Assembly: GCA_016872495.1 (NCBI GenBank)
Contig: VGZT01000004.1
Location: 1-64,000 of the forward strand
Length of the DNA: 64,000 bases
From: SAR202 cluster bacterium
GTDB lineage: Bacteria; Chloroflexota; Dehalococcoidia; Lucifugimonadales; Lucifugimonadaceae
Reading direction: 5' to 3'
Positions within the stretch are counted from its first letter, which is position 1, and every line of letters starts with the position of its first letter. This document shows positions 1 through 64,000 of this stretch, piece after piece. The translations under genes were made by a program, and so were the position numbers. Under the pieces are notes generated by a model. The model was not told the origin of the DNA and did not search any database. It saw only the letters and a list, made by a program, of their open reading frames with translations.

Positions 1-1
1 C

Positions 2-847
2 GGCCTTGCTGCCGGCAAGGGGGTGATCGTCGCCGATTCCCGCGCGGACGCGCGCGCCGCAGTGCGGTCGCTGTACTCCGGGGCGGTGCCAGCGTCCGCG
101 ATTTCGCAGGTGCTCATCGAGGAACGCTTGTCGGGGCCCGAAGTCAGCGTGTTTGCCTTCGTGGACGGCAGCCACGTTAGCGCCGAGGTGGCCGCGTGCG
201 ACTACAAGCGCGTCGGTGACGGCGATGTCGGCCCCAACACGGGCGGCATGGGAGCGTATTCGCCACCCGAGTTCTGGACCGCTGAGCTGGCGGCGCGCAT
301 CAGGCGGAAGATCCTGGAGCCGACCGCCGCCGGGATGGCGAGCGAGGGCAACCCGTATCTCGGGGTGATCTACGCCGGCCTGATGCTGACGGAAGATGGC
401 CCGAAGGTTATTGAATTCAATTGCCGCCTGGGCGACCCCGAAGCACAGGTCGTCCTGCCACGGCTGAAAACCGACCTGTTCGAGGTCTTACTCGCCAGCG
501 TAGAAGGTCGGCTCGCGTCATTGACGGTCGACTGGTCCGGTGGGTCGCACGTTGCGGTGGTGATGGCCTCAGGGGGGTACCCGGGAAAGTACACGACCGG
601 TAAGGAGATCCGTGGTCTCGAGGAGCGACGGGAGGCGCTGGTCTTCCAGGCCGGTACGGTTGCGGCGGGGGGCGGACGCACGATCACCAGCGGAGGCAGG
701 GTGCTCGCGGTCGTTGCAGGCGGCGCAGACATCGAGTCCGCACGCGCTGCCGCATACGAAGGAGTCGGCTCGGTTGAGTTCGAGGGAGCGATCTTCCGGA
801 AGGATATCGCCGCCCGTGCTGTGCGGGGCGGAGGGGCGAGACCGTGA
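2..847 (+). CDS. purD: Phosphoribosylamine--glycine ligase, 5' end outside the window
   Basis: GAR synthetase joins phosphoribosylamine and glycine using ATP, the second step of de novo purine synthesis. The reading frame is open from base 2 and begins inside the family's ATP-grasp motif (GLAAGKGV), so the N-terminal domain lies off the window. Visible family blocks are the GPEVSVFAF stretch, the GPNTGGMGAYSP block and the NCRLGDPEAQ metal/ATP-binding block. About 282 residues remain of a usual 420 or so. It is the first visible gene of a plus-strand purine operon, and its TGA overlaps a GTG (844) that could start the next gene. Confidence 0.96.
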   Translation, partial: GLAAGKGVIVADSRADARAAVRSLYSGAVPASAISQVLIEERLSGPEVSVFAFVDGSHVSAEVAACDYKRVGDGDVGPNTGGMGAYSPPEFWTAELAARIRRKILEPTAAGMASEGNPYLGVIYAGLMLTEDGPKVIEFNCRLGDPEAQVVLPRLKTDLFEVLLASVEGRLASLTVDWSGGSHVAVVMASGGYPGKYTTGKEIRGLEERREALVFQAGTVAAGGGRTITSGGRVLAVVAGGADIESARAAAYEGVGSVEFEGAIFRKDIAARAVRGGGARP

Positions 848-897
848 GTGGGCGCCGGCGGGTGGGCGCCCCGCCTGCCCGTGAGATGATTGGCTGG

Positions 898-1572
898 ATG
901 CTCGTCATATTCGATTTCGATGACACCGCCGCCGTCGAAAACGTCGCCCGGCTGCTTCTCGACAGGTTCGGCGATGGTGCGTTCGAACGCATTCAGGCCG
1001 ACTACTCGGCAGGCAAGCTCCTGTTCAAGGACTACCAGGAGCTCGCATTTCTTTCTCTGCAAACCAGCGTCACCGAGATGCGAAGCTACGCCGCGGAGAC
1101 CGCCCGACTACGGCCCGGCTTCAGCGACGCGGTGGCGGCCGCTGAGCGCGCGGGCGCCCAGGTTGCCATCGTCTCGGCTGGCCTCGACTTCTACATCGAG
1201 CCGGTGCTCGCAAAGCACGGCTTCGCGGGGCTTCCGATGACCTCGGTGGGCACCGGGCGCTTCGCGGGCGACGCATCGCAACTCAAGTACTTCTACCCGG
1301 CCGCCCGGGAAGGTTGCCCGGCCGACTGGGCCGTTTGCAAGTGCCGGGCCTTCGAGGAGGCGCTCGGCTCGGGCCAGGAGGTGGTGTTCGTCGGCGATGG
1401 CACGCGTTCAGACGCCTGTGCGGCGGCCAGGGCAACCACCGTCTTTGCCAGGGCAAGACTGCTCGACCATTGCCGGAGCAAGGGCATACGGGCCACGCCC
1501 TTCGACGACCTCTATCCCGTGGTGCGCCACATAGAGTGGGCAGCCAGAACCCGGAGCGGCCGCCATGATTGA
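898..1572 (+). CDS. HAD-superfamily phosphatase, SerB/MtnX-like
   Basis: This is a cytoplasmic HAD subfamily IB-type phosphatase of about 224 residues. Motif I (DFDDT) lies at residues 6-10 from the ATG at 898, motif II is the IVSAG segment near residue 97, and motif III is the FVGDGTRSD segment near residue 164. The overall layout resembles MtnX (2-hydroxy-3-keto-5-methylthiopentenyl-1-phosphate phosphatase) and phosphoserine phosphatase. A GTG at 844 overlapping the purD stop is an alternative start, but the extra residues look unlike protein sequence, so ATG 898 (or 886) is preferred. It lies between purD and purB and overlaps the purB start. The substrate is unknown; a purine-pathway role is only suggested by position. 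Confidence 0.85.
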   Translation: MLVIFDFDDTAAVENVARLLLDRFGDGAFERIQADYSAGKLLFKDYQELAFLSLQTSVTEMRSYAAETARLRPGFSDAVAAAERAGAQVAIVSAGLDFYIEPVLAKHGFAGLPMTSVGTGRFAGDASQLKYFYPAAREGCPADWAVCKCRAFEEALGSGQEVVFVGDGTRSDACAAARATTVFARARLLDHCRSKGIRATPFDDLYPVVRHIEWAARTRSGRHD

Positions 1573-2962
1573 TCGCTACTCACGGCCTGCGATGTCGAAG
1601 GTGTGGTCCGAGGACCACGTCTTCCAGCTCTGGCTCAAAGTCGAGGTGGCGGCGGCGCAGGCATGGACCGAGCTCGGCGTCATACCTGCGGCCGACATGG
1701 CCCGCATTCGCAAGAAGGCGCGCTTCAACCGCAAGCGCTATGACGAGAACTTCGCCCAGACCCGCCACGACATCATCTCCTTCACCCGCGCGGTAGCCCC
1801 GAGCCTCGGCGCCGAGAGCCGATGGATCCACCATGGGCTCACCTCCAACGACGTCAAGGACACCGCCCTGAGCCTCCAGATGGTTGAAGCGCTGGACCTG
1901 CTCGACGGCGAGGTCAAGGCGCTCATGAAGGCACTGAGGCAGCGCGCCGAGGAGTTCATCGACACCCTGTGCATGGGCCGCACGCATGGCGTCCACGCCG
2001 AGCCAATGAGCTTCGGTTTGAAGCTGGCGCTCTGGTGGGAAGAGATGCGCCGCCACCGCCGGCGCCTGAAAGAGGCCCGCTTGATGGCGGCCGTAGGCAT
2101 GATCTCGGGGCCGGTCGGATCGTACGCCAGCGTGCCGCCAAGGGTCGAAGAGATCGTCTGCAAAGAGCTGGGCCTCTCTCCTGCCCCGGTTTCCAACCAG
2201 GTGATCCAGCGGGACCGCCACGCCCAGTTCGTCCAGACCCTCGCGCTGATCGCCGCCACCCTGGAGAAGATCGCCACAGAGATCCGGGGTTTGCAGCGGA
2301 CCGAGATTCGCGAGGTCGAGGAGCCATTCGGGCGCCCCGGTTATGTGAGCACCGGCTCTTCGTCGATGCCCCACAAGCGGAACCCCGAGCTGTCAGAGCG
2401 CGTGTGCGGACTGGCGCGGCTCGTGCGCGGCCACGCGGTGACTTCGCTCGAGAACGTCGCACTCTGGCACGAGCGGGATATCAGCCACTCTTCCGCCGAG
2501 CGTATCGTCCTGCCTGACGCCAGCCTCGCAGTTGACTACATGCTCGCTACGATGACCGGCATCGTCGGCGGAATGAAGGTCAACCCCGAGCGGATGATGG
2601 AAAACGTGGAGATGTCCCGCGGCCTGGTCTTCTCCGAGCGGGTCATGCTCGCGCTGGTCGAGAAGGGGATGGATCGGAAGCGGGCGTACGAGATCGTTCA
2701 GCGCAACGCCATGACTTCCTGGGACCAGGGGGACGATTTCCGGACTCTGGTCACGACGGACCCCGAGGTCGCAGCACTTGTGACGCCGCGTGATCTCGCC
2801 AACATGTTCGATTACGGCTACTACCTGCGCCATGTTCGTTATACCTTCGACCGGCTCGGATTCCGAACGAAGCCACCGGCCACCCGGGCTCACAAGAAGC
2901 CGGCGGACACGATCGAGGTCCTGGAGGGCGGAAGGTCAAGGACAAAGGCGATCCGGCGTTGA
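1565..2962 (+). CDS. purB: Adenylosuccinate lyase
   Basis: It cleaves SAICAR to AICAR and adenylosuccinate to AMP, releasing fumarate. The 465-residue length is normal for the fumarase/aspartase-type family. Conserved blocks seen are HHGLTSNDVKDT near residue 90, GRTHGVHAEPMSFG near residue 139 and the flexible catalytic loop signature SSSMPHKRNPELSERV near residue 263. The ATG lies 8 bases inside the preceding phosphatase gene, and the stop TGA is nested in the TTGA that starts purC, so translation of the three genes is probably coupled. The C-terminal tail (after about residue 440) is basic and poorly conserved. Confidence 0.97.
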   Translation: MIDRYSRPAMSKVWSEDHVFQLWLKVEVAAAQAWTELGVIPAADMARIRKKARFNRKRYDENFAQTRHDIISFTRAVAPSLGAESRWIHHGLTSNDVKDTALSLQMVEALDLLDGEVKALMKALRQRAEEFIDTLCMGRTHGVHAEPMSFGLKLALWWEEMRRHRRRLKEARLMAAVGMISGPVGSYASVPPRVEEIVCKELGLSPAPVSNQVIQRDRHAQFVQTLALIAATLEKIATEIRGLQRTEIREVEEPFGRPGYVSTGSSSMPHKRNPELSERVCGLARLVRGHAVTSLENVALWHERDISHSSAERIVLPDASLAVDYMLATMTGIVGGMKVNPERMMENVEMSRGLVFSERVMLALVEKGMDRKRAYEIVQRNAMTSWDQGDDFRTLVTTDPEVAALVTPRDLANMFDYGYYLRHVRYTFDRLGFRTKPPATRAHKKPADTIEVLEGGRSRTKAIRR

Positions 2963-3858
2963 TCACTCCCGTGTCCGAGACAAGGTTTGAGGGACTGGTG
3001 CACCGCGGCAAGGTGCGCGATACGTACGACATCGGAGGCGGCCGCCTGCTGATGATCGCGACCGACCGCATCTCGGCGTTCGATGTGATCCTCCCCAATC
3101 CGATCCCCGGGAAGGGACTGATCCTCGCCCAGATGTCCGCCTTCTGGTTCCGCCACACCCGGAACGTGATGCCGAACCATTTCATCGGGCTGGCCAGCGA
3201 CCGCAAGGCGCTCGCGGACATCCCGGCAACGGGTGCCCTGGCCGGGCTGCCACAGGAGATGGGCCCGCGCGCGATGGTGATCAAGAAGGCCCGAAGGATT
3301 GACGTTGAGTGCGTCGTCCGCGCGTACCTCGCGGGGACCGCCTGGGCCGAGTACCGCAAATCGGGGACCGTACATGGAGTCCGGTTGCCGAGCGGCTTGC
3401 GGGAGTCGGACCGGCTGCCGGAGTTGATGTTCACACCCTCCACGAAGGCTGAGTCGGGACACGACGAGCCACTGACGTGGGATCAGACCGTCCGAATGAT
3501 CGGCGAAGAGACCTCCGTACGCCTGCGCGAAGCCTCGTTCCGCGTATTCAAGAGCGCGGCAGCACACGCCGAACGACGCGGGATGATCATCGCCGACACC
3601 AAGTTCGAATTCGGCTGGGTTGGCGGGGAACTGACCTTGATCGACGAACTACTCACCCCTGATTCGAGCCGTTTCTGGGCAGCCGATGCCTACCGCCCGG
3701 GCGAGACCCAGGCTGCGTTTGACAAGCAGTTCCTGCGGGACTGGTTGTTGAGCACCGGCTGGAACCGCCAGCCGCCCGCGCCGAGCCTGCCGGAGGACGT
3801 AATTGCACGGACCAGGGAGCGTTACGAGCTGGCGCTCCAAAGGCTCACCGGGTCCTGA
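2959..3858 (+). CDS. purC: Phosphoribosylaminoimidazole-succinocarboxamide synthase (SAICAR synthetase)
   Basis: It condenses CAIR with aspartate using ATP to give SAICAR, directly upstream of the PurB step. The 299 residues match the longer, yeast-like PurC class. Motifs seen are RGKVRDTYD near residue 16, DRISAFD near residue 35, the SAICAR signature around DVECVVRAYLAGTAW near residue 115 and IADTKFEFGW near residue 213. The start is TTG at 2959, overlapping the purB stop as TTGA. That start is supported by homology beginning within the first ten residues. Confidence 0.96.
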   Translation: MITPVSETRFEGLVHRGKVRDTYDIGGGRLLMIATDRISAFDVILPNPIPGKGLILAQMSAFWFRHTRNVMPNHFIGLASDRKALADIPATGALAGLPQEMGPRAMVIKKARRIDVECVVRAYLAGTAWAEYRKSGTVHGVRLPSGLRESDRLPELMFTPSTKAESGHDEPLTWDQTVRMIGEETSVRLREASFRVFKSAAAHAERRGMIIADTKFEFGWVGGELTLIDELLTPDSSRFWAADAYRPGETQAAFDKQFLRDWLLSTGWNRQPPAPSLPEDVIARTRERYELALQRLTGS

Positions 3859-3936
3859 TTGCCGTCACAGCTCCATTTCGCCCTCTCTGGGCGTATCATT
3901 TCCGGGTTTGCATCAAACAGATAAGTTGACGGACTA

Positions 3937-4647
3937 ATGGCCACCACAGGAACCGAGAAGAACGAGACCACGCCGCCCCGCAAGGCATCGACGCGGCCGG
4001 AGCACCGACGCGGCATGACGCGTGGCGCCATCCGGGCCGAACGGCGCGCGCGCGCCGGGGCGCGCAAGCGCAAGAAGCAGATACTGATCTACGTTGGCGT
4101 GGGCCTGCTGGCCTTTGTATTCATCGCAAGCCTGCTTGTGCCTGGTGGCCTGCAGCGCACCAACCCGCAAAAGGCCAACCAGATCAACACCGGCGGCCCG
4201 GTCGCCATAGCACCGGATGACGGCCGTGGTCATATCGACGCCGGCGTCCGCGGAGGACCGTACTCAACCACTCCGGCCACCTCCGGACCACACTGGCAGA
4301 CGGTGCCGGTCCAGGCTGCCCCAGACGGCGCTCCCGCGCGCTGGGGCTTCTACGCCTACCCGCTTCCGGACGAAGTGCTGATCCACAACCTCGAACACGG
4401 CGGGATCGGACTTCACTACGACTGCCCGGAGGGCTGTGCCAGCCTGATCGAGCAGCTGAAGGGAATCGTCGGACTCAACACCTCGATGTTCATCGTTTCG
4501 CCCTACCCGAAGATGGGGACCAGGATCGCGATCACCGCCTGGCGCCACCTGATGCCGCTGGCCGAGTTCGACGAGGCCAAGATCCGCGCGTTCATCGAGG
4601 CTTACCAGGACCGGGCGCCTGAGAGCGTCCCGCAGAACCTGTTCTAA
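3937..4647 (+). CDS. DUF3105 membrane-anchored protein
   Basis: A 236-residue protein of unknown function. It has a basic N-terminal cytoplasmic segment (residues 1-48, rich in Arg/Lys), one membrane segment at about residues 49-68 (ILIYVGVGLLAFVFIASLLV) and an external domain. The external domain carries the DUF3105 hallmarks: TSGPHW near residue 115, the Tyr/Pro-rich YAYPLP stretch, HNLEHGGIGLHYDCPEGC near residue 150, and two close Cys that may pair. It lies between purC and purS on the same strand, 3 bases from purS, so it is probably co-transcribed. A link to purine synthesis is not evident. Start ATG 3937 has no strong Shine-Dalgarno. Confidence 0.85.
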   Translation: MATTGTEKNETTPPRKASTRPEHRRGMTRGAIRAERRARAGARKRKKQILIYVGVGLLAFVFIASLLVPGGLQRTNPQKANQINTGGPVAIAPDDGRGHIDAGVRGGPYSTTPATSGPHWQTVPVQAAPDGAPARWGFYAYPLPDEVLIHNLEHGGIGLHYDCPEGCASLIEQLKGIVGLNTSMFIVSPYPKMGTRIAITAWRHLMPLAEFDEAKIRAFIEAYQDRAPESVPQNLF

Positions 4648-4650
4648 GCC

Positions 4651-4902
4651 ATGCCGTACCTGGCGCGTGTACGAATAACGCTCAAGCCTGCGGTCAACGA
4701 TCCCCAGGGAATCACGATCGCCCGGGCACTGAAGTCCCTCGGCTTCGACGGCGTCTCTGCAGTGCGGGCGGGAAAGTACCTGGAGGTACGGCTCGCGGAA
4801 GAAGACCGGGCCACCGCCGAGGCCCGGGTCCGCGAGATGTGTCAGAAGCTGCTCGCAAATCCGGTCACCGAGACCTTCAGCTTCGAGCTCGAAAAGACCT
4901 AG
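4651..4902 (+). CDS. purS: Phosphoribosylformylglycinamidine synthase subunit PurS
   Basis: PurS is the small bridging subunit that holds PurL and the glutaminase PurQ together in the FGAM synthase of bacteria with the small PurL. The 83-residue length and the pattern LKPAVNDPQGITIARALKSLGF, then VRAGKYLEVRL, are typical. It ends the operon: the next gene is convergent and neither purQ nor purL follows, although those usually sit directly downstream of purS. They must be encoded elsewhere if the complex is functional. Confidence 0.93.
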   Translation: MPYLARVRITLKPAVNDPQGITIARALKSLGFDGVSAVRAGKYLEVRLAEEDRATAEARVREMCQKLLANPVTETFSFELEKT

Positions 4903-4906
4903 CAGA

Positions 4907-5815
4907 TCAGGTCCGGCGGAGCTCATCGATCCGCTTGAGCTGCTCTTCGCTGAACTCGGGAAACGGGCCGCCCGGGCGGCGTATCCCGCCGGTGAAATTG
5001 GGAGCGCGCTTCTCCCCGAACGCCTTCGGCCCTTCCGCGGCATCGTTGGTCGCCTGCATGAGCAGGTTGTTCATCAGCCACTGGACGTTCCATGCTGTCT
5101 CGACCGGTACATCCCGGAAGCGGACTGCGAACTCCTTCATCATCCGGACCGCTACCGGAGGCAGTCTGGCAATCCCCTGCGCGATCTCCTCTGCCCTGGT
5201 CATGAGCTGGCCGTGCTCAACCGTCTCATTGACCAGGCCGATCCTGAGCGCCTCGCTGGCATCTACCGGTTCATCGGTGAGCAAGATCCGCATCGCATCT
5301 GCATAACGGAGCTGGCGCAATAGAAACGTCGCGCCGGGTCCGGCGCCGACCCAGCCCTGGGAGAGCAGCGCAAACTTGAAACGAGCGTGCTGGGCGGAGG
5401 CAATCCGTATATCAGTAGACGTGAGCGTCAGGTAAAACCCGGCGCCCGCTGCCCAACCGTTGATGGCAGCTACCACCGGCTTCCAGATCTGCGGGTAATG
5501 GTCGCCAAGGCGCGGATCCACACCGGTGCGCGCGCCGTTCACCGAGCCGGCCATCGGCCAGAAGAGGCGCTGCAGGGCGAGGTACTCCCGCTCGACGTCA
5601 CTAAGGCCGGCCAGGTGCTTGAGGTCGTGACCCGCGCAGAAGTGGCGATCGCCTCTCCCGGTTATGATCGCGACCCTGATCGCCGGGTCCTCCCAGACCT
5701 CCTTCCAGGCCTGTGAAAGCTGGTCGGCAGTCTCTAGGTCAAGCACGTTCGCGCGGGCCGGGTTGTCGATCGTGATATATCCGATGGCGTTGCGTTTCTC
5801 GAGGACGGTGGCCAT
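4907..5815 (-). CDS. Enoyl-CoA hydratase/isomerase (crotonase) family protein
   Basis: A 302-residue crotonase-fold protein. The two oxyanion-hole segments are visible: FCAGHDLKHL near residue 59 and NGWAAGAGFYL near residue 119. The two Glu that activate water in classical enoyl-CoA hydratase are not where expected: the QPE-type position reads ALLSQG (near residue 150) and the AMEMVLTG-type position reads AMRILLTD (near residue 174). It may therefore catalyse another crotonase reaction on an acyl-CoA. It converges with purS and is divergent from the CoA-transferase gene (129 bases apart), which suggests shared acyl-CoA chemistry. Confidence 0.85.
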   Translation of the reverse strand: MATVLEKRNAIGYITIDNPARANVLDLETADQLSQAWKEVWEDPAIRVAIITGRGDRHFCAGHDLKHLAGLSDVEREYLALQRLFWPMAGSVNGARTGVDPRLGDHYPQIWKPVVAAINGWAAGAGFYLTLTSTDIRIASAQHARFKFALLSQGWVGAGPGATFLLRQLRYADAMRILLTDEPVDASEALRIGLVNETVEHGQLMTRAEEIAQGIARLPPVAVRMMKEFAVRFRDVPVETAWNVQWLMNNLLMQATNDAAEGPKAFGEKRAPNFTGGIRRPGGPFPEFSEEQLKRIDELRRT

Positions 5816-5944
5816 GCTGTTTCTCCTGGGCCGGTCTGGCGGCCGCTCTGGTCGATGCCAAAGCTACGGCCAATGGGGCCGAATGACAACCATGAATCTG
5901 TATCTCCGGTCGGACCCGGGCAGGCCCTGTCCGCGGAGGGTCGC

Positions 5945-8215
5945 ATGACGGGCCCACTTGAAGATCTGCGCGTGGTCGAGTTGGATTGCGGGCTCGCGAC
6001 GATGTTCGCCGCACGCCTGTTCGCCGACCTCGGGGCTGACGTGGTCCGCTTGGAAGACCGTGGACAGGGGGACGACCCCCTTCACTCGGCACTGAACCTC
6101 AGGAAGCGGATCGTCCGGATCAACCGAAAACTCACATTCGGGTCCAGGCCTGGCCGATTCATGGGTGAAGCCGACCTCCTCATCACCGGGTCGACGGCTC
6201 ACGGCCAATTCCCGCTCGGGATTCGACCGGAGGAGTTTAGAGACGCGCTGCCACAACTCTGCGTGACCTCGATTACTCCTTTTGGCCTGACCGGGCCGCA
6301 CGCGAAGTTCCTGGGTGGCGACCTCACGGTATTTCACGGCAGCGCGGTGTCGAGGTTTCTGCTGGGCCCGGTGTCCGATCCGGAACGGACGCCACCGGTG
6401 CGGGCCTACGGTGACCAGACCGCCTTCGTCGCGGGGCTGACGGCCGCCCTGGGCTCGCTTGCCGCCGTTTATTCCGCTCGCACGGGAGGCCCCGCCCGCC
6501 TGACCGACGTGTCGATGCAGGAGGCGATGCTGTCGCTGATACCCGCCCAGCTGGCCCAGCATGCCTTCGGCGAAGGCGTGGCGAACAGGCGGCGCGTCCT
6601 CGATGGAGGCGCGTCCACGGTCTGCGCGCTGCCGGCCAGCGATGGCTATGTTGCGATCTCCCCGCGCGAAGAGCACCAGTGGGCTGCCTGGCTGGGCGTG
6701 ATGGGAAAGCCGGCCTGGGGGACCGATCCCCGCTTCGCCTCCAGGGCGGCCCGCCAGGAGAACTGGGATGCGCTCTATGACCTGATGCGCACATGGTCGA
6801 TCGCGCATGCGAAGGACCGGATCGTCGCTATGGCCCAGCAGGCCCACGTCCCGTGCTTCCCATGGGAGCTGCCCGGAGCCCACCTGGATTCGCCACAGTT
6901 GCAGCACAGGCAGTTTTGGGAAGAATGCGCCTTGCCTGGGTACGGGAAGCTCAGGGTCCCCGGCTCGCCCTACGGACTGCGCGCTGCCCTTCCCGGGGCA
7001 AGCGGCGCAGTCGAACTCGGTGATCCGGCCGCCGTCGCATGGAAACAACGCACCGATCCCCCCGCCGTGGCCAGCCAGCCGGCTCTGCCACTGGAAGGCG
7101 TGAAGGTCGTGGATCTCGGCTGGGTGATCGCGGGACCGGCTTGCACGCGATACCTGGCAGCTCTGGGCGCTGAGGTGATCAAGGTCGAGGCCCCCGGGCG
7201 GCCGGACCCGGGTCGCGCAGGCCGCCTGCACGAGGTGCTGGGGCAGTCCAAGCACGCGGTGACGCTCGACCTCAAGGACGCGGCCGATGCGGCCCGTATG
7301 CACAGGCTCATCGCCGGGAGCGACCTCCTGGTCGAAAACTTTGCCCACGGGGTGATGGACCGGCTCGGCCTTGGGCGCGCAGCCCTCCACGAGCTCAACC
7401 CCAGCCTGATCCAGGTCTCCTCATCCGGCATGGGTCGTAACGGGCCCCAGGCAGGCGCCGTTGCTTACGGGACACTGCTCCAGGCGTACACGGGCTTCAG
7501 CGCCCTCAACGGGTACCCGGGACAGCAGCCGGCCATAGGGATGGCGTGGACCGACTTCCTCTGCGGCATGGCGCTCGCCTTCGGCTCGATCGCGCTGCTG
7601 AACCAGAGACGGCGCGTGGGGCGCGTCGATCACATCGACCTTTCGATGTTGGAGACGCAGCTGATGACGATGCCGGTGGCGGTCATCGATGGGCAGACCA
7701 GCAACGCCCCGCCTGCCGCAGCCGGAAACCGCCACGCCTACCAGTCGCCGCACGATGTCTACCGGTGCCGCGGCGACGATCGATGGCTGGCCATAGAGAT
7801 CGCCTCGGAGGCCCAGTGGAGGGCGTTGTGTGCGGAGATTCATGCCCCCGACGGCTGGCAGTCATGGAATGAATCTGAGCGCAGGGCGAACCGCGCCGAG
7901 ATCGACCGCGCGATCGAAGGCTGGACCAGTACCCGGAACGACCTCCGGGCCATGCGTGAATTGCAGGCCGTGGGCGTCCCGGCGTGCGCCGCGCTGGCCG
8001 TGGCCGACCTGTTCGAAGACCCCCACTTGAAGGAGCGGGGGGCCTTCGTCGACTTTGACGATGGGCGCACCCCGCGCCTCCCGGGAATGCCATGGCGCTG
8101 GGAAGGGGTGAAGTTCAGGATCTTCCGCGCGCCGGGCACCGGCGAACACAACCTGCTCCTGGCCGGGACGGATGAGGGGCGATCCCACGCACCCGAATCA
8201 GCGCGGCAGCCCTGA
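5945..8215 (+). CDS. Tandem-fused family III CoA-transferase (CaiB/BaiF type)
   Basis: About 756 residues contain two CaiB/BaiF-like units in one chain. The first begins at LEDLRVVELDCGLA (residue 5) and carries the family Asp in ARLTDVSMQEAM near residue 190. The second begins at LPLEGVKVVDLGWVIAG near residue 380, with KVEAPGRPDPGR, DLKDAADAARM and a second Asp in DHIDLSMLETQ near residue 563. Family III enzymes move CoA between carboxylic acids through aspartyl-CoA intermediates and are usually about 400-residue homodimers. Start ATG 5945 is chosen because GGAGGG lies 5 bases upstream; an earlier ATG (5855) adds residues without homology. Substrate unknown. Confidence 0.9.
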   Translation: MTGPLEDLRVVELDCGLATMFAARLFADLGADVVRLEDRGQGDDPLHSALNLRKRIVRINRKLTFGSRPGRFMGEADLLITGSTAHGQFPLGIRPEEFRDALPQLCVTSITPFGLTGPHAKFLGGDLTVFHGSAVSRFLLGPVSDPERTPPVRAYGDQTAFVAGLTAALGSLAAVYSARTGGPARLTDVSMQEAMLSLIPAQLAQHAFGEGVANRRRVLDGGASTVCALPASDGYVAISPREEHQWAAWLGVMGKPAWGTDPRFASRAARQENWDALYDLMRTWSIAHAKDRIVAMAQQAHVPCFPWELPGAHLDSPQLQHRQFWEECALPGYGKLRVPGSPYGLRAALPGASGAVELGDPAAVAWKQRTDPPAVASQPALPLEGVKVVDLGWVIAGPACTRYLAALGAEVIKVEAPGRPDPGRAGRLHEVLGQSKHAVTLDLKDAADAARMHRLIAGSDLLVENFAHGVMDRLGLGRAALHELNPSLIQVSSSGMGRNGPQAGAVAYGTLLQAYTGFSALNGYPGQQPAIGMAWTDFLCGMALAFGSIALLNQRRRVGRVDHIDLSMLETQLMTMPVAVIDGQTSNAPPAAAGNRHAYQSPHDVYRCRGDDRWLAIEIASEAQWRALCAEIHAPDGWQSWNESERRANRAEIDRAIEGWTSTRNDLRAMRELQAVGVPACAALAVADLFEDPHLKERGAFVDFDDGRTPRLPGMPWRWEGVKFRIFRAPGTGEHNLLLAGTDEGRSHAPESARQP

Positions 8216-8259
8216 ACGAACTATGCTGTCTTCTTCAAAATCTACGGGGGCAAATACTT

Positions 8260-9534
8260 GTGACGATGAATCTGGGCCTGGTGGGTTGCGGCGGCATGGG
8301 CATGCGGCACGCCAACGGGCTGATCGAGCTGGCACAGCACTTCAACAGCTTTCGCGTCGCGGCTCTGTGCGACCGGCATGAGCCGGCCGCGGCCCAGGTG
8401 GCCGCCACGATCGAGGGCGCACTTGGCTACCGCCCGCGCTTTCACTCCGACTTCGATCGAATGCTTTCGAGCGAAAAGCTCGACGCGGTGGCGATCGTGA
8501 CCGACACGCGAATGCACCATGCGTTCGCGATCCGGGCGCTGGGCGCGGGACTGCATGTCATCACCGAGAAGCCCATGGGGCTCACGATGCGGGCGTGTCG
8601 ACTGATGGCGGCCGCTTCCGAAAAGGCGGGCCGTAAGCTTGCCGTGGCCGAGAACTACCGCCGGGACCCCATGAACCGGCTGAGCAAGGCACTGCTTGAG
8701 GCCGGGGCGATTGGCACGCCCTACTTCACGATTCGGATCGTTGCGGGCGGAGGCTCACAGCTAATGCACAACACCGGATGGCGAGCGTTGAAGGCGCGTG
8801 CCGGTTCAATGGTGATCGAACAGGGCGTGCACGACGCCGACCTGCTGGTCTACTTCCTGGGCGACATCGAAACGGTGTACGCCGAGACGGGCCTCTTCCA
8901 GAAGATCCGTAAGCGGGCCGCCATGTCGCCGAACCTCGCCAGGTTCTACGGCCATCGCGTCGAGGACGAGTTCGCCGGGCAAGAAGTGGTCGAGCAGGAC
9001 CAGGAAGACACCGCCCTGGCATCACTCCGGTTTGTGTCAGGCGCGGCCGGCCAGTTCGGGATCACCAACGCGGCCATCGGCCATGGCGTCAGGAATGACA
9101 CGGTCCACGGCAGCGGGGGCACCTTGATCCTGCCGGGAAGCCGGTCCGGAGAGAGCCCCCAGATTCGCTACGAGGGCCGCGACAAGCCAGTAACGGGGGA
9201 CGAACTGCTGAAGCTCGTGCCGGATTTCGAGCTCGACGACAATACGGCGCCCTTCTGGGATGGCAAACGCCGCCTGAGCAGCTACGACATGCCGTTCGAA
9301 CTGATCGACCGCAAGGTCATCGCAGTCGAATACCAGGACTTCGCGCGCTCGGTCCTCGACGGCCTCGAGCCGGAAGTCGGCAGCGAAATGGGTGCCAAGG
9401 CGCTGGGCGTGATCTACTCGATGCTCGAATCCGGGCACGCACGCCAGCCCGTCCGGGTTGCCGACGTGATCTCAGGCAAGATCCACGCCTATCAGGACGA
9501 GATCGATCAGTCGGCGGGCATCAAGGGCGGCTAG
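8260..9534 (+). CDS. Gfo/Idh/MocA family oxidoreductase
   Basis: A 424-residue NAD(P)-dependent oxidoreductase. The N-terminal Rossmann motif GLVGCGGMGMRHANG is at residues 6-20, the EKP signature (ITEKPMG) near residue 104 and the usual C-terminal alpha/beta domain follows. Members oxidise sugars, inositols or related polyols. The start is GTG 8260 (ATG 8266 is equally possible), with a purine-rich GGGGG about 10 bases upstream. It follows the CoA-transferase gene by 44 bases. Its TAG is nested with the stop of the convergent SDR gene in a palindrome. The exact substrate cannot be read from the sequence. Confidence 0.88.
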   Translation: MTMNLGLVGCGGMGMRHANGLIELAQHFNSFRVAALCDRHEPAAAQVAATIEGALGYRPRFHSDFDRMLSSEKLDAVAIVTDTRMHHAFAIRALGAGLHVITEKPMGLTMRACRLMAAASEKAGRKLAVAENYRRDPMNRLSKALLEAGAIGTPYFTIRIVAGGGSQLMHNTGWRALKARAGSMVIEQGVHDADLLVYFLGDIETVYAETGLFQKIRKRAAMSPNLARFYGHRVEDEFAGQEVVEQDQEDTALASLRFVSGAAGQFGITNAAIGHGVRNDTVHGSGGTLILPGSRSGESPQIRYEGRDKPVTGDELLKLVPDFELDDNTAPFWDGKRRLSSYDMPFELIDRKVIAVEYQDFARSVLDGLEPEVGSEMGAKALGVIYSMLESGHARQPVRVADVISGKIHAYQDEIDQSAGIKGG

Positions 9535-9540
9535 CCGCCC
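9525..9540. other. Perfect palindrome containing both stop codons of a convergent gene pair
   Basis: GGGCGGCTAGCCGCCC is a perfect 16-base palindrome. The central CTAG supplies TAG stops on both strands: 9532-9534 for the Gfo/Idh gene and 9533-9531 for the SDR gene. It could fold in either transcript and act as a compact bidirectional end signal, but it has no U-tract. Confidence 0.6.
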
Positions 9541-10385
9541 CGAGCCTCTCCAGCAATCGGCCACTCCATGATCCCGTCCTGGGGGCGATAGCCGACGGCG
9601 TCGCGTGCCCGTTCGAGGTCGCGGAACCTGGCCGCGTTATCCGATAGCGCGTAGAACGTCTCGAATCCGACCGAATCAGGCGCTTCGACGCTCTTCCTGA
9701 TCACCTGGGCCGCGTCGCGCCTGCTCATGAATACCGCCGCAGCACTGGCCGAGCGAGGCCTGTCCTGGGCGTTGACCGCACCAAAGCGGATACAGATGAC
9801 GGAGATGCCCTTCGTCTCGTGGTAGAGCCTGCCGAGCGCCTCGCCTGCCACCTTCGTGTACGCGTAGAACACGGTTGGCCGTACCGGGTCCCGTTCAGAT
9901 ATGAGCCGCCAGGGACGGCCGTAGTCGTCAGCGCCAGCTCGCACTCGCCGCGCAACCTCCGGGATGCGCTGGTCCCGCCATTGCAGGAGCGACTTGAACG
10001 GCTCATCTCCGTGATACCCGCCCATCACGGAGCCGGACGACGCAAAGATGATCCGTCGCACGCCCGCCGCAGCGGCCGCGGCAAACACGTTCTGGGTGCC
10101 GACGAGGTTCACCCGCGTCAATTCGGCCTCGGTCGCCTCGATCAGCAGGGCCGAGAGGTGCACGACCGTGTGCACGCCTTCGAAGGCCGGACGGATCGCG
10201 TCGAGATCTGCGATATCGGCCTGCACGGTCTCAAACGGGGGTGACGCGCGCCGGTTGAGCGCACGTACGCGATGCGTTGCGGACAGGTCGTGGGCCGCGG
10301 CCGCGCCGATCAGCCCGCTCGCGCCGGTGACCAGGACGGTCCGCCGGCCCGGATTCGCAGGTGGCATCATGCGAGCGCTGGTCAC
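9531..10385 (-). CDS. NAD-dependent epimerase/dehydratase (extended SDR)
   Basis: A 284-residue extended short-chain dehydrogenase. It has the GASGLIGAAAA nucleotide motif near residue 21, D-x-x-D (ADIADLDA) near residue 56, the NVFAAAAAAGV segment, Ser in FASSGSV near residue 115 and the catalytic YAYTK (Tyr-x-x-x-Lys) near residue 175. It resembles uronate dehydrogenase-like and sugar-nucleotide epimerase-like SDRs. It lies 25 bases downstream of hisB on the same strand, so it may be carried at the end of the his transcript, without an obvious role in histidine synthesis. Confidence 0.85.
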   Translation of the reverse strand: MTSARMMPPANPGRRTVLVTGASGLIGAAAAHDLSATHRVRALNRRASPPFETVQADIADLDAIRPAFEGVHTVVHLSALLIEATEAELTRVNLVGTQNVFAAAAAAGVRRIIFASSGSVMGGYHGDEPFKSLLQWRDQRIPEVARRVRAGADDYGRPWRLISERDPVRPTVFYAYTKVAGEALGRLYHETKGISVICIRFGAVNAQDRPRSASAAAVFMSRRDAAQVIRKSVEAPDSVGFETFYALSDNAARFRDLERARDAVGYRPQDGIMEWPIAGEARGG

Positions 10386-10410
10386 TTCCCCCGGATCCGG
10401 TCTTGAAGGG

Positions 10411-11022
10411 CTATCCGATCACACCCTTGGTGCTGGGCACCGCGCCCGTCCGCGGATCGTAGGCGACCGCGTCCCGCAGTGCCCTTGCGAGCGCCTTGAA
10501 GATGGCTTCAGTCCGGTGGTGATCGTTCTTGCCCGCAAGGACCTGCACGTGGAGATTGCTCTTCGACTCGATCGCGAAAGCCTCCAGGAAGTGCCGGACC
10601 ATGTCCGCGGGCATCTCGCCCCCGTACTCCGGGGCGCCCGTGTCGACGACCGCGTAGCCCCGCCCGCCCAGATCGATCGCGACCATCGCCAGCGCTTCGT
10701 CGAGCGGCACGATTGCGTGCCCCATGCGCATGATCCCCCGTCGATCGCCCAGTGCCTTGTCGAGACATCGCCCCAGCGCGATCGCGGTGTCCTCTTCGAC
10801 GTGGTGCCAGCCCATCGAGGTACCGCCGGATGCCCGGGCCTGGACATCCAGCATCCCGTGCCTCGCCAGCGCCTCCAGCATGTGGTCGAGCATGCCGTTG
10901 CCGGTCGCCACCGACGCCTTGCCCGCGCCGTCGAGGTTCAAAGTGATCGAAATCTCGCTCTCGCCGGTCTTCCGGCTAAGCGTTGCAGTGCGTGCCGCTG
11001 GTTTGCGTGCTCTGGTAGTCAT
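10411..11022 (-). CDS. hisB: Imidazoleglycerol-phosphate dehydratase
   Basis: It dehydrates imidazole glycerol phosphate to imidazole acetol phosphate in histidine synthesis. At 203 residues it is a monofunctional IGPD. The metal-binding His/Glu motifs appear as two pseudo-repeats: DHMLEALARHG (near residue 46) with GWHHVEED (near residue 70), and HFLEAFA with NDHHRTEAIFKALARAL (near residue 165). Its ATG overlaps the hisC stop by one base (TAATG), indicating translational coupling. The N-terminal 12 residues are basic and variable. Confidence 0.96.
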   Translation of the reverse strand: MTTRARKPAARTATLSRKTGESEISITLNLDGAGKASVATGNGMLDHMLEALARHGMLDVQARASGGTSMGWHHVEEDTAIALGRCLDKALGDRRGIMRMGHAIVPLDEALAMVAIDLGGRGYAVVDTGAPEYGGEMPADMVRHFLEAFAIESKSNLHVQVLAGKNDHHRTEAIFKALARALRDAVAYDPRTGAVPSTKGVIG

Positions 11023-12131
11023 TAGCGGGTCTTCCGCCCCCCGGTCAGCTCAAAGCTTTCGTCCTTGATGGCCTCGATCACACGGTCAGTCTGTTCGGGC
11101 GTGCCGGCGCTGATGCGCAGCGCACGGCGCAGGCGCGGATGGCTGAAGTGCCGCACAAAGATACCGCGCCGCCCCAGCGCTTCGTAGACCTTCTTCCCCT
11201 CGCGCCCGAACTCGCACAGCAGGTAGTTTCCGTCCGACGGCCAGTAACGGATCCCCTGGATATGTTTCAGCTCTGCTTCCAGGCGCTTCCGCTGCGCAAC
11301 CAGCGTCCTGACGTTCTTCAGGAGCGGGGCCGGGTTGGCCAGGCTGGCAAGCACGGCGGCCTCGGCGGCCACGTTGATGTTGTAGGGCGGCTTGATGTCG
11401 AAGATGTGACGGACCAGGCCCGGGCTGGCGATCATGTAGCCGACCCTCAACCCGGCCACCCCCGCCCACTTGCTGAATGTCCGCAGGATGACCAGGTTCT
11501 CGTAGCGATCGACCAGGTGTGCGAGCGTCGTGCCCGCGAATTCAAAGTACGTTTCGTCGATGACGACGACTGGCCCCAGTTCGAGCAGGGCGACCGCCTG
11601 CGCTTCGGTGACCGAGTTGCCGGTCGGGTTGTTGGGCGAGCAGACGAAGATGATCTTGGTGCGCGGGTCGACCGCCCTTCGGATCGCCTCAAGGTCCAGG
11701 TCAAAGCTTTCGTCACGCTCCACCGAGACCACCGAAGCATCGTTGATCCGGGCGCAAAAGCCGTACATCCCGAATGTCGGCACCGCATCGATTACGCGAT
11801 CGCCCCGTTCGAGGAATAGCCTCATCAGGAGGTCGATAAGCTCATCGGCGCCCGCCCCGGCGACCAGGCGGTCTTCGGGCTGTTTCGTATACGCGGCCAG
11901 CGCGGCCCTGACCTTGCGCTGGTTCGGGTCCGGGTAGATGTTCAGGTGCGCCTTTGCGACCGCCTCCTTGACCGTCTCCGAGGGTCCGTAGGGGTTCTCG
12001 TTGGCGTTCAGCCGTATCACGTCCTCAGGCCGGATGCCCGCGCTGCGCGCGAGTTCCTCGGTCGGATCGACCGACGCGTAGGTATCGACCTTCTTGAGAT
12101 GCTGACGCACGAGGCGCTCGAAATCCGGCAT
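11022..12131 (-). CDS. hisC: Histidinol-phosphate aminotransferase
   Basis: A PLP-dependent class I/II aminotransferase that converts imidazole acetol phosphate to histidinol phosphate. The 369-residue protein shows NANENPYGPS near residue 38, the SPNNPTGN motif near residue 165, the D-x-x-Y segment VVIDETYFEF near residue 191, the PLP-lysine segment FSKWAGVAGLRVGY near residue 220 and the C-terminal Arg region RHFSHPRLRRALRISAGT. It follows hisD by 17 bases and overlaps hisB by one base. Related aromatic aminotransferases are possible, but the operon settles the call. Confidence 0.95.
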   Translation of the reverse strand: MPDFERLVRQHLKKVDTYASVDPTEELARSAGIRPEDVIRLNANENPYGPSETVKEAVAKAHLNIYPDPNQRKVRAALAAYTKQPEDRLVAGAGADELIDLLMRLFLERGDRVIDAVPTFGMYGFCARINDASVVSVERDESFDLDLEAIRRAVDPRTKIIFVCSPNNPTGNSVTEAQAVALLELGPVVVIDETYFEFAGTTLAHLVDRYENLVILRTFSKWAGVAGLRVGYMIASPGLVRHIFDIKPPYNINVAAEAAVLASLANPAPLLKNVRTLVAQRKRLEAELKHIQGIRYWPSDGNYLLCEFGREGKKVYEALGRRGIFVRHFSHPRLRRALRISAGTPEQTDRVIEAIKDESFELTGGRKTR

Positions 12132-12148
12132 TACCCGCCCGTCCGACT

Positions 12149-13480
12149 CTATTCGCCCAGAAGTTTGCGCAATCGTATCTCAGCTGCCCGAGCGTGGCCC
12201 GCCAGCCCTTCGACGTGCGCCAGCCGCGCCGCATCTCCCGCAACCGAAAGGAACGTCTTCTCGTCCATGTCCAGCACCGGCATCACGCGCAGGAAGGTGC
12301 GCACGCTGACGGCGGAGGCGAAACGGGCCGTGCCGGCGGTCGGCATCACGTGGCTCGGTCCGGCCACGTAGTCGCCCATGACCTCGGCCGAGTGCTCGCC
12401 AATGAACAGGCCGCCCGCGGCCCGCACCAGCGACCGATACCGATCGAAATCGTTCACCATGACGCACATGTGTTCCGGCGCAATGTCGTTGGCCACCTCG
12501 AAGGCCTCTTCAATGGTCGATACGACCACCGCCGCGCCGTTGCTCCGCAGCGCGGCCAGGGCGAGCGACTTGCGCGGCAGGTCGGCCAGCTGCCGCTCAA
12601 GCTCTCTGTCCACCGCATCGGCGAGTGCAGATGATGTCGTCACGAGCACGGGCGCCGCCATCGCGTCGTGCTCCGCCTGCGCGATCAGGTCGGCTGCGCA
12701 CAGCTCTGGATCGGCGGAGCCGTCGGCCACAATCAGCGTCTCGGTGGGACCGTAGACCCCGTCGATCCCGACTTCTCCGTACAGGGCACGCTTGGCGGCC
12801 GTGACGAACACGTTGCCCGGGCCGCATATGAGGTCGACCCTGGGAATCGTCTGCGTCCCGATCGCCAGCGCGGCGATCGCCTGCGCCCCTCCGATCCTGA
12901 AAACCCGATCGACGCCCGCCACGGCGGCAGCGGCCAGCACGGCCGGGTGCGGCAGCGTGTCGCCCGGCGATGGCGTGCACAGGACCAGCTCCTCGACGCC
13001 CGCCACACGCGCAGGGACCGCCAGCATCAGCACGGTTGACGCCAGCGGCGCGCTGCCACCGGGCACATATCCACCGACCCTGCGGATCGGGGTGACCATC
13101 TCGCCATAGCCGGCGGCTGGATCGTTCCAGCTGGTGGGCCGCGCCCTCTGCTGAAATTCCTCGACTCGCCGCGCCGCGTTTTCCAGCGCCCGGCGCGTCT
13201 CCAGGCTCACCGTCTCAAGTGCCGCTTTGATCGCCTTGCGTGGCACCTCGATCGAATCCGGGGCGACACCATCGAGTGCCTCTGTGATGCGGCGTACTGC
13301 GCGGTCGCCTTCCGCGCGCACTTCGGCGATGACATGGGCGGCAACCTCGGACGGGCTTAATGCGCGCCCGAACGCGGCCCGCGTGCGCTCCTGTACCGCG
13401 GCCGGCACCTGGCTGCTACCCGGCACCTGGCTACGGCTGGCAAAAAGCTGCCTCGCCTCGGCGCTGCTCAGGCGCCTCAA
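12149..13480 (-). CDS. hisD: Histidinol dehydrogenase
   Basis: A zinc- and NAD-dependent enzyme that oxidises histidinol twice to histidine. From TTG at 13480 it is 443 residues, close to the usual 430. Seen motifs are PIRRVGGYVPGG, the ICGPGNVFVTAAKR segment, AQAEHDAMA (Glu/His of the active site) and PTAGTARFASAVSV. The TTG start is supported by an overlap with the hisG stop (TTGA) and a GGGAG a few bases upstream. A longer frame to 13552 adds residues that are only antisense to the hisG C-terminus. Confidence 0.96.
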   Translation of the reverse strand: MRRLSSAEARQLFASRSQVPGSSQVPAAVQERTRAAFGRALSPSEVAAHVIAEVRAEGDRAVRRITEALDGVAPDSIEVPRKAIKAALETVSLETRRALENAARRVEEFQQRARPTSWNDPAAGYGEMVTPIRRVGGYVPGGSAPLASTVLMLAVPARVAGVEELVLCTPSPGDTLPHPAVLAAAAVAGVDRVFRIGGAQAIAALAIGTQTIPRVDLICGPGNVFVTAAKRALYGEVGIDGVYGPTETLIVADGSADPELCAADLIAQAEHDAMAAPVLVTTSSALADAVDRELERQLADLPRKSLALAALRSNGAAVVVSTIEEAFEVANDIAPEHMCVMVNDFDRYRSLVRAAGGLFIGEHSAEVMGDYVAGPSHVMPTAGTARFASAVSVRTFLRVMPVLDMDEKTFLSVAGDAARLAHVEGLAGHARAAEIRLRKLLGE

Positions 13481-14514
13481 GGGAGCTCCCCGCCATCCTG
13501 CAACCAGCCTCTGGCTCGCAGGGATTCGATCAGGCGGTCGTAAGCCTCGCACTGCGCGCGGAAAACGTACGTGGCGTCGTTCACCGTGAGCCCGCTGCCG
13601 CCGAGCTGCCTGAAATGGTCGACAACCTGCAGCAGGTCGGTACGCTTGACGACGACCTGCACCTGGAACCAGCTTTTTCGATCGTCGCTGTAGACATCGG
13701 AGATCGTTGGACCCTGGATGCCGGCCAGGTGACGTTTCGACATCACCCGCGTCGCGACCGCTTCGGCCGAATCACCCTGGATATTCGCGGTCACGCGCTG
13801 GAAACCGCGCGCCCTCAGCGTGGCCTCCACCCGCTCCAGCAGGCCACGCGTCAGCGCCAGCTTGGTGCGGTCGGTGCCCAGCAGGCGGCCGTTCCCGATC
13901 ATCGCGGCCTGCGACGCAATAACCACCCCGTCCCGCAGGGGCCGCAGGCGGTTCTCCCGCAATGTCGTCCCGCTCGCCGTTACGTCGGCAATCAGGTCCG
14001 CGTAACCCATGATCGGCGCGGCTTCGAGCCCCCCGCCAGCGTGGACCAAAGTGAAGTAGTTGATGCCGTGGCGGTGCAGGTACCGGCGGACCAGGCGCGG
14101 GTACTTGGTCGCCACGCGCAGCTCCTTGCCCTTCTCCCTGAATTCGAGCGCGAGGTCCGCCAGGTCAGCCAGCGTCGTCACATCCAGCCAGCCGTCCGGG
14201 ACTGCCAGCACCAGGTTCGCTTCGCCGAAGGCGAGGTCGCCGTACAGCTCGATCGAGTCGCCGCCCTCGCGTCGATATTCGAGGTACCGGTCCAGGCCCG
14301 TGATGCCGATGTCGGCGCTTTCGCCATCGACCTCCTGCGTGATGTCCGAAGAGCGCTGGAAGAGCACCTCGACCCCCGGCATCGAAGGTATCTCGGCCGT
14401 GTACCGCCGCGGGTTGGCGCGATTGACCTGCAGCCCGCAGCTCCTGAGGAGATCGAGCGTGGGCGTCTCCAGGGCGCCCTCGGACGGGATTGCGAGCCTG
14501 AGTCCGGTCATCAC
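13477..14514 (-). CDS. hisG: ATP phosphoribosyltransferase, long form
   Basis: It starts histidine synthesis by joining ATP and PRPP. The catalytic half shows LRLAIPSEGAL near residue 5, ADIGITGLDRYLE near residue 68 and ADLIADVTASGTTLREN near residue 175. The last 85 residues or so (from GIQGPTISDVYSDDRKSWFQVQ) match the ACT-like regulatory domain of the long, histidine-inhibited HisG class. At 345 residues it is longer than typical long HisG, with extra sequence in the middle. Long-form enzymes normally work without HisZ, so the adjacent HisS/HisZ-like gene is unexpected. The GTG start at 14514 overlaps the upstream stop; ATG 14511 is an alternative. Confidence 0.94.
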   Translation of the reverse strand: MMTGLRLAIPSEGALETPTLDLLRSCGLQVNRANPRRYTAEIPSMPGVEVLFQRSSDITQEVDGESADIGITGLDRYLEYRREGGDSIELYGDLAFGEANLVLAVPDGWLDVTTLADLADLALEFREKGKELRVATKYPRLVRRYLHRHGINYFTLVHAGGGLEAAPIMGYADLIADVTASGTTLRENRLRPLRDGVVIASQAAMIGNGRLLGTDRTKLALTRGLLERVEATLRARGFQRVTANIQGDSAEAVATRVMSKRHLAGIQGPTISDVYSDDRKSWFQVQVVVKRTDLLQVVDHFRQLGGSGLTVNDATYVFRAQCEAYDRLIESLRARGWLQDGGELP

Positions 14515-15935
14515 GCCGGCACTCTAGTAGTCGAGCCGTCGGCCGCTACCAGGACGACCCCGGCGCCGCAGGCCCGGGCAGCAGCCCGCAGCTCCTGCTT
14601 CGTGGCCGGAGGCGAAACAATGGCGGCGGTGCCGCTCCTGCGCAACTCTGCCGCGTATGCGATCGCTGCCTGCATTGCATCGGGGCTGGCCGGTGCGATC
14701 AGCTCGCACTTCCGGGGCTTGCCCTGCCTGGCGCCAGGCAGGACCTCTACCAGCACATCCAGGTTGTAGGCGAATCCAATGGCGGGGATGTCCTCTCCCG
14801 CGCCGAGCGAGTTCATCAGGCCGTCGTAGCGCCCGCCCCCGCCCAACGAGGTCGTGCCGTCCGAAGCCGTCAGATCGAAAACGCACCCGGTGTAGTAGGC
14901 GATGTCGCGGGCCAGGCCAAAATCGACCGTGATGGAGTTCTCGGGTACACCCTGCGCGACTGCGGATTCGACCACTGCTACGAGACCAGCGAACGGTGCG
15001 TCGCCGAGCCCCGCCGCCCGGGCCGCCGCGCGCCCTCGCTTCACCGTCGCCGCGACCGGTCCTCGCACCGTGGCGAGAGCGGCGACAAACTCGAGCGCCC
15101 TGTTGAGCGCTGCCTCGTCGTCCAGCGATTGCAGCTTGCGCGCCAGCCTCGCCATGACCTCCTCGGCCGTGCGAGCGCCACTGATCTGGCCGATCGGGCC
15201 GCCAAGCGTGCGCGACAGCAACGACTCCACGGCATCGGTCGACGCCCCCCCGGAGCCGCCGTCCTTCGCAGTTGATCCGTTCGACCTGAACAGACCCATT
15301 TCCTGGGCGGCCTTCCGGGTCCCGGCCACGGCATCCTTGCCCGCCCGGAGCCTGCCCACGCTCTGGACCAGGAAGTGCTGCGCGCGGTCCGACAGCCCAA
15401 AGTTCCCGAGCAGCTGCCACAGGAGACCGACGTGCCCGATCGTGACCCGCGGCGACTTCACCCCGAGCTCTTCTAAACCCGACCAGGCGGTCGAAATGAT
15501 TTCCCCGTCGCCGAATGGCGCGGCGCCGCCGATTAGCTCTGCTCCGGCCTGCACGAACACACCGGGCTCTTGTTCGGCCGGGGTGCCCGGGGTCGGATAT
15601 CGAAATACGGGGCCGCAGTAGTGGTAGCGGAGCGGGGTTCCTGCGGTGCCGACAACCTCGATGACGTGCCGGATGACCGGCGCGGTGAACTCTGGCCTCA
15701 GGCTGACTGGATAGCCACCCGGGTCGGCGAAGCTGTAGAGCCTGCTCGCAAGCTCTCCGCCTGACTTGCGCAGGAACAGCTCGGTCTGCTCCAGAAGCGG
15801 GGTATCCAGCTGGCGATAACCGCGCAACTCCAGGTGCTGGCGACATGCGGAACGGACGGCGTCCAGCCGCCCGAGGGCGTCCGCGTCGAGATCCCGGGCC
15901 ATCGGCAGGCGCCTGACTAAACTGGTGTTTGCCAT
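14511..15935 (-). CDS. Histidyl-tRNA synthetase-like protein (HisS or HisZ)
   Basis: A 474-residue class II aminoacyl-tRNA synthetase homologue. Motif 1 region is DTPLLEQTELF; motif 2 region is CGPVFRY then GVFVQAGAELIG near residue 132. The histidine-binding loop reads LARDIAYYTGCVFDL where true HisRS has RGLDYYxxTxFE. Motif 3 is SLGGGGRYDGLM near residue 371, and a small anticodon-binding-like domain ends the protein. It lacks the strict R-G-L-D-Y-Y and has an F-G-DGEII segment as in HisZ. As first gene of the his operon it may be an ATP-phosphoribosyltransferase regulatory subunit, but a divergent HisRS cannot be excluded. TACAAT (15979-15974) upstream could be its -10 box. Confidence 0.75.
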   Translation of the reverse strand: MANTSLVRRLPMARDLDADALGRLDAVRSACRQHLELRGYRQLDTPLLEQTELFLRKSGGELASRLYSFADPGGYPVSLRPEFTAPVIRHVIEVVGTAGTPLRYHYCGPVFRYPTPGTPAEQEPGVFVQAGAELIGGAAPFGDGEIISTAWSGLEELGVKSPRVTIGHVGLLWQLLGNFGLSDRAQHFLVQSVGRLRAGKDAVAGTRKAAQEMGLFRSNGSTAKDGGSGGASTDAVESLLSRTLGGPIGQISGARTAEEVMARLARKLQSLDDEAALNRALEFVAALATVRGPVAATVKRGRAAARAAGLGDAPFAGLVAVVESAVAQGVPENSITVDFGLARDIAYYTGCVFDLTASDGTTSLGGGGRYDGLMNSLGAGEDIPAIGFAYNLDVLVEVLPGARQGKPRKCELIAPASPDAMQAAIAYAAELRRSGTAAIVSPPATKQELRAAARACGAGVVLVAADGSTTRVPA

Positions 15936-16039
15936 GCGTGACGAAATCCGTAACGTGCGCTGGTAGACCAGCCATTGTACACAGGGCCCACTGGTGGGAC
16001 GGGATAGCCACGATACCGTTCCGGCGAACGGATTGCTCC

Positions 16040-16045
16040 TATAAA
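16040..16045 (+). promoter_or_regulatory. -10 box of degV gene, leaderless arrangement
   Basis: TATAAA ends 11 bases before the ATG at 16057. A start site 6-8 bases past the box would leave almost no 5' untranslated region. No clear -35 hexamer is seen. Confidence 0.5.
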
Positions 16046-16056
16046 ATCCCGCCCCT

Positions 16057-16950
16057 ATGCAACCTCACCGGGCCGATTCCGCCCCGCGCAAGCGACGCCG
16101 GGTAGCCGTCGTGACGGATTCCGCGACCGCCCTGCCCCACGACCTCGCCTCCGCCCGCGGCATTCGCATCGCCCGGATGGAAATCACGCTCGGTGACAGA
16201 ACCTACGATGACGGACCGCAGGGCCTCGGTGACGAGCAGTTCAGGCTCCTTCGTGAAGGCAGGGCCGTGCCCCAGACGGCCGCCCCTCGACCCGCTGCCT
16301 GGCTGGAACAGATCCGGGCCGCCGCAAGCGAGGCCGAGTCGGTCCTTTGCATTGCACTTGCGTCACGCCTCAGCGCATCGTTCGACAGCGCGCGCACTGC
16401 GGCCGAGCTCGCTGCGGCAGAGTTGCCGGGTACTGAGGTACGCGTTTTCGACAGCGACTCTGCGGCGGGGTCTGAAGCCCTGGTGTCGCTCGCGGCGGCC
16501 AGCCTGGCCGCTGCTGGCGCTGATCTCGCTGCCGTGGAGGAGCAGGCCCGAATGGTTGCTGGACGAGTGAGGTTGCTCGCCTACCTGGACACCCTCGTAT
16601 ACGTCTGGCGGAGCGGGCGCGTCCCCCGGATCGCCGTGTGGGCGACAAACCTGTTCGACGTGAAGCCGGTCATGGAGTGGTACCGCGGCAAGGTCGGCTT
16701 GGTGGCCCGGCCCCGCGCGCGCTCTCGTGCTGCGGCCCGCCTCTTCGCAGAGTTCGCCCGCGACGCAGCCGGCAAACGCGTCCACGTCGTCGTCATGCAC
16801 GCTGACGCCCAAGCCGACGCCGTGGCTCTGAGAGATCGCATCGCCAGGGAGTTCGACACTGCCGAACTGCACCTGACGAGCTTCGCTGCGTTCATGGCAG
16901 CGCACACCGGGCCGGGACTCGTGGGGGTCGCCTACTGGACGGAAGACTAG
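16057..16950 (+). CDS. DegV family fatty-acid-binding protein
   Basis: A 297-residue DegV-fold protein. In bacteria with the FakAB system, DegV proteins (FakB) bind a fatty acid and present it for phosphorylation. Visible features are the N-terminal VAVVTDSATALP (residues 18-29), the Gln-Thr-Ala-Ala-Pro-Arg-Pro loop near residue 73 in place of the usual T-S-x-P-S, and the C-terminal AAHTGPGLVGVAY segment that contributes to lipid head-group binding. The first 15 residues are basic and variable. It is divergent from the his operon. No fakA is seen nearby, so its lipid role is inferred from the family. Confidence 0.88.
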   Translation: MQPHRADSAPRKRRRVAVVTDSATALPHDLASARGIRIARMEITLGDRTYDDGPQGLGDEQFRLLREGRAVPQTAAPRPAAWLEQIRAAASEAESVLCIALASRLSASFDSARTAAELAAAELPGTEVRVFDSDSAAGSEALVSLAAASLAAAGADLAAVEEQARMVAGRVRLLAYLDTLVYVWRSGRVPRIAVWATNLFDVKPVMEWYRGKVGLVARPRARSRAAARLFAEFARDAAGKRVHVVVMHADAQADAVALRDRIAREFDTAELHLTSFAAFMAAHTGPGLVGVAYWTED

Positions 16951-17061
16951 GGCCAATCGGCAATTAGACGCCCCAAAAGCTGGAGGTCTGAAACCTGCTA
17001 TTCCCCGCCTCGGGCCAGCATCGCAGACGTGCCGCAAGCTCCTCTCAATTGTCGATTGTCC

Positions 17062-17646
17062 CTAGCCGAACGCCAGGACGATGGCGGCGTAGACGGCCGA
17101 TGCGACTACAAGCCCAACCGCCGACGCCTGGATCGCCCTCGACCAGTCCCCGTGCTCGTATGTGAAGCGCAACGCCCCCGTCATCGCAACCAGCATCCAG
17201 ATCACGCCGAGGGCTAAGATCAGCCACCCTACGAAGGGGACCGGCCAGAACAGCAGCAGGATGGCAGGCGTCATCGCCATGCCGCCCGAACGCATGAGCC
17301 GATTGGACTTCACGGATTGGGCGTCCGCTCCCAGCACCCGCGTCGAAGCCAGATGGGCGACGTAGACCCAGACCAGCCAGCCGACGATCGCCGCGACCAG
17401 GCCAAATCTCGGATCTTCCCCGGGCAGGACGCCGCTCATTGCGGCAGAAAGACTGGCGAGGAGCACGACCTGTAGCGACTGGAATGTGGCGAAGCGGTCG
17501 TCGCTCGTATCGCGGATCACGTCGGCCTTGAGGGTCACTGCGCCCCACATGCGACCGGCCAGGAATCGCGTCGTGCGCTTCTTCTCGCCCTCCGGCTGTC
17601 CGGATCCCTTGCCTTCGATCTCGGGCCCCGGGCGTTCGTCTGTCAC
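17062..17646 (-). CDS. Predicted multi-pass membrane protein, Yip1-like
   Basis: About 194 residues from GTG 17646, which overlaps the stop of the amidohydrolase gene (GTGA). A charged N-terminal region is followed by AGRMWGAVTLKADVIRDTSDD, then about five hydrophobic helices (SLQVVLLASLSAAMSG; LVAAIVGWLVWVYVAHLAS; MAMTPAILLLFWPVPFVGWL; ALGVIWMLVAMTGAL; ASAVGLVVASAVYAAIVLAF). The arrangement recalls Yip1/YIF1-domain bacterial membrane proteins, but the family call is tentative. Function unknown; it appears co-transcribed with the amidohydrolase upstream. Confidence 0.7.
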   Translation of the reverse strand: MTDERPGPEIEGKGSGQPEGEKKRTTRFLAGRMWGAVTLKADVIRDTSDDRFATFQSLQVVLLASLSAAMSGVLPGEDPRFGLVAAIVGWLVWVYVAHLASTRVLGADAQSVKSNRLMRSGGMAMTPAILLLFWPVPFVGWLILALGVIWMLVAMTGALRFTYEHGDWSRAIQASAVGLVVASAVYAAIVLAFG

Positions 17647-18434
17647 TTGTCGCCGAATCCCCAGACGGCGGCCGCCGTCTTGCCCAGGACCCATTCCACG
17701 TCGCCTGGCCTCACAAGGGCCGGATGTGACCGCACCCCCTCAAGCGCGTTGCGATAGCCTTCACGCCCGGCTACCGGCGGGAAGTCCGAACCCCACATCA
17801 TTCGTTTCGGCCCCCAGGCCTTGTAGACGAGTTCTATCAACGGCTGCACCTTGCCGAACTTCAACGCCGGCGCAAGCCGTGGCGGTCGCGGGGTGAATTC
17901 CCCCAGGCCCGGAATCTTGACACAGGTGTTGGGCAACTCAGCAAGCTTCAGCGCTTTCAGAAACAGGGCGTCGTCCGGCATCGTCGTCGGCTTCGCGCCC
18001 GCCAGGTGCTCGACCACGATCGTCGTCGACGCGCACGCCTTGACCAGCGCATGGAACTCGTCAGAGGCAAACTGCTCGGTCGTGCCCATGCAGCTGACCA
18101 CGACCCCGAGGTCGCCCGCTTTCTTCCAGAGCGCCAGCGGGTCCCGGCCGCTTACACGCATCGGCGGATAGAGCCGGATGCCCGCAGCGCCCCGCCTCGC
18201 GAGCTTCGCCAGCGTCCCCGGCTGGTCCGGGTCGTCGGGGTCGATCAGGACGGCGACCTTGAAGCGCCCCGGGAAGCGCTCCGTACATTCGAACAGGTAG
18301 TCGTTGTCGTAGGTGCCCCCGTGCTGGATGAGGACGCCTTCGGTCACGCCGTTCGAATTCATCTCAAACAGCAGGGTTTCCACCGGCTCGAACCAGTTAT
18401 GGCCGGCGTGACAGTGCGTGTCGACGATCCTCAC
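17643..18434 (-). CDS. Amidohydrolase-2 family metal-dependent hydrolase (lactonase-like)
   Basis: A 263-residue TIM-barrel hydrolase. The N-terminal metal motif VDTHCHAG is at residues 4-11, a central His is in VVEHLAG near residue 142 and the conserved MWGSDFPPVAG is near residue 221. The amidohydrolase-2 family includes sugar lactonases such as fuconolactonase as well as decarboxylases. A lactonase role would fit the neighbouring DUF4432, dehydrogenase and enolase-superfamily genes, but this is inference. The start is GTG 18434, 6 bases after the DUF4432 gene stop, so the genes from 20598 to 17062 look like one minus-strand operon. Confidence 0.82.
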   Translation of the reverse strand: MRIVDTHCHAGHNWFEPVETLLFEMNSNGVTEGVLIQHGGTYDNDYLFECTERFPGRFKVAVLIDPDDPDQPGTLAKLARRGAAGIRLYPPMRVSGRDPLALWKKAGDLGVVVSCMGTTEQFASDEFHALVKACASTTIVVEHLAGAKPTTMPDDALFLKALKLAELPNTCVKIPGLGEFTPRPPRLAPALKFGKVQPLIELVYKAWGPKRMMWGSDFPPVAGREGYRNALEGVRSHPALVRPGDVEWVLGKTAAAVWGFGDK

Positions 18435-18440
18435 GCGGTC

Positions 18441-19523
18441 CTACTTTCGTGTCACTGCGCCGGAGGGTGAAACCCGGCGGACTGCTTCTTTGCCCGTGTA
18501 AGCCACCGCGTGGATGGTAGCCGAAACCGATTCACCCGCCTTGAAGCGGCGGGCCGTCTTGTTCTTGATCGCAGGCGTCAGCCCGGTGTTCGGGAAGCTC
18601 GTGCAGGGCTCGAGCCCGACGTTATAGCACCGGCGATACCATGGATATCCGGTCCCGCCCCCCAGGTTGCGCCAGAACCAGAGGTAGTTGAAGACTTCGA
18701 CCGGAAACGAAACGCCGAAGCCGACTCCGAGGCTCTCGTTCGTTACCGCGTACCAGCCTTCCTTCATCCCGGTGAAATAGGCCATGTCCAGGGATCGGTC
18801 GTCCTTACCGGGGAAGCGGCTGAAGTCGATCGCTGCACCGCGCTGCGCCGCGGCCTTCGGCCATGGACCTTGCCAGCCGGGCTTGAGCTTGGCGTCCCTA
18901 TCCATATTGGTCGGATGGTTGAGGATCGTGCAGGCGGGCAGCTCGAGCCGTGCCCCGGCCGCCAGCAACGGAGCGCCGATCGCAATGTGCTCGAGCCACA
19001 CGCAATCGGCCGGCTCCTCCCCATCATTGGTCACGGTCTCCTCGACGATCAGGCCAGCGCGCCCGGCTTCGATCGAGAGCGTCTTCTCGACCCGGAACGG
19101 GGTCCGGACCCCATGCACGCGAAACCGTGCGGAAACTCGCCGTTCGGAGTCTTCGACGATGTCAACGTCCCACGGCATCGTGTTGACCTCGCCATGCAGG
19201 CCGATCTCGGCGCCGGCAACGGTCGATGGGAAGCCACCGTGGGGAACCACGGTCTGCCATCCGCCCTCGTACATGTCCAGCCACAGGCTGGTCGGCGAGC
19301 CGGTTGTCGGCAGGAACTTCCGTGGGTCACGCACGCCCCAGGGCGTGCGCCACATGAAATCGACGTCGGTGGGCTTGTGGACGAAGCTGTAGACGTCCGC
19401 GCCCTTGTCGGCGAGCACGATCACCCGGATAAGGTCGTTCTCCAGGACGACCGTGCGGAGACCGCGATAGGTCCACGCGTCCGAGATCCGGCACCCGCTG
19501 TTGCGCTCAACCTGGTAATGCAC
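18441..19523 (-). CDS. DUF4432 family aldose-1-epimerase-like protein, copy 1
   Basis: About 360 residues of the galactose-mutarotase-like beta-sandwich class annotated as DUF4432. Shared with the second copy (22337-23428) are QVERxxGCRISDAWTYRGL at the N-terminus, KPTDxDFMWRTPWGVRDPR near residue 50, the MPWDV block and GYPWYRRxYNxGLEP near residue 305. Alignment of the copies supports GTG 19523 as the start, preceded by AAGGTG. The family is thought to act on sugars, probably as mutarotases; no specific substrate can be assigned. It directly follows the alcohol dehydrogenase gene. Confidence 0.82.
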   Translation of the reverse strand: MHYQVERNSGCRISDAWTYRGLRTVVLENDLIRVIVLADKGADVYSFVHKPTDVDFMWRTPWGVRDPRKFLPTTGSPTSLWLDMYEGGWQTVVPHGGFPSTVAGAEIGLHGEVNTMPWDVDIVEDSERRVSARFRVHGVRTPFRVEKTLSIEAGRAGLIVEETVTNDGEEPADCVWLEHIAIGAPLLAAGARLELPACTILNHPTNMDRDAKLKPGWQGPWPKAAAQRGAAIDFSRFPGKDDRSLDMAYFTGMKEGWYAVTNESLGVGFGVSFPVEVFNYLWFWRNLGGGTGYPWYRRCYNVGLEPCTSFPNTGLTPAIKNKTARRFKAGESVSATIHAVAYTGKEAVRRVSPSGAVTRK

Positions 19524-19524
19524 T

Positions 19525-20598
19525 TCACCTTCCCCCCGAGACGGACCCTGAACCAACCAGGATCCGGTATACGTCCTTCTGTGGCTTAAGCATCCGCTCG
19601 AAGCCGTCGACGATCGTCCGTTCCAGCGGAATCCTGGCGCTCACCAATGGCTTCGCGTTGACCTTCCCCGCCGCCATTAGCTCGACCGCACCGGTGAAGT
19701 CCTGCGGATTGGCGGCGAGCGACCCGATGACGGTCTTCTCGCCATCGACGATGTCGAGGAAATCGAAATTCGGCCGCGCCGCATAGATGCCAACGAGCAC
19801 GACGCGTCCCCGACGCCGTACCCACTGAATGGCCTGAATCGGCGTCTGGGCAACGCCGGCGGTCTCCACGACGATGTCGGGGCCAATGCCGTCGGTCAGC
19901 TTGCGCAGTGCAGCGCCCGCATCCTCCTTGCCGGCGTCTATCGTGGTATCAGCGCCGAGTTTCTGGGCCAGCTCAAGACTCGACTGGCGCACGTCCACGG
20001 CGAAGACGCGGGCGCCCGCGGCCTTCAATGTCTGCACCGTCAGGAGTCCGACCGTCCCGCAACCGATCACAGCCGCGCGCTCCCCGAACTCTGGTCGCGC
20101 CCGGCGCGCCGCGTGGACCGCGACCGCGGCCGGCTCGACGATCGATGACTCCTCGTCCGAAATGCTGGCGGGTAGCTTGATGCAGTGGTCCGCCGGCCAG
20201 GCGAGGTACTCTGCGAGCCCGCCATCTGCAGAGAATCCCATCACCGCCAGGTTGGGGCAGGCGGAATATTCGCCGCGCCGGCACCAGAAGCAAGTGTGGC
20301 AGTTGATGATGTCGTTGACGGCGACCCGATCGCCCACCGTCAGCCCGGTCACACCCTGCCCCAGCTTGACGACCTTGCCGCCCACCTCGTGGCCCAGGAC
20401 CAGCGGGGCCTTCTTCCCCGTTATGGGGTTGGGCGTCATGGCAACGAACCTCGGACCGAACTGCCACTCCTCGATATCGGTGGCGCAGATGCTGGCATAA
20501 CCGACCTTGAGCTTGACCTCCCCCGGACGCGGCTCCGGTTCCGGCCAGTCGGTGACGTACCTGATGTCTTTGTTTCCGTGGTAGACGACCGCTTTCAT
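19525..20598 (-). CDS. Zinc-dependent medium-chain dehydrogenase (sorbitol/threonine dehydrogenase type)
   Basis: A 357-residue zinc MDR enzyme. Catalytic zinc ligands are suggested by ICATDIEEW (Cys near residue 38) and LGHEVGG (His-Glu near residue 69). Four structural-zinc Cys occur in NCHTCFWCRRGEYSAC near residue 99. The NAD-binding glycine motif is GCGTVGLL near residue 174, with acidic ADV favouring NAD. It heads the minus-strand group dehydrogenase, DUF4432, amidohydrolase, membrane protein. Oxidation of a polyol or aldose is likely. It is divergent from the enolase-superfamily gene at 20746. Confidence 0.88.
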   Translation of the reverse strand: MKAVVYHGNKDIRYVTDWPEPEPRPGEVKLKVGYASICATDIEEWQFGPRFVAMTPNPITGKKAPLVLGHEVGGKVVKLGQGVTGLTVGDRVAVNDIINCHTCFWCRRGEYSACPNLAVMGFSADGGLAEYLAWPADHCIKLPASISDEESSIVEPAAVAVHAARRARPEFGERAAVIGCGTVGLLTVQTLKAAGARVFAVDVRQSSLELAQKLGADTTIDAGKEDAGAALRKLTDGIGPDIVVETAGVAQTPIQAIQWVRRRGRVVLVGIYAARPNFDFLDIVDGEKTVIGSLAANPQDFTGAVELMAAGKVNAKPLVSARIPLERTIVDGFERMLKPQKDVYRILVGSGSVSGGR

Positions 20599-20692
20599 GA
20601 GGGTCCTCGAGGGCTCTGCCTGGTAGCCGAGGCCGCATTCTCACACGACCGCTCGACACCGGCAAGGAAGCAGGAGCGGCGGGACGTGAGGC

Positions 20693-20698
20693 TATACT
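20693..20698 (+). promoter_or_regulatory. -10 box of the enolase-superfamily gene
   Basis: TATACT lies 47 bases before the ATG at 20746, leaving a leader of about 40 bases with GGAGG at 20734-20738. No convincing -35 hexamer is seen. Confidence 0.4.
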
Positions 20699-20745
20699 GC
20701 CCGCGTCATTCGAGACCGCTTTATTGCGCCGTGGGAGGATCTTGC

Positions 20746-21918
20746 ATGAAGGCTGGCCCGAAGATCACGAAGATCGAAGTAACTGGCTACAGCTATACCA
20801 TCGAGAACGTAGGCCGCGACTACAACACGTTCAACATGGTCTACGAAAAGGGCGGCAAACGGACCGCCACTTCAGGCGTGCTGCAGATCCACACCGACCA
20901 GGGGATCACCGGCGAGTACATGGGGCTGCGCGGGCCGACCATGGCGCAGGTCGCCATTGTCGCGGAATACCTCATCGGCAAGAACGCGCTGGAACGCGAG
21001 AAGATCTACCAGGACGTGAAGCGCGGCCTCCGCCACTTCGACATGACCGGGGTCGGACCGATCGACATCTGCCTGTGGGACATCGCCGGGAAGATGTTCG
21101 ACCAGCCGCTGTACCGGATGCTCGGCGGCTGGCGCAAGCCGCTGCCCGCCTATGCCAGCACCCTGCACGGCGACGAGAACGGGGGCCTCAGCACCCCGGA
21201 ACAGTTCGGCGACTTTGCCGTGCAGTGCCAGGAGATGGGTTACCAGGCGTTCAAGATCCACGGCTGGGGCCTTGGCGGCCAGCGTATCGAACGTGAGGAA
21301 CAGAACGTCCTGCTCGTCCGCAAGCGCGTCGGCGACCGCATGGCGCTCATGATCGACCCGGCATGTGAGTACGAGAACTTTGCGCAGACCTTGCGGGTTG
21401 GCCTTGCCTGCGACGAAGCCAAATTCTTCTGGTACGAGGACCCGTACAAGGATGGCGGGGTCTCGGAATTCGCCTACAAGAAGCTCCGCCAGATGATCAA
21501 GACGCCGATCCTGCAGACCGAGCACATCCGGCTGCTGGAGCAGCACGTGAACTTCATCGTGGCCGAAGGCACGGACTACGTCAGGGCCGGCGCCCACGAG
21601 GACGGCGGCATCACCGGGACGATGAAGATCGCCGCGGCATCAGAGGGATTCGGCCTGGACGTTGAACTCCACGGGCCGGGACCGGTGCACCGCCACATCA
21701 TGTCCGCGATCCGCAACACGAACTGGTACGAGCTCGGGCTGGTCCATCCCCTGGTCCGCACGACGAGGGCGCCCGGCTACCTCAACTACAACGACGACCT
21801 CGACGGGATCGACAAGCAGGGCAACGTCTTTGCGCCCGAGGGGCCTGGCATCGGCGTCGAACTGGACTGGAGCTACATCAAGCAGCACCAGACCGACCAC
21901 CAGTCCTGGGGCGGCTAA
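20746..21918 (+). CDS. Mandelate racemase/muconate lactonizing (enolase superfamily) protein
   Basis: About 390 residues of the enolase superfamily. Metal ligands are expected in MIDPACEY (Asp near residue 205), WYEDPY (Glu near residue 231) and LQTEHI (Glu near residue 255). The second-strand motif reads FKIHGW (K-x-H) and a late His lies in ELHGPGPVHRH. These features suit an acid-sugar dehydratase, which removes water from an aldonate to give a 2-keto-3-deoxy acid. Start ATG 20746 follows GGAGG by 7 bases; a much longer upstream frame is antisense to the dehydrogenase gene. SAR202-type Chloroflexota are known for many paralogues of this superfamily. Confidence 0.9.
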   Translation: MKAGPKITKIEVTGYSYTIENVGRDYNTFNMVYEKGGKRTATSGVLQIHTDQGITGEYMGLRGPTMAQVAIVAEYLIGKNALEREKIYQDVKRGLRHFDMTGVGPIDICLWDIAGKMFDQPLYRMLGGWRKPLPAYASTLHGDENGGLSTPEQFGDFAVQCQEMGYQAFKIHGWGLGGQRIEREEQNVLLVRKRVGDRMALMIDPACEYENFAQTLRVGLACDEAKFFWYEDPYKDGGVSEFAYKKLRQMIKTPILQTEHIRLLEQHVNFIVAEGTDYVRAGAHEDGGITGTMKIAAASEGFGLDVELHGPGPVHRHIMSAIRNTNWYELGLVHPLVRTTRAPGYLNYNDDLDGIDKQGNVFAPEGPGIGVELDWSYIKQHQTDHQSWGG

Positions 21919-21991
21919 CCGCCTTTGGACAGCTTCGCCGGGGAGGACCTGCTCCCCGGCGAGAGCACATACGCGCGTGCCACGCATCCCC

Positions 21992-21997
21992 TAAAAT
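21992..21997 (+). promoter_or_regulatory. -10 box of clpS, leaderless arrangement
   Basis: TAAAAT ends 6 bases before GTG 22004. A normally placed start site would fall on or next to the start codon. Confidence 0.5.
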
Positions 21998-22003
21998 CCG
22001 CCC

Positions 22004-22288
22004 GTGACGACCATCCCGCAAACCGAACGACCGGTCCGGATCTCACGGGACATCATTCACCCGTACGCAGTGATCCTGCACAACGACGAGGTCCATTCGA
22101 TGGAGTTCGTGGTCGACGCGCTCATGAAGAGCGTCCCGTCCCTTTCTGAGCAGTCCGCTACGGAGATCATGCTCAAGGCCGACGAGGAAGGCCGCGCGGT
22201 GGTCATTGTCTGCCCGCTCGAGCAGGCCGAGCTCTATCGGGACCGGATCCAGACATTTGGCCTTGGCGTTTCGATCGAGCCAGCTTGA
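22004..22288 (+). CDS. clpS: ATP-dependent Clp protease adaptor ClpS
   Basis: ClpS delivers N-degron substrates (bulky hydrophobic N-termini) to ClpA/ClpC with ClpP. The 94-residue protein has the typical core YAVILHNDEVHSMEFVVDAL (residues 22-41) with the Asn-Asp pair that contacts the substrate amino group, then ADEEGRAVVIVCPLEQAELYRDRI and a Gly-Leu-Gly-Val C-terminal strand. Start is GTG 22004, homology beginning about ten residues later. It stands alone between unrelated genes and no clpA is seen in the window. Confidence 0.93.
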   Translation: MTTIPQTERPVRISRDIIHPYAVILHNDEVHSMEFVVDALMKSVPSLSEQSATEIMLKADEEGRAVVIVCPLEQAELYRDRIQTFGLGVSIEPA

Positions 22289-22336
22289 GCGGCCAGGTCT
22301 ACCGGTCACGTCACTTGGAATCGGCGCCTGGCCCGA

Positions 22337-23428
22337 TCAGAACCTGACCTTGCCGGCTGCCGAGACGGCCGACACTCCCTTGAAACCCCGCTCGGGCACG
22401 TCATACGCGATCGCCCTCATCGTGGCCGTACGTGTTTCGCCCGCGCGCATCTTCACGGCCGTGCTGCGGCGGCTCCCCGGAAGCGGCCGGCCGTTCGACA
22501 GGCTGGTGAAAGGCTCTAACCCTATGTTGTAGGTGCGCCGGTACCATGGATAGCCGCTGCCGCCGCCGAACACCTGCCAGTACCAGAGGTACTTGAACGT
22601 AGAAACCGGATACGCGAACGCGAACCCGACCCTGCGCTCGGGGTTCGAAACGGCATACCAGCCCGCTGGCATCTCGGTGACGACCGCGTAGTCCTGGACC
22701 CTGGCGCTCTTCTTCGGGAAGGTCCTCAGGTCGACCGGCTCGCCGTCCCTCCCGATCAGCTCGGGCCACTCCGCCGACTGCCCGGTCTTCAGTCGCCGGG
22801 TCCGCTGCCCCCCTTCGCCGGGCACGATCACAGTGCCCCCCGGGACATCCAGCCGGCAGGCCGGACTCAGGAACGGACCGCCAAGTGCGATGTGTTGCCC
22901 CCAGACGCACTCGGCGGGCTCTTCCGCCTCATTGGTGACGGACTCTTCGATCGTGAGGACCGGCGATCCCGCCTCGAGGCTCAACGTCTTCTCGATGCGG
23001 AATGGCGTCCGATAGGTGCGGACCCAGAAACGAGCGCTGACTCTGCGCACGTCGTCTTCCAGGATCTGGACGTCCCAGGGCATGGTGGTGGCTTCCGAGT
23101 GCTGTCCGATCTCGGCTCCCGCGTAGGTCATTGGCTGTCCACCGGTCGGAGCCAGCGTCTGCCAGCCACCCTCGTAAACATCGTGCCACAGGCCGTCAGG
23201 CCAGCCAGTCGTGGGAATGAACCGCCTCGGGTCGCGCACGCCCCACGGCGTCCGCCACATGAAGTCGGTATCAGTGGGCTTGTGGATCAGCTCGTAGATA
23301 TCCGCGCCCTTGTCCGCCAGTACCGTGACCCGCAAGAGATCGTTCTCGATGATCACGACTTTCAAGCCGCGGTAGGTCCACGCGTCGGAGATCCGGCAGC
23401 CATGTGTACGTTCGACTTGATAATGCAT
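22337..23428 (-). CDS. DUF4432 family aldose-1-epimerase-like protein, copy 2
   Basis: A 363-residue paralogue of the protein at 18441-19523, with the same blocks: MHYQVERTHGCRISDAW at the start, HKPTDTDFMWRTPWGVRDPR, MPWDVQILEDD and GYPWYRRTYNIGLEP near the end. ATG 23428 is chosen because homology starts immediately. The two copies bracket the dehydrogenase, enolase-superfamily and clpS genes. Divergence between copies is clear in the middle third (residues 195-245), where substrate contacts may differ. A CATAAT upstream (near 23494) could be its -10 box. Confidence 0.82.
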   Translation of the reverse strand: MHYQVERTHGCRISDAWTYRGLKVVIIENDLLRVTVLADKGADIYELIHKPTDTDFMWRTPWGVRDPRRFIPTTGWPDGLWHDVYEGGWQTLAPTGGQPMTYAGAEIGQHSEATTMPWDVQILEDDVRRVSARFWVRTYRTPFRIEKTLSLEAGSPVLTIEESVTNEAEEPAECVWGQHIALGGPFLSPACRLDVPGGTVIVPGEGGQRTRRLKTGQSAEWPELIGRDGEPVDLRTFPKKSARVQDYAVVTEMPAGWYAVSNPERRVGFAFAYPVSTFKYLWYWQVFGGGSGYPWYRRTYNIGLEPFTSLSNGRPLPGSRRSTAVKMRAGETRTATMRAIAYDVPERGFKGVSAVSAAGKVRF

Positions 23429-23557
23429 GTGACAGGTACCCCTGAAGCTGGAAATGCGGGTTTTCGCCAATTCAGATGAGGAATGGCACGATTATGCTTG
23501 ATTGCTCGGCACCGCCATACTGGTTGTGCAGTCGAGGCCTGACGCGCGGAAGGGTTG

Positions 23558-24039
23558 ATGGATCGCATTCTGGTGGTCGGCGACAGCGAGGCCCTGCGCC
23601 TTGCTCCCACCACCATCCTGGAGGACGCGGCTACGACGTGATCGAAGGTTCGGACGGAGCAGAGGTCGTTTCGGAAGCGCTCGAGCATCGTCCCGGCCTC
23701 ATTCTGCTCGACGTGGCGATGCCGCGCGTCGACGGGTTTGAAGCGCTGCGCCGTATCAAGTCGGAGCCGAGACTGCGCATACCCCGGCAATCATGGTGAC
23801 CGTCAAAGGACGCGCGCCGAGGACCTTTCCATGGCCCGGACGCCGGGCGAGCGCGGCTACATCAGCAAGCCCTGGGCAGATGGCGCAGCCGCGTGAGGGT
23901 GGGCTGGGTGCTCCAGGCCGCCGCGCGCACGGTGCGGTTCCAGGCAGCTTTCGTCTCTGGATATCACGTTATCGAAGCGCGCGACGCGCTCGTAGTTCAC
24001 CCGGAACCCGGCCTGATCCTCTGGTCCGCCCTGCTATAG
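23558..24039 (+). pseudogene. Decayed response regulator, two receiver-domain remnants
   Basis: Reading starts at ATG 23558 as MDRILVVGDSEALRL and hits TGA at 23639. The receiver continues in another frame as GYDVIEGSDGAEVVSEALEH and LILLDVAMPRVDGFEALRRI with the phospho-acceptor Asp. After RIKSEPRLRIP it shifts again to AIMVTVK, and again to AEDLSMARTPGERGYISKPWADG (the conserved Lys), ending at TGA 23894. A second weaker receiver-like stretch follows (GYHVIEARDALVVHPEPGLIL), ending near 24039. At least three frame changes are needed, in G- or GC-rich runs. Real decay or clustered sequencing indels are both possible; flanking genes are intact. Confidence 0.75.
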
Positions 24040-24040
24040 T
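24035..24040 (+). promoter_or_regulatory. Extended -10 box of the EamA transporter gene, leaderless arrangement
   Basis: TGCTATAGT (TATAGT at 24035-24040) ends 9 bases before ATG 24050. The preceding TGC makes it an extended -10. It lies in the tail of the decayed regulator gene. Confidence 0.5.
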
Positions 24041-24049
24041 CCTGTCCCC

Positions 24050-24925
24050 ATGACCGGACTGGCCGTTCTGCTCGTAGTCCTTTCCGCGTTCGCTCACAGT
24101 GGCTGGAACTTCCTCACGAAGCGAGCGAGCAACCCCGAAGTCTTCACCTGGGCCGCCGCGGTGTCGGCAAACGTGTTGCTGTTCCCGCTCGCCCTGTTTC
24201 TACTGCTCAGGGACCCGCCCTCGCTCGCCGGCTGGGGGTTCGTCGCGGCCACCTGGGGCCTGCACCTCGCCTACTTCACGACCTTGAGTCGGGCCTACCG
24301 GCACACCGATCTATCGCTCGCATATCCGATGGCGCGCGGCACCGGCCTGGTGCTGGTCCCGATCCTGGGCGTCTTCCTGCTCAAGGAGCACGTAACGCCG
24401 CTCGCCGCAATTGGCATCGGACTGGTCGTGACTGGCATCTTCGCGGTTTCGGCCGGCGATCTCCTGCGCGACGGGGTTGCAGGCCTCGGCAAGGCGCTGC
24501 GACAGCCAGGGGTCCGCTACGCGCTGGCCACGGGACTGATAATCGCCGCCTACTCGATCGTAGACAAGCGAGGCGTCGCCCACGTCACCCCGCTCCTGTA
24601 CATGTACTTCCTGACCACGTCAGCCACCCTGGGCATGCCGTTGCTGTTGCGCAGCCAGTTCACACGCACCAACGTGATCGCCGAGTGGCGCCGGAACGCC
24701 CGGCTGATCGTCGTCTCGGGCCTGCTGCAGTTCGCCGCCTACTCGCTCGTGCTGACCGCGCTGACGGTCAGCCGGGTCAGCTATGTTGCGCCCTTCCGAG
24801 AGATCGGTATCGTCGTGGGCGTCCTTCTGGGATCGATCCTGCTCAATGAGTCGTTCAAGCGGTCCCGGCTACTGGGAGCCGCCCTGATCGTGGCCGGCGC
24901 GACGACCATCGCGCTGGCGCCTTGA
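24050..24925 (+). CDS. EamA/DMT family transporter
   Basis: A 291-residue inner-membrane protein with about ten hydrophobic helices in two homologous halves, typical of drug/metabolite (EamA) exporters. First-half landmarks are HSGWNFLTKRASNP (residues 16-29) and SLAYPMARGTGLVLVPILGVFLLKE. The second half has YALATGLIIAAYSIVDKRGV and VSYVAPFREIGIVVGVLLGSILLNE, with the usual Glu-ending repeat. The exported substrate is unknown. It converges with the SDR gene at 24935, with 9 bases between stops. Confidence 0.88.
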   Translation: MTGLAVLLVVLSAFAHSGWNFLTKRASNPEVFTWAAAVSANVLLFPLALFLLLRDPPSLAGWGFVAATWGLHLAYFTTLSRAYRHTDLSLAYPMARGTGLVLVPILGVFLLKEHVTPLAAIGIGLVVTGIFAVSAGDLLRDGVAGLGKALRQPGVRYALATGLIIAAYSIVDKRGVAHVTPLLYMYFLTTSATLGMPLLLRSQFTRTNVIAEWRRNARLIVVSGLLQFAAYSLVLTALTVSRVSYVAPFREIGIVVGVLLGSILLNESFKRSRLLGAALIVAGATTIALAP

Positions 24926-24934
24926 GCCTGCCGG

Positions 24935-25873
24935 CTAGCCGGCGAACGCCCGGTCGCGCCAGGAGTACTTCGGCCGCCAGTTGATCAGCTGACGTGCCCG
25001 CTCGGTCGAGATCGGGGCCTCATGCCGAACGAACTCCTTGCGCAGCGGCACGTTGGGGTAGACCAGCCGCAGGGCCTCCATGGTTTCCACTGCAATCATC
25101 GTGTCATCGGCATTGAGAAAGAACTTCTCGCTCCCGGCCCAACCCTCGGACTCTATGGCCATGCGGCATGCCGTTGCCGCGTCCTTGATGTGGAGGTAGG
25201 TCCAGAACCCCTGGCAGCGGACCCAGGGATCGGTGACGGGAGACCGGTGAAGCTCCCTGAAGCGCTCGTCGTCCCACATCCCGTTGAAGCGCATGTTGGA
25301 ATACTGGGTCTCCGGGTTGCGCCTTGCGAACGCGTCTGCGGTCTGCTCGCCTAGCCATTTGGCGACGCTGTATGGATCCTCGGCGCGCGTCCCGACCTCG
25401 TGGTCGAGCGGGAAATACTCGGGCGGCTTCACCTGCCGCGGCGCCCAGCGCGCCGCAGTGCCCATCGCGCCCACCGCGTTGTACGACGATCCCAGGACGA
25501 CCTTGCGCACCTTCAACTGCTCTGCCGCCCGCATCACGTTCCACATCGAGGTCGTGTTGGTGAAGAAGACGAACTCTTCGGTGTAGTAGGCCGCGCTCGG
25601 GCAGGCAGCCAGGTGCACGACGGCCCCGCAGCCGTCCATCGCCGAAATGACCTGCCCGTAGTCGGTGACATCGACCTCGATGAAGGTCGGCAGCCTCGAC
25701 CAGGCGGCTCGCATGGTCACCGCGGCCGCCTGGGCAGCCCCGGCAGTCCCGCTGTGGCTCAGGTTGCCCCAGCGGACCTTGTCGGCATTAACGACCTCAT
25801 AGCCATTTCGCAACAACTCGTCGATGACGTAGTGCCCGACGATTCCAGAACCGCCGGTTACCAGGACTTTCAA
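24935..25873 (-). CDS. NAD-dependent epimerase/dehydratase (extended SDR)
   Basis: A 312-residue extended SDR. The GGSGIVGHYVIDELL nucleotide motif is at residues 7-21, the acidic NADK strand end near residue 30, the HLAACPSA segment near residue 88, Ser/Asn in LGSSYNAVG near residue 128 and catalytic YSVAK near residue 168. The PEYFPLDHE loop and the C-terminal INWRPKYSWRD motif resemble UDP-glucose 4-epimerase-like and uronate dehydrogenase-like proteins. Together with the aldolase-like gene just upstream it forms a minus-strand pair, 101 bases apart. Confidence 0.86.
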   Translation of the reverse strand: MKVLVTGGSGIVGHYVIDELLRNGYEVVNADKVRWGNLSHSGTAGAAQAAAVTMRAAWSRLPTFIEVDVTDYGQVISAMDGCGAVVHLAACPSAAYYTEEFVFFTNTTSMWNVMRAAEQLKVRKVVLGSSYNAVGAMGTAARWAPRQVKPPEYFPLDHEVGTRAEDPYSVAKWLGEQTADAFARRNPETQYSNMRFNGMWDDERFRELHRSPVTDPWVRCQGFWTYLHIKDAATACRMAIESEGWAGSEKFFLNADDTMIAVETMEALRLVYPNVPLRKEFVRHEAPISTERARQLINWRPKYSWRDRAFAG

Positions 25874-25974
25874 GAATGGTTCCTCGGGGTCAGGGCCGGG
25901 ACGCCAGGCACGGGGATTCGCAATGTCGATTCGGCATGGATGCCGAAACCCGTGACCGGATGCCCGTGGCCTGG

Positions 25975-26862
25975 CTAAACGGGCATCTTGCGCTTGCTGA
26001 CCTTGCGTCCTTCGATCGCCATCCGCTCGCCGTCCTGGCCGGAGACGATCTTCACGCCCATCTTCAACAGGTGGCGGATCCTCTGCTCAGGCGTCATCTT
26101 GCTATCGTTCCAGGAGCACAGGAACGCGATTCCCGCCTTGTCGCATGCCGCCTGGACGCGCTTGCGCGCATCGTCCATCTTCTTCGGGTACGGGGGGTCG
26201 TGAGCGTCAGGCAGTCCGAGCGACATGCCCATGTCGCCCGGGCCCCACTCGGCGAACGAGATTCCGGGAACCGCCGCGCTTTTCTCGCAGTTCGCCAGGC
26301 ATTCGGCGTCCTCGAGCTTGAGCCCGAGCATGAGCTCGCCCTTCGGGTTCAGTGGCCACGGATCGGACGCGGCCAGGTAGTCGTGTACCGAGAGCCCCCA
26401 GATTCTGGCGGGTATCGACTGTCCGCCCGCGCCGCGCTGCCCCTTTCCAAGGCCCGCCTTCGCACTGGAGAAAGGCCAGCGGCACTCCTCAACGAACGCC
26501 TTCACTGCTTCCGGAGTCCGCGCGTGCGTGTGCAGGATCCCGTGCACCCCGGCCGTGAGCACGTGGCGGATCTGCCAGGCGTTGTAGCGGACCTCCTCGG
26601 CGGTCTTGGCGTTCGACGGGAGCGTGACTATGACGGTCGGTGTCAGGTGACCGCTGGTGGTCGGGCCGGAGTCCCGGAGACCTTCCATGAACCTTGTCAG
26701 CCCAACCGTGTCGAAAGGGTGGTGCTCGAAGTCCACCGAGATGAAGTCGGCCCAGGTCCTGGACATCTTGACGCCGGCTTCGTAACTCAGCTCGGGCGTG
26801 CCCGTGTAGAAGATCGGCTGCCCCTGTTGAAGCAGCTCGATGCACCGGTTGATCCTTGCCAC
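25975..26862 (-). CDS. HpcH/HpaI aldolase-like protein, long subfamily, copy 1
   Basis: A 295-residue TIM-barrel protein related to the 2-keto-3-deoxy acid and citramalyl-CoA-type aldolases (HpcH/HpaI). Landmarks are SRTWADFISVDFEHHPFD (metal-site region) near residue 34, YNAWQIRHVLTAGVHGILH near residue 95, a Gly-rich insert near residue 140, and FAEWGPGDMGMSLGL near residue 205, in the place of the family's V-G-P-x-D-L-S motif. A close paralogue lies at 39890-40774. The family cleaves 2-keto acids to pyruvate and an aldehyde using a divalent metal. Substrate unknown. Confidence 0.83.
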   Translation of the reverse strand: MARINRCIELLQQGQPIFYTGTPELSYEAGVKMSRTWADFISVDFEHHPFDTVGLTRFMEGLRDSGPTTSGHLTPTVIVTLPSNAKTAEEVRYNAWQIRHVLTAGVHGILHTHARTPEAVKAFVEECRWPFSSAKAGLGKGQRGAGGQSIPARIWGLSVHDYLAASDPWPLNPKGELMLGLKLEDAECLANCEKSAAVPGISFAEWGPGDMGMSLGLPDAHDPPYPKKMDDARKRVQAACDKAGIAFLCSWNDSKMTPEQRIRHLLKMGVKIVSGQDGERMAIEGRKVSKRKMPV

Positions 26863-27001
26863 TTTGTTTGTCCCCCTCGACGACTCAGCGATCAGGTCCC
26901 AGGTTTCAGTTTCCCGAAGCCCCGGTCCAGCGGGCGGCAGTGTAACCGATAGGGTTGGCCGGGGCCAAGTCTCCGAAGTTGCCGCGGCTGCGGCCGAAGG
27001 G

Positions 27002-27007
27002 TAAGAT
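27002..27007 (+). promoter_or_regulatory. -10 box upstream of the MFS gene
   Basis: TAAGAT ends 8 bases before the GTG at 27016, which opens a 9-codon reading frame. No clear -35 is seen. Confidence 0.35.
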
Positions 27008-27015
27008 TCGGCGCC

Positions 27016-27045
27016 GTGAACTTGCTTCTTGAAATGACTTCTTGA
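27016..27045 (+). CDS. Possible 9-codon leader peptide upstream of MFS gene
   Basis: GTG 27016 opens MNLLLEMTS, with TGA at 27043-27045 nested in the TTGA that starts the MFS gene. The arrangement would allow a leaderless mRNA to translate the short peptide and pass ribosomes to the TTG start. It is very short and could be chance. Confidence 0.25.
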   Translation: MNLLLEMTS

Positions 27046-28424
27046 AGGTGGGCACCAGCGACACCGCCACTGGGAGCCCGGAACAACCGCCTCTAACGCC
27101 CGACCTCGAGATCCGCCCGTGGTCCGCGTTCGCGCACCGCGACTTCACGTGGTTGTGGGTCGGGGGCGTGACGACCACGGTCACGATGTTCCTGCGGATG
27201 CTCGTGAGCTCGCAGTGGCTCTACGACACCACGGGCTCCGCCGCACAGCTCGGCATCCTTGGCTTCATCCAGTTCATCCAGATGCCGGTCGTGATCTACG
27301 GCGGCGCGCTCGCCGACAACTTCGACCGCAAGAAGCTGATGGCGATGACCCAGGCCGTCGTCTTCGTGTCCCTGCTGATCCTCACCGTCCTGGCGGCTTC
27401 GGGCGGCCTGCTGCCATGGCACATCTTCGCGGCGACCGGCGTCACAGGTGTATTCAGCATGCTCGGCAGCTCGGCGCGACCGGCCATGGTCGCACGGGTC
27501 GTACCGCGCCCGTTGATCGGCACCGCGGTAGCCACCAACACGGCCACCATGCAGGTCGCCGGTGTGATCGCTCCCCTGCTGTTCAGCGCCTTCTACGTGG
27601 CGTTCGGTGTCACGGTGGCCTTCGCAGTCGCTACCGCAATCGCGTTCGCGAGCTTCGTGTCGCCGTTCCTGATACGGACTTCCGGGCTCCCCGACGGCGG
27701 TTCGCGACGGACGACCTGGAAGTCGATCGTCGAAGGGTTCACCTTCGTCCGGAAGCACCGAATCCTGCCCGGCCTGTACCTGCTCGACATCGGGGTAACC
27801 GTCGTCAGCTTCTACCGGATGCTTTTCCCGATCTTCGCCGACCAGCTGTACGGGCTGGGCGCGATCGCAGTCGGCCCGCTCAACGCGGCCAACTCGCTCG
27901 GCGGGATATTCGGCAGCATGGTCGTCTACGGGACTGACCGCTTCCCACGCAAGGGGCTGCTCGTCCTGTTCTTCACGCTGGTCTACGCCCTGCTGCTCTT
28001 TGCCTTCGGGATGAACCGGGCGGGGCCCGGGGACCCGATCCATCAGATGAACCTGCTGATCGTCGACTTCCAATTCAACATGGCCCTGCTGTTCGGACTG
28101 CTGATCGTATTCGGGCTCGGAATGACCGACTCCGTCAGCATGGTGATGCGCCAGACGATCGTGCAGCTAACGTCCCCCGACCGCCTGCTCGGGCGCGCCA
28201 GCTCAGCGCACTCTTTCGCCGCCATGGGCGCCAACAACCTGGGCCAGGTGGAGGTCGCATTCATGTCCGGAGCGATCGGGGCCGGACCCACGATGATCCT
28301 GGGCGGCGCGGTGTCGGTGGTCGTAGTCTTCGCAATATGGGTCGGGATCAAGGGCGTGCGGAGGTACCGGTACGATCCAGCCCATCCGTTTGAGGCATAC
28401 GAAGGCGGCAAGCCGCCCGAATAG
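27042..28424 (+). CDS. Major facilitator superfamily transporter (MFS_3/EntS-like)
   Basis: A 460-residue membrane protein with about twelve hydrophobic helices. The first helix pair is FTWLWVGGVTTTVTMFL and the loop 2-3 motif GGALADNFDRKK near residue 87 matches the MFS G-x-x-x-D-x-x-x-R-K signature. The order of helices and the domain-join segment (residues 205-235) recall enterobactin-exporter-like MFS_3 proteins. Substrate unknown. TTG 27042 is the chosen start; GTG 27048 is an alternative. It precedes the 589-residue gene by 23 bases on the same strand, so the two are likely co-transcribed. Confidence 0.88.
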   Translation: MKVGTSDTATGSPEQPPLTPDLEIRPWSAFAHRDFTWLWVGGVTTTVTMFLRMLVSSQWLYDTTGSAAQLGILGFIQFIQMPVVIYGGALADNFDRKKLMAMTQAVVFVSLLILTVLAASGGLLPWHIFAATGVTGVFSMLGSSARPAMVARVVPRPLIGTAVATNTATMQVAGVIAPLLFSAFYVAFGVTVAFAVATAIAFASFVSPFLIRTSGLPDGGSRRTTWKSIVEGFTFVRKHRILPGLYLLDIGVTVVSFYRMLFPIFADQLYGLGAIAVGPLNAANSLGGIFGSMVVYGTDRFPRKGLLVLFFTLVYALLLFAFGMNRAGPGDPIHQMNLLIVDFQFNMALLFGLLIVFGLGMTDSVSMVMRQTIVQLTSPDRLLGRASSAHSFAAMGANNLGQVEVAFMSGAIGAGPTMILGGAVSVVVVFAIWVGIKGVRRYRYDPAHPFEAYEGGKPPE

Positions 28425-28447
28425 ATCGAGACCGAGGAGATCGCTCA

Positions 28448-30217
28448 ATGCCAGACCGCGCAAGCCAGGCAACCATCGACATCACCGTTCCAATGGCGCC
28501 ACCCGAGTGGGCGCTCCTGGAGCGTGAACTGATACGGCAACAGGCCGACGCCATCCGGGTATTCCACGCCAAGTACTTTGACGAGCGCGGCTACCTGCTA
28601 TGCATCCCGCGCTGGGGCGGCAACGATGGCCCCGACGACGCCGGCGAGAACATGCTGAACTGGACCATGCTGTACGCCCTTGGCGGGCCCAGTGATGTGC
28701 TCGACCGCTTCCGGCACGCATGGGAAGGCCATCTCCGGCAGTACACGGAAGCCAGGACGGTTGAAGTACCGCTCGGCCGGGAGGGGATGTACTTCAAAGA
28801 GTTCCCAACGATGTTCGACTGGTTCCATATCGGCGAGTGGTACTCGCCCTACGCCCTGCTCGGCCTGGCCGCGCCCGGCGACAGGGATTTCGAACACCGT
28901 ACCCGGCGGTACGCCGCCTTCTACAACGGCGACGACCCCTACGCTCCCAACTACGACCCCAAACACCGGATCATTCGAAGCATGTTCAACGGGAGCCGCG
29001 GGCCTTTGCTCAGGAAGGCAACGGGCCTCGACTGGGCGGGCGATCCAATCGAGATCGAAGGTCGCTTCAAGCCGGGCCACGGTGAGCGAACCTTCGAAGA
29101 GATGATCGCCCACTTCAAGGACTACAACGACGTCGTTGGAGACAACCCGCTCAACCTTGGCGCCACGACGCTGGGGCTGAACGCGTTCGCGCTGACGGGA
29201 GAAAAGAAGTACCGCGACTGGTGCCTCGAGTATGTGGGCGCCTGGGCGGAGCGGACCGCGGAAAATGGCGGCCTGACACCAACGAACATTGGCCTCAATG
29301 GCAAGATCGGCGGCGAAACGAAGGGCAAGTGGTACGGCGGGGTCTACGGGTGGGGTTTCTCCGTCATCGTGCCCCAGACCGGTGAGATCGCACACAGGCC
29401 GTCGTTCTACACGCGGGCGCCTTACGGGTTCGGCAACGCCCTCCTGCTGTCCGGCGATCAGTCGTACGTCGACACCTGGCGAGGAGTGATCTCGAAGGTG
29501 AACGAAAACGGCAAGCGCCTCAAGGGGCAGATGCAGTACCCGCGCTCCTTTGGCGACAAGGGCTGGTACAACTTCCAGCCCGGCCCGTTCGACGAAGGCG
29601 CGCTGGAGGTCTACTACTGGTCGATGAAGGCAGATGATCGCTCGCTCGTCGGCGACGATCCCTGGGTCCGCTTCTTCTCAGGCAAGGGCAGGAGCAAGAA
29701 CGACGGATATCCCGTGGACGCGCTGCGGAGCGACATCGAGCGCGTCCGGCGACGCGTCGAGGGTATCCACACCGACGATACCGCCCCTGATATGCGGATG
29801 TCGGACGACATGAACGACCTTAACCCGGCGTCGATCGACGCCCTGAACCGCCTGATGCTCGGCGGCATCCCGACCGGGCGGGTCGGATACCCGCTGCACT
29901 GCCGCGTCCGCTATTTCGATCCCGACAGGCGGCGGCCCGGCATCCCCGAAGACGTGGCTGCCCTGGTCGACGAGATGACCGCCGATGAGACCGGGCTAAC
30001 CCTCGTTAACCTGAACCAGCTCCAGCCCCGCACGGTGGTCGTGCAGGGGGGCGCTTACGGTGAGCACCAGGTCGTTAGCGTCCGAGGCGGCGAGAAGTCT
30101 TCGACCGTGAACGACCGCAGCTTCACGGTCCGGCTGGCGCCCGGCGCCGGAGCGCATCTGTTGATCAAGATGAAGCGGTACGCCAACCCGCCGACATTCT
30201 CGCTGCCCTGGGCCTGA
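28448..30217 (+). CDS. Unrecognised 589-residue protein, perhaps alpha/alpha-toroid glycosidase-like
   Basis: No confident family was recognised. The chain has no signal peptide or membrane segment. Its aromatic- and acid-rich repeated helical segments (FDWFHIGEWYSPYALLGLA near residue 122; NLGATTLGLNAFALTGEKKYRDWCLEYVGAW near residue 236; GFGNALLLSGDQSYVDTWR near residue 324; WYNFQPGPFDEGALEVYYWSMK near residue 377) look like the hairpins of six-hairpin glycosidases or lyases. The last 80 residues look like a small beta domain. Start ATG 28448 follows GAGGAGA by 8 bases. It follows an MFS transporter closely, suggesting action on an imported carbohydrate-like substrate; this is inference. 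Confidence 0.75.
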   Translation: MPDRASQATIDITVPMAPPEWALLERELIRQQADAIRVFHAKYFDERGYLLCIPRWGGNDGPDDAGENMLNWTMLYALGGPSDVLDRFRHAWEGHLRQYTEARTVEVPLGREGMYFKEFPTMFDWFHIGEWYSPYALLGLAAPGDRDFEHRTRRYAAFYNGDDPYAPNYDPKHRIIRSMFNGSRGPLLRKATGLDWAGDPIEIEGRFKPGHGERTFEEMIAHFKDYNDVVGDNPLNLGATTLGLNAFALTGEKKYRDWCLEYVGAWAERTAENGGLTPTNIGLNGKIGGETKGKWYGGVYGWGFSVIVPQTGEIAHRPSFYTRAPYGFGNALLLSGDQSYVDTWRGVISKVNENGKRLKGQMQYPRSFGDKGWYNFQPGPFDEGALEVYYWSMKADDRSLVGDDPWVRFFSGKGRSKNDGYPVDALRSDIERVRRRVEGIHTDDTAPDMRMSDDMNDLNPASIDALNRLMLGGIPTGRVGYPLHCRVRYFDPDRRRPGIPEDVAALVDEMTADETGLTLVNLNQLQPRTVVVQGGAYGEHQVVSVRGGEKSSTVNDRSFTVRLAPGAGAHLLIKMKRYANPPTFSLPWA

Positions 30218-30268
30218 GGCGTATTCCGCATCTGTCGCGCCCTGCCAAGGGAATCCGTACCGAAAAAG

Positions 30269-30295
30269 AAAGGCGGGGCATCGTGCCCCGCCTTT
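30269..30295. terminator. Bidirectional terminator hairpin
   Basis: AAAGGCGGGGCA (30269-30280), loop TCG, and TGCCCCGCCTTT (30284-30295) form a perfect 12-base-pair stem with A-rich and T-rich ends on either side. It sits between the convergent 589-residue gene and the Ldh2 gene and can serve both strands. Confidence 0.88.
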
Positions 30296-30333
30296 CCCGT
30301 GTTGCTGACTGGTGCTGAAGAGATTCCTGCGTC

Positions 30334-31422
30334 CTACTTTCTGGTGGCCGGCAACCGGTCCTTCAAGCCCAGCTCGGCGACCGTCCCCTTGAACCACTCG
30401 ACGACCTCCGGGTGGTACGGGATACCGTTCACGGAACGGTCCATCTCTGCCTCGTGCTCGGGAAGCCCGGCGTACATCACCCGCTCGTGCCCGGGCGCGG
30501 GCGGCGTCTCGCGCAGGGCGCGCATGAAGTCGTCCATCTCGGACTTGAACTTCTCGACGTCGTTGAAAGCCGACACCTTGAAGGCCGCGAAGAAGTGGGA
30601 TGCCATCCCCCGGTTCTTATAGCCGGGCCCGGTCCCTGAGAGCACGCCGCAGAGGATGTCGACCATGACGGCCATGCTGTAGCCCTTGTGCGAACCGATC
30701 TCGCGGGTCGCGCCCAGCGGCAGCATGAGGAAGTCGTCCGGGATCGGCCTGCTGTCCATGATCGGCGTGCCGTCCGGTTCCGCGATCCACCCGGGCAGCG
30801 CCGGTACCCCGAGCCGTTTCGCAAGTGCGATCTTGTTCCCCGCAACGGAGCTCATCGACGCGTCGAAGATGAAGGGCGGCTCCTTGCGCGTCGGCGCCGC
30901 GAACCCGATCGGATTCAGGCCCACCATCGGCTTCGAACCAAACGTCGGCGCCACCCTCAGGCCGCCAACCGTCATGGCCATCCCGATCATGTCGTGCGGC
31001 AGGGCAAGCTGCGCGTGGTACGCCGCCGCGCCAAAGTGCCGCCCGTTGGTGCAGGTGACCGCGCCCACACCCGTGCGCTCCGCCTTCTGAATGGCGACCC
31101 GCATCGCAATCGGGCCAACGGCCAGGCCAAGCCCGCGGTCGCAGTCGATGGTGGCGGCCGAATCGGTTTCGTGTACCACCTTCCATTTCGGCTTTGGATT
31201 GATAGAGCCCTTGCCAAACCCTTCGACATACGAACGCATCATGTTGCTGACGCCGTGGCTCTCGATGCCGCGCAGGTCCGCATAGATCAGGACGTCCGCC
31301 GACTGGCGGGCATCGGTGTCGCCCATGCCCATCTTTCGGAAGATGTCCTCGACCGTAGATCGGATGTCCTGTTGCGCAACGCGCACCGCGATGTCGTGGG
31401 GGACGTGGAACATTTCGAGCAC
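30334..31422 (-). CDS. Malate/L-lactate dehydrogenase (Ldh2) family oxidoreductase
   Basis: A 362-residue member of the NAD(P)-dependent Ldh2 family (malate, L-sulfolactate, ureidoglycolate or 2,3-diketogulonate reductases), which does not use a Rossmann fold. Signature segments are ADLRGIESHGVSNMMRSYVEG near residue 49 (catalytic His), NGRHFGAAAYHAQLAL near residue 127, GLNPIGFAAPT near residue 169 and GSHKGYSMAVMVDILCGVLSG near residue 246. It would reduce a 2-oxo acid, or oxidise a 2-hydroxy acid, such as one released by an aldolase. Exact substrate unknown. Confidence 0.92.
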   Translation of the reverse strand: MLEMFHVPHDIAVRVAQQDIRSTVEDIFRKMGMGDTDARQSADVLIYADLRGIESHGVSNMMRSYVEGFGKGSINPKPKWKVVHETDSAATIDCDRGLGLAVGPIAMRVAIQKAERTGVGAVTCTNGRHFGAAAYHAQLALPHDMIGMAMTVGGLRVAPTFGSKPMVGLNPIGFAAPTRKEPPFIFDASMSSVAGNKIALAKRLGVPALPGWIAEPDGTPIMDSRPIPDDFLMLPLGATREIGSHKGYSMAVMVDILCGVLSGTGPGYKNRGMASHFFAAFKVSAFNDVEKFKSEMDDFMRALRETPPAPGHERVMYAGLPEHEAEMDRSVNGIPYHPEVVEWFKGTVAELGLKDRLPATRK

Positions 31423-31508
31423 TGACTGGTACCTCCATGCCCTCTACCGATTGGCGACCCGCGCGCAGCGCGTTGGTGCGCGCCGGGGCGCCTCGATGAG
31501 GGACTTAG

Positions 31509-32510
31509 CTATGCGTTCGGCTTGACGACCAGTTTGACCCCGCGTCCTTGACCGGAGTCGTAGATCGCATCGGCGGCCCGCTCCAGCGGATACCGCGTCG
31601 TGATGACGCCCTTCAAGTTTAGTTCGGGCAGCAGCTGCAACGTCTTCTTGAAGTAGTTGCCCCGGCCAAAAGCCCCACGTATGCCGACCTCGCGGTAGTG
31701 GAGGTCGTAGAGGTCGGACGGTAGCGTCGTCCCCTTCGGACACACACCGATCATCAGCACGTTGCCGCGCGGGCGCACCAGCTGTACACAGCGGGCGACA
31801 AGTTCGGGCTTGCCAACGACCTCCACGGCGAGATGCACTCCCCTCCCGCCGGTCTCGCGATCCACGACCTTCTTGAGGTCCTCCATCTTTGGATCGTGCA
31901 GGACGTCGGCGCCCAGCTGGCGTCCCAGCTCGCGCCGTGAGGCCACCGGCTCCGAAAGGATCACCGTCCTGGCACCTCGGCGCTTCAGGAAGGCGACCGT
32001 GAACTGGCCCATGATCCCGCCGCCGACTACCAGCACGACTGCGTCTTTCGGCATCGGAAACACCATCGAGCCCGACAGGCAGCAGGAACCCGGCTCCGTC
32101 AGGGCTCCGGTCTCGAGATCGATCCCCTCAGGCAGCCTGTGCGCCGATTGCGCCGGTACCACCGCATAGTTCGCAAGCGCCCCGCTCGACTTCTGGGCGC
32201 GCTGGCACCGGCTGATCGTCCACTCGCGGCAGTTGTCACACTCGCCGCAGTGGCTGGTGATATCGCAGACGACCTGCTGACCGATCCGTGCCTTCGATAC
32301 CCCCTTGCCAACCTCTACGACGGTTCCGCTGAACTCATGCCCGAGTATGAGCGGAGGTGTAGAGGGAAACAGCCCCTGCGTGATGTGTACGTCGGTCCCG
32401 CACACGCCAACAGTGTCGACCTTGAGCACGACCTGCCCGGGACCGGGGACCGGGTCGGGAACGGTGTCGATCGTAAACTTCGTCCCGCCTTGCCAGACCG
32501 CAGCTTTCAT
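31509..32510 (-). CDS. Zinc-dependent medium-chain dehydrogenase
   Basis: About 333 residues from ATG 32510, which follows a GTAGGAAAC ribosome site. Catalytic zinc motif GVCGTDVHI is near residue 36 and GHEF near residue 59. The four structural Cys lie in HCGECDNCREWTISRC near residue 90. The cofactor motif is VGGGIMGQF near residue 164. It resembles polyol or 2-deoxy-sugar-acid dehydrogenases of the MDR class. A longer reading frame upstream is only antisense to the divergent dehydrogenase gene. It follows the Ldh2 gene's 5' end by 86 bases on the same strand (upstream of it in transcription). Confidence 0.88.
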   Translation of the reverse strand: MKAAVWQGGTKFTIDTVPDPVPGPGQVVLKVDTVGVCGTDVHITQGLFPSTPPLILGHEFSGTVVEVGKGVSKARIGQQVVCDITSHCGECDNCREWTISRCQRAQKSSGALANYAVVPAQSAHRLPEGIDLETGALTEPGSCCLSGSMVFPMPKDAVVLVVGGGIMGQFTVAFLKRRGARTVILSEPVASRRELGRQLGADVLHDPKMEDLKKVVDRETGGRGVHLAVEVVGKPELVARCVQLVRPRGNVLMIGVCPKGTTLPSDLYDLHYREVGIRGAFGRGNYFKKTLQLLPELNLKGVITTRYPLERAADAIYDSGQGRGVKLVVKPNA

Positions 32511-32745
32511 GTTTCCTACTTTCCGTGGACGGTGACCGAGCCGCCGAAGGCGCCCTCTACGGCAATCGGGCTCGCCTGTGAAATGCGCAGAGAGGCCCGG
32601 GAAGTATAGCCTCGCCGTGGACACGCTCTGTCTCCCGGCGTAAATTGGCAACCCATCGCGCGCGAACTCGCCGGGATCGACGTCGATCCTTGCGCCGATC
32701 GAAAGTCGTGCAGGGTCGAACCACCAGAACCGCAGGAGCGAACAA

Positions 32746-33867
32746 GTGGTCCTCAAAGGTAGAGCCGCCATCGGACAGGGCCCTCGGTCCGAATTCTGGA
32801 TCGAAGAGTTGCCCGTGCCGGAAGTCGTACCGGGATCCGTGCTGGTGAAGAACACCGGGGCCGCGGTGTGCGGGTCCGACCTCCACGGATGGCGCGGCGA
32901 CCAGGACGGGCCGGTCACGCCCCGCAAGCGCATCCCCGGTCACGAGTTCACGGGCCGCGTTCACTCTCTGGGCAAGGGCGTTTCCACCGACTCGCTCCGC
33001 CGCCCGCTGAAGGAAGGCGACAAGGTCGTCTTCCCGTTCTTCTTCCCATGCATGCGCTGCTACCACTGCCTGCGCGACCAGCTCTACGCGTGCCAGTACC
33101 GGTTCCGCAGCAACTTGACCCGCACGTTCGAGGACTACCCGTACTGCGACGGCGGCTTTGCCGATTATTTCTGGCTCAAGCCCGGGCACTTCGTGTTCAA
33201 GGTCCCCGAGGAACTGCCCGACAAGGCGCTGGCGACGATCAACTGCTCCATGGCCCAGGTGATGTTCGGATTGCACCTCGCCCAGCCGAAACAGGGCGAC
33301 ACGGTGGTCGTACAGGGTGCAGGCGGGCTGGGCATCTACGCCACCGCCTGCGCAGCTGAAGCGGGCGCCTCACAGGTCATCGTCGTCGACGGCCAGAAGG
33401 CGCGTCTCGACCTCGCGTTGCGCTGCGGCGCAACCGCCACGGTCGATCTCAACGAATACCCGACTCCCCAGGCCCGCGTGGACCGCGTGCGCGAGCTGAC
33501 CGGCGGTATCGGTGCCGATATCGGCATCGAGGTCGTGGGCATCGCAGCGTCCACGCTCGAAGGTCTCGACATGGTCCGCATGGGCGGCACCTATGTCGAC
33601 ATCGGGAACATCTCAGGCGGCAGCTTCCAGCTGGCCGGCAACAAGGTCATATCAAGGCAGACCAGGTGGATCGGGCTGCAGCACTACAACCCGTGGATCC
33701 TCGAATCGTGCCTCCAGCTGCTGGTCCGCACGAAGGACAAGTACCCGCTGCTGGACCTGGTCTCGCACACCTTCCCACTGGAGAAGATGAATCAGGCCTT
33801 CGAAACGGCGGAATGGGTCGGTAAGCAGAAGGGCTCAGCCGCGACACGCGTCGTCGTGACCCTCTAG
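32746..33867 (+). CDS. Zinc-dependent medium-chain dehydrogenase
   Basis: A 373-residue MDR enzyme divergent from the previous one (235-base shared upstream region). Catalytic zinc segment AVCGSDLHGW is near residue 40 and PGHEFTG near residue 64. Structural-zinc-like Cys are in PCMRCYHCLRDQLYAC near residue 101, and the cofactor loop is GAGGLGIYATACA near residue 189 with acidic VVD following. The loop at residues 75-90 is longer than usual. Start GTG 32746 is supported by AGGAG at 32733-32737. Substrate unknown; related proteins are called L-threonine or alcohol dehydrogenase-like. Confidence 0.88.
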   Translation: MVLKGRAAIGQGPRSEFWIEELPVPEVVPGSVLVKNTGAAVCGSDLHGWRGDQDGPVTPRKRIPGHEFTGRVHSLGKGVSTDSLRRPLKEGDKVVFPFFFPCMRCYHCLRDQLYACQYRFRSNLTRTFEDYPYCDGGFADYFWLKPGHFVFKVPEELPDKALATINCSMAQVMFGLHLAQPKQGDTVVVQGAGGLGIYATACAAEAGASQVIVVDGQKARLDLALRCGATATVDLNEYPTPQARVDRVRELTGGIGADIGIEVVGIAASTLEGLDMVRMGGTYVDIGNISGGSFQLAGNKVISRQTRWIGLQHYNPWILESCLQLLVRTKDKYPLLDLVSHTFPLEKMNQAFETAEWVGKQKGSAATRVVVTL

Positions 33868-33907
33868 CGCCGTCGCTTCGGCTCGCTGGTCCACCCGGGC
33901 ATCGTGG

Positions 33908-34128
33908 GTGCCGTCGGACCTTCTGTTACTTCATGGTGACTGGAAGGCAGCCCTGGCTCCTGAACGCCTGCTCAAGATCGGCGCAGGAACTCAAGGCGAC
34001 GCATCTGAGGCGCGCAACCGACAGGAAGAATCGCTGGCTCTGGCGCAGAAGCTGGGGATGAAACCGCGCACCAGGACGATCGTCGCCCGAGAGAAGATCA
34101 TGCAGGCCCGAACGAGCCAGGTCCCGAC
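33908..34128 (+). pseudogene. Possible TPR-region remnant of a large regulator
   Basis: The stretch encodes DLLLLHGDWKAALAPERLL and then RQEESLALAQKLGMKPRTR. The second resembles the E-x-A-L-x-L-A-x-x-L-G-M-x-P repeat found in the C-terminal TPR regions of AfsR- or adenylate-cyclase-type regulators. There is no start, no upstream domain, and the frame runs into the antisense of the next gene. It is probably decayed DNA; chance resemblance is possible. Confidence 0.3.
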
Positions 34129-34965
34129 CTACTTGCCCCGGCGGCGGCCACTCCCGCCCATCCATGCGGCCGCCTTCCTGCGTGCCGATGGGGTGTCGAA
34201 AGCGGCGCGGAACTCTGCAAAGTATCTGACTGATCCCTGCGTGCCGAGCCCCAGCACGCTGCTAACGTTCATGAAGCGATAGCCAACTTCGATCCAGCGG
34301 CGGCAGTCCTCGGGATCGCCGAAGGTGGTCCCGAGCGCCTTGCCGGTGCCCCTGACACGATCGGCCATCTCGAGCATGATCTTCTCGACCTTCGGGTGGT
34401 GAATCTTGCCCGGAAAGCCCAGCGAGGCAGAGAGGTCGGTCGGGCCTACGAGCAGCACGTCGAAATGCTCGAGGGCCAGGATCTCGTCGACATTCTCGTA
34501 GGCCTCGACGCTCTCCATCTGAATGATCAGCAATGTCTCATCGTTGGCATGCTTGATGACGTCGTCCTGGGTCAAGCCCATCATGCCGCCAAACCACGGC
34601 GCGATGCCGCGCTCCCCGATCGGCGGGTACTTGGCGAAACGAACGGAGTCCTTCGCTTCCTGAGGGGTGTCGACCTGGGGGACCATGACGCCGACCGCAC
34701 CGACGTCGTACGCCTTCTTGATGTCGCCGGGATCGTTCCAGGCGACCCGTATCACGCCGGCAACGCCAGCCTGGCGCGCCATCACGCAGATCGGGCCGAT
34801 CGACTCGGTGCCCCACGGCTCGTGCTCCTGGTCGATCCAGACCCAGTCAGGCCGCGTCTGGAACACCGCTGCGGCCACGTACGGTTCCCTGGAGAACATA
34901 CCGGTACCCAGGCAGAGTTCACCGTTGCGCAACCGCTTCTTGATGTCGCTGGGGTACATGGGCAC
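34129..34965 (-). CDS. HpcH/HpaI family aldolase, canonical subfamily
   Basis: A 278-residue metal-dependent class II aldolase of the 2-keto-3-deoxy acid type. The classical pattern is present: LCLGTGMFSREPYVAAAV (residues 17-34), PDWVWIDQEHEPWG near residue 39 (Asp and the base pair with His), GVMVPQVDTPQEAKDSVRFAKYPPIGERG near residue 92 and VLLVGPTDLSASLG near residue 170. It would cleave a 2-keto-3-deoxy or 4-hydroxy-2-keto acid to pyruvate plus an aldehyde. The two ATGs at 34965 and 34959 are equally possible. The C-terminal 15 residues are basic and variable. Confidence 0.9.
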   Translation of the reverse strand: MPMYPSDIKKRLRNGELCLGTGMFSREPYVAAAVFQTRPDWVWIDQEHEPWGTESIGPICVMARQAGVAGVIRVAWNDPGDIKKAYDVGAVGVMVPQVDTPQEAKDSVRFAKYPPIGERGIAPWFGGMMGLTQDDVIKHANDETLLIIQMESVEAYENVDEILALEHFDVLLVGPTDLSASLGFPGKIHHPKVEKIMLEMADRVRGTGKALGTTFGDPEDCRRWIEVGYRFMNVSSVLGLGTQGSVRYFAEFRAAFDTPSARRKAAAWMGGSGRRRGK

Positions 34966-35066
34966 CTCGGGTGGATCTTGCGAGCCGGGGTTGAGTTCGA
35001 CGGAGCCGGCAGATGATAGCGGAAAACCGGGATCTCGAACGCCTGGACCGACCGCTAGACGTCCGC

Positions 35067-36533
35067 CTAGCGGCCGCCCGCGATGCGGTAGACGCGCCCG
35101 TCGAAGGCGGTGATATAGAGCTCCCCCGCAAGGTCCTGCCCGAACGACGAGATCTGCAGATCGGTATCAAGCAGCTGCCGCGCCGCGACCACCCTGCCGT
35201 CGATCCTGCGCAGGCCCCAGATGATGCCGGAGCAGAAATCGGCATACAGGTAGACGCCGGCCAGCCCGGGGATCGATGCTCCTCGATACACATAGCCACC
35301 GGTAACAGCACAGCCAGGCTCACGGGTGGGGTACTCAACCACCGGCGGTATCAACCCGGACATGTCACAAGGCGTGGACCGGTAGCAATGCGCACCCTCC
35401 ATCACATTCCACCCGTAGTTGCCGCCCTTCGTGACCACGTTTACCTCTTCCCAGGCGTTCTGACCGACATCGCCGGCCCAGAGTTCGCCGGTCGACCGGT
35501 CGAACGAGAATCGGAACGGGTTGCGAAACCCGTAGGCCCATATCTCAGTCAATGCCTCGGTCGCCGGGCGGCCGACAAATGGATTGTCGTTCGGCACCGA
35601 ATAGCCCTGCCTTGCGCCGCCCCGACCCGGATCGATCCTTAGAATCGAGCCGAGCAACGTCGCCAGGTTCTGTCCGTTGCCCTGGGGATCGCCACCGCTA
35701 CCACCGTCCCCGAGCGCCACATACAGGTATCCGTCCGGCCCGAAATCGATCATCCCGCCGTTGTGATTCGAAAACGGCTGCCCTACCTCGAGCACGACCT
35801 GCTCGCTTGCGGGGTCGGCTCTTCCGGCCGCGGCGTCGGCCACAAACCGGCTGATCACTGATCGCCTGGGGTTCGTCGCCGAGTAGTGCACGTAGAAACG
35901 CCCGTTGTGCGCGTAGTCCGGGTCGAACGCTAACCCCAGCAAGCCCTCTTCATTCCCCTGGGTAGATACGCGGTCTGAAATATCCAGGAACAGCTCAGCT
36001 CCAGATGGCGGGGATGCCAGCGATAGAAGGCGGACGCGTCCGGCCTGCTCGACGACTACCGCCCTGCGCGACCCGTCAGGGACTTCTGCGAAGTACAGCA
36101 GCCGCCTGCCAAGAGCTCCGTCGTTCAACGATGGAAAGGCGGGCACGACTGCAATCGGGGGTATCACGTTGCCCGGCACAGGAATGGCGGGCGATGTGGG
36201 GGCAGGCGCTTGCGTCGGTGACACGACCACCGTCGCCGTGGGCGGCGCGACCGCCGTGGGCGGCACCGGTACGGTCGCCGTGGGCGGCGCGGTCGCCGTG
36301 GCCCGCGGCACGGATGGCGCCGTCGCCGTGGCCCGCACCGGTACGGTCGCCGTCGCCGACGGCGGCAGCACCGTGGGAGTGGCGGAGGCCGCCACGCGCG
36401 TCGAGCCGGCCGCTGGCGATGGCGTCACGTCGACGGGCGACTCCGCGGGGTCGAGAACGTTCGTACAGGCGGCGAGGACCACCGGCACAGTCATGAAAAT
36501 CAACAGCGACCGCACGAGGCAGTTTCTCCTCAT
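35067..36533 (-). CDS. Secreted PQQ-type sugar dehydrogenase (glucose/sorbosone dehydrogenase) lipoprotein
   Basis: About 488 residues from ATG 36533. The start has a basic tip, a hydrophobic run and the lipobox LAAC (Cys 22). A Pro/Thr/Ala-rich spacer (about residues 28-115) follows. The C-terminal domain is the six-blade soluble glucose-dehydrogenase fold: GNEEGLLGLAFDPDYAHNGRF near residue 195, FSNHNGGMIDFGPDGYLYVALGDGGSGGD near residue 255 (catalytic-His region) and IWAYGFRNPFRFSFD near residue 330. The family oxidises aldoses to lactones with PQQ. It probably acts on the cell surface. Divergent from the LOG-family gene. Confidence 0.88.
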   Translation of the reverse strand: MRRNCLVRSLLIFMTVPVVLAACTNVLDPAESPVDVTPSPAAGSTRVAASATPTVLPPSATATVPVRATATAPSVPRATATAPPTATVPVPPTAVAPPTATVVVSPTQAPAPTSPAIPVPGNVIPPIAVVPAFPSLNDGALGRRLLYFAEVPDGSRRAVVVEQAGRVRLLSLASPPSGAELFLDISDRVSTQGNEEGLLGLAFDPDYAHNGRFYVHYSATNPRRSVISRFVADAAAGRADPASEQVVLEVGQPFSNHNGGMIDFGPDGYLYVALGDGGSGGDPQGNGQNLATLLGSILRIDPGRGGARQGYSVPNDNPFVGRPATEALTEIWAYGFRNPFRFSFDRSTGELWAGDVGQNAWEEVNVVTKGGNYGWNVMEGAHCYRSTPCDMSGLIPPVVEYPTREPGCAVTGGYVYRGASIPGLAGVYLYADFCSGIIWGLRRIDGRVVAARQLLDTDLQISSFGQDLAGELYITAFDGRVYRIAGGR

Positions 36534-36541
36534 CCCGGTGA

Positions 36542-36547
36542 TACGAT
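36542..36547 (+). promoter_or_regulatory. Extended -10 box of the LOG-family gene, leaderless arrangement
   Basis: TGATACGAT (TACGAT at 36542-36547) ends 6 bases before ATG 36554. Confidence 0.4.
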
Positions 36548-36553
36548 CACTCG

Positions 36554-37225
36554 ATGCCAAACGATGCGGAATCGAAGACCTTGCAGGCTTCGCCGAGCCG
36601 GGCGAGCCATGGCGACCTATCAAACTTCCCACACATGGCCGTTGGTGTCATGGGATCGGCTGGCGGCGAACTGTCGCCTGAGACCAGAGCGCTCCTCAGG
36701 CAACTCGGCCGGGAGATAGGCAGGCGAGGTTACGTCCTGGTGACCGGAGCCTGCCCGGGGCTTCCGCACGAAGCTGTCCTCGGCGCCAAATCGGCGGGCG
36801 GCATGGTGGTCGGCATCTCGCCTGCCCTGAATCTCCGTGATCATCTGGTCAACTATGCGTCGCCGTCGCGCGGCTACGACCTCATCGTTTACACGGGCAG
36901 CGGACTGATGGGGCGCGAGGTCGAGAACATCCGCACCTGCGACGTCGTGGTGTTTGCCGGAGGCCGATCCGGCACCCTCGGCGAGTTCGCGATCGCCTAC
37001 GACGAATCCAAAGTGATCGGAGTGCTCACGGGCACTGGCGGTATCGCCGATCACATCGCAACTATCGTGAAGATGGTCAACAAGAGGACTGGCGCCATTA
37101 TCTGCCAGAACTCCGATCCCGTAGCTCTGCTGGATGAGCTGGAGCAGGCCTACCGGCGGAACGTCCTGCCACGCTACCTGAAGGCGCTCCGAGAGCAACA
37201 GCCGGACGGCGTCCTGGAGCGCTGA
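36554..37225 (+). CDS. LOG/SLOG family protein (TIGR00725-like)
   Basis: A 223-residue Rossmann-like SLOG protein. Motifs seen are VGVMGSAGGELSPETRALLRQLGREIGRRGYVLVTGACPGLPHEA (residues 30-74) and FAGGRSGTLGEFAIAYDE near residue 134, matching the G-G-x-G-T-x-x-E nucleotide motif of LOG proteins. LOG enzymes release the ribose-phosphate from nucleotides; this branch (often called molybdenum-cofactor carrier-like or lysine-decarboxylase-like) has no certain substrate. ATG 36554 fits the -10 box, but ATG 36635 nearer the homology is an alternative. Confidence 0.85.
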   Translation: MPNDAESKTLQASPSRASHGDLSNFPHMAVGVMGSAGGELSPETRALLRQLGREIGRRGYVLVTGACPGLPHEAVLGAKSAGGMVVGISPALNLRDHLVNYASPSRGYDLIVYTGSGLMGREVENIRTCDVVVFAGGRSGTLGEFAIAYDESKVIGVLTGTGGIADHIATIVKMVNKRTGAIICQNSDPVALLDELEQAYRRNVLPRYLKALREQQPDGVLER

Positions 37226-37239
37226 TCACCTGGGACCGG

Positions 37240-37266
37240 AGCCGCGCCGGCAGACGGGGCGCGGCT
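37240..37266. terminator. GC-rich hairpin between convergent genes
   Basis: AGCCGCGCC (37240-37248) pairs with GGCGCGGCT (37258-37266) around a 9-base loop, between the convergent LOG-family and RRM genes. No U-tract follows, so termination is likely but not certain. Confidence 0.5.
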
Positions 37267-37274
37267 GGCCCTGC

Positions 37275-37586
37275 CTATCGCCGGTCGGGTGTCGCACCGT
37301 AGGCGCCAGCCCGATTGACGCCGCCTGCGCTGGGGGCCGGCCTGACCATTGCCTCGTTCACGGTTATGCGGCGACCAAACGACTCGGTACCGTTCAACCG
37401 GGCGATCGCCTCGGCCGACGACTCCTCATCGCCCATCTCGACAAAGCCAAAGCCGCGGGATCGCCTGGTCTCCCGATCGACGACCACCTTCGCCGTTACC
37501 ACCGGTCCAACCTTCTCGAACAGGGCCTGAAGCTCGAAGTCCGTAACCGAGAACGCCAGGTTGCCCACGAACAGGTTCTTGCCCAA
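37275..37586 (-). CDS. RRM-domain RNA-binding protein
   Basis: A 103-residue single-RRM protein of the type found in cyanobacteria, Chloroflexi and others. RNP2 reads LFVGNL (residues 5-10) and RNP1 reads RGFGFVEM (residues 44-51). A Gly/Arg/Ala-rich tail of about 20 residues follows. It probably binds single-stranded RNA, perhaps in cold response. Start is TTG 37586, 6 bases after GGAGGAG. The codons upstream belong to a PAS-sensor remnant in another frame, so its 5' region derives from another gene. Confidence 0.9.
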   Translation of the reverse strand: MGKNLFVGNLAFSVTDFELQALFEKVGPVVTAKVVVDRETRRSRGFGFVEMGDEESSAEAIARLNGTESFGRRITVNEAMVRPAPSAGGVNRAGAYGATPDRR

Positions 37587-37589
37587 AGC

Positions 37590-37687
37590 ATCTCCTCCAG
37601 GCGCTTCCGTTCGGTCGAGTCTTCCATCACCACCATCAGGTAATTTCGACCAACCCGGAGCGCATTAACGTCGTCAAGGCGGCCCAA
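37590..37687 (-). pseudogene. Remnant of a PAS/PAC sensor protein
   Basis: The minus-strand frame reads GRLDDVNALRVGRNYLMVV then MEDSTERKRLEEML, matching the end of a PAS/PAC domain (V-x-x-x-D-I-T-E-R-K-x-x-E-x-x-L). Upstream a stop appears within a few codons and no kinase domain follows: the RRM gene begins inside this fragment in another frame. A lost sensor kinase or cyclase gene is the likely source. Confidence 0.55.
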
Positions 37688-37689
37688 TA

Positions 37690-38128
37690 AGCTTCAATCA
37701 GCGGAATCTCAACATCGCTACCCCGGTGCGTAGCATGGGTTCAGGTATGCCACTGCGCTTGACCTCGGTGGCAGGTCGTGGACAGGGATCGGAACGTGTC
37801 CATGCGCACGGGCAGCTTGGTGCGGCATCCTATCTCAGGGTTTCCCCGGCTGTCATCAGGCGCGTGTCTTTTTGTGTGAATATTCCTGGTGATCGTGATG
37901 ATGTCTTACCGCGTCTTTTTCTAATCGTGAGTCGGCTATTCCTCGAGCATTTCGGTCAGGTAATTGCCAATCGCCGGGTGATGAAGCCGGCCAGATCCCG
38001 GGTGAAAATCCACGGCGCGTATCTCCGGAGGCCGCCCGAAATCACGGATTTGCGCAGTCCTGATGGCGTGCGGCCACCAGTTGCCAGCTAGCACCCTGCG
38101 AGACCTAACCCGAATTCGGGTGACACCG
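37690..38128. other. Non-coding or decayed stretch
   Basis: No supported gene in about 440 bases. One minus-strand segment near 37940-38020 reads AVDFHPGSGRLHHPAIGNYL, weakly like the N-terminus of an amidohydrolase, then stops. Several short AT-rich blocks (37860-37925) contrast with the surroundings. It looks like degraded coding DNA. Confidence 0.4.
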
Positions 38129-38531
38129 ATGGCCAACCGTGATGCTGGCGCAGCCGGCGGGCAGAGATCTTCGCCGGAGGTCGAGTTCCGCTACGAAATC
38201 CTGCACTTGCTCAGGCGCCATGGCGGGATGGACGGACACACGCTGCCCACTCTGAAGCAGCTCGCTGCCGGGACCCGCAAGGGCGGCGCCGATATCCGTC
38301 GAAGCTGAACGGTTGCAGGCCCTCGAGCGCACACGCGGCCACCACATCACGGGTGGCGACAGGAACCCCTCCTACGAGATCACCATCGAAGGCCTGTTCA
38401 TGCTCCACAAGCAAGAGCACGTCTTCAAGCCAAGGTTTTTCGACGAGGCGCTGCGCGCCAGTTCATTAGAGGGGAAGGAAAACTTCGGCGGGCAGCGACC
38501 TCGAAGCCCGGCGACGAACGCAGGACCGTAA
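38129..38531 (+). pseudogene. Frameshifted winged-helix transcriptional regulator
   Basis: ATG 38129 opens a frame with FRYEILHLLRRHGGMDGHTL and PTLKQLAAGTRKGGADI, then TGA at 38306-38308. In the next frame VEAERLQALERTRGHHI and then YEITIEGLFMLHKQEH complete what looks like one winged-helix domain: helix, recognition helix, long helix and Y-E-I-T-x-x-G wing strand. A single shift near 38290-38300 would restore one protein of about 130 residues. The C-terminal tail has no homology that could be seen. The role of the intact ancestor is unknown. Confidence 0.55.
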
Positions 38532-38763
38532 CCGACAGCAGACGGCAATAGTTCCCACCGTCGACCTGTGATTTCCCGCTTACGCGCGAGGGCCGCGCTT
38601 CAGCTTCAAGCGAAGCCAGAGCACGGCCCAGGTAAGCGACGTGACCAGTAGCGAATATGCAATTACGACCGGGAAGGCGACGGTCCTGCAATACAGGACC
38701 GTTTCCCCCTCACGTCTCGGGGTGATGCCCTCCCGCCGGCTTAATAGCCGAACCTGAGAGCCC
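38532..38763. other. Non-coding stretch with a possible membrane-segment remnant
   Basis: On the minus strand, 38690-38580 reads TVAFPVVIAYSLLVTSLTW and AVLWLRLKLKRGPRA before TAA (38582-38580): one hydrophobic helix with a basic end. No start codon is seen upstream in the same frame, so it is either a remnant or chance. A small hairpin (GGCT-TAAT-AGCC) lies at about 38738-38749. Confidence 0.3.
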
Positions 38764-38913
38764 CTAGACCTTGCCGATCCTGAAAACCTTGGTCTTGCAG
38801 ACCGGGCAAGTGCCCTGGGCAGCCGCGCGCCCGTTCTTCATCTTCGTTGGCTTCATATTCGTGATGCTGCGCTTCGTGCGGCACTTGAAACAATAGGCCT
38901 GGACTGCTGGCAT
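38764..38913 (-). CDS. DUF5679 zinc-ribbon small protein
   Basis: A 49-residue protein starting MPAVQAYCFKCRTKRSITNM, with two C-x-x-C pairs (residues 8/11 and 36/39) and the ending KVFRIGKV. This is the DUF5679 pattern A-Y-C-x-K-C-x-x-K-x ... G-x-C-P-x-C-x-T-K-x-F-R-I-G-K. Four Cys probably hold one zinc. ATG 38913 follows an ideal GGAGGTG by 6 bases, and a consensus promoter lies 31 bases upstream. Function unknown; related proteins occur widely in Chloroflexota and Actinobacteriota. Confidence 0.92.
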   Translation of the reverse strand: MPAVQAYCFKCRTKRSITNMKPTKMKNGRAAAQGTCPVCKTKVFRIGKV

Positions 38914-38943
38914 CTACACACCTCCTATAGATAACCCGGCTTG

Positions 38944-38972
38944 ACCATAGCTATCGCAAAGCTACTTGTCAA
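38944..38972 (-). promoter_or_regulatory. Sigma-70-type promoter of the DUF5679 gene
   Basis: On the minus strand TTGACA (38972-38967), a 17-base spacer and TATGGT (38949-38944). This is the best-matching promoter in the window and predicts a leader of about 25 bases containing the GGAGGTG site. Confidence 0.75.
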
Positions 38973-39055
38973 GTATTTCTTTCGAATCCTCATACCTGAT
39001 CCATTAATAAAACGCGGGCCGGTCACAGAGTATCCCAGCCTGATTTGCCGTTCCT

Positions 39056-39878
39056 TTAGAGGACGCGGCCAGTGCTCTCTCCGGACGGAAGATGTCCGGA
39101 AAATACGATCCCGCGGTTTTTCAACGCCTCAACAGGCACCCTCTTGCGGGACTTCGTGGAGAGCCTTGTGTCCCAGTCGAAGGTCGGGCGCCACGTTTGC
39201 TCGGCAATCTGAGCGAGGTTGCGGAAAAGGTCCCCGGTTAGTACCCCGATTTTTCCAACGGATTCCACGAGGACGCACTGGTGGCCTGGCGCATGACCTT
39301 TCCAGGGCGGCGTCCTTATCCGGGACGCCAACTGGTGCTCGCCCCGCACCAGCTGCAACCGCCCAGGCTTCTCGAGGGGCCGGATGCTGCGTTCGAACGC
39401 CTCATTCCGGTTGCCGGGCCGCAGGGAGTGTTCCCAGTCGTTGGCCCCAAGCAGTAGGTCCTACTGGGAAACACGGGCCGCGGGCTTGCGTCCCTCCACG
39501 TGACCTTCCACCCGATGCGGTCGCGGTGGCAACGGGTAACCGCGACTGCGTCGATCAGATTCAGGCTCCCGAGCAGTTCGCCAGGCTTGCCCGTGTGTCC
39601 GTGCGGCCCCGGCCCCTTCCCCATGTCGACCAGTACTCGAGGCCCACCCGTTCCAGCGGCAATCAGATGACCCTGCCACTGCGAGCGGTATTTGCCACCT
39701 GGTTCAGCGCGAACGAGCGACAGGGCCCCCACGCCGCGCCGGGAACCCCCCTGTACACCACGCCAGGCCCCCGTTCGGGACCGGGGTGATCATGGACCGT
39801 CGAAACTGTGAAATCGCCGATACGCGGGCTCGTTGCCCTGGATTCACTCCCAACGTCGGTCCCGTTGCCCCACCCCAT
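39056..39878 (-). pseudogene. Decayed metallo-beta-lactamase-fold hydrolase gene
   Basis: Three frames in order make one MBL-fold protein. Fragment 1 (39878 to about 39700) has IGDFTVSTVHDHPGPERG. Fragment 2 (to about 39465) has YRSQWQGHLIAAG, RVLVDMGKGPGPHGHTGKPGELL and VTRCHRDRIGW. Fragment 3 (to 39056) has LGANDWEHSLRPGNRNEAFE, LQLVRGEHQLAS, GHAPGHQCVLVES, GVLTGDLF and FSGHLPSGES. Two frameshifts are needed, and the metal motif T-H-x-H-x-D-H is changed to T-R-C-H-R-D-R, losing two His. The gene is non-functional. It lies directly downstream of an HpcH/HpaI aldolase-like gene on the same strand. Confidence 0.8.
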
Positions 39879-39889
39879 TCCCCCGACAG

Positions 39890-40774
39890 CTAGTAGGGCA
39901 TCGTTCGCTGGCTGTGCTTCCTTCCCGCCACGGCGGTGTCCTCGCGGCCGCCTGAAATGACGCGCGCCCCTGAATCGATCACCTTCCCGATCGTTTCAGG
40001 CGTGGCGCCCGACAGGAAAGCGATCCCGTTCTCCCGGCAAGCCCGGGAGACCCGGTCATGCGCCTCCTGCATCTCAGGTGGGTAAGGGTCCCGCCGGATC
40101 GTCTTGTACCCCAGTGCCATGGAAAGGTCGCCGGGGCCCATCTCGGCGAACCCGATCCCCGGCACACGCATGATCTGTTCGACGTTCGACACCGCACGCG
40201 GGCTCTCGATCTTCACCCCCAGCAGCAGCTCGCCCGCCGGGTTCAGCGGCCACGGATCGCACTTGTCGATGTAGTCGTCCCGTGAGACGCCCCAGACTCT
40301 GGTTGCGGTTGGCTCAGATCCAACCCCCCGGGTCCCGGTGCCAAGGCCCTTCCCTACCCCGGCCTTGTTGATCGGGTAACGGCAAGACTCGACGAACGCT
40401 CGGACGGCGTCCGGGCTCTCGGCCATGCACAACAGAATTCCGTGCACACCCCGCGCGAGGATCTGCCTCACCTGCCATGAGTTATACCGGATGACCGGCT
40501 CCGAGGTGCCGTCGGCGGGGAGTTCCACGATCACGGGCGGCGTCCGATGGCCACTCTTCGTCGGACCACCGTCGCAGAGGCCCCGCATGTACTCGGCCAG
40601 GCCGGTCATGTCGAAAGCCCCGTGCTCCATCCCCACGTTGATGTAGTCCGCCCAGGTATGGGCGTCCTTCTTGCCCTGCTCATAGGTGAGGACCGCGCCG
40701 GTATGCCCACCGGTGTAGTAGATCGGCTGGTTCCCCTCAAGCAGTTCGACCGCCCGATTGATGCGCTTGGCCAT
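39890..40774 (-). CDS. HpcH/HpaI aldolase-like protein, long subfamily, copy 2
   Basis: A 294-residue paralogue of the protein at 25975-26862. Matching segments are MAKRINRAVELLEGNQPIYY at the start, HTWADYINVGMEHGAFDMTG near residue 38, RYNSWQVRQILARGVHGILL near residue 97, DPWPLNPAGELLLGVKIE near residue 176, and FAEMGPGDLSMALGY near residue 208. ATG 40774 is chosen by alignment with the paralogue. Unlike copy 1, the second half keeps M-G-P-G-D-L-S, close to the canonical family motif. Substrate unknown. The dead MBL gene follows it. Confidence 0.84.
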   Translation of the reverse strand: MAKRINRAVELLEGNQPIYYTGGHTGAVLTYEQGKKDAHTWADYINVGMEHGAFDMTGLAEYMRGLCDGGPTKSGHRTPPVIVELPADGTSEPVIRYNSWQVRQILARGVHGILLCMAESPDAVRAFVESCRYPINKAGVGKGLGTGTRGVGSEPTATRVWGVSRDDYIDKCDPWPLNPAGELLLGVKIESPRAVSNVEQIMRVPGIGFAEMGPGDLSMALGYKTIRRDPYPPEMQEAHDRVSRACRENGIAFLSGATPETIGKVIDSGARVISGGREDTAVAGRKHSQRTMPY

Positions 40775-40861
40775 GCGACGCGACTCCCTCATGCTGAATC
40801 CGACTCGGGCGAAAATTACACGATAAGGCAAGACTGCGTACGCAAGTGACCGCGCGAGGCC

Positions 40862-41368
40862 TCATGGCATACGTGCGACCAGCTTCAAACAGTTCTCGGT
40901 CGACAGCTCGCAGAGCAGGACCAGGTTCCCCGCGACCACGTAGGCACGGTACTGGGTCCGGTTGCCAAGCGACGTGATGATGCCTCCACCGATATTGGAG
41001 TTGGGCGACCGCCCGATCGCTTCGAGCGCCGCGTCTGCGCCCGCTCCCGTGGCGTCGCCGTGTGAGGGGTAGATCCTGACTTCAATATCGCGTTGGTCGT
41101 AGAAGCCGTACCAGACTGCCGTTGCGCCCGGAAGCAGGCTGGCGTCCAGCTCCTTCGATTTCTTCCAGCCAGCCCCGACCAGCACATCGATCGTGAACAC
41201 TCCGTCGGGCCGCACGGTGGCGCTTTCACCTTGTCCGCTTGCGGGCGCCTGCGGACTCGACGTCGCCTGGGCATTGGTCTCATCACCGCCGCAGCTGACC
41301 GAAGCGCCGATTAACAACAGCACAAAGAGCGGCAAGAGTAGCGAGGCTGGCCTGATGCGCTTGCTCAT
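40862..41368 (-). CDS. Hypothetical lipoprotein
   Basis: About 168 residues from ATG 41368. The N-terminus is KRIRPASLLLPLFVLLLIGA followed by SVSC, a lipobox with Cys near residue 26. A short Gly/Ser/Gln spacer precedes a 115-residue domain with no recognised family (FTIDVLVGAGWKKSKELDAS; VWYGFYDQRDIEVRIYPSHG; YRAYVVAGNLVLLCELSTEN). It should be exported and lipid-anchored. Function unknown; no operon partner. Confidence 0.7.
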   Translation of the reverse strand: MSKRIRPASLLLPLFVLLLIGASVSCGGDETNAQATSSPQAPASGQGESATVRPDGVFTIDVLVGAGWKKSKELDASLLPGATAVWYGFYDQRDIEVRIYPSHGDATGAGADAALEAIGRSPNSNIGGGIITSLGNRTQYRAYVVAGNLVLLCELSTENCLKLVARMP

Positions 41369-41600
41369 TGAATCGATCCTCGGTGACATGCACTTGTGAG
41401 CGAGGGCTAGATATTACCGGGGTCGCCGCTGGCTTCTGCCGCCTCGAGAGAAGCCGGAGATTCCTCCACGCAAGCTTCCAGGTGGCGCGGCAGTCGGGGT
41501 TGCGAGCGGCAAGCAGGTCGCGCAGCGTGGCCTGTCGGGGACGCCTGGTCGCCCGCCGGGTCCCCGGGGTCCATCCCCGGATGGTCCCGGCTTGTTCACG

Positions 41601-42236
41601 TCACCTGCCCTCTGGCTGGTCAGAACCGGGTTCCGATTCCGGCCCCTTCAGTAGATCCATTGCCTGGCGCAGGGCATCCTCGGCGTCAGAGCCAGCCTTC
41701 CGCGCCGCCAGGTGAAACGAGCGGGCATGCGTGACATCGCACAGGGCGCATCTGTCTGCTGGTTTCCCGCGTTCGCTCTTCTTCTTCCTGCGTTCCTTGC
41801 TCGAGGGAGGCGCTACGGATCGCTGCTTCGAAAGCCGGTCGAGCTCGCCGAAGTAGACCAGTTCGGCCTTCTCCAGAGCGGCGCGAATCGCCAGATCGAA
41901 CGAAGCCTCCCTTAGGTCACGTACCGCTTTCGCTGCGGCAGTAGTTTTAATCTCACCTAGCTGCAGGACCCATCGATCCCTCGGACCGCATAGCTCAGCG
42001 CACGCGTCGGCGGGATGCAGGACGGGGGCGGGCACGCGTTCATCCACCGGCGAGACGGACGGTCCTGCCGCCAGCTCTTCTCGGTAGACCTGGCACTGTC
42101 CGCAGGCGCATTCGCAGGCCGTCCTGGCGTCATGGTTCACGTAACAGGCGCAGAACCGGAACGCCCCCGCAGGCGTGCGTTCACGATCGCCGTGGTTGGG
42201 GCAGTTTTCGAATCCGTGGATGGAACAGCGCGCCAT
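41601..42236 (-). CDS. Cys-rich hypothetical protein
   Basis: A 211-residue protein without recognised homology. The N-terminus has CSIHGFENCPNHG (residues 4-16), then CACYVNHDARTACECACGQC (29-48), and a late pair DRCALCDVTH near residue 163. The Cys/His spacing suggests two or three zinc sites, and the middle is helical and acidic. A basic stretch (KERRKKKSERGK near residue 146) might bind nucleic acid. GGAG lies 6 bases before ATG 42236, and third-position GC is high, which supports a real gene. Confidence 0.6.
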   Translation of the reverse strand: MARCSIHGFENCPNHGDRERTPAGAFRFCACYVNHDARTACECACGQCQVYREELAAGPSVSPVDERVPAPVLHPADACAELCGPRDRWVLQLGEIKTTAAAKAVRDLREASFDLAIRAALEKAELVYFGELDRLSKQRSVAPPSSKERRKKKSERGKPADRCALCDVTHARSFHLAARKAGSDAEDALRQAMDLLKGPESEPGSDQPEGR

Positions 42237-42307
42237 TGCAGTCTCCGCCCCGGGCTATGCCCGGGCATGGCTCCCGCGAGGGTATAGGATCGGGCCATTG
42301 GCGCGCC

Positions 42308-42335
42308 GGAGGCTCCGGGACTCCCCGGAGCCTCC
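42308..42335. other. Strong 12-base-pair hairpin
   Basis: GGAGGCTCCGGG (42308-42319), loop ACTC, and CCCGGAGCCTCC (42324-42335) are perfectly complementary. No T-tract follows on either strand. It lies upstream of the Cys-rich gene and could be a transcription stop, a structured leader or a repeat relic. Confidence 0.45.
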
Positions 42336-42339
42336 ACGC

Positions 42340-42751
42340 TCTCGCGAGTGGCCGACTGGAACCTTGAAGGTACCTTGAAGACCTGCCGGTGGAGCCGCGC
42401 CGGCGCCCCAGCCAGGCATCCAGCTCTCGACCCGCGGTCCACCTGGCCCCGACGCCAAAGGAGACCGCGACGGGAGTGGCCACTGCAGTGCCCGGGAGGC
42501 CGAAGCCGAGGATGATCTCGTCGGCGCCCCCGGTCTGCTTTGAGGCGACTGCAATCGTGAACAGGATGACCCGCCAGCGCGCCATTCCAGCGACCAGGGA
42601 AGAACACCGAACCGGGTAGCACTGATGCCTGCAAGGTCGCGAAAACAACAGGCAAGCGACCATCACGGCCGTAGCAGATCACCCTGGAAGGTCGCCAGTT
42701 GCCCTGAATCGGCTCGGTGGTGATCTCCAGGCGTACCGGGAGCGAGTTCAC
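42340..42751 (-). other. Unclear coding region, possibly frameshifted gene
   Basis: On the minus strand a frame from GTG 42751 starts MNSLPVRLEITTEPIQGNWR and stays protein-like for about 55 residues. A second frame is then more protein-like (MARWRVILFTIAVASKQTGG, then EIILGFGLPGTAVATPVAVS), with high third-position GC. Neither is complete on its own, so a frameshift near 42580 is possible. No family was recognised. From 42752 to 42976 no gene is seen. Confidence 0.3.
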
Positions 42752-42976
42752 GCCCGCGCCCTCTCGCTCAAATCAGCCCTACGTTGCCCCTCGATGAGGG
42801 ACTCGGGATCGGCTACCCGTCGATGGGACCCTGGATCCGCGGCACGGGCCCGTGGTCCGGTGCCGGTCAGCAACCTGACTGGGCACCGCCTGATTTGCGT
42901 GGCCCAAACCTGCTGGCATACGATGCGTGCGCACCCCGGCGCGCGAAGCCCGTAACGGAGTCAGACTGGAGTGGGC

Positions 42977-44053
42977 ATGGCTAAGAAATTCAAGATCCTC
43001 TACCTCGGCGCCTCATATGGGTCGTTACTGGCCGCCAAGGCGGCGCTTGGGGGCCACTCCGGTCACCTGGTTTGCCTGCCCGAAGAGGCCAACCTGATCA
43101 ACAGCGAAGGGGCCATCGTTCGCCTTCCCGTACGCGGCGTCGACAGGCTCGTCGAACTCAACACCAGGGATATGCCCGGGAAGGTAACTGCGGGGGCACC
43201 TGAGAAGGCGAACCCGGCCGACTACGACCTCGTCGTGCTGGCAATGCAGGAGCCGCAGTACCGGGTCCCCGTTGTCAAGGATCTCCTGAACAAGTTGGGC
43301 GACTCCCGGAAGCCCTGCATGTCGATCATGAACATGCCACCACTGACCTATCTGAAGCGCATTCCAGGGGTCGACGCCAGCGCCATCCGTGGCGCGTACA
43401 CCGACGCGTCCGCCTGGGACAGGCTCGACCCCTCGCTGATGACGCTGTGCAGCCCTGACCCGCAGGCGTTTCGCCCGCCCGACCAGAAGGTCAATGTGCT
43501 CCAGGTTGGCTTGCCGACGAACTTCAAGGCGGCCGCATTCGAGTCGCCCGCGCATACCGCGATCCTGAAGCAGATCGAAGACGATATCCAGGCCGTCCGC
43601 CATGAAGTCAACGGCAAGACGGTGGAACTCCCGGTCAAGTTGCGGGTCCACGACTCCGTATTCGTGCCGCTGGCCAAGTGGGCGATGCTCATGGCCGGCA
43701 ACTACCGGTGCGTCCAGGCCGACAAGATGATCCCGATCAAGGAAGCGGTGCACTCGGACCACGCAGCCTCCGAGGCGGTCTACAACTGGGTCGTCGAGCT
43801 CTGCGTCAAGATCGGTGCAGACCGTGCCGATCTCGTTCCTTTTGAAAAGTACGCAGAAGCTGCCAATTCACTGCTGCGCCCGTCGTCAGCGGCGCGGGCC
43901 CTTGCCGCCGGCGCGACCAACATCGAACGGGTGGACAAGTTGGTACAGGCCCTTGCTGCCTCGAAAGGCATGCGGTCCGACTCGCTTGACCGGACGGTGA
44001 AGCTGGTCGACGGCTGGCTCGCCAGGAACCGGGCAAAGGCGGGCACGGCCTAG
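42977..44053 (+). CDS. Ketopantoate reductase-like NAD(P)-binding protein
   Basis: About 358 residues. The N-terminal Rossmann motif reads KILYLGASYGSLLAAKAAL (residues 6-24), and YDLVVLAMQEPQY near residue 75 is typical of the ApbA/PanE dehydrogenase family. The C-terminal helical domain carries KLRVHDSVFVPLAKWAMLMAGNYRC near residue 216. The enzyme probably reduces or oxidises a 2-oxo/2-hydroxy acid with NAD(P), but key PanE active-site residues could not be checked. GGAG lies 8 bases before ATG 42977. It converges with the DUF1801 gene. Confidence 0.72.
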   Translation: MAKKFKILYLGASYGSLLAAKAALGGHSGHLVCLPEEANLINSEGAIVRLPVRGVDRLVELNTRDMPGKVTAGAPEKANPADYDLVVLAMQEPQYRVPVVKDLLNKLGDSRKPCMSIMNMPPLTYLKRIPGVDASAIRGAYTDASAWDRLDPSLMTLCSPDPQAFRPPDQKVNVLQVGLPTNFKAAAFESPAHTAILKQIEDDIQAVRHEVNGKTVELPVKLRVHDSVFVPLAKWAMLMAGNYRCVQADKMIPIKEAVHSDHAASEAVYNWVVELCVKIGADRADLVPFEKYAEAANSLLRPSSAARALAAGATNIERVDKLVQALAASKGMRSDSLDRTVKLVDGWLARNRAKAGTA

Positions 44054-44073
44054 GCCGGGGTCCGCCGGGGCGG

Positions 44074-44373
44074 TCATGGTTCTGATTTCGCTGGCTTTCT
44101 CGACTGGCCTGCTATGAACCGGGCGATCCTCTCGACTGGCGCCCGTGGAACCGGCTCCGAGAGCAGAAAACGAACCATTCCCCTACTGAGTTCGTAGAGG
44201 GTCAGGTCGTCGCTCAATTCGCTGGCCAGTTCTTCGGTCAGTGGGTAGATCGAGAAGTGGTTTTTCCAACCGGCCAAATAGACGACGGCTCGACCGTGCA
44301 GTTTCAACGCCGGGATACGGCATTTGATAGCCTCATCAGCGCCCGGGATCGAGGCCCGGAGGAAGAATGGCAC
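44074..44373 (-). CDS. DUF1801 (YdhG-like) small protein
   Basis: A 99-residue protein with the DUF1801 core: IPGADEAIKCRIPALKLHGRAVVYLAGWKNH then FSIYPLT, ending YELSRGMVRFLLSEPVPRAPVERIARF. Family members are usually 110-150 residues with an N-terminal helix, so this one may be short, or its start may lie upstream of GTG 44373. Function unknown; the fold resembles iron-sulphur-chaperone frataxin-like domains. Divergent from the DUF6326 gene, with 47 bases between starts. Confidence 0.75.
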   Translation of the reverse strand: MPFFLRASIPGADEAIKCRIPALKLHGRAVVYLAGWKNHFSIYPLTEELASELSDDLTLYELSRGMVRFLLSEPVPRAPVERIARFIAGQSRKPAKSEP

Positions 44374-44420
44374 TGCCCCGGACGATTTGACGACCTCGGA
44401 ACAGACTGGAGGGACAATCG

Positions 44421-44858
44421 ATGGTTGAAAAGGGAAGCATCCAGAACGGACTGGAAGACGTGAAAGTAAACGTCAAGCTGAAGCTCGCAGCTCTCTGGAC
44501 CGCCACGCTATTCGTCTGGGTCTATGTCGACATAATAACTTTCTATAAACCGGGATTCATCGAGGACATACTGGCGGGAAAGGTCTGGCAGTTTGACATC
44601 TCGCAGACATGGGCGCTCGGCGCCCTGGCCCTCATGACGGTACCGGTCGTGATGATCTTCCTGTCACTAGCATTGCCGGCCAGGGTGAATCGAATGGTGA
44701 CCATGTTTGTGGCCGGAATTTACGTCCTGGTTTCGATCGGCAATTCGGTGGGAGAAACCTGGGCGTATATCTGGCTCGGCTCAGCCACAGAAGTTGTCCT
44801 GCTTTCACTGATCATCTGGCACGCTTGGAAGTGGCCCACGACCGCAGGTGCGAGATAG
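44421..44858 (+). CDS. DUF6326-like four-helix membrane protein
   Basis: A 145-residue membrane protein. Four hydrophobic helices occur at about residues 22-42 (LAALWTATLFVWVYVDIITF), 64-86 (WALGALALMTVPVVMIFLSL), 92-110 (VNRMVTMFVAGIYVLVSIGN) and 116-134. The first helix with V-Y-V-D-I-I-T-F-Y-K-P-G is typical of DUF6326. ATG 44421 follows GGAGGG by 6 bases. Function unknown. The serine protease gene starts 22 bases after its stop. Confidence 0.75.
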   Translation: MVEKGSIQNGLEDVKVNVKLKLAALWTATLFVWVYVDIITFYKPGFIEDILAGKVWQFDISQTWALGALALMTVPVVMIFLSLALPARVNRMVTMFVAGIYVLVSIGNSVGETWAYIWLGSATEVVLLSLIIWHAWKWPTTAGAR

Positions 44859-44880
44859 CGACCGCGGGATATCGATATTG

Positions 44881-45696
44881 ATGAGGCGCGGCGGCGCGAT
44901 CGCGCCTCTTGCCTGCGCCGCGCTGCTGATCGTTGGCACCGCCTGCGGACCGGGTAGCGGATCGGTCCAGGCAACAGTCGACGCCAAGATACTCACCGCG
45001 GTTGCGGGCATTCCTGCGCCCTTGCCCGAGCCGACGCCGCAGCCGACGCCGTCCCCGATGGCGTTTCCGACTCCCCTGCCCACGCCAACTCCGGCCCCGG
45101 ACCTGAGCGCCATCTATGAGCGATACGCCCGCTCAGTCTTTTTCCAGGAGACGCCGACCGGACATGGAACCGGCTGGTTGCTCGAAGCGGGCATGATCGT
45201 CACCGCCGCGCATGTTGTAGGTGACAACAAGAAAGTGACGGTGCGTTCGTCTTTCCGGGATGCATTTCAGGGCGCCGTGCTCGCGCGCGATTCCCTGAGG
45301 GACATTGCGCTCATCACGTTTGATCCAAGCACGATCGCGTTGCCAGACTCGGTCCCGGTACTGCTGTCGCTGTCGGCTGCCAACACCAGGATCGGCGAGG
45401 GTATCCTCGCAATGGGCTTCACTACCCACGGCGTCAGGGAGAACGGCTGGGTCGGCCTGCCCAGCGCCAAGGTAGGGATCAAATCTCAGCTGGTCCAGTT
45501 CGGTGAGTCATCGAACGGTTTGAACATCCAGCTAGACGCGCCGCTCGACCCCGGAGATAGCGGCGGTCCGGTGCTGAATGGCGCGGGACGCCTTATCGGC
45601 GTCGGCCCGGGCGGCGCCTGCTGCCCGCCGCACGCCGCAACGAGCAACGCGATACAGAGGCCTATCAGGACCCAACGCATTCTTGTCATGTCGTAG
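44881..45696 (+). CDS. Trypsin-like serine protease lipoprotein with replaced C-terminus
   Basis: A 271-residue secreted protease from ATG 44881. The lipobox GTAC puts the lipid on Cys 22. A Pro/Thr-rich spacer spans about residues 45-73. The S1-type triad is His 111 (TAAHVV), Asp 141 (RDIALI) and Ser 227 (GDSGGPV). From about residue 239 (after GAGRLIG) the codons lie inside a 188-bp repeat that is antisense to the start of the propeller lipoprotein gene. The final 33 residues ([18 protein letters not shown] and onward) are therefore not protease sequence, and the last beta strands are missing. Activity is doubtful. Confidence 0.8.
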   Translation: MRRGGAIAPLACAALLIVGTACGPGSGSVQATVDAKILTAVAGIPAPLPEPTPQPTPSPMAFPTPLPTPTPAPDLSAIYERYARSVFFQETPTGHGTGWLLEAGMIVTAAHVVGDNKKVTVRSSFRDAFQGAVLARDSLRDIALITFDPSTIALPDSVPVLLSLSAANTRIGEGILAMGFTTHGVRENGWVGLPSAKVGIKSQLVQFGESSNGLNIQLDAPLDPGDSGGPVLNGAGRLIGVGPGGACCPPHAATSNAIQRPIRTQRILVMS

Positions 45697-45782
45697 TTCC
45701 GCGATTGGCGGCCCCTACCTTAACTGTTTTTTATTGCCCGCAAAGGCCTGGGGTTTAACAAATTCAAGAAGGCCTAGTCCAG
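45595..45782. repeat. 188-bp direct repeat, copy A
   Basis: Matches 48210-48397 over 188 bases in the same orientation, with about four mismatches (CGGCCC versus CGGCGC near the left end, and three within the GGCGGCCCCTACC stretch near 45715). It holds the signal-peptide start and upstream region of the propeller lipoprotein, reading on the minus strand, fused to the protease gene on its left. Confidence 0.95.
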
Positions 45783-45823
45783 GCTCTAGAGCAGGGCTCT
45801 GTGACTCCTTGTGGCTGCCCCTG

Positions 45824-46822
45824 TCAGTACGTTATGCGATCAATACGCAGATAAGAAGTGCGGCCGCCAGGAGCTGGGCCATCCCAACTCGTGATCATCA
45901 GGTCGCCGATGAGCACCGTGTGCGGACGGTTGGCTCCTGAAGGCGCGATGGTCTGGCGAGCAGATACTGAGCCATCCGGTGCGGTGGTAAAACGGACGAT
46001 CGACCCGTCATCTGGTGGCAGGCGCTGAGCTTCGCCGCCCCCCGTAGAAGTGGGTGGCGCACCCCTCAGGCTGACGCCTTCCCGCAGGCGGGTATTCACG
46101 ACAAGGTAGCCGGTGCTCAGCAGCACGCCGCTGGGCATCGCGTATTGCTTCCCGTCCTCGTTTAAAACGAAGGCTGCCGTGATGGGCCGCCAGGAAAGAT
46201 CGAATTGAAGCTTCTTGAACCCACTCGTCGCGAAGGGATTTAACGTCTCGGGAGCCAGGACCAGAAACCCTGACTGCGTCAGCATGGCACTGGCGCCGTT
46301 GCTGTGAATGAACGACCCGCCGCCGATCTGCACGGTGCCGCGTAACGCACCATTCACGTCGAAGCGGTACAAGCGGTGCCCAAAGTTAGGCAGAAGATAG
46401 CCGACCGTGACGCCTTCCGGTTCCGCAACCATGAACATGTCGTTGGTTGGCAGGGTGGAATTCTGTACAACCGTGAACAGGGCGATACGGCGAAAGTCCC
46501 TGTCGAGCTTTAGCAAGTAACCGTCCTTGGCGTTGTTGGCGGAAAAGGAGATCCAATGAAAGCCGTGGGCGTAGATGTGCCAGTGGTCGGCGGCTGAGGA
46601 GCCGCCCGTGTCCTGGCTAGTCGCGACCACCTGCCAGTTGATGGGTGCCGTAGGGTTATTCAAGTTGAGGCGCCCTACCTCTATCGTGCCTCTGGTCTCC
46701 GAGGAAACTGCGGGTTGAGGTGAGCCATCGTCTACCACATGGAGCCAGATTCGTACGCCAGGCAGTTGAAGGTTGTCCACGACCGTTGTAATGGCAGGAG
46801 GTGGTGCTGGTGTCGGGGTGGG
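45824..46822 (-). pseudogene. C-terminal half of the propeller lipoprotein, cut off by an in-frame TAG
   Basis: This stretch is in the same frame as the gene at 46823-48304 and follows its TAG directly. It starts PTPTPAPPPAITTVVDNLQL and continues as a domain of about 310 residues. The domain has repeated strand-rich segments (NAKDGYLLKLDRDFRRIALF; GHRLYRFDVNGALRGTVQIG; SGFKKLQFDLSWRPITAAFV; GSIVRFTTAPDGSVSARQTI), suggesting a beta-propeller. An internal ATG (46780) has no ribosome site or signal peptide, so separate translation is unlikely. Either the gene is dead or the stop is read through. Function unknown. Confidence 0.7.
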
Positions 46823-48304
46823 CTACGGCGTTGGTGTAGACGTGGGGGTAGGCGAAGGGGCTTGCGTTGGTGTTGGGCGACGAACGATGCATAACCCACT
46901 GTGTAGCAGCTTGTTCAGGTCGCGGTCATAACCACGGCTTAGGCAGCTATAAACGACAACCATATCCCCTTCGGGCGAAGAAGTCAGGACGGCATAGGGC
47001 TCTGCGCCCGTATTGAACCCATCGTCTACACTCACGACTTCTGTAACGGTCCAGTTCAGCCCGTCTTCGGACGTCGCGACCGAGAAGAATGCGTTCAAAC
47101 TTAATGTCCACCCTTGACCCTTGTCTGGGGGGCCCGGCGGTGGCCCGTTGTACACGCACATTTGGTTCTTGAAGAACATGATCCACTTGCCATCCGATGC
47201 TCGGTAGACGATCGGGTGGCCTGCATTCTTGAGCAGGCATGGCAGCGGTGGACGCTGTAACGCGTCTTTCGTCTCTCCATTCCATTGAAGGACCGCAGGG
47301 ATCCGGACTCCCGGTTCCTTGGTGAAGGTAAACCCGTCGTTGGAGATGTAGCTGAAGATCTTAGCGGTACGCTCCGGCTCAAAACGTGCTGATGTACCCG
47401 CGTAAAAGACAGCCTTATACATCCGGTAGCGGCCGTCGGGGAGAAGGACGATGTTGATCTCCGCCCAACTGTCCTGGTCCTCCGCGTCGGGCTCCCGAGG
47501 TCCCCATTCCAGATAGCGCCCTGGTCCCCTGATGCGTGTGAGCTCCAGGCCATCCTTGGTTATGAACGCTCCACAACTCAAGTAGATGAGCTGGGTACCG
47601 TCGGGTCTTTTAATCGCCTTGCCGGGCACGGGGTAGCAGGTATCAGGTGACATTGGGTTGGAGCTCACACCAGTCCTGGCGCCGGGATCAATCGTCCAGT
47701 TGATCCCATCGCTGGTCACGGCAGAAATAAGGCGGAACGTGGTGAAACCGGGCTTCAGCCCGGCCGGTGAGTCCATCTCGCTGCGGGGATGCCAAGCGCT
47801 GTTGAAGATAAGCCTTGTTCCACCCGAGGGGAGATCGACGTGTAAGGCATCCGAGAAGAGGTCGAGGGTGTCGCCAACAAGCCTGTTCTGTACGGCGAAT
47901 CCCACGGGAACCCACCGCGTGGTCAAGGTTGGCGTGGGCACAGGCGTAGGTGCAGGCGTGGGCGTGGGCGTGGCGGTGGGCCGGGGTGTGGGAGAGGGGC
48001 TGGGTGTGGGGCGCGGAGTCGGGGTGGGCTGCGGCGTTGGTGTAGGTGCAGGCGCGGGGCGCGGAGTCGGGGTGGGCTGCGGCGTTGGTATAGGTGCAGG
48101 CGCGGGCGTTGGCGTCGCAGCAACCGTGGACTGGGACGTGGGCGTAGCGGCCTGCGGCAGCGGCGTCCGTGTAGGTGCAGGCACGGGCGTGGGCGTAGCG
48201 GCCTGCGGCATCGGCGTCGGCGCGGGCGGCGCCTGCTGCCCGCCGCACGCCGCAACGAGCAACGCGATACAGAGGCCTATCAGGACCCAACGCATTCTTG
48301 TCAT
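46823..48304 (-). CDS. Lipoprotein with five-bladed-propeller-like domain, stopped early
   Basis: A 493-residue lipoprotein. [17 protein letters not shown] gives a lipobox with Cys 20. A Pro/Thr/Ala spacer (residues 25-130) contains a 16-residue repeat. The next 340 residues resemble GH43- or sialidase-like propellers: [19 protein letters not shown] near residue 168, [20 protein letters not shown] near residue 217, [20 protein letters not shown] near residue 275, [17 protein letters not shown] and [18 protein letters not shown] second Pro/Thr linker then meets TAG (46825-46823) at codon 494. Read through, the protein would be 826 residues. The sugar or polymer bound is unknown. Confidence 0.75.
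48011..48106 (-). repeat. 48-base in-frame tandem repeat in the Pro/Thr spacer
   Basis: Two 48-base units (48011-48058 and 48059-48106) are nearly identical and encode [16 protein letters not shown]-type 16-residue repeats. The core of the unit recurs at about 46814-46838, where CAG has become TAG. Such GC-rich repeats are prone to slippage. Confidence 0.85.
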
Positions 48305-48397
48305 GTCGTAGTTCCGCGATTGGCGGCTGCTACTTTAACTGTTTTTTATTGCCCGCAAAGGCCTGGGGTTTAACAAATTCAAGAAGGCCTAGTCCAG
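48210..48397. repeat. 188-bp direct repeat, copy B
   Basis: Matches 45595-45782. It contains the first 30 or so codons of the intact lipoprotein gene (minus strand) and about 90 bases upstream, so this copy is probably the source. Copies are 2615 bases apart. Confidence 0.95.
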
Positions 48398-48533
48398 ACC
48401 GGGATCCGGCTAACAATCAGCCCCTCGCCAACCCGGCGACTGTTCCTCCCGCTACGGCGATGGTCGCCTAGCTTGATGCGCATGTGGCGGCTCCCCCGAG
48501 AAATGCCGGTACCTGCTCGATCATTCGGCCGCG

Positions 48534-48968
48534 GTGTTCATCTCGACGATCCGTGAGTCCGATTGGGCCTGGCTGCTGCACCAGGTCAGGCCCGAACTCC
48601 CGGGTCCGATGATTCGAAGCCTGGCAATTTTCTATCAGCATGCTCAAACCGCGCCAGGTCTCGCGTGGACGGCGGAGGTTCTCGCCGAGGCGCTCAGGTG
48701 CGCGGCATGGGAAAGCCAGAGCGCCATGCTTTCGTTCTTCATCGAAGCGGCGCCACTCATCCCGACCCAGCCAGAAGGTTCACCCTTGCACGAGGCCCAG
48801 CTATGGGACATGCCTCACATCGCGGGGCATCTGCGGGAGACATGGCGGCAGATAGACAAGCTAGCCGCCCCGCCCCGTGAAGTGAGCCCGGCCGCATTCA
48901 ATGCCGCAGTAGCTCACGAAAACCGGACCGTGTCCGGGACGTCCGGTGGCTCTGGCGGGTCTTCATGA
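48534..48968 (+). CDS. Hypothetical protein
   Basis: A 144-residue reading frame from GTG 48534. It is helix-rich with several Trp (DWAWLLHQVRPELPGPMIRS; TAEVLAEALRCAAWESQSAM; HIAGHLRETWRQIDKL) and a Gly/Ser-rich end. Third-position GC is high, which supports coding. No family was recognised, no ribosome site is clear, and there is no operon partner. Confidence 0.45.
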   Translation: MFISTIRESDWAWLLHQVRPELPGPMIRSLAIFYQHAQTAPGLAWTAEVLAEALRCAAWESQSAMLSFFIEAAPLIPTQPEGSPLHEAQLWDMPHIAGHLRETWRQIDKLAAPPREVSPAAFNAAVAHENRTVSGTSGGSGGSS

Positions 48969-49070
48969 GACGTGAGGGCACCTCGCCCGACAACCTCTTT
49001 CCAATCCGGGCCGCGTTGATGGACTTCGAAGCCAGGAGTTTTTGGGGGGTTGGGGGGTGGCCGATTTAGC

Positions 49071-49146
49071 TGGCACGCCCGGAGGGATTCGAACCCACGA
49101 CCCCTGGTTCCGAAGACCAGTGCTCTATCCGCTGAGCTACGGGCGC
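49071..49146 (-). tRNA. tRNA-Arg (anticodon TCG)
   Basis: A 76-base cloverleaf with encoded CCA. Acceptor GCGCCCG pairs with CGGGCGT, the D arm contains GCTCAGCGGATAGAGC, the anticodon stem CTGGT/ACCAG closes the loop CTTCGGA (anticodon TCG), and the T arm has GGTTCGAATCC. It reads CGA and, by wobble, possibly CGG. Confidence 0.95.
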
Positions 49147-49212
49147 GCGCTGTGAGGGGGGGGAGGATCGACCCCTCGAGGGCTTCAATGGGTCAGACCG
49201 GTCGTTGAGATA

Positions 49213-49289
49213 TGGGGTGAGCGGCGGGATTCGAACCCGCGATCTTCAGGGCCACAACCTGACGCGATAACCACTACGCTACGCCCACC
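49213..49289 (-). tRNA. tRNA-His (anticodon GTG)
   Basis: Includes the extra G at position -1 pairing with C73, which is characteristic of tRNA-His, and an encoded CCA. Acceptor GTGGGCG pairs with CGCTCAC, the anticodon loop is TTGTGGC (anticodon GTG) and the T arm has GGTTCGAATCC. It lies 66 bases upstream of tRNA-Arg in the same direction, so they may share a transcript. Confidence 0.95.
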
Positions 49290-49456
49290 ACGCAAACAGA
49301 AAGAATATCAGGAACAAGGCGCCTCCACAGGGTGCGAGCGCTGAATTCCTTGCCGCCTTCGTCCCCCGGCGGTCAATGCCGGTTGAGCTCCATCCTGCGT
49401 GCCGATGGAGGGGTATGTCCGGTCTCGCGAACCAGGAGCGCCGCGCCGACTGGCGA

Positions 49457-50242
49457 CTACTTCCGCCGTACCCGCTTCCCGGTCGAACTGGCCGCCCTCT
49501 TGCCCGCGCCTGCCTTGAGGTTTCTGAACTCGGCGTAGGTTTCCGGCGACGGCGGGTAGTACTTGCCAGGCGCAACTTTCTCTTTCTTGATCTTGACCTT
49601 GATGTAGGCCTCAACCGCCTCGGTCTCTTCGACCCTGCTGCAGATCTCCTCCGCGAACCAGGACGGGACAACGACGCATCCGTCGTCGTCGCCGACGATC
49701 ACGTCGCCGGGCCGAACCAGGACGCCTCCGCACTGGATGTCGAGATTCTCCTCGTAGGGCTCCGCCCAGGGGCGGCCGCCGTAGGGAGTGCGGTCCTGCG
49801 CGTAGACGATCAGGCCGTACTTCTCGCGAAGGATCACGTCGAGGTCACGGATCGCACCGTCGGTGACCAGGCCCTCGGCCTTGTTCATCGAGAGCTGGAG
49901 CAATTTGACGTCGCCGGCAATCGCCGCCAGCCGCTTGCCCATGATGTCCGCCACGAGCACGTCCCCCGGCCCGCAGCGCGCCATCGCCCGGTATTCGGGA
50001 GACTTTTCGCCCGCACGCGTCTCCTTGTCCTTGTCAGGTCGCGGCGGAAGGAACCGAAGGGTGCGCGCACGCGCCGCCAGGCGGTGGCCCGGCGTGAACG
50101 CCCGCACGCCTTCCATGTAGCTGTCGATGCCTTCTTTCTTCAAGGCGCCCCAGACGGTGGCGATCGGAAGCTGCTTGTAGCGGTTCAGAACGCTCTGCGA
50201 GACGTTTACGGGCTTCATCGAGCGGTCAGGCATCGAGGTCAC
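49457..50242 (-). CDS. RraA-like / HMG aldolase family protein
   Basis: A 261-residue member of the RraA-like class that includes 4-hydroxy-4-methyl-2-oxoglutarate aldolase and oxaloacetate decarboxylase. Seen are the [18 protein letters not shown] block near residue 87, [14 protein letters not shown] near residue 124 (Arg and Asp of the metal site), and [18 protein letters not shown] near residue 175. A 40-residue Lys/Ala-rich tail is extra. It may cleave a branched or acyclic 2-oxo acid to pyruvate, alongside the HpcH/HpaI-type proteins. It lies 61 bases after pepA. Confidence 0.87.
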
Positions 50243-50303
50243 TCCTTTGATATCCAGACTCTGGAACTTCAGGCATCGCGCCAGGCCAGGCCGGCCACCG
50301 AAC

Positions 50304-51830
50304 CTACTTGCCCATGTCCATTGCCAGCTGTACGAGCGTCCGGGACATTACTCCGGTCGCGCCTCCCGGCACCCATCCCTCCGTGGAATCAGCCATGAAT
50401 GTGCCGGCGATGTCGAGGTGGACCCATGGCGTCCCCTCGGCGAACTCCCCGATGAAATGCGCCCCCGTAATCGATCCGGCGGCGCGTCCGCCCGTGTTCT
50501 TGAGGTCGGCGATCTTGGAGTCGTTCTGCTTCTTGGCAGTGGAGTCGAGTGGCAAGCGCCAGATCGGCTCGCCTCGCCGCTTCCCGGCCGCAATCACCCG
50601 GTTAACCAGGTCGTCGTTGTTGCTGAATGCCGCGGTGTTCCCATGACCAAGCGCTATGACGGCCGCCCCGGTCAGTGTCGCCACGTCTACGATCTTCTCG
50701 GCGCCGTTGGCCCGTGCGTAGGCCAGTGCATCCGCGAGGGTCAGGCGTCCCTCGGCGTCGGTATTGGCGATCTCGATGAATTTTCCGGCCATCGACTTCA
50801 CCACGTCGCCGACCCTTTGTGCCGAACCTGAAGGCATGTTCTCGGTCGCCAGCACCAGCGCGGTGACGTTGATCTTCGGCTTCAACCGGGTGATGGCAGT
50901 GATGGCGGAGATGACGGCTGCGCCCCCGGCCATGTCGCCCTTCATCGTCATCATGCCGTCGCTGGGCTTGAGCGACAGCCCGCCCGAGTCAAACGTGATG
51001 CCTTTGCCAACGATCCACAGGTTGTTCTTGGGGTGGCGCGCGTCGCCCAGGTATCGCATCACTATGATCCGCGGGGGTTCGACGCTGCCCTGGGCGACCC
51101 CGAGGTAGGCGCGCATCCCCTGTTTTTCGGCGAACGCACGGTCGTACACCTCGCAGCTCAAGCCTGCGAGCCCGCGCGCAGCCTTGCGCGCGGCGCCCGC
51201 CAGTTCGGTAGGTGTCATCTCGTTGGCTGGTTCGTTCACCAGATCCCTGGCGAGTGTCGCCGCGGCGGCCAGGGTTTCGCCGCGGCTCACACCGCTCCTG
51301 ATCGCGGGCAGCTTCTTGCGGTCGAGCTCGACGATGCGCAGGGTCTGCAGATTCCGGTCGTCGTCGCTCTTCTTCGACTTGTACTTGTCGAAGCGGTAGA
51401 GGCCGAGCAGCGCGCCTTCGGCCAGCGCCTCCGATGCTTCTTCAGTATCGATGCCTCCGATACCGGCGCCGTGCACGATGGTTGCGGCGGAGCTTGCGCC
51501 GACCGATCGAAGGCGCCGGGCGACATCGGCGCTGACGGAGCGAGCGGCGTCGAGGTCGAACTCGTCCTGCTTTCCGAGTCCGGCGACCACGACCCGGGCC
51601 GGCTTGAACCCCGGGTAGCGCTTGCCCACCGTGTGGATCACGGTGACCTCGCCCTTGCGGCCCTTGATCTCGCCGCGCCGGATGAGATCGGAGATCGTCC
51701 CTCCCACCGCGGCGTCGATCGCGCCGGTCGCGCCGGCGGGCCGCTTCACTCCCGAGAACAGGTTGACGACCGCGGCATCCACGTCCTGGGCGGCCAGATC
51801 GCCGGGGACAGTTTCGATTTTCAAAGTCAA
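50304..51830 (-). CDS. pepA: Leucyl aminopeptidase, M17 family
   Basis: A 508-residue cytoplasmic metalloaminopeptidase that removes N-terminal Leu and other residues. The catalytic C-terminal half shows [19 protein letters not shown] near residue 271, [15 protein letters not shown] near residue 294, and the M17 signature [14 protein letters not shown] near residue 352. The metal-binding Lys, Asp and Glu residues are present in these blocks. The N-terminal half is variable as usual. Its 5' region faces the AT-rich block at 51960-52035. Confidence 0.95.
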
Positions 51831-52018
51831 GATCGCAGCTCCGGTTGCGGATATCGCCTACCCGCCAGTTCCATCGATTCGACCGTCGGCAGATTGTACG
51901 GCGTCGGACTATGGCCGCCCATCGACCAATCTCCAGCCCAGCCCGCCAGATATGAACCGCTATCTATTCGAGCCTGTTGTATTGGACAATTTTTAAATAA
52001 TTACTAAACTTTGGCTGG

Positions 52019-52034
52019 AAAGTACTAAAGTACT
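52019..52034. repeat. Tandem octamer AAAGTACT
   Basis: AAAGTACT occurs twice in a row (52019-52026 and 52027-52034), each with the palindrome AGTACT, just before the -35 box of the following promoter. Possible operator. Confidence 0.6.
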
Positions 52035-52036
52035 GC

Positions 52037-52065
52037 TTGACATGTCGCCCGTACGCGGGTACGTT
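52037..52065 (+). promoter_or_regulatory. Promoter of the MBL-fold gene
   Basis: TTGACA (52037-52042), 17-base spacer, TACGTT (52060-52065). Predicted leader of about 115 bases to ATG 52187. Confidence 0.55.
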
Positions 52066-52186
52066 GCCCTACATAGCGCAATGTGCACGCCTCCCGGCCA
52101 GTCCACCGGGAGCCCGCTCCGCCCGGAGCGAGGGCGATTGTCCGATCGCAAATGCATGGGGCCAAAAAGACGCCAGGGGGGCAGTG

Positions 52187-53029
52187 ATGAAGGCAGACTC
52201 GATCACAGTACGTGTTCTCAGCGACGGTTCATACCTGATGGACGGCGGCTCCGTATTCGGACAGGTGCCGCGGGTGATCTGGGAGCAGCAGGCCAAGCCC
52301 GACCGTCGCAACCGGGTCCGCCTCGGGCTGAACTGCCTCCTCGTACAGACCCCCGACCTCAACATCCTGGTCGACGCCGGCATGGGCACCCGCGAGCCGG
52401 AAATCACCCGGGAGATCTACGGGCTCAGCTCATCCAAGCTCCACCGCAACCTGCGGGCCGCCAACCTGACGACCCGCGACATCGACATCGTTCTCCTGTC
52501 GCACCTGCACTTCGACCATGTCGGGGGCACCGTCCGACTTGACCGAGAGGGCGAGATCGTCCCGACCTTCCCCAACGCCCGGTACCTCGTACAACGCCCC
52601 AGCTGGAACGAGGCATGCAACCCCAACGAGCGCGCCGTGCCGTTCTTCGGACTCGCGAGCACCGCCATGAGCGTCCTCGAGCGGTCGGGCCAGCTCGAAT
52701 TCCTCGACGGCGACGCGTCGATCGTCCCGGGCGTGCACACCATGATCACGAACGGCCACTGCACCGGCCACCAGGTCGTTTTCGTGAACACCGGCGGCGA
52801 ACGGATCGCCTTCATGGGCGACCTCGTCCCGACGCCCAATCACATCGTGCTTCCCTACATCACCGCGTTCGACCGCCGGCCCGACGATACGCTCGAAGAG
52901 AAGCGCGAGCTCCTGAGCCGTATCGAGCGCGAAGGCTGGCTGATGGTGTTCGCGCACGGCTACGAACAGCGCGCCGGGTACCTGGAGCGCATCGGCGGCA
53001 AGATGCAGCTGAAGCCAGTCGCCGTCTGA
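52187..53029 (+). CDS. MBL-fold hydrolase (acyl-homoserine-lactonase-like)
   Basis: A 280-residue intact metallo-beta-lactamase-fold enzyme. The metal motif SHLHFDH is near residue 108, with GHCTGHQ near residue 189, a metal-bridging Asp in AFMGDLVPTP and a late His in FAHGYE. The order resembles N-acyl-homoserine lactonase (AiiA/AttM-like) and related lactonases. ATG 52187 follows AGGGGGG by 6 bases; longer upstream frames lack homology. A sugar or acyl-lactone substrate is possible. It is the intact counterpart to the dead MBL gene at 39056-39878, though not closely related in sequence. Confidence 0.87.
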   Translation: MKADSITVRVLSDGSYLMDGGSVFGQVPRVIWEQQAKPDRRNRVRLGLNCLLVQTPDLNILVDAGMGTREPEITREIYGLSSSKLHRNLRAANLTTRDIDIVLLSHLHFDHVGGTVRLDREGEIVPTFPNARYLVQRPSWNEACNPNERAVPFFGLASTAMSVLERSGQLEFLDGDASIVPGVHTMITNGHCTGHQVVFVNTGGERIAFMGDLVPTPNHIVLPYITAFDRRPDDTLEEKRELLSRIEREGWLMVFAHGYEQRAGYLERIGGKMQLKPVAV

Positions 53030-53050
53030 CCTCGCCTCAAAGCTCTCTGA

Positions 53051-53080
53051 TGAAAGGGGCGCCGCTGGGCGCCCCTTTCA
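53051..53080. terminator. Bidirectional terminator hairpin
   Basis: TGAAAGGGGCGCC (53051-53063), loop GCTG, and GGCGCCCCTTTCA (53068-53080) form a perfect 13-base-pair stem followed by TTT. It separates the convergent MBL and mtaB genes. Confidence 0.88.
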
Positions 53081-53089
53081 TTTGCCCGC

Positions 53090-54403
53090 CTATTTTTCGG
53101 GCGTCCGCATCCGGGGCATGCCAACCATGTGGCCTGAACGGTTCGCTACCAGTTCGACTTCCTCGATCCGGTTCGGACCCACGTACTGCTCACCGGGTGC
53201 CGCAACCACCCTTACATAGTTGTCGGTCAGACCGGCCAGCGGCGGGCCATCCGACTCCCATAAGACTGGCCGGACCTGGCCTACCAGATGCTCCCGGAAC
53301 TTCGTCTCCGCCGCTCTAGCCAACCTCCGCAGCTCGGCCGCCCGGGAGGCCTTCACCTCATGCGGGACCTGGTCCGGAAACTTCGAGGCGCTGGTGCCCG
53401 GACGGGCCGAGTACGGAAATACGTGCGCGCCCGCGAGCTCCGCTTCCCGCACGACCGCTACCGTGAGCGCGAAGTCTTCGTCAGATTCTCCGGGAAACCC
53501 GGCGATAATGTCGGTCGTCACGGCGGCCGCGGGCACGGCCCTCTTCACCCTCTCCACCGCGTCGATATACCGGGCGGCTGAGTAACGGCGACGCATCCTG
53601 CGCAGGATCCCATCGCTTCCAGACTGCAAGGGCATGTGGAAATGCGGGCACAGGCGCCCCCTGCCCTCCCCGGACCACAACTCGAGAAGGCCTTCGGTCA
53701 ATTCGAGGGGCTGGAGCGACGAAACCCGGATACGCGGCATTTCGGTCGATCGCAGCAGTCTGAGGAGCAGGCGCCGGAGGTCCGTGCCTTCCAGGTCGAA
53801 CCCGTACGAACCGAGTTGAGTTCCGGTCAGCACGACCTCGCGTCGCCCGCCGTCGAACGCAACTCGTACTTCCGCGACCAGTTGTTCTTCCGGAATGCTT
53901 CGCTCACGGCCGCGCACCCGGGGCACGATGCAGTAGGCGCACACCTGGTCGCACCCCTCCTGGATGCGCAGGAAGGCGCGCGTGCGCCCCGTGGTGCCGG
54001 CGACCCCGGCCGTGCTGGCGACGGGATCGCGCGGGCCCAGTCCGAGCCGGGCCGCTACCAGTCCGACCAGTTCCGCTTTGGCGCGGTTTGTGACGGTCAG
54101 GTCCACGGCTTCCAGGGCGTCGACGGCATTCGGCGAGCGCTCGGCGAAGCAGCCCGAAGCTACGATCAGCGCATCGGGCCGACGACGGCGAGCCGCGGCC
54201 AGCGCCTGCCTGGCCTTTCGGTCGGCGACCGCGGTGACGGTACAGCTGTTCAACACGAAGACGTCGGCGTCTTGCGCCTGGCCGACCGCAAAACCGGCCG
54301 CGGCGAACTCGCGCGCCAGGCGCTCGCTGTCGGCCGCATTCAGCTTGCAGCCATGGGTTTCGATCGCGACGGTGGGCGTCGCTCGAGGGAAGGTCGCGGG
54401 CAT
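53090..54403 (-). CDS. mtaB: tRNA t6A37 methylthiotransferase (MtaB type)
   Basis: A radical-SAM methylthiotransferase of about 437 residues from ATG 54403. The N-terminal UPF0004 domain has Cys in ETHGCKLN (residues 15-22), LNSCTV and ASGCFAE. The radical-SAM CxxxCxxC is in GCDQVCAYC near residue 150, and a C-terminal TRAM-like region ends the protein. The RVSSLQPLEL and HMPLQSGSDGILRRM segments are typical. MtaB (YqeV) adds the methylthio group to t6A at tRNA position 37. The MiaB versus MtaB choice rests on the E-T-x-G-C-K-L-N motif. Confidence 0.9.
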   Translation of the reverse strand: MPATFPRATPTVAIETHGCKLNAADSERLAREFAAAGFAVGQAQDADVFVLNSCTVTAVADRKARQALAAARRRRPDALIVASGCFAERSPNAVDALEAVDLTVTNRAKAELVGLVAARLGLGPRDPVASTAGVAGTTGRTRAFLRIQEGCDQVCAYCIVPRVRGRERSIPEEQLVAEVRVAFDGGRREVVLTGTQLGSYGFDLEGTDLRRLLLRLLRSTEMPRIRVSSLQPLELTEGLLELWSGEGRGRLCPHFHMPLQSGSDGILRRMRRRYSAARYIDAVERVKRAVPAAAVTTDIIAGFPGESDEDFALTVAVVREAELAGAHVFPYSARPGTSASKFPDQVPHEVKASRAAELRRLARAAETKFREHLVGQVRPVLWESDGPPLAGLTDNYVRVVAAPGEQYVGPNRIEEVELVANRSGHMVGMPRMRTPEK

Positions 54404-54460
54404 CAGGGCGATTCTACGACGCAGGTCCAGTGCCGGCCTGATCGTAATCAGGACCCGGAT

Positions 54461-54469
54461 TGCTATAAT
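54461..54469 (+). promoter_or_regulatory. Extended -10 promoter of fabF
   Basis: TGCTATAAT is a perfect extended -10 (TATAAT 54464-54469). The -35 region is weak. It predicts a leader of about 135 bases before ATG 54611, unusually long for this window. Confidence 0.6.
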
Positions 54470-54610
54470 CCGTGGACTTTTCCGATTCGAGCCACTCGCG
54501 GTCATCATTACCCTGTTATCGGTCCAAGATCTGGTGTGCGCCCTCTCCTACTGCTGAGGCCCCGCCAGCAAGATCCCGGCCGTTCGCATGCATTCTCTGG
54601 GGGCTGTCGT

Positions 54611-55852
54611 ATGTCAAAGCGCGTGGTTGTGACCGGCATTGGCGTAGTTTCCCCAGTCGGAACCGACCGCGAAACCACCTGGCAAGGGGTCATAGAGGGC
54701 AAGTCCGGGATCGACCGCATCTCGCTCTTCAATGCCGAAGGGTTCGAGAGTCGCATCGCCGGAGAAGTTCGAGGGTTCGACCCCACGAAGTACATGGATC
54801 GCAAGAAAGCCACGCGGATGGACCGCTTCGCGCAGTTCGCCTGCGCGGCGTCGATCCAGGCGAAGGAGCAGGCCGGGCTCGACCTCGAGAAGACCGATGC
54901 AAGCCGGGTGGCCGTACTGATCGGCAGCGGCGTCGGCGGCATCATGACGCTGTCGGAACAGTACGACGTGCTCAAGCAAAAGGGACCGACGCGCGTCAGC
55001 CCGTTCCTCATCCCGATGATGTTGACCGACCTGGCCGCCGGCAACGTGTCGATGATGCTCGGCACCAGGGGCCCGAACTTCTCTCCAGTGTCCGCATGTG
55101 CGACCGGCGCCGACTCGATCGGCGAGGCGTTCGAGATGATCCGCAGGGGCGCGGCCGACGCCGCGTTTGCGGGGGGCACCGAGGCAGCCGTCTGCCCGAT
55201 CGCCGTGGCCGGGTTCAATTCCTGCATGGCGCTTTCCAAGCACAACGATGAGCCGAACAAGGCCTCCCGGCCATTCGACCTCAAGCGCGACGGATTCGTA
55301 CTTGGCGAGGGCGCCGGCGTTCTCCTGATCGAGTCACTGGAGCACGCCGAGGCAAGGGGCGCACGGCCGATCGCCGAGCTGGTCGGCTATGCCGCTACCA
55401 GCGATGCCCATCACATCACGCAGCCCGCTCCCGAAGGCGCGGGAGCGGCACAGGCCATCAGGCTTGCCCTGAGGCAGGCCGGCCTTGCGCCACAGGACAT
55501 CGACTACGTCAACGCACACGGCACGTCGACCCCGCTCAACGACCGCCTCGAGACGGCTGCCATGAAGGGCGCCTTCGGAGAACATGCGAGCAAGGTGGCG
55601 ATCTCCTCGACCAAGTCGATGACCGGACACCTGCTCGGCGCCGCCGGCGGGGTTGAGGCTGCGCTTTCGGTGATGGCGATCGAGCGTTCGATGATCCCGC
55701 CGACGATAAACCTTGAGAATCCCGATCCGGAGTGCGACCTCGATTACGTACCCAACCTCGCGCGGCCGGCCCGCCTGCGCACCGCCATGTCAAACTCGAT
55801 GGGGTTTGGCGGCCACAACGCCTGCCTCATCTTCAAGGAATTTGACCGCTAG
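54611..55852 (+). CDS. fabF: 3-oxoacyl-[acyl-carrier-protein] synthase II
   Basis: The condensing enzyme of fatty acid elongation, joining malonyl-ACP to acyl-ACP. The 413-residue length is typical. The Cys-His-His triad is seen in SACATGADSIGEAF near residue 163, VNAHGTSTPLND near residue 300 and TKSMTGHLLGAAGGVEA near residue 335, with Lys in the last block. The thiolase-fold start RVVVTGIGVVSPVG supports ATG 54611. No acyl-carrier-protein or other fab gene is adjacent. recJ follows 27 bases downstream. Confidence 0.97.
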   Translation: MSKRVVVTGIGVVSPVGTDRETTWQGVIEGKSGIDRISLFNAEGFESRIAGEVRGFDPTKYMDRKKATRMDRFAQFACAASIQAKEQAGLDLEKTDASRVAVLIGSGVGGIMTLSEQYDVLKQKGPTRVSPFLIPMMLTDLAAGNVSMMLGTRGPNFSPVSACATGADSIGEAFEMIRRGAADAAFAGGTEAAVCPIAVAGFNSCMALSKHNDEPNKASRPFDLKRDGFVLGEGAGVLLIESLEHAEARGARPIAELVGYAATSDAHHITQPAPEGAGAAQAIRLALRQAGLAPQDIDYVNAHGTSTPLNDRLETAAMKGAFGEHASKVAISSTKSMTGHLLGAAGGVEAALSVMAIERSMIPPTINLENPDPECDLDYVPNLARPARLRTAMSNSMGFGGHNACLIFKEFDR

Positions 55853-55879
55853 CCTGCCCGCAGGCCGGAGGCCGGCCTG

Positions 55880-57583
55880 ATGGGTGGCCGCCGCTGGAGA
55901 GTCAGGCAGTCGCCTGCATCGCTCCCGCAGGACCTGGTCGAACGCGCCGGGAACTGCGGCCACCTTGGCGCACTGCTGCTTCACCATCGCGCCATCCGGG
56001 ACGGCCAGTCGGCAGCCCGATTCCTCAAGCCCGAACTGGCACACCTGACCGATCCGCTTGCCCTGCCCGACATGTACCACGCGGTTGAGCGGGTCGCCAC
56101 CGCGCTCGACCGCCGCGAGCGGATCGGCGTGCTCGGCGACTTCGATGTCGATGGCCTGACCGGCGCGGCGATCCTGGTCCAGGCACTGCGCGACCTCGGC
56201 GGAAACGTGTCCGTACACATCCCCGACCGGGCGGCCGATGGTCACGGCCTGACGACCGGCGCGGTCGACGCGTTCCACGACGATGGCGTGGGCCTCATCG
56301 TCACGGCCGATACCGGATCGACGGCGGCCAAGGAGATCACCTACGCACGATGGCGCGGCATCGACACCGTCGTCACCGACCACCACCTCTCGGACAGCCT
56401 GCCGGCCGACGCGCTTGCGGTCGTCAACCCGCATCGAGCGGGCGCCCTGCCGGAATCCTCGGTCTTGAGCGGCGCGGGCGTCGCATTCCGCCTGGCGCAG
56501 GCCATCTCCGAGAAGTCGGGGCGAGCCCCCGCAAGCCACCTGGTTTCGCTTGCCGCGCTGGGCGTCATCGCCGACGTCGCCCCGTTGACGGGCGACAATC
56601 GAATAATCGCGGCCGAAGGCTTGCGTGAGCTCCAGCACACGTCTCATCCGGGACTGCGGGCCCTGCTGGACCAGGCCCGTGCAGGGAACCGTGGCGCGCG
56701 CGCCCCGATCGACACCGAGGCCATCGCCTTTCACATCGGACCCAGGCTGAACGCGCCGGGTCGCCTCGGCAGCCCCCTGCTGAGCCTGCAGTTGCTCACG
56801 TCGTCCAACGACGCCGAGGCGAAACGCCTCGCAGAAGAGATCGAGAACCTGAATGGCGAACGACAGAGGCTTTCGCGGGAAGCATGGGCCCTCGCCGAGG
56901 CGCAGCTGGCGAAGCTGCCGGCGCTGCCGCCGGTGCTGACGATCGTCTCGCCAGACCTGATGCCGGGCATCCTCGGCCCTCTGGCAGGCCGCCTGTGCGG
57001 CGAATACGAGCGGCCCGCAATCGCCGTGCAGATCGAGAATGGCAACGCGCGCGCCAGCGCCCGGTCGATACCTGGCTTCGATATCCACGACGCGATCGCC
57101 CGCCAGTCGGCCCGGCTTACCCGCTACGGGGGCCACGCACGCGCGGCCGGTTTCAGTTGCGCCGCGCCTGATCTGGAGGGCGTCCTCGCCGACATCGCGT
57201 CGATCGCATCAAGTTGTGGTCCGGTGACCGCGCCGCCCTTCATCACGGCGGACGTCGAGGTCGGGCTGGCGGAGCTCGGCGCAAGCGCCTGGGACTTCGT
57301 TCAGATGCTGGCGCCGTGCGGCGAAGGCAACCCGTCGCCCCTGTTCTTCACGCGGGGAATGCTGCCGATGCAGATCAAGACGCTCGGCGCGACCGGCGAC
57401 CACTTGCGACTGGTGCTGGATGGTGGCGCCCGGAAGTACGATGCCATCGGATTCGGCCTGGGCGGGGCCGACCTGGGATCAAGCCTGGTCGACGCAATTT
57501 ATGCATTGCGAACCGACCACTGGAACGGGCGGGTACGCCACGAACTGGAACTCAAGGCGATCCGGCCGGCGGCGCAGGCCTGA
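55880..57583 (+). CDS. recJ: Single-stranded-DNA-specific exonuclease RecJ
   Basis: A 567-residue 5'-3' exonuclease for recombination and mismatch repair. DHH-family motifs are visible: GDFDVDGLTGAAI near residue 86 (motif I), ADTGSTAAKEI near residue 142 (the motif II position), TDHHLSD near residue 165 (DHH), and the DHHA1 ending RYGGHARAAGF near residue 416, followed by an OB-type domain. Co-transcription with fabF is likely. The family's DHH start pattern supports ATG 55880. Confidence 0.95.
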   Translation: MGGRRWRVRQSPASLPQDLVERAGNCGHLGALLLHHRAIRDGQSAARFLKPELAHLTDPLALPDMYHAVERVATALDRRERIGVLGDFDVDGLTGAAILVQALRDLGGNVSVHIPDRAADGHGLTTGAVDAFHDDGVGLIVTADTGSTAAKEITYARWRGIDTVVTDHHLSDSLPADALAVVNPHRAGALPESSVLSGAGVAFRLAQAISEKSGRAPASHLVSLAALGVIADVAPLTGDNRIIAAEGLRELQHTSHPGLRALLDQARAGNRGARAPIDTEAIAFHIGPRLNAPGRLGSPLLSLQLLTSSNDAEAKRLAEEIENLNGERQRLSREAWALAEAQLAKLPALPPVLTIVSPDLMPGILGPLAGRLCGEYERPAIAVQIENGNARASARSIPGFDIHDAIARQSARLTRYGGHARAAGFSCAAPDLEGVLADIASIASSCGPVTAPPFITADVEVGLAELGASAWDFVQMLAPCGEGNPSPLFFTRGMLPMQIKTLGATGDHLRLVLDGGARKYDAIGFGLGGADLGSSLVDAIYALRTDHWNGRVRHELELKAIRPAAQA

Positions 57584-57596
57584 CCAGCCACCCGGG

Positions 57597-58475
57597 TCAG
57601 GCTTTGGCGCGTGCCTTCGAACGACGCTCGCGCCGGTCGACCCTCCGCTCAGGCTGATCGGGCGCCGGCGGCACTTCCGGGGCCGGCTTGAAGCGGACCT
57701 TCCAGATGATGAAGCCGATGGCGAGCACGAAAACCATCACCGCGATCAGGTGCGCTTCCTGCAGGCCCCAGAACTTCACGGGATCGATCCTGAGGAACTG
57801 GATGGCGAAGCGGCCGACCGCGTAAAGCGCCAGGTAGACCATGAAAAGCGCCCCGTCGGGCTTCAGGCGGTTGCGCAGCCTCCAGATGATCGCGAACGCG
57901 ATCCCGTTCCAGATCATCTCGTAGACGACGGCCGGGTGAACCGGCTGGTCGGGATCGCCAAACAGGCGTTCGGCGCCAGCGCGGCCCGGGCTGTCAGGGT
58001 CCGAAAAGTACCAGCCCCACGGCAGGCTTGTGGCCTTGCTCCAGTGTTCTCCGTTGATGATGTCGCCGATCCGCCCGATCGTTTGCGCGATGAGCAACGC
58101 CGGTGCGCTCAGGTCCAGCAGCTTGCCGACCGGGTACCTGGAGATCCGGGCGTAGATGACGCCGGCCAGAGTGCCGCCAAGGATCGCCCCCCAGAGGCCA
58201 ATCCCGCCTTCCCAGAGCGCGAAAACCTGGCCGAGGTCGTGCCGGTAGAAATGCCAGTTGTCGGCGACGTGAACGACCCGTGCCCCGACGATACCGCCGG
58301 CGATTGCGAAAACGGCGGTGTTGTAGACGTAGTCCTGGTTGATGCCATCCCTCTTGGCCCAGCGAGCCACCAGGTATACGGCGGCCGAGACCGCCACGAA
58401 GCTCAGGAATCCGTGCCAGCTGAGCGTGAAGCTGCCGGTCGAGATGATGTTCGGGTCGAATGGGATCTTGATCAT
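57597..58475 (-). CDS. lgt: Prolipoprotein diacylglyceryl transferase
   Basis: Transfers diacylglycerol from phosphatidylglycerol to the lipobox Cys of exported lipoproteins. The 292-residue membrane protein has about seven helices and the Lgt signature GRIGDIINGEHWSK near residue 127, then PVHPAVVYEMIWNG near residue 167, and Arg in ARVVHVADNW. It would lipidate the lipoproteins encoded in this window (protease, sugar dehydrogenase, propeller protein and others). The last 30 residues are basic. It converges with recJ. Confidence 0.95.
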   Translation of the reverse strand: MIKIPFDPNIISTGSFTLSWHGFLSFVAVSAAVYLVARWAKRDGINQDYVYNTAVFAIAGGIVGARVVHVADNWHFYRHDLGQVFALWEGGIGLWGAILGGTLAGVIYARISRYPVGKLLDLSAPALLIAQTIGRIGDIINGEHWSKATSLPWGWYFSDPDSPGRAGAERLFGDPDQPVHPAVVYEMIWNGIAFAIIWRLRNRLKPDGALFMVYLALYAVGRFAIQFLRIDPVKFWGLQEAHLIAVMVFVLAIGFIIWKVRFKPAPEVPPAPDQPERRVDRRERRSKARAKA

Positions 58476-58613
58476 TTCTTACCCAGGACGCCGGCGCGAG
58501 CCGGGCTCATGCTCAGGTTCGAAATTGTACGCCACTGGCTGGCCTGCCCGGATGCACCCAAACAGGGTGTCTTTTTGTATTGGATTCCAAGGGCCGGGTA
58601 TGCCATAAATGCG

Positions 58614-58622
58614 TGCTACAAT
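58614..58622 (+). promoter_or_regulatory. Extended -10 box of the xer recombinase gene
   Basis: TGCTACAAT (TACAAT 58617-58622) followed by CCCGCC, 31 bases before ATG 58654. Confidence 0.5.
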
Positions 58623-58653
58623 CCCGCCACTTTTAACCCCAACGGCGACCCCC

Positions 58654-59559
58654 ATGGACGATGAGCTAGACAATTTCCTCAACTACCTGGCGGTCGAGAA
58701 GGGCGCTTCCCGGCACACGATCGCAGCTTACGCGAGCGATCTTACCCAGCTGATCGAATTCCTGGAGTCGGGTCCGGCCAGCGCACGCGCCGAGACCTGG
58801 CGCGAGGTCACCACTCCCCGCCTGGCCCGCTTTGTCGAAGACATGGATGCGCGCGGGTACTCGCCCGGGACACGCGCCCGCAAGATCGCTTCGGCAAAGT
58901 CCCTGTTCAAGTTCTTGAAGGACGAGGGGCTGATCGAGGCGAATCCTGCCGACCAGCTCCGGGCGCCGCGGGCCGGGCGGCCGTTGCCAAAAGCGCTGAC
59001 GGTCGAGCAGGTCGACCGGCTGCTGGCGGCGCTGGAAGCCGACCGCTCGAGCGAGGGACTCCGTGACCACGCAATGCTCGAATTGCTGTACGCCGCCGGC
59101 CTGCGGGTGAGCGAGCTGGTCGGGTTGGACGTCGCCGACGTCGAGGTTACGACGGCCACCGTGCGTGCGTTTGGCAAGGGCGGGAAGGAACGCCTCGTGC
59201 CGCTGCACGACCGTGCGGTTTCAGCCGTGTCGGCATACCTATCGAAGGCGCGCGGGAAATTGGCGGGCACGGGCTCCGGCGACGCCCTGTTCCTGAACCG
59301 CCGTGGCGGGCGCATGACGCGCCAGGCGTTCTGGCTCCGCTTGCGGTCAGCGGCGGTCCGCTCCGGCATCGGTGTCCACCTGACGCCGCATACCCTGCGC
59401 CACAGCTTCGCGACCCATCTCCTTCAGGGCGGAGCCAACCTGCGGCAGGTGCAGGAAATGCTGGGGCATGTAAGTATTGCCACCACCCAGATCTATACTC
59501 ACCTGACCAACGAGCATGTTCGCCGTGAGTTCGACAAGGCGCATCCGAGGGCGCACTAG
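58654..59559 (+). CDS. Tyrosine recombinase XerC/XerD
   Basis: A 301-residue site-specific recombinase of the type that resolves chromosome dimers at dif. All catalytic residues are seen: Arg in LRVSELVG near residue 150, Lys in FGKGGKERLVPL, H-x-L-R in HTLRHSFATHLL near residue 249, His in MLGHVSIATTQIYTH near residue 270 and the nucleophile Tyr within it. The N-terminal SAM-like domain starts FLNYLAVEKGASRHTIAAY. XerC and XerD cannot be separated on sequence alone here. Solitary gene, no integrative element around it. Confidence 0.92.
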   Translation: MDDELDNFLNYLAVEKGASRHTIAAYASDLTQLIEFLESGPASARAETWREVTTPRLARFVEDMDARGYSPGTRARKIASAKSLFKFLKDEGLIEANPADQLRAPRAGRPLPKALTVEQVDRLLAALEADRSSEGLRDHAMLELLYAAGLRVSELVGLDVADVEVTTATVRAFGKGGKERLVPLHDRAVSAVSAYLSKARGKLAGTGSGDALFLNRRGGRMTRQAFWLRLRSAAVRSGIGVHLTPHTLRHSFATHLLQGGANLRQVQEMLGHVSIATTQIYTHLTNEHVRREFDKAHPRAH

Positions 59560-59642
59560 CGCCGTCGACGTCTTAAAGTGTCCGCGTCAGGACGGCACAT
59601 TCCCTCACCCGCCCGGTGGGGGCGGATTACGAGGTACGCCAC

Positions 59643-60356
59643 ATGACGGTAATAACGATCGAAGGCAGGGCGGGTAGCGGGGCGCCGGAAATCGGCCGTC
59701 TGGTAGCTAAAGAGCTTGGTCTTGACTACGTTGACCGGCTGCTGCTCGCGCAGATCGCAAAACGCGTGGGCTCGACCGTGGAGGCGCTCGTCCAAAGCGA
59801 GCGGCGCGCGCCGGGAATCGTCGACCGTTTTGCGCGGCTGATTAAGCGCATGCTCGAACGTTCGGCGGTTGCCGGAACGGGAGGCGACCCCTACTTCGGC
59901 CCGGGAGTCGAGGTCCTGCTTTCCAGGCCCTACCGGGAGATCGAAGAGCCGGTTGTGACCACCGCACATCAGCTCGGGGAGCGAGAGTTCATCCAGACCA
60001 CCGGCGAGGTGATCCGGGACCTGGCGGAGATCGGAAATGTCGTCATCCTGAGCCGGGGCGGCGGAGCGATCCTGAAAAACAAGCCAGGCGTCCTTCGGGT
60101 AGGGATTGTTGGGGATCGCGAAGACCGTGCCCGGCGAATCATGCTCAGGGAGCATCTCGACCTCGACCGGGCGAGGGCGTTTGTTGAAGAGTCCGACAAG
60201 GCGCAGGGCAAGTACTTCCAGGACGCCTTCGGTACGACTCCAATCGACCCCTTCTTGTATCATGTGATGTGGAACACGTCCGAAGTCGGCCTCGAATACA
60301 CCGCACAGCTAATCGTCGAGATGTCGCGCGCGCTGAGTGAGCGTGGCATCAAATAA
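59643..60356 (+). CDS. Cytidylate kinase-like P-loop protein
   Basis: About 237 residues of the cytidylate-kinase-like family (AAA_26). The P-loop is ITIEGRAGSGAPEIGRLVA near residue 4, the core has YVDRLLLAQIAKR near residue 29, and VVILSRGGGAILKN near residue 129 precedes a HxLR-like LREHL. CMP or another small phosphate acceptor is possible, but this branch is not the essential Cmk. ATG 59643 is chosen, since homology starts at once. It follows the xer gene on the same strand. Confidence 0.82.
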   Translation: MTVITIEGRAGSGAPEIGRLVAKELGLDYVDRLLLAQIAKRVGSTVEALVQSERRAPGIVDRFARLIKRMLERSAVAGTGGDPYFGPGVEVLLSRPYREIEEPVVTTAHQLGEREFIQTTGEVIRDLAEIGNVVILSRGGGAILKNKPGVLRVGIVGDREDRARRIMLREHLDLDRARAFVEESDKAQGKYFQDAFGTTPIDPFLYHVMWNTSEVGLEYTAQLIVEMSRALSERGIK

Positions 60357-60374
60357 CCTCCTACAAGGTCAAGC

Positions 60375-60659
60375 ATGCCCAGAAATCCGCGCCGCGTCGC
60401 GTTCAACTTCCAGAAAAGGGCTAAGAAGCGCGCCGCTCGACCCAACGTGTACACCGGCCCGGTCCCGGGCTCCGAAACAGAGGCTGGAGATGGCCTCGCT
60501 ACCTCACCGGCACTAGCGCCGGCCCGGCCAGGCGTTGGACGAGGCAGGGCGCGCGGGGACGTCTACACCGAGTACACCAGGCACGAGCTCATCAAGTTCG
60601 GCGCTATCCTGGGGATCCTGGTCGCCGTCGCATTCGCGGCCGCGGTGCTGTACCGCTAG
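60375..60659 (+). CDS. Small tail-anchored membrane protein
   Basis: A 94-residue protein with a strongly basic start (MPRNPRRVAFNFQKRAKKRA), a disordered Pro/Ala/Gly middle, and one C-terminal membrane helix (IKFGAILGILVAVAFAAAVL, residues 72-91). It probably sits in the cytoplasmic membrane with its N-terminus inside. It lies 18 bases after the kinase-like gene and is likely co-transcribed. Function unknown. Confidence 0.7.
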   Translation: MPRNPRRVAFNFQKRAKKRAARPNVYTGPVPGSETEAGDGLATSPALAPARPGVGRGRARGDVYTEYTRHELIKFGAILGILVAVAFAAAVLYR

Positions 60660-60682
60660 AAAACCCCCGTCCATTTCTTCAG

Positions 60683-60710
60683 GCAGCCGTGCGGCCTGCA
60701 CGGCGGCTGC
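60683..60710 (+). terminator. Imperfect hairpin upstream of uvrC
   Basis: GCAGCCGTGC pairs with GCACGGCGGCTGC with a bulge, followed by TTCTGTTTC. A weak intrinsic terminator for the small membrane protein gene is likely. Confidence 0.5.
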
Positions 60711-60734
60711 TTCTGTTTCGCATAGACTGAAAAT

Positions 60735-62606
60735 GTGACTACCCCGGCACCCAATCGCGATCAGCTCGTGGAGCGCCTTGCCTCGGTGCCGCTCAAGCCA
60801 GGCGTCTACTTGATGCGCGACGCCGCCGGCAAGCGCATTTACGTAGGCAAGGCAACGGTGCTGCGCGACCGCATGCGCTCATACTTTGGCTCGCCATCGG
60901 GATTGGCCCCGAAGATCCGCGAGATGGTCGCCCGCATCGCCGACTTTGAGTACATCGTCACCGAGTCGGAGCAGGAAGCCCTGCTGCTCGAGAACACCCT
61001 CATCAAGCAGCACCAGCCCTACTACAACTCAAGGCTGCGCGACGACAAGACCTACCCTTACATCAAGATCGACCTGCGGGAGGATTACCCGCAGATCTAC
61101 ATCACCAGGCGCACCGCCAACGACGGCGCGCGCTACTTCGGGCCGTTCGCCAGCGCGGGGAGCGTCCGCAAGACCCTTGATCTGATCAAGCGCCTGTTCC
61201 CCTACCGGTCGTGTACGAAGGTCATCACGGGGACCGACCAGCGGCCCTGCCTCGACTTCCACATCAAGCGTTGCGTCGGCCCCTGTATCGGCGCGGTGGA
61301 CCGCGCCGCGTACATGAAGGTCATCGACGAGGTGATCGCGTTCCTCGAAGGCAGGACCAGGGATGTCGTCGCCGACATCAAACAGCAGATGACCGAGGCC
61401 TCCGACGGGCTGGCGTTCGAACGCGCCGCCGCCCTGCGCGACCGTTTGCGGGCGATCGAGCGGGTCTATGAAGGTCAGAAGGTCGTGTCCCTCAAGAACG
61501 AAAGCCTGGACGTGATTGCGGTCGCCTACGGCCGCAACGAGGCGTGGGTCGAGGTGTTCTTCGTTCGACAGGGCACCGTGATCGGCCGCGACAACTTCAT
61601 CATGGACGGCACCCAGGACGAGCCCGAGGCGGCCATCCTGGCGCAGTTCGTGAAGCAGTTCTACAACTCCGCCTCGTACTTGCCGCCGAGGCTCCTCGTC
61701 CCCGTGGCGGTGGACGAAGTGGACATCATCGAGCCATGGCTTTCTGCCCGGCGTGCCGGACCGGTCCATTTCCTCGTGCCGGAGCGCGGCGAGAAGCGGC
61801 GCCTGATGGAGATGGTCAAGGAAAATGCCCGGCACGGGCTGGAGAATCTCAAGGCGAAGTGGGCGGCCGACGACGACCTGATGCAGCGGGCAATGGCAGA
61901 GCTTCGCGAGGAACTGAATTTGCCGCGCTTGCCGCGTCGGATCGAGTGCTTCGACATCTCCCATATCCAGGGCACCAGCACCGTTGCCAGCATGATCGTG
62001 TTCGAAGACGCCAGGCCCAGGAAGGCGCACTACCGAAGGTTCAAGATCAAGACCGTGGATGGCAACGACGACTTCGCTTCGATGCGCGAGGTGCTCAGCC
62101 GGCGCTTCAAGCGGCTGGGGGAAATCAGCGATTCCGAACCGGCCTCCGGTGAAGTCGACGGCGCGGGCGACGGTTTCAGTCACGTTCCCGACCTGGTCCT
62201 GATCGATGGCGGGAAGGGCCAGCTGGGCGCCGCGCTCCAGGTCTTCCTTGACCTGGGCGTGAAGGACATACCCCTCTCGAGCCTGGCCAAGCAGCAGGAG
62301 GAGATCTTCGTACCGCACACACCCGAGCCGATCGTCCTGGCCCGGAACTCCCCCGCCCTGTTCCTGGTACAGCGAGTAAGGGACGAGGCCCACCGGTTCG
62401 CCGTCACATTTCATCGCGATGTGCGCAAGAAGGCGACCATCCAGTCCGCGCTCGATCTCGTCCCGGGCATCGGACCGAAACGCAAGCGTCAGCTACTCCG
62501 GCAATTCGGATCGGTCAAGGCGATCCGAGAGGCCTCGATCGACGAACTGGCGGCGGCGCCCGGCATGACTGCCAGGCTTGCCGAAACCGTAAAACAGTAC
62601 GTCTAG
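60735..62606 (+). CDS. uvrC: Excinuclease ABC subunit C
   Basis: UvrC cuts both sides of DNA lesions in nucleotide excision repair. The 623-residue protein shows the GIY-YIG nuclease (PGVYLMRDAAGKRIYVGKA, residues 19-37), the UVR helical motif (EASDGLAFERAAALRDRLRA near residue 223), the RNase H-like half (CFDISHIQGTSTVASMIVFE near residue 401 and LVLIDGGKGQLGAAL near residue 488) and the C-terminal helix-hairpin-helix (LDLVPGIGPKRKRQLLRQFG). The GTG start at 60735 fits the family N-terminus. Confidence 0.96.
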   Translation: MTTPAPNRDQLVERLASVPLKPGVYLMRDAAGKRIYVGKATVLRDRMRSYFGSPSGLAPKIREMVARIADFEYIVTESEQEALLLENTLIKQHQPYYNSRLRDDKTYPYIKIDLREDYPQIYITRRTANDGARYFGPFASAGSVRKTLDLIKRLFPYRSCTKVITGTDQRPCLDFHIKRCVGPCIGAVDRAAYMKVIDEVIAFLEGRTRDVVADIKQQMTEASDGLAFERAAALRDRLRAIERVYEGQKVVSLKNESLDVIAVAYGRNEAWVEVFFVRQGTVIGRDNFIMDGTQDEPEAAILAQFVKQFYNSASYLPPRLLVPVAVDEVDIIEPWLSARRAGPVHFLVPERGEKRRLMEMVKENARHGLENLKAKWAADDDLMQRAMAELREELNLPRLPRRIECFDISHIQGTSTVASMIVFEDARPRKAHYRRFKIKTVDGNDDFASMREVLSRRFKRLGEISDSEPASGEVDGAGDGFSHVPDLVLIDGGKGQLGAALQVFLDLGVKDIPLSSLAKQQEEIFVPHTPEPIVLARNSPALFLVQRVRDEAHRFAVTFHRDVRKKATIQSALDLVPGIGPKRKRQLLRQFGSVKAIREASIDELAAAPGMTARLAETVKQYV

Positions 62607-62624
62607 GATGCCGCGCGCCCTTCG

Positions 62625-63611
62625 ATGTTTGCGCTGACGCTCGCAGCTCCCGGAGACGTGCGGACGGTTGAAGTCGACCGCCCGCAGGTAGTGGAGCCGG
62701 GCGACGCGATCGTGCGGGTGACGACGGCCTCGATCTCCACACTCGACCTCGAGCGGTATGCCGGACGGCGAACCTTCCCTGCGGTAACACCCGGCGGCGC
62801 GTGTGCCGGGATCGTCGAAGAAACCGGAGAGGCGGTGACCCGCCGCCACCTCGACGATCCGGTGCTGGTGCCCCCGGCGCTCTCCGTTGGCGGAGGCATC
62901 GCGTTGCCGGGATACGACCTGCCGGGATCGCACGCGGGCTGGATCCGCGTCCCTGACGCCGACCTGAACCTGGTCCCGCTCCCGAACCCCAGGGAGTTCG
63001 AGGCTGGCGGGGTGCTGATCGCCGACTGCTACGCCTCCGCGTACGAGGTGGCCCGGCGGCTCCGGGGAGCCGGCCTGCGCCGCCCTGTTGTAGCCGGTTG
63101 TGGTCCGACCTCTTTAGCGTTCATTAATGCCTGGAATTTACAAAGCGGCGAATCTGTGAAGCCCCTGGCAATCGACTCGATCCCGGGCCGGGTCATGCTC
63201 GCCCGACGCTGGGGCGCGACCGGGTTCGTCCACCGCAACGACGCCGATCTCAGGGCGCGCATGGAAGGATCCCTCGAGCCGCCGCCCCTGGCGGTCGTGG
63301 TCGGCGCCAGGTCGGAGGGCGCCGAACCGGGCTGGGTGGCCATGACTGGCTTTGAAGACCTCCCGGTCTACACGCTGGACGCGCCCGGGTTCGGATGGTC
63401 CGCCGAGCCGAGAGATTCCTTCCGCCCGCCTCAGTCATCTCCACTGTGCACCGCCCAGGGAATCGGGGAACACCTTGCGACACTGCTGAAAGGCCAGCTG
63501 GACCTGCTGCCCCTGGTTTCCCATACCCTTCCCCTGACCGAAGCGCCGACCGCCTACGAATGGGCGGCCCGGGGGACACACGGCGCGCTCAGGATCCTCT
63601 TGAAGGCCTGA
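62625..63611 (+). CDS. MDR-type dehydrogenase-like protein without zinc ligands
   Basis: A 328-residue protein of the medium-chain dehydrogenase/reductase fold. The GroES-like half has ASISTLDLERYAG where zinc enzymes have CGTD, and GGACAGIV where they have GHE, so the catalytic zinc site is missing. The cofactor half reads VVAGCGPTSLAFINAW near residue 153, an altered glycine motif. The C-terminal VSHTLPLTEAPTAYEWAARG is typical. It may be a zinc-independent reductase or a divergent paralogue. It follows uvrC by 18 bases and converges with (overlaps by 23 bases) the next gene. Confidence 0.75.
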   Translation: MFALTLAAPGDVRTVEVDRPQVVEPGDAIVRVTTASISTLDLERYAGRRTFPAVTPGGACAGIVEETGEAVTRRHLDDPVLVPPALSVGGGIALPGYDLPGSHAGWIRVPDADLNLVPLPNPREFEAGGVLIADCYASAYEVARRLRGAGLRRPVVAGCGPTSLAFINAWNLQSGESVKPLAIDSIPGRVMLARRWGATGFVHRNDADLRARMEGSLEPPPLAVVVGARSEGAEPGWVAMTGFEDLPVYTLDAPGFGWSAEPRDSFRPPQSSPLCTAQGIGEHLATLLKGQLDLLPLVSHTLPLTEAPTAYEWAARGTHGALRILLKA

Positions 63612-64000
63612 GAGGGTCCTCGGTCCGAATCTGTCCGAGCCGCCTGTTGATCAGTTGGATGATGAGTTCCAGGTTCTCCGGCGTTTCGGGCAGAGAAATT
63701 TGACCACCCGAGAAAGCAAGGTCGATCCGCTGGAGGGCCTCGTCCGCCACGAAGCCAGGCGGGACCTGCGCGGCAAGCTCGGTCCCGTCCGCCGCAGCTG
63801 GCGGGCCGGCCGCCGGCTGGGCACTCGAGGCTCGCTCTGGCCAGGCATCCTCCAGGATGCGCCTGACCTGGACCAGGGAAACGTGGATCCTGCCGGCACC
63901 CGCATTGGTGACTTCGAACAGCACGAGCGCGAGGTCCGATCGGCCGGGCAAGGCACCCGGGATACGGCCTGCCAGGGCCGCCAGCAACGGCCAGGAAAAC
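63589..64000 (-). CDS. Hypothetical protein, 5' end outside the window
   Basis: The frame remains open to the window edge (FSWPLLAALAGRIPG at the visible start), so the true start is not seen. Visible are SDLALVLFEVTNAGAGRIHV then VRRILEDAW, a Pro/Ala-rich linker, and SGGQISLPETPENLELIIQL near the end. No family was recognised. Its last 23 bases overlap the MDR-like gene. Confidence 0.6.
   Translation of the reverse strand, partial: FSWPLLAALAGRIPGALPGRSDLALVLFEVTNAGAGRIHVSLVQVRRILEDAWPERASSAQPAAGPPAAADGTELAAQVPPGFVADEALQRIDLAFSGGQISLPETPENLELIIQLINRRLGQIRTEDPLRPSRGS

Follow-up and report, generated by a model that had tools for sequence, protein, structure and literature searches.

The window (the whole 64,000-nucleotide stretch of DNA that was analysed) comes from a SAR202-type Chloroflexota genome and includes the genes listed in Table 1. 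The gene families named in the first-pass annotation, which had proposed a dispersed sugar oxidation module spanning 15 kb, are all present and had been read correctly, and the genes are real. The 15-kb gene list should be divided, nevertheless, into a left core of about 8 kb (17.6-25 kb), comprising the genes for the Amidohydro_2 protein, DUF4432a, a zinc-dependent dehydrogenase, an enolase-superfamily dehydratase, DUF4432b and an EamA permease, and the remainder.

Table 1. Genes of the locus and their relation to the left core.
Feature	Position	Strand	Remarks
Small membrane-type protein	17062..17694	-	No Pfam match; overlaps 3' end of amidohydrolase gene
Amidohydro_2 protein (LigI-like), candidate lactonase	17643..18434	-	Core
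DUF4432a, mutarotase-like	18441..19520	-	Core
ADHa, zinc-dependent MDR dehydrogenase	19525..20598	-	Core
Enolase-superfamily (MR/MLE) acid-sugar dehydratase, 1rvk/4hch type	20755..21918	+	Core
DUF4432b, second mutarotase-like paralogue	22337..23434	-	Core
EamA permease, candidate transporter	24050..24925	+	Core
Extended SDR (NAD-epimerase type, YxxxK present)	24935..25873	-	Loosely associated with core
ALDa, divergent HpcH/HpaI-fold protein	25975..26862	-	
MFS transporter	27042..28424	+	Loosely associated with core
Ldh2-family oxidoreductase	30334..31422	-	Not core
ADHb, second Zn-dependent dehydrogenase	31509..32546	-	Not core
ADHc, third Zn-dependent dehydrogenase	32746..33867	+	Not core
Canonical HpcH/HpaI aldolase, GarL/YfaU-like	34129..34965	-	Outside conserved core
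GSDH, PQQ-type glucose/sorbosone dehydrogenase	35067..36632	-	Not in module
Third HpcH/HpaI gene	39890-40780		

The genes for ADHa, DUF4432a, the amidohydrolase and the small membrane protein form one same-strand run with gaps of 4 and 6 bp and one overlap, and homologues of the membrane protein (24-55%) come after the amidohydrolase in several relatives. In view of this run, the earlier statement that no single operon joins the genes is correct only in part. The dehydratase gene is divergent from the ADHa-led run, with about 150 bp intervening. A 589-aa protein encoded at 28448 gave no match in Pfam, NCBIfam or PDB, also when a ten-sequence profile was used; its homologues outside the genus lie away from the module, save one distant case in genome G026.

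Enzyme families of the core

An AlphaFold2 model of DUF4432a (mean pLDDT 78.6) has the galactose mutarotase fold, with Foldseek matches to galactose mutarotases, including 3mwx, 3ty1 and 1l7k, at E values of 6e-16 to 1e-9. DUF4432a and DUF4432b are 57% identical, and residues H109, H178 and E304 are invariant across 24 DUF4432 sequences, both paralogues included. These are the residue types of GalM, for which H96, H170 and E304 are named in PMC5622589 and in PDB titles, the pairing being made by sequence order and context. The fold is common to DUF4432 and GalM (aldose 1-epimerase), and the invariant His, His and Glu of DUF4432 may be the counterparts of those in GalM; in structural alignments the two are just 12-19% identical. 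The activity of DUF4432 is a predicted one, and, unlike GalM, DUF4432 occurs as two paralogues per locus. A literature search on DUF4432 returned nothing relevant.

The candidate zinc ligands of ADHa are conserved, and this protein is a candidate aldose or secondary-alcohol dehydrogenase. The window does not contain, between the amidohydrolase and DUF4432a genes, an aldo/keto reductase, the enzyme best suited to the first oxidation, a point against the pathway favoured below. In the amidohydrolase, H7xH9, R87, H143 and D217 are at least 95% conserved among 23 sequences; its nearest match is 2-pyrone-4,6-dicarboxylate hydrolase, and it is a candidate lactonase of the LigI-like/COG3618 type. No enzyme of the locus reached the NCBIfam curated cutoffs, which also counts against that pathway.

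Alignments of the dehydratase with 1rvk and orthologues revealed all three acidic metal ligands, the Lys of the KxH motif and the His-Asp dyad. Its closest solved relative is an Agrobacterium enzyme (1rvk/4hch/4hcd/4mmw; E value 6e-50), of which the 4hch entry is titled D-glucarate dehydratase. The two enzymes have all of these active-site residues in common but are only about 30% identical, and for this reason the substrate is not transferable. On the phylogenetic tree the dehydratase groups with 1rvk (support 98/97), apart from Escherichia coli RhmD, DgoD, RspA and GudD, and it scores 55-91 bits against curated rhamnonate, galactonate and gluconate dehydratase models with cutoffs of 311-750, none of which was reached. 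Neither the tree, in which L-fuconate dehydratase was not represented, nor the curated models thus support the L-rhamnose and galactonate routes suggested earlier. The structure model of the dehydratase is poor (pLDDT 67.5, with residues 254-323 below 50) and served only for retrieval of PDB titles.

The genome, 2.34 Mb in size, contains about 72 MR/MLE, 14 HpcH and 10 Amidohydro_2 genes. With this number of MR/MLE genes, any stretch of 15.4 kb is expected to hold a dehydratase gene with a probability of 0.38, and co-location by itself is unremarkable.

The aldol step and oxidoreductases outside the core

ALDa, the HpcH/HpaI-fold protein that was to supply the aldol step within the 15-kb range, barely passes the Pfam cutoff (29.9 versus 25 bits). 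In ALDa and its orthologues the metal-binding Glu and Asp are retained, while Thr occupies the position of the catalytic Arg of YfaU and GarL; the paralogue at 39890 has Glu there. In HpaI this residue, Arg70, plays an important part in breaking the C-C bond and in stabilising the enolate (PMC8560999). Because of the replacement of Arg by Thr, an aldolase function of ALDa is doubtful, and the proposal of an aldol step inside the range is not supported. The protein encoded at 34129 possesses both Arg70 and the metal-binding Glu and Asp (VIR, QMES and GPTD motifs), is 30-32% identical to GarL and YfaU, and scores with the models of both, best with that of 2-dehydro-3-deoxyglucarate aldolase. It was not seen in the clusters of relatives. 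The conserved core thus contains no intact aldolase, and a complete L-fucose or L-rhamnose route to pyruvate was not found in it.

Ldh2, ADHb, ADHc, the PQQ dehydrogenase and the 34129 aldolase were considered as parts of the core and rejected on linkage. Ldh2 is only loosely linked to the core: in genomes G003 and G006 its best match is located 36-49 kb from it, closer to an M17 peptidase block. Likewise, the PQQ dehydrogenase, earlier counted as a follow-on member, is sparse in relatives and had no match at 1e-60 in G003-G010 and G012. The SDR at 24935 was considered as a uronate dehydrogenase and rejected, as its solved relatives include no such enzyme.

These data bear on two pathway-level alternatives. 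The first is that of the first-pass annotation: the genes of the whole 15-kb set, among them those for the aldolases, Ldh2 and PQQ dehydrogenase, would constitute one complete L-fucose, L-rhamnose or galactonate pathway. All enzyme classes do lie inside 20 kb, most of the gene order up to ADHc is retained in G014, and the GarL/YfaU models score on the 34129 aldolase; given the position of the dehydratase outside the RhmD, DgoD, RspA and GudD groups and far under the curated cutoffs, the missing Arg of ALDa, and the distribution of Ldh2 and the PQQ dehydrogenase, this is very unlikely. The second alternative is a hexuronate route, in which oxidation to an aldarolactone would be followed by opening by the LigI-like amidohydrolase, glucarate-type dehydration and cleavage by the GarL-like 34129 aldolase. 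The title of the nearest solved dehydratase, the nearest match of the amidohydrolase and the best score of the aldolase all agree with it, but a substrate cannot be assigned from 30% identity, the solved relatives of the SDR include no uronate dehydrogenase, and the aldolase lies outside the conserved core, which makes this route improbable.

Conservation of the neighbourhood in related genomes

Most family genomes carry the left core as well. The co-occurrence across relatives that the first-pass annotation had proposed to check was found: DUF4432 and the dehydratase are both present in 18 of 31 relatives and both absent from 10, with three discordant cases, although relatedness inflates these figures. 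As a control, an unrelated adjacent gene pair was followed and stays together in 9/9 evaluable family genomes; conserved order by itself therefore proves little, and most of that of the core may reflect vertical inheritance.

Recurrence where the order is broken is better evidence. In the G011/L040-L044 lineage the core is present away from the his genes, and in G152, a member of another family, the same gene types occur in a different order, with an EamA permease, DUF4432 and a Zn-dehydrogenase. G017 has a DUF4432-SDR-gluconolactonase arrangement, and G007 the same set of genes. More generally, DUF4432 adjoins non-homologous dehydrogenases in different relatives and a gluconolactonase in one genus. 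Among the haloarchaeal-plasmid and Nostoc contexts, the only informative neighbour is an SDR paired with DUF4432 in Nostoc; the neighbours on haloarchaeal plasmids include no such gene set. With members regrouping in G152, the G011-type genomes and G017, the proposed sequence of mutarotation, oxidation to a lactone, hydrolysis and dehydration corresponds to a coherent conserved core.

It could be argued that there is no pathway at all, the genes of this paralogue-rich genome standing side by side through stable family gene order while each acts in a separate parallel route. The control pair and the abundance of MR/MLE genes speak for this view, but the survival of the core where collinearity is lost, the substitution of non-homologous dehydrogenases and a gluconolactonase beside DUF4432, and the operon-like 4-6 bp gaps make such an explanation unlikely.

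Proposed pathway and comparison with known systems

The core of this SAR202-type Chloroflexota genome probably encodes the first non-phosphorylative steps of sugar oxidation. The favoured reading, held with somewhat better than even confidence, is that the left 8 kb groups catabolic genes with which SAR202-type Dehalococcoidia would carry out the upper half of such a route. The reactions, their order, the dehydrogenase acting first and the substrate, which may be an aldose or a uronate, are predictions. A sugar, probably imported by the EamA permease, would have its anomers equilibrated by a DUF4432 protein and would be oxidised to a lactone by a nicotinamide dehydrogenase (Zn-MDR here, an aldo/keto reductase or SDR in relatives); the Amidohydro_2 protein would open the lactone to an acid, from which the 1rvk-type enzyme would form a 2-keto-3-deoxy acid by dehydration. 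For the later steps, which the conserved part leaves unfixed, the 34129 aldolase could serve from outside the core. More tentatively, SAR202-type Chloroflexota may use DUF4432 as a mutarotase reserved for non-phosphorylative sugar oxidation, the two paralogues of each locus being adapted to two different cyclic intermediates; the dehydrogenases and lactonases paired with them would be interchangeable, and the sugar would be an aldose or uronate new as a SAR202 substrate.

SAR202-type bacteria have tens of enolase-superfamily paralogues, most of them without assigned substrates. The conserved neighbourhood connects one dehydratase with the mutarotase-like proteins, the dehydrogenase and the candidate lactonase; it thereby narrows a parts list of the whole genome down to a few genes that can be tested, and DUF4432 would gain a role from it. 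The synteny control cautions against neighbourhood-based pathway claims in this clade.

The E. coli L-rhamnonate pathway (RhmD, YfaU) employs an enolase-superfamily dehydratase and an HpcH/HpaI aldolase, classes also present here, and the 34129 aldolase is 32% identical to YfaU. However, the dehydratase shares only 25% identity with RhmD and falls into another group of the tree, and the HpcH protein within the range has no catalytic Arg. Non-phosphorylative sugar oxidation in SAR202 by these enzyme families is already published (Lim et al. 2023, PMC10444878): L-fucose, L-rhamnose and the lactones and acids derived from them elicit a response in cultured strains, and COG3618, COG4948, COG1063 and COG0667 families were proposed for this response. 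The sugar and sugar-acid catabolism proposed for strain JH545, of the same clade, draws on a COG0667 aldo/keto reductase, COG3618 amidohydrolase, COG4948 dehydratase, COG1063 dehydrogenase and COG3836 aldolase. When the text of PMC10444878 was searched, the terms mutarotase, operon and synteny did not turn up. Whereas that study relied on paralogue counts and growth tests, the present analysis adds DUF4432 and a conserved neighbourhood, with the aldolase outside its core.

Organisation of the gene cluster

All of the genes named in the first-pass annotation, which had proposed a dispersed non-phosphorylative sugar oxidation module at 17062-32510, were found at their positions and in the families assigned to them, and the left part of this range proved to be more organised than had been recorded. 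A Zn-dehydrogenase, DUF4432a (one of two mutarotase-like paralogues), an amidohydrolase and a small membrane-type protein form a minus-strand run with spacings of 4 bp and 6 bp followed by an overlap, and an enolase-superfamily (MR/MLE) dehydratase gene diverges from this run, with about 150 bp between them.

The 2.34 Mb genome contains approximately 72 MR/MLE, 14 HpcH/HpaI and 10 Amidohydro_2 genes. Co-location by itself is weak evidence, since with this number of MR/MLE genes at least one dehydratase gene is computed to be expected in 38% of stretches as long as the proposed module. The abundance of enolase-superfamily genes is in line with SAR202 groups I/II (PMC6946804, PMC10444878), and the close matches of DUF4432a are found in Chloroflexi/Dehalococcoidia metagenome-assembled genomes, one of which is labelled SAR202 cluster bacterium.

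Features of the window considered in this analysis
Feature	Position	Strand	Remark
hisZ-hisG-hisD-hisC run	11022-15935	-	adjoins the core
Small membrane-type protein	17062-17694	-	after amidohydrolase in run
Amidohydrolase (Amidohydro_2)	17643-18434	-	after DUF4432a in run
DUF4432a	18441-19520	-	after Zn-dehydrogenase in run
Zn-dehydrogenase	19525-20598	-	first in same-strand run
Dehydratase (MR/MLE)	20755-21918	+	divergent from run
DUF4432b	22337-23434	-	second mutarotase-like paralogue
ALDa	25975-26862	-	HpcH/HpaI fold
589-aa protein	28448-30217	+	
GarL/YfaU-like protein	34129		canonical HpcH/HpaI aldolase
ALDa-related protein	39890-40780	-	HpcH/HpaI fold
M17 peptidase	50304-51830		control pair
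Metallo-beta-lactamase-fold protein	52037-53029		control pair

Recurrence of the core and cases of broken gene order

Comparison of the surroundings of DUF4432 homologues in relatives revealed a recurrent core comprising Amidohydro_2, DUF4432a, Zn-dehydrogenase, the opposite-strand dehydratase, DUF4432b and EamA. In many relatives the amidohydrolase and DUF4432a are separated by an aldo/keto reductase gene (PF00248), which is absent from the window, including that position. The core is often adjoined by hisZ-G-D-C in relatives. The corresponding run in the window, its genes named by family resemblance, keeps its position in most of the family.

DUF4432 and the dehydratase tend to occur together, both being present in 18 genomes, neither in 10 and only one of them in 3 (Fisher p 1.5e-5), an association inflated by the kinship of the genomes. 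The distance between the two genes is at most 10 kb in 12 of the 16 genomes compared. Conserved gene order, however, is the rule in this family and tells little about function, because the control pair, two unrelated neighbours in the window, is still adjacent in 9 of 9 evaluable genomes of the family. It is the cases of disrupted order that carry information.

In the G011 type of relative (also loci L040-L044) the core lacks adjoining his genes, yet is kept together, with cytochrome c and further genes interspersed. In G152, a genome from another family of the same order, core-type genes (dehydratase, EamA permease, DUF4432, Zn-dehydrogenase) are grouped in a different order, together with a xylose-isomerase-like TIM barrel and a peptidase, and its dehydratase is of the same type as that of the window, with 46% identity. 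After DUF4432 in the relative G017 come an SDR and SMP-30/gluconolactonase, and G007, belonging to the same genus, shares this gene set. An SDR adjoins or lies close to DUF4432 in two further genomes (G026 and G028), and likewise on a Nostoc plasmid. If mutarotase, dehydrogenase and lactonase act in sequence, such swapping of dehydrogenase or lactonase families next to one and the same DUF4432 protein is to be expected.

At loci L024 (9285-12171) and L025 (7337-10186), from reduced genomes within this family, DUF4432 adjoins an SDR and SMP-30/gluconolactonase. The core of G011-type genomes includes an 836-aa protein along with a small cytochrome c (L041, 5712-8219; also L040, L042, L044 and L018), which has no Pfam match and carries a metal-hydrolase-like HxH motif, as judged by eye.

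Predicted activities of the encoded proteins

The predicted structure of DUF4432a has a galactose mutarotase fold. Both DUF4432 paralogues keep H109, H178 and E304 without exception; these residues were paired by context, rather than by superposition, with GalM H96, H170 and E304, which are named in PDB titles and PMC5622589.

The dehydratase groups with 1rvk on a tree that is limited by long branches and leaves out L-fuconate dehydratase; 4hch, a sibling entry of 1rvk, is titled D-glucarate dehydratase in the PDB. Identity to E. coli RspA, DgoD and RhmD is 23-25%, and scores against curated models fell far under every cutoff.

The HpcH/HpaI-type aldolase placed in the proposed module corresponds to ALDa, which retains the metal ligands and has Thr at the position of HpaI Arg70, a residue important in C-C cleavage (PMC8560999); some of its orthologues have Lys for His45. 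It is doubtful whether ALDa acts as an aldolase. The ALDa-related protein at 39890 is 49% identical to it, Thr or Glu replaces the catalytic Arg in these proteins, and they possibly form a non-aldolase subfamily. The Arg is retained in the GarL/YfaU-like protein at 34129, a canonical aldolase that was not found in the relatives' clusters.

Extent of the proposed module and relation to known SAR202 metabolism

Like the aldolase at 34129, two other suggested members do not belong to the module. The best match of the Ldh2 oxidoreductase is separated from the core by 36 kb in G003 and by 49 kb in G006 and is located near the M17 peptidase. For the PQQ-type dehydrogenase, G003-G010 and G012 gave no match at a threshold of 1e-60. 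The 589-aa protein has no match in Pfam, NCBIfam or PDB. Of 343 genomes in the class, 5 encode its family, two of them in multiple copies; numerous Trp, Asp, Arg and Glu residues of the family are invariant.

The families, residues, fold and recurrence of the core are directly supported. The core most likely represents the upper half of a route in which a sugar is oxidised without phosphorylation, and for which this study infers the reactions, order and substrate. Mutarotation would come first, followed by oxidation, lactone opening and then dehydration.

Non-phosphorylative sugar oxidation in SAR202 has already been published in PMC10444878, which involves the same COGs and includes growth data; no mention of mutarotases or gene neighbourhoods was found in that paper. 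Rather than revealing a new kind of system, the finding refines the known metabolism of SAR202.

Follow-up and report, generated by a model that had tools for sequence, protein, structure and literature searches.

A widespread protein family without a name in Pfam or NCBIfam, present in a SAR202 cluster bacterium: likely alpha/alpha-toroid fold and candidate glycoside hydrolase

Introduction

What could be the function of a 589-residue protein that matches no family in Pfam or NCBIfam and is encoded directly after a transporter gene, amid genes for enzymes of the sugar-acid type? The question is raised by an open reading frame (ORF) at positions 28448-30217 on the plus strand of the window, i.e., the whole stretch of 64,000 nucleotides of SAR202 cluster bacterium DNA that was analyzed here. 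In the portions of Lim et al. 2023 (PMC10444878) drawn on in this study, growth of a SAR202 strain in culture is enhanced by fucose and rhamnose, and the usual fucosidase and rhamnosidase families are absent from its genome. Strain JH545 is reported there without GH29, GH95, GH141, GH78 and GH106, and it is suggested that the cultivated strain may scavenge free monomers (PMC10444878).

Results and Discussion

The gene and its flanks

The gene is an intact ORF in the ORF list of the window, with an ATG start preceded, at a distance of 8 nt, by the Shine-Dalgarno-like motif GAGGAG (28434-28439, plus strand; read from the sequence), and thus is as well formed as the first-pass annotation had described it. 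A terminator had also been placed after the gene. The 13-bp GC hairpin at 30268-30296, between convergent genes, is indeed strong (z -3.87), but lacks a T-run, and no terminator was returned by the scan at these positions. Upstream on the same strand lies a gene for an MFS transporter (MFS_1/MFS_3; 27042-28424, with an uncertain start at 27042 or about 27186; MFS_1 match at 2.5e-21), whose stop at 28424 leaves a gap of 23 nt to the 28448 ORF.

The protein had been described as matching no nameable family, and this held in the searches: neither Pfam nor NCBIfam gave a match to it at E<=1, and a single-sequence search of the PDB returned one match only, at E 2.1.

Distribution of the family

Homologues of nearly full length are present in many genomes, and the gene is therefore more than a chance ORF. 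With the window's own genome counted each time, members were found in 29 of 301 genomes of the phylum Chloroflexota, in 29 of 250 genomes of the window's order and in 5 of 197 genomes in the survey of its class, and genomes named SAR202 and Baikal-deep Dehalococcoidia are amongst the carriers. Members also occur in 17 plasmid records (haloarchaea, alphaproteobacteria and actinomycetes) and in one Latescibacterota MAG. Viral contigs (three scans) and phage records contained no relative, and G190, which belongs to the same taxonomic family as the window and consists of a single 3.1-Mb contig, gave no match. Five genomes of the order (G125, G157, G697, G698 and G699) carry at least 5 copies each, these copy numbers being minima since no more than 5 candidates were scored per genome. 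In G125, three members stand in tandem, followed by an aldo/keto reductase gene (L108:4536-10718). Two members (L082:7511-9463 and L104:158-2173) are split into two open frames and may be decayed copies or assembly errors.

The family proved as nameless as the window protein. When 56 members were searched against Pfam, 18 families were matched at E<=1, with 0.028 as the lowest E of any member; 19 members searched against NCBIfam gave a lowest E of 0.11; and the 56-row family profile found nothing credible amongst the PDB sequences (lowest E 0.13). A literature search by accession found no paper mentioning members. Altogether, this is a real, old and widespread family that has no name in Pfam, NCBIfam or the PDB sequences.

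A tree of 60 rows, rooted at the midpoint only, separated the members into three groups. Group I (24 rows, support 100) holds the window protein, other Chloroflexota, the Latescibacterota and two alphaproteobacteria; group II (15 rows, support 100) has 14 rows from genomes G125 and G157; and group III (21 rows, support 93) contains haloarchaea, actinomycetes and other Chloroflexota. Alignment A3 retains 56 of the 60 aligned members, with L090 (an ambiguous base) and L082, L103:2381 and L104 (incomplete) omitted.

Conserved residues

Amongst the members with a residue at the respective position, D63 (57/57), D64 (56/57) and E67 (57/57) are near-invariant, and H127 (58/58), E130 (58/58) and D232 (60/60) are invariant. 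These six residues, together with the beta domain, are common to all three subfamilies. Over 60 members, R151, D170, W258, Y262, W266 and W302 are also conserved in the main domain, as are R488, D491, R496, N521, Q533, E539 and H540 in the beta domain, and the columns compared across groups hold in all three of I, II and III. The only near-invariant histidines are H127 and H540, the latter within the beta domain, and no cysteine column is conserved at 88% or more in the 60 members. In contrast to these shared positions, D199 and R317 are each fixed in group I (24/24), and neither is the prevalent residue in group II or III, as judged from the four commonest residues listed per group, which suggests that group I may have a specificity of its own. 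A cytoplasmic location, as initially proposed, fits the window protein, whereas two alphaproteobacterial members, and these alone, carry Tat-like leaders as recognized by eye.

Fold

An AF2 model built from five sequences reached a pLDDT of 51.4 and a pTM of 0.57 at full length, and the model of residues 1-484 alone was poorer (46.5 and 0.49). In the full-length model, strands predicted between residues 486 and 574 agree with the small C-terminal beta domain noted at first, leaving residues 1-484 as a probable alpha/alpha toroid. For both models, the top ranks of Foldseek and VIA-align were occupied mainly by GH127, GH76, GH47, AGE-type epimerases, PL2 and GH88/105, all of which are families of alpha/alpha toroids. 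No Foldseek E value fell below 1e-3 and no TM-score exceeded 0.42; the top VIA-align Z was 9.2 for the full-length model (147 residues, 3.7 A), within the range common for helical models (Z up to 9), and 7.6 for the domain alone.

The repeated helical segments described in the first-pass annotation were reduced to one pair. When the family profile was compared with itself, residues 243-272 paired with 328-357 at a score of 17.4, and this was the sole pair to exceed 60 column shuffles (10.2 +/- 1.5, maximum 14.7). Both segments are predicted as helix-turn-helix with a TGE or SGD turn. Profile comparison by hhalign linked the known toroid sets GH127, AGE and GH88 to one another with probabilities of 24-56%, but the family to them with only 0.9% (GH127), 2.5% (AGE) and 3.7% (GH88), against 4.0% for the top of 27 unrelated controls, all with small toroid profiles of 13, 6 and 6 rows. 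PF10022 had no match in 81 genomes.

These results can also be read to mean that the protein is not a toroid and that the fold matches are the product of a poor helical model. Such an explanation would account for the low pLDDT of both models, for Z values of a size that helical models commonly give and for an hhalign comparison that joins the known toroid families and leaves this one out. We nevertheless regard it as rather unlikely, since two separate models returned mainly toroids, one internal repeat was detected, and the small toroid profiles brought together even true pairs at the modest probabilities given above. An alpha/alpha toroid is thus the likely fold on the modeling results. The likeness to toroidal glycosidases or lyases that had been proposed finds partial support in the fold matches (mainly toroid sugar enzymes), the hairpin-like repeat, the near-invariant acids and the neighboring genes of sugar-acid type, but not in the hhalign comparison, and the models were too poor for the conserved acids to be placed relative to the toroid center.

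Amongst toroids, an AGE-type sugar epimerase or isomerase, rearranging a free sugar, would be in line with the AGE-type epimerases and YihS in the top rows of both models. AGE epimerases have two catalytic histidines, however, and in the present family the only near-invariant partner available to H127 is the histidine of the beta domain. Moreover, PF07221 is absent from the 18 Pfam families that the 56 members matched at E<=1, and we consider an epimerase very improbable.

Gene neighborhood in the window

Between 17.6 and 41 kb, the window contains a series of genes whose predicted products are of types used on sugars and sugar acids. On the upstream side these are an Amidohydro_2 protein (17643-18434, minus strand), which we take to be a possible sugar lactonase; two DUF4432 proteins (18441-19556 and 22337-23470, both minus); a zinc-dependent dehydrogenase (19525-20598, minus); an enolase-superfamily protein of the sugar-acid dehydratase type (20746-21918, plus), with gluconate/galactonate and talarate/galactarate dehydratase as its top matches, below cut-offs; an EamA-family permease (24050-24925, plus); an NAD-dependent epimerase/dehydratase family protein (24935-25873, minus); and a divergent HpcH/HpaI-family protein (25975-26862, minus). 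Downstream of the gene follow a protein of the Ldh_2-type malate/lactate/sulfolactate dehydrogenase family (30334-31422, minus), two further zinc-dependent dehydrogenases (31509-32516, minus, as the stretch scanned, with the longest ORF reaching 32933; and 32746-33867, plus), an HpcH/HpaI aldolase of the 2-keto-3-deoxy sugar acid type, below NCBIfam cut-offs (34129-34965, minus), a GSDH protein and a third HpcH/HpaI-family protein (39890-40831, minus). The strands alternate, so these genes form an island and not one operon.

None of the window proteins scanned against NCBIfam received a name above its cut-off. The epimerase-family protein at 24935-25873 was considered as a uronate dehydrogenase, an assignment left unsupported by the PDB search (no match at E<=1e-10). 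The GSDH (glucose/sorbosone dehydrogenase-type) protein at 35067-36632 has an N-terminal part rich in proline, threonine and alanine and is probably exported. Long ORFs at 38941-39789, 42971-44053 and 46823-48304 had no Pfam match at E<=1e-5.

By analogy, the island resembles the non-phosphorylative sugar pathways of SAR202, and this context speaks for sugar or sugar-acid catabolism; the pairing of the Pfam matches in the window with the COGs of those pathways is our own assumption. In the portions of the source used here, the pathways comprise COG3618, COG4948, COG1063, COG3836, COG0329, COG1028 and COG0667 (Lim et al. 2023, PMC10444878).

Gene context in other genomes

The close pairing with a transporter stood in the window, with its 23-nt gap, but was found at only one other locus in orthologous form. 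At L002, whose member is the closest relative of the window protein (79% identity), an orthologous MFS gene (71%) lies directly upstream; the genes beyond it agree with those of the window in length and strand, and one clusters with the window's epimerase. As this orthologue was found beside L002 only, the window's MFS was rejected as a conserved partner. At L113 (69% identity), an aminotransferase gene takes the upstream position, genes for an aldo/keto reductase, an epimerase and an Amidohydro_2 protein follow the member on the same strand, and a distant MFS (24%) is encoded at -3 on the opposite strand.

Elsewhere, Asticcacaulis and Sphingobium have MFS genes at -1 that are 69% identical to each other and have no match to the window's MFS, and L108 has another MFS gene at position -2. 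In L115 (phmmer E 3e-6), L085 and L086, which are loci of three related Chloroflexota genomes, an MFS gene sits at +1, those of L085 and L086 being grouped by BLAST with that of L115. In the neighbor count, for which 72 of 110 neighbors were scanned and 25 of 106 families listed, MFS_1 matched 4 of the 72 further neighbors. With MFS genes of a different kind next to members in two further lineages, some link of the family to transport is plausible.

An aldo/keto reductase gene stands at +1 on the same strand in 4 of 39 Chloroflexota positions and also in Nonomuraea. At assumed rates of 0.65-0.3% this corresponds to p of about 1e-4 to 6e-6, which is optimistic since the reductase was picked after 32 recurrent neighbor clusters had been seen; six of these genomes have 9-12 aldo/keto reductase genes each. 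Gfo/Idh/MocA genes were considered as a sign of 3-keto-glycoside chemistry. They are frequent as neighbors but plentiful in these genomes in general (27 genomes had 5-109 each), and were given no weight. The neighbors of subfamily I in Chloroflexota are otherwise mixed, some being housekeeping genes.

The two alphaproteobacterial loci share a nearby DHDPS gene of the kdgD type. The Asticcacaulis locus additionally has a cupin and a galactonate dehydratase, and that of Sphingobium includes several types known from aromatic catabolism (Cyclase, glyoxalase, FAA hydrolase and carboxylesterase). The Sphingobium genes, together with linalool dehydratase isomerase and lanthipeptide cyclases amongst the fold matches, would suit a toroid enzyme for a terpenoid, an aromatic product or another non-carbohydrate. 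This appears improbable, given that the window gene is surrounded by enzymes of the sugar-acid type and the haloarchaeal members by pectin genes, and that the isomerase and cyclase rows mostly rank below those of sugar enzymes.

Haloarchaeal plasmids and pectin

Each of the 12 haloarchaeal plasmids that carry a member encodes, in addition, a homologue of the Halostagnicola pectate lyase, which in Haladaptatus halobius is partial (56% of the query). Conversely, amongst the plasmid records with a pectate-lyase homologue covering 80% or more, 11 of 13 have a member. The gap between the member and the top-scoring homologue ranges from 66 bases to 39 kb, with a combined distance p of 4e-8 that assumes independent plasmids and is optimistic since the plasmids are related. 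Within flanks of 9-10 kb, a pectate lyase is annotated in 6 of the 12 loci, and the other annotated neighbors include GH28, GH4, glucuronate isomerase, mannonate dehydratase, DHDPS and IclR. These observations point to the use of oligogalacturonides or uronates by the haloarchaea of group III, and not in group I. Some of the loci have ThuA genes. A 121-aa gene lies directly upstream of the member in L117, L118 and L120, with a hemolysin-family gene downstream in L117 and L118; it was considered as a KdgF-type cupin and rejected, having no Pfam match at E<=0.001 at the three loci.

Pectin was dropped as a general substrate on the evidence from Chloroflexota. PL1 is present in 17 of 301 genomes of the phylum, in 0 of 29 carriers of the family and in 17 of 272 others (p 0.39, not significant; the PL1 and carrier counts assume the same 301 genomes). 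As PL1 is absent from the 29 carriers, the products of pectate lyases are not the common substrate, and substrates differ by clade. GH88 exceeded the cut-off in 5 of the 29 carriers and in 14 of the 272 other genomes (p 0.026), a weak difference considering that two families were tested. The window's genome has a separate GH88/GH105 homologue at G000:C49:1556-2452, in a 597-aa frame.

The company of pectate lyases in haloarchaea raises the possibility that the family itself consists of toroid lyases, which would split uronic-acid-containing oligosaccharides by beta-elimination through H127 and a conserved tyrosine instead of two acids. H127 and Y262 are invariant, arginines are conserved, and polysaccharide lyases are amongst the fold matches (PL2 at full length; PL38 and BACCELL_00875 for the domain alone). 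Alginate_lyase was also matched by 2 of the 56 members, although its lowest E of 0.067 is at the level of chance for 56 proteins. On the other side, the five near-invariant carboxylates are equally compatible with hydrolysis, the Chloroflexota carriers are devoid of PL1, and the models are too poor for the active site to be viewed. A lyase is, in our judgment, unlikely.

Proposed function

With about an even chance, or slightly less, we tentatively favor a glycoside hydrolase composed of an alpha/alpha toroid and a C-terminal beta domain, acting on the glycoside of an acidic or deoxy sugar by means of a carboxylate pair. In such an enzyme, residues 1-484 would form the toroid and bind the glycoside, with the beta domain packed against it. 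The glycosidic bond would be hydrolyzed by two carboxylates, most likely drawn from D63/D64/E67, E130 and D232, and the conserved arginines R151, R177 and R345 could bind a negatively charged group of the substrate sugar. Once liberated, the sugar or uronic acid would be oxidized, dehydrated and split, without phosphorylation, by the neighboring dehydrogenases, the enolase-type dehydratase and the HpaI-type aldolases. The haloarchaeal members would act on oligogalacturonides released by pectate lyases.

For the window protein itself, the substrate can be guessed to be a deoxy-sugar or uronic-acid glycoside, and the protein is probably an enzyme that cuts an unusual sugar off a larger molecule for consumption by the neighboring enzymes. 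Our reading of the common thread between the clades is that a sugar or uronic acid is released or converted and then enters an oxidative pathway free of kinases. The family may provide a step so far lacking in the sugar utilization known from aquatic Chloroflexi. A wider proposal is that the proteins form a new family of glycosidases, with substrates that differ between clades, serving as the sugar-release step of SAR202-type non-phosphorylative pathways and, in its haloarchaeal branch, in the use of pectin; this is a doubtful but serious possibility. If it is true, a whole enzyme family now annotated as hypothetical protein would gain a role, and the relatives in the order that carry the family, five of them with at least 5 copies each, may cut glycosides themselves instead of scavenging.

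Comparison with known systems

Of the known toroid enzymes, the GH127 beta-L-arabinofuranosidases (PF07944) are similar to the family in length and gave the top Foldseek rows; they consist of a toroid plus a C-terminal beta domain, the architecture that is probable for the family. The match was at E 1.7e-3 with a TM of about 0.2 on a poor model; only 1 of 56 members matched PF07944, at E 0.12 and below its cut-off of 24.9 bits; and hhalign gave the 0.9% mentioned above. GH127 enzymes use a cysteine nucleophile, for which the 60 members offer no column conserved at 88% or more. The GH88/GH105 unsaturated uronyl hydrolases (PF07470) are represented amongst the fold rows by 3wiw, 2fv0, 1vd5, 4xuv and 3pmm and share the uronide context seen in haloarchaea. 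They aligned with the 1-484 model at Z 5.8-6.8 (rmsd 5.9-7.2 A over 218-253 residues), and 3wiw with the full-length model (pLDDT 51.4) at Z 7.2 (5.5 A over 287 residues), but PF07470 was unmatched at E<=1 by the 56 members and hhalign stayed at 3.7%.

The GH76 alpha-1,6-mannanases gave the top rows of the second model (residues 1-484), and the near-invariant D63-D64 of the family recalls the adjacent catalytic D136/D137 pair in PDB titles of GH76; PF03663 was unmatched at E<=1 by the 56 members. The AGE-type epimerases and YihS (PF07221) gave the top VIA rows. Their PDB chains are shorter, at about 390-420 residues, PF07221 was likewise unmatched by the 56 members at E<=1, and hhalign reached 2.5%.

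At the level of pathways, the closest counterpart is found in the non-phosphorylative pathways of SAR202. The portions of that paper considered here name no protein of the family, and the enzyme types encoded next to the window gene resemble the seven paralogue sets described in them (PMC10444878).
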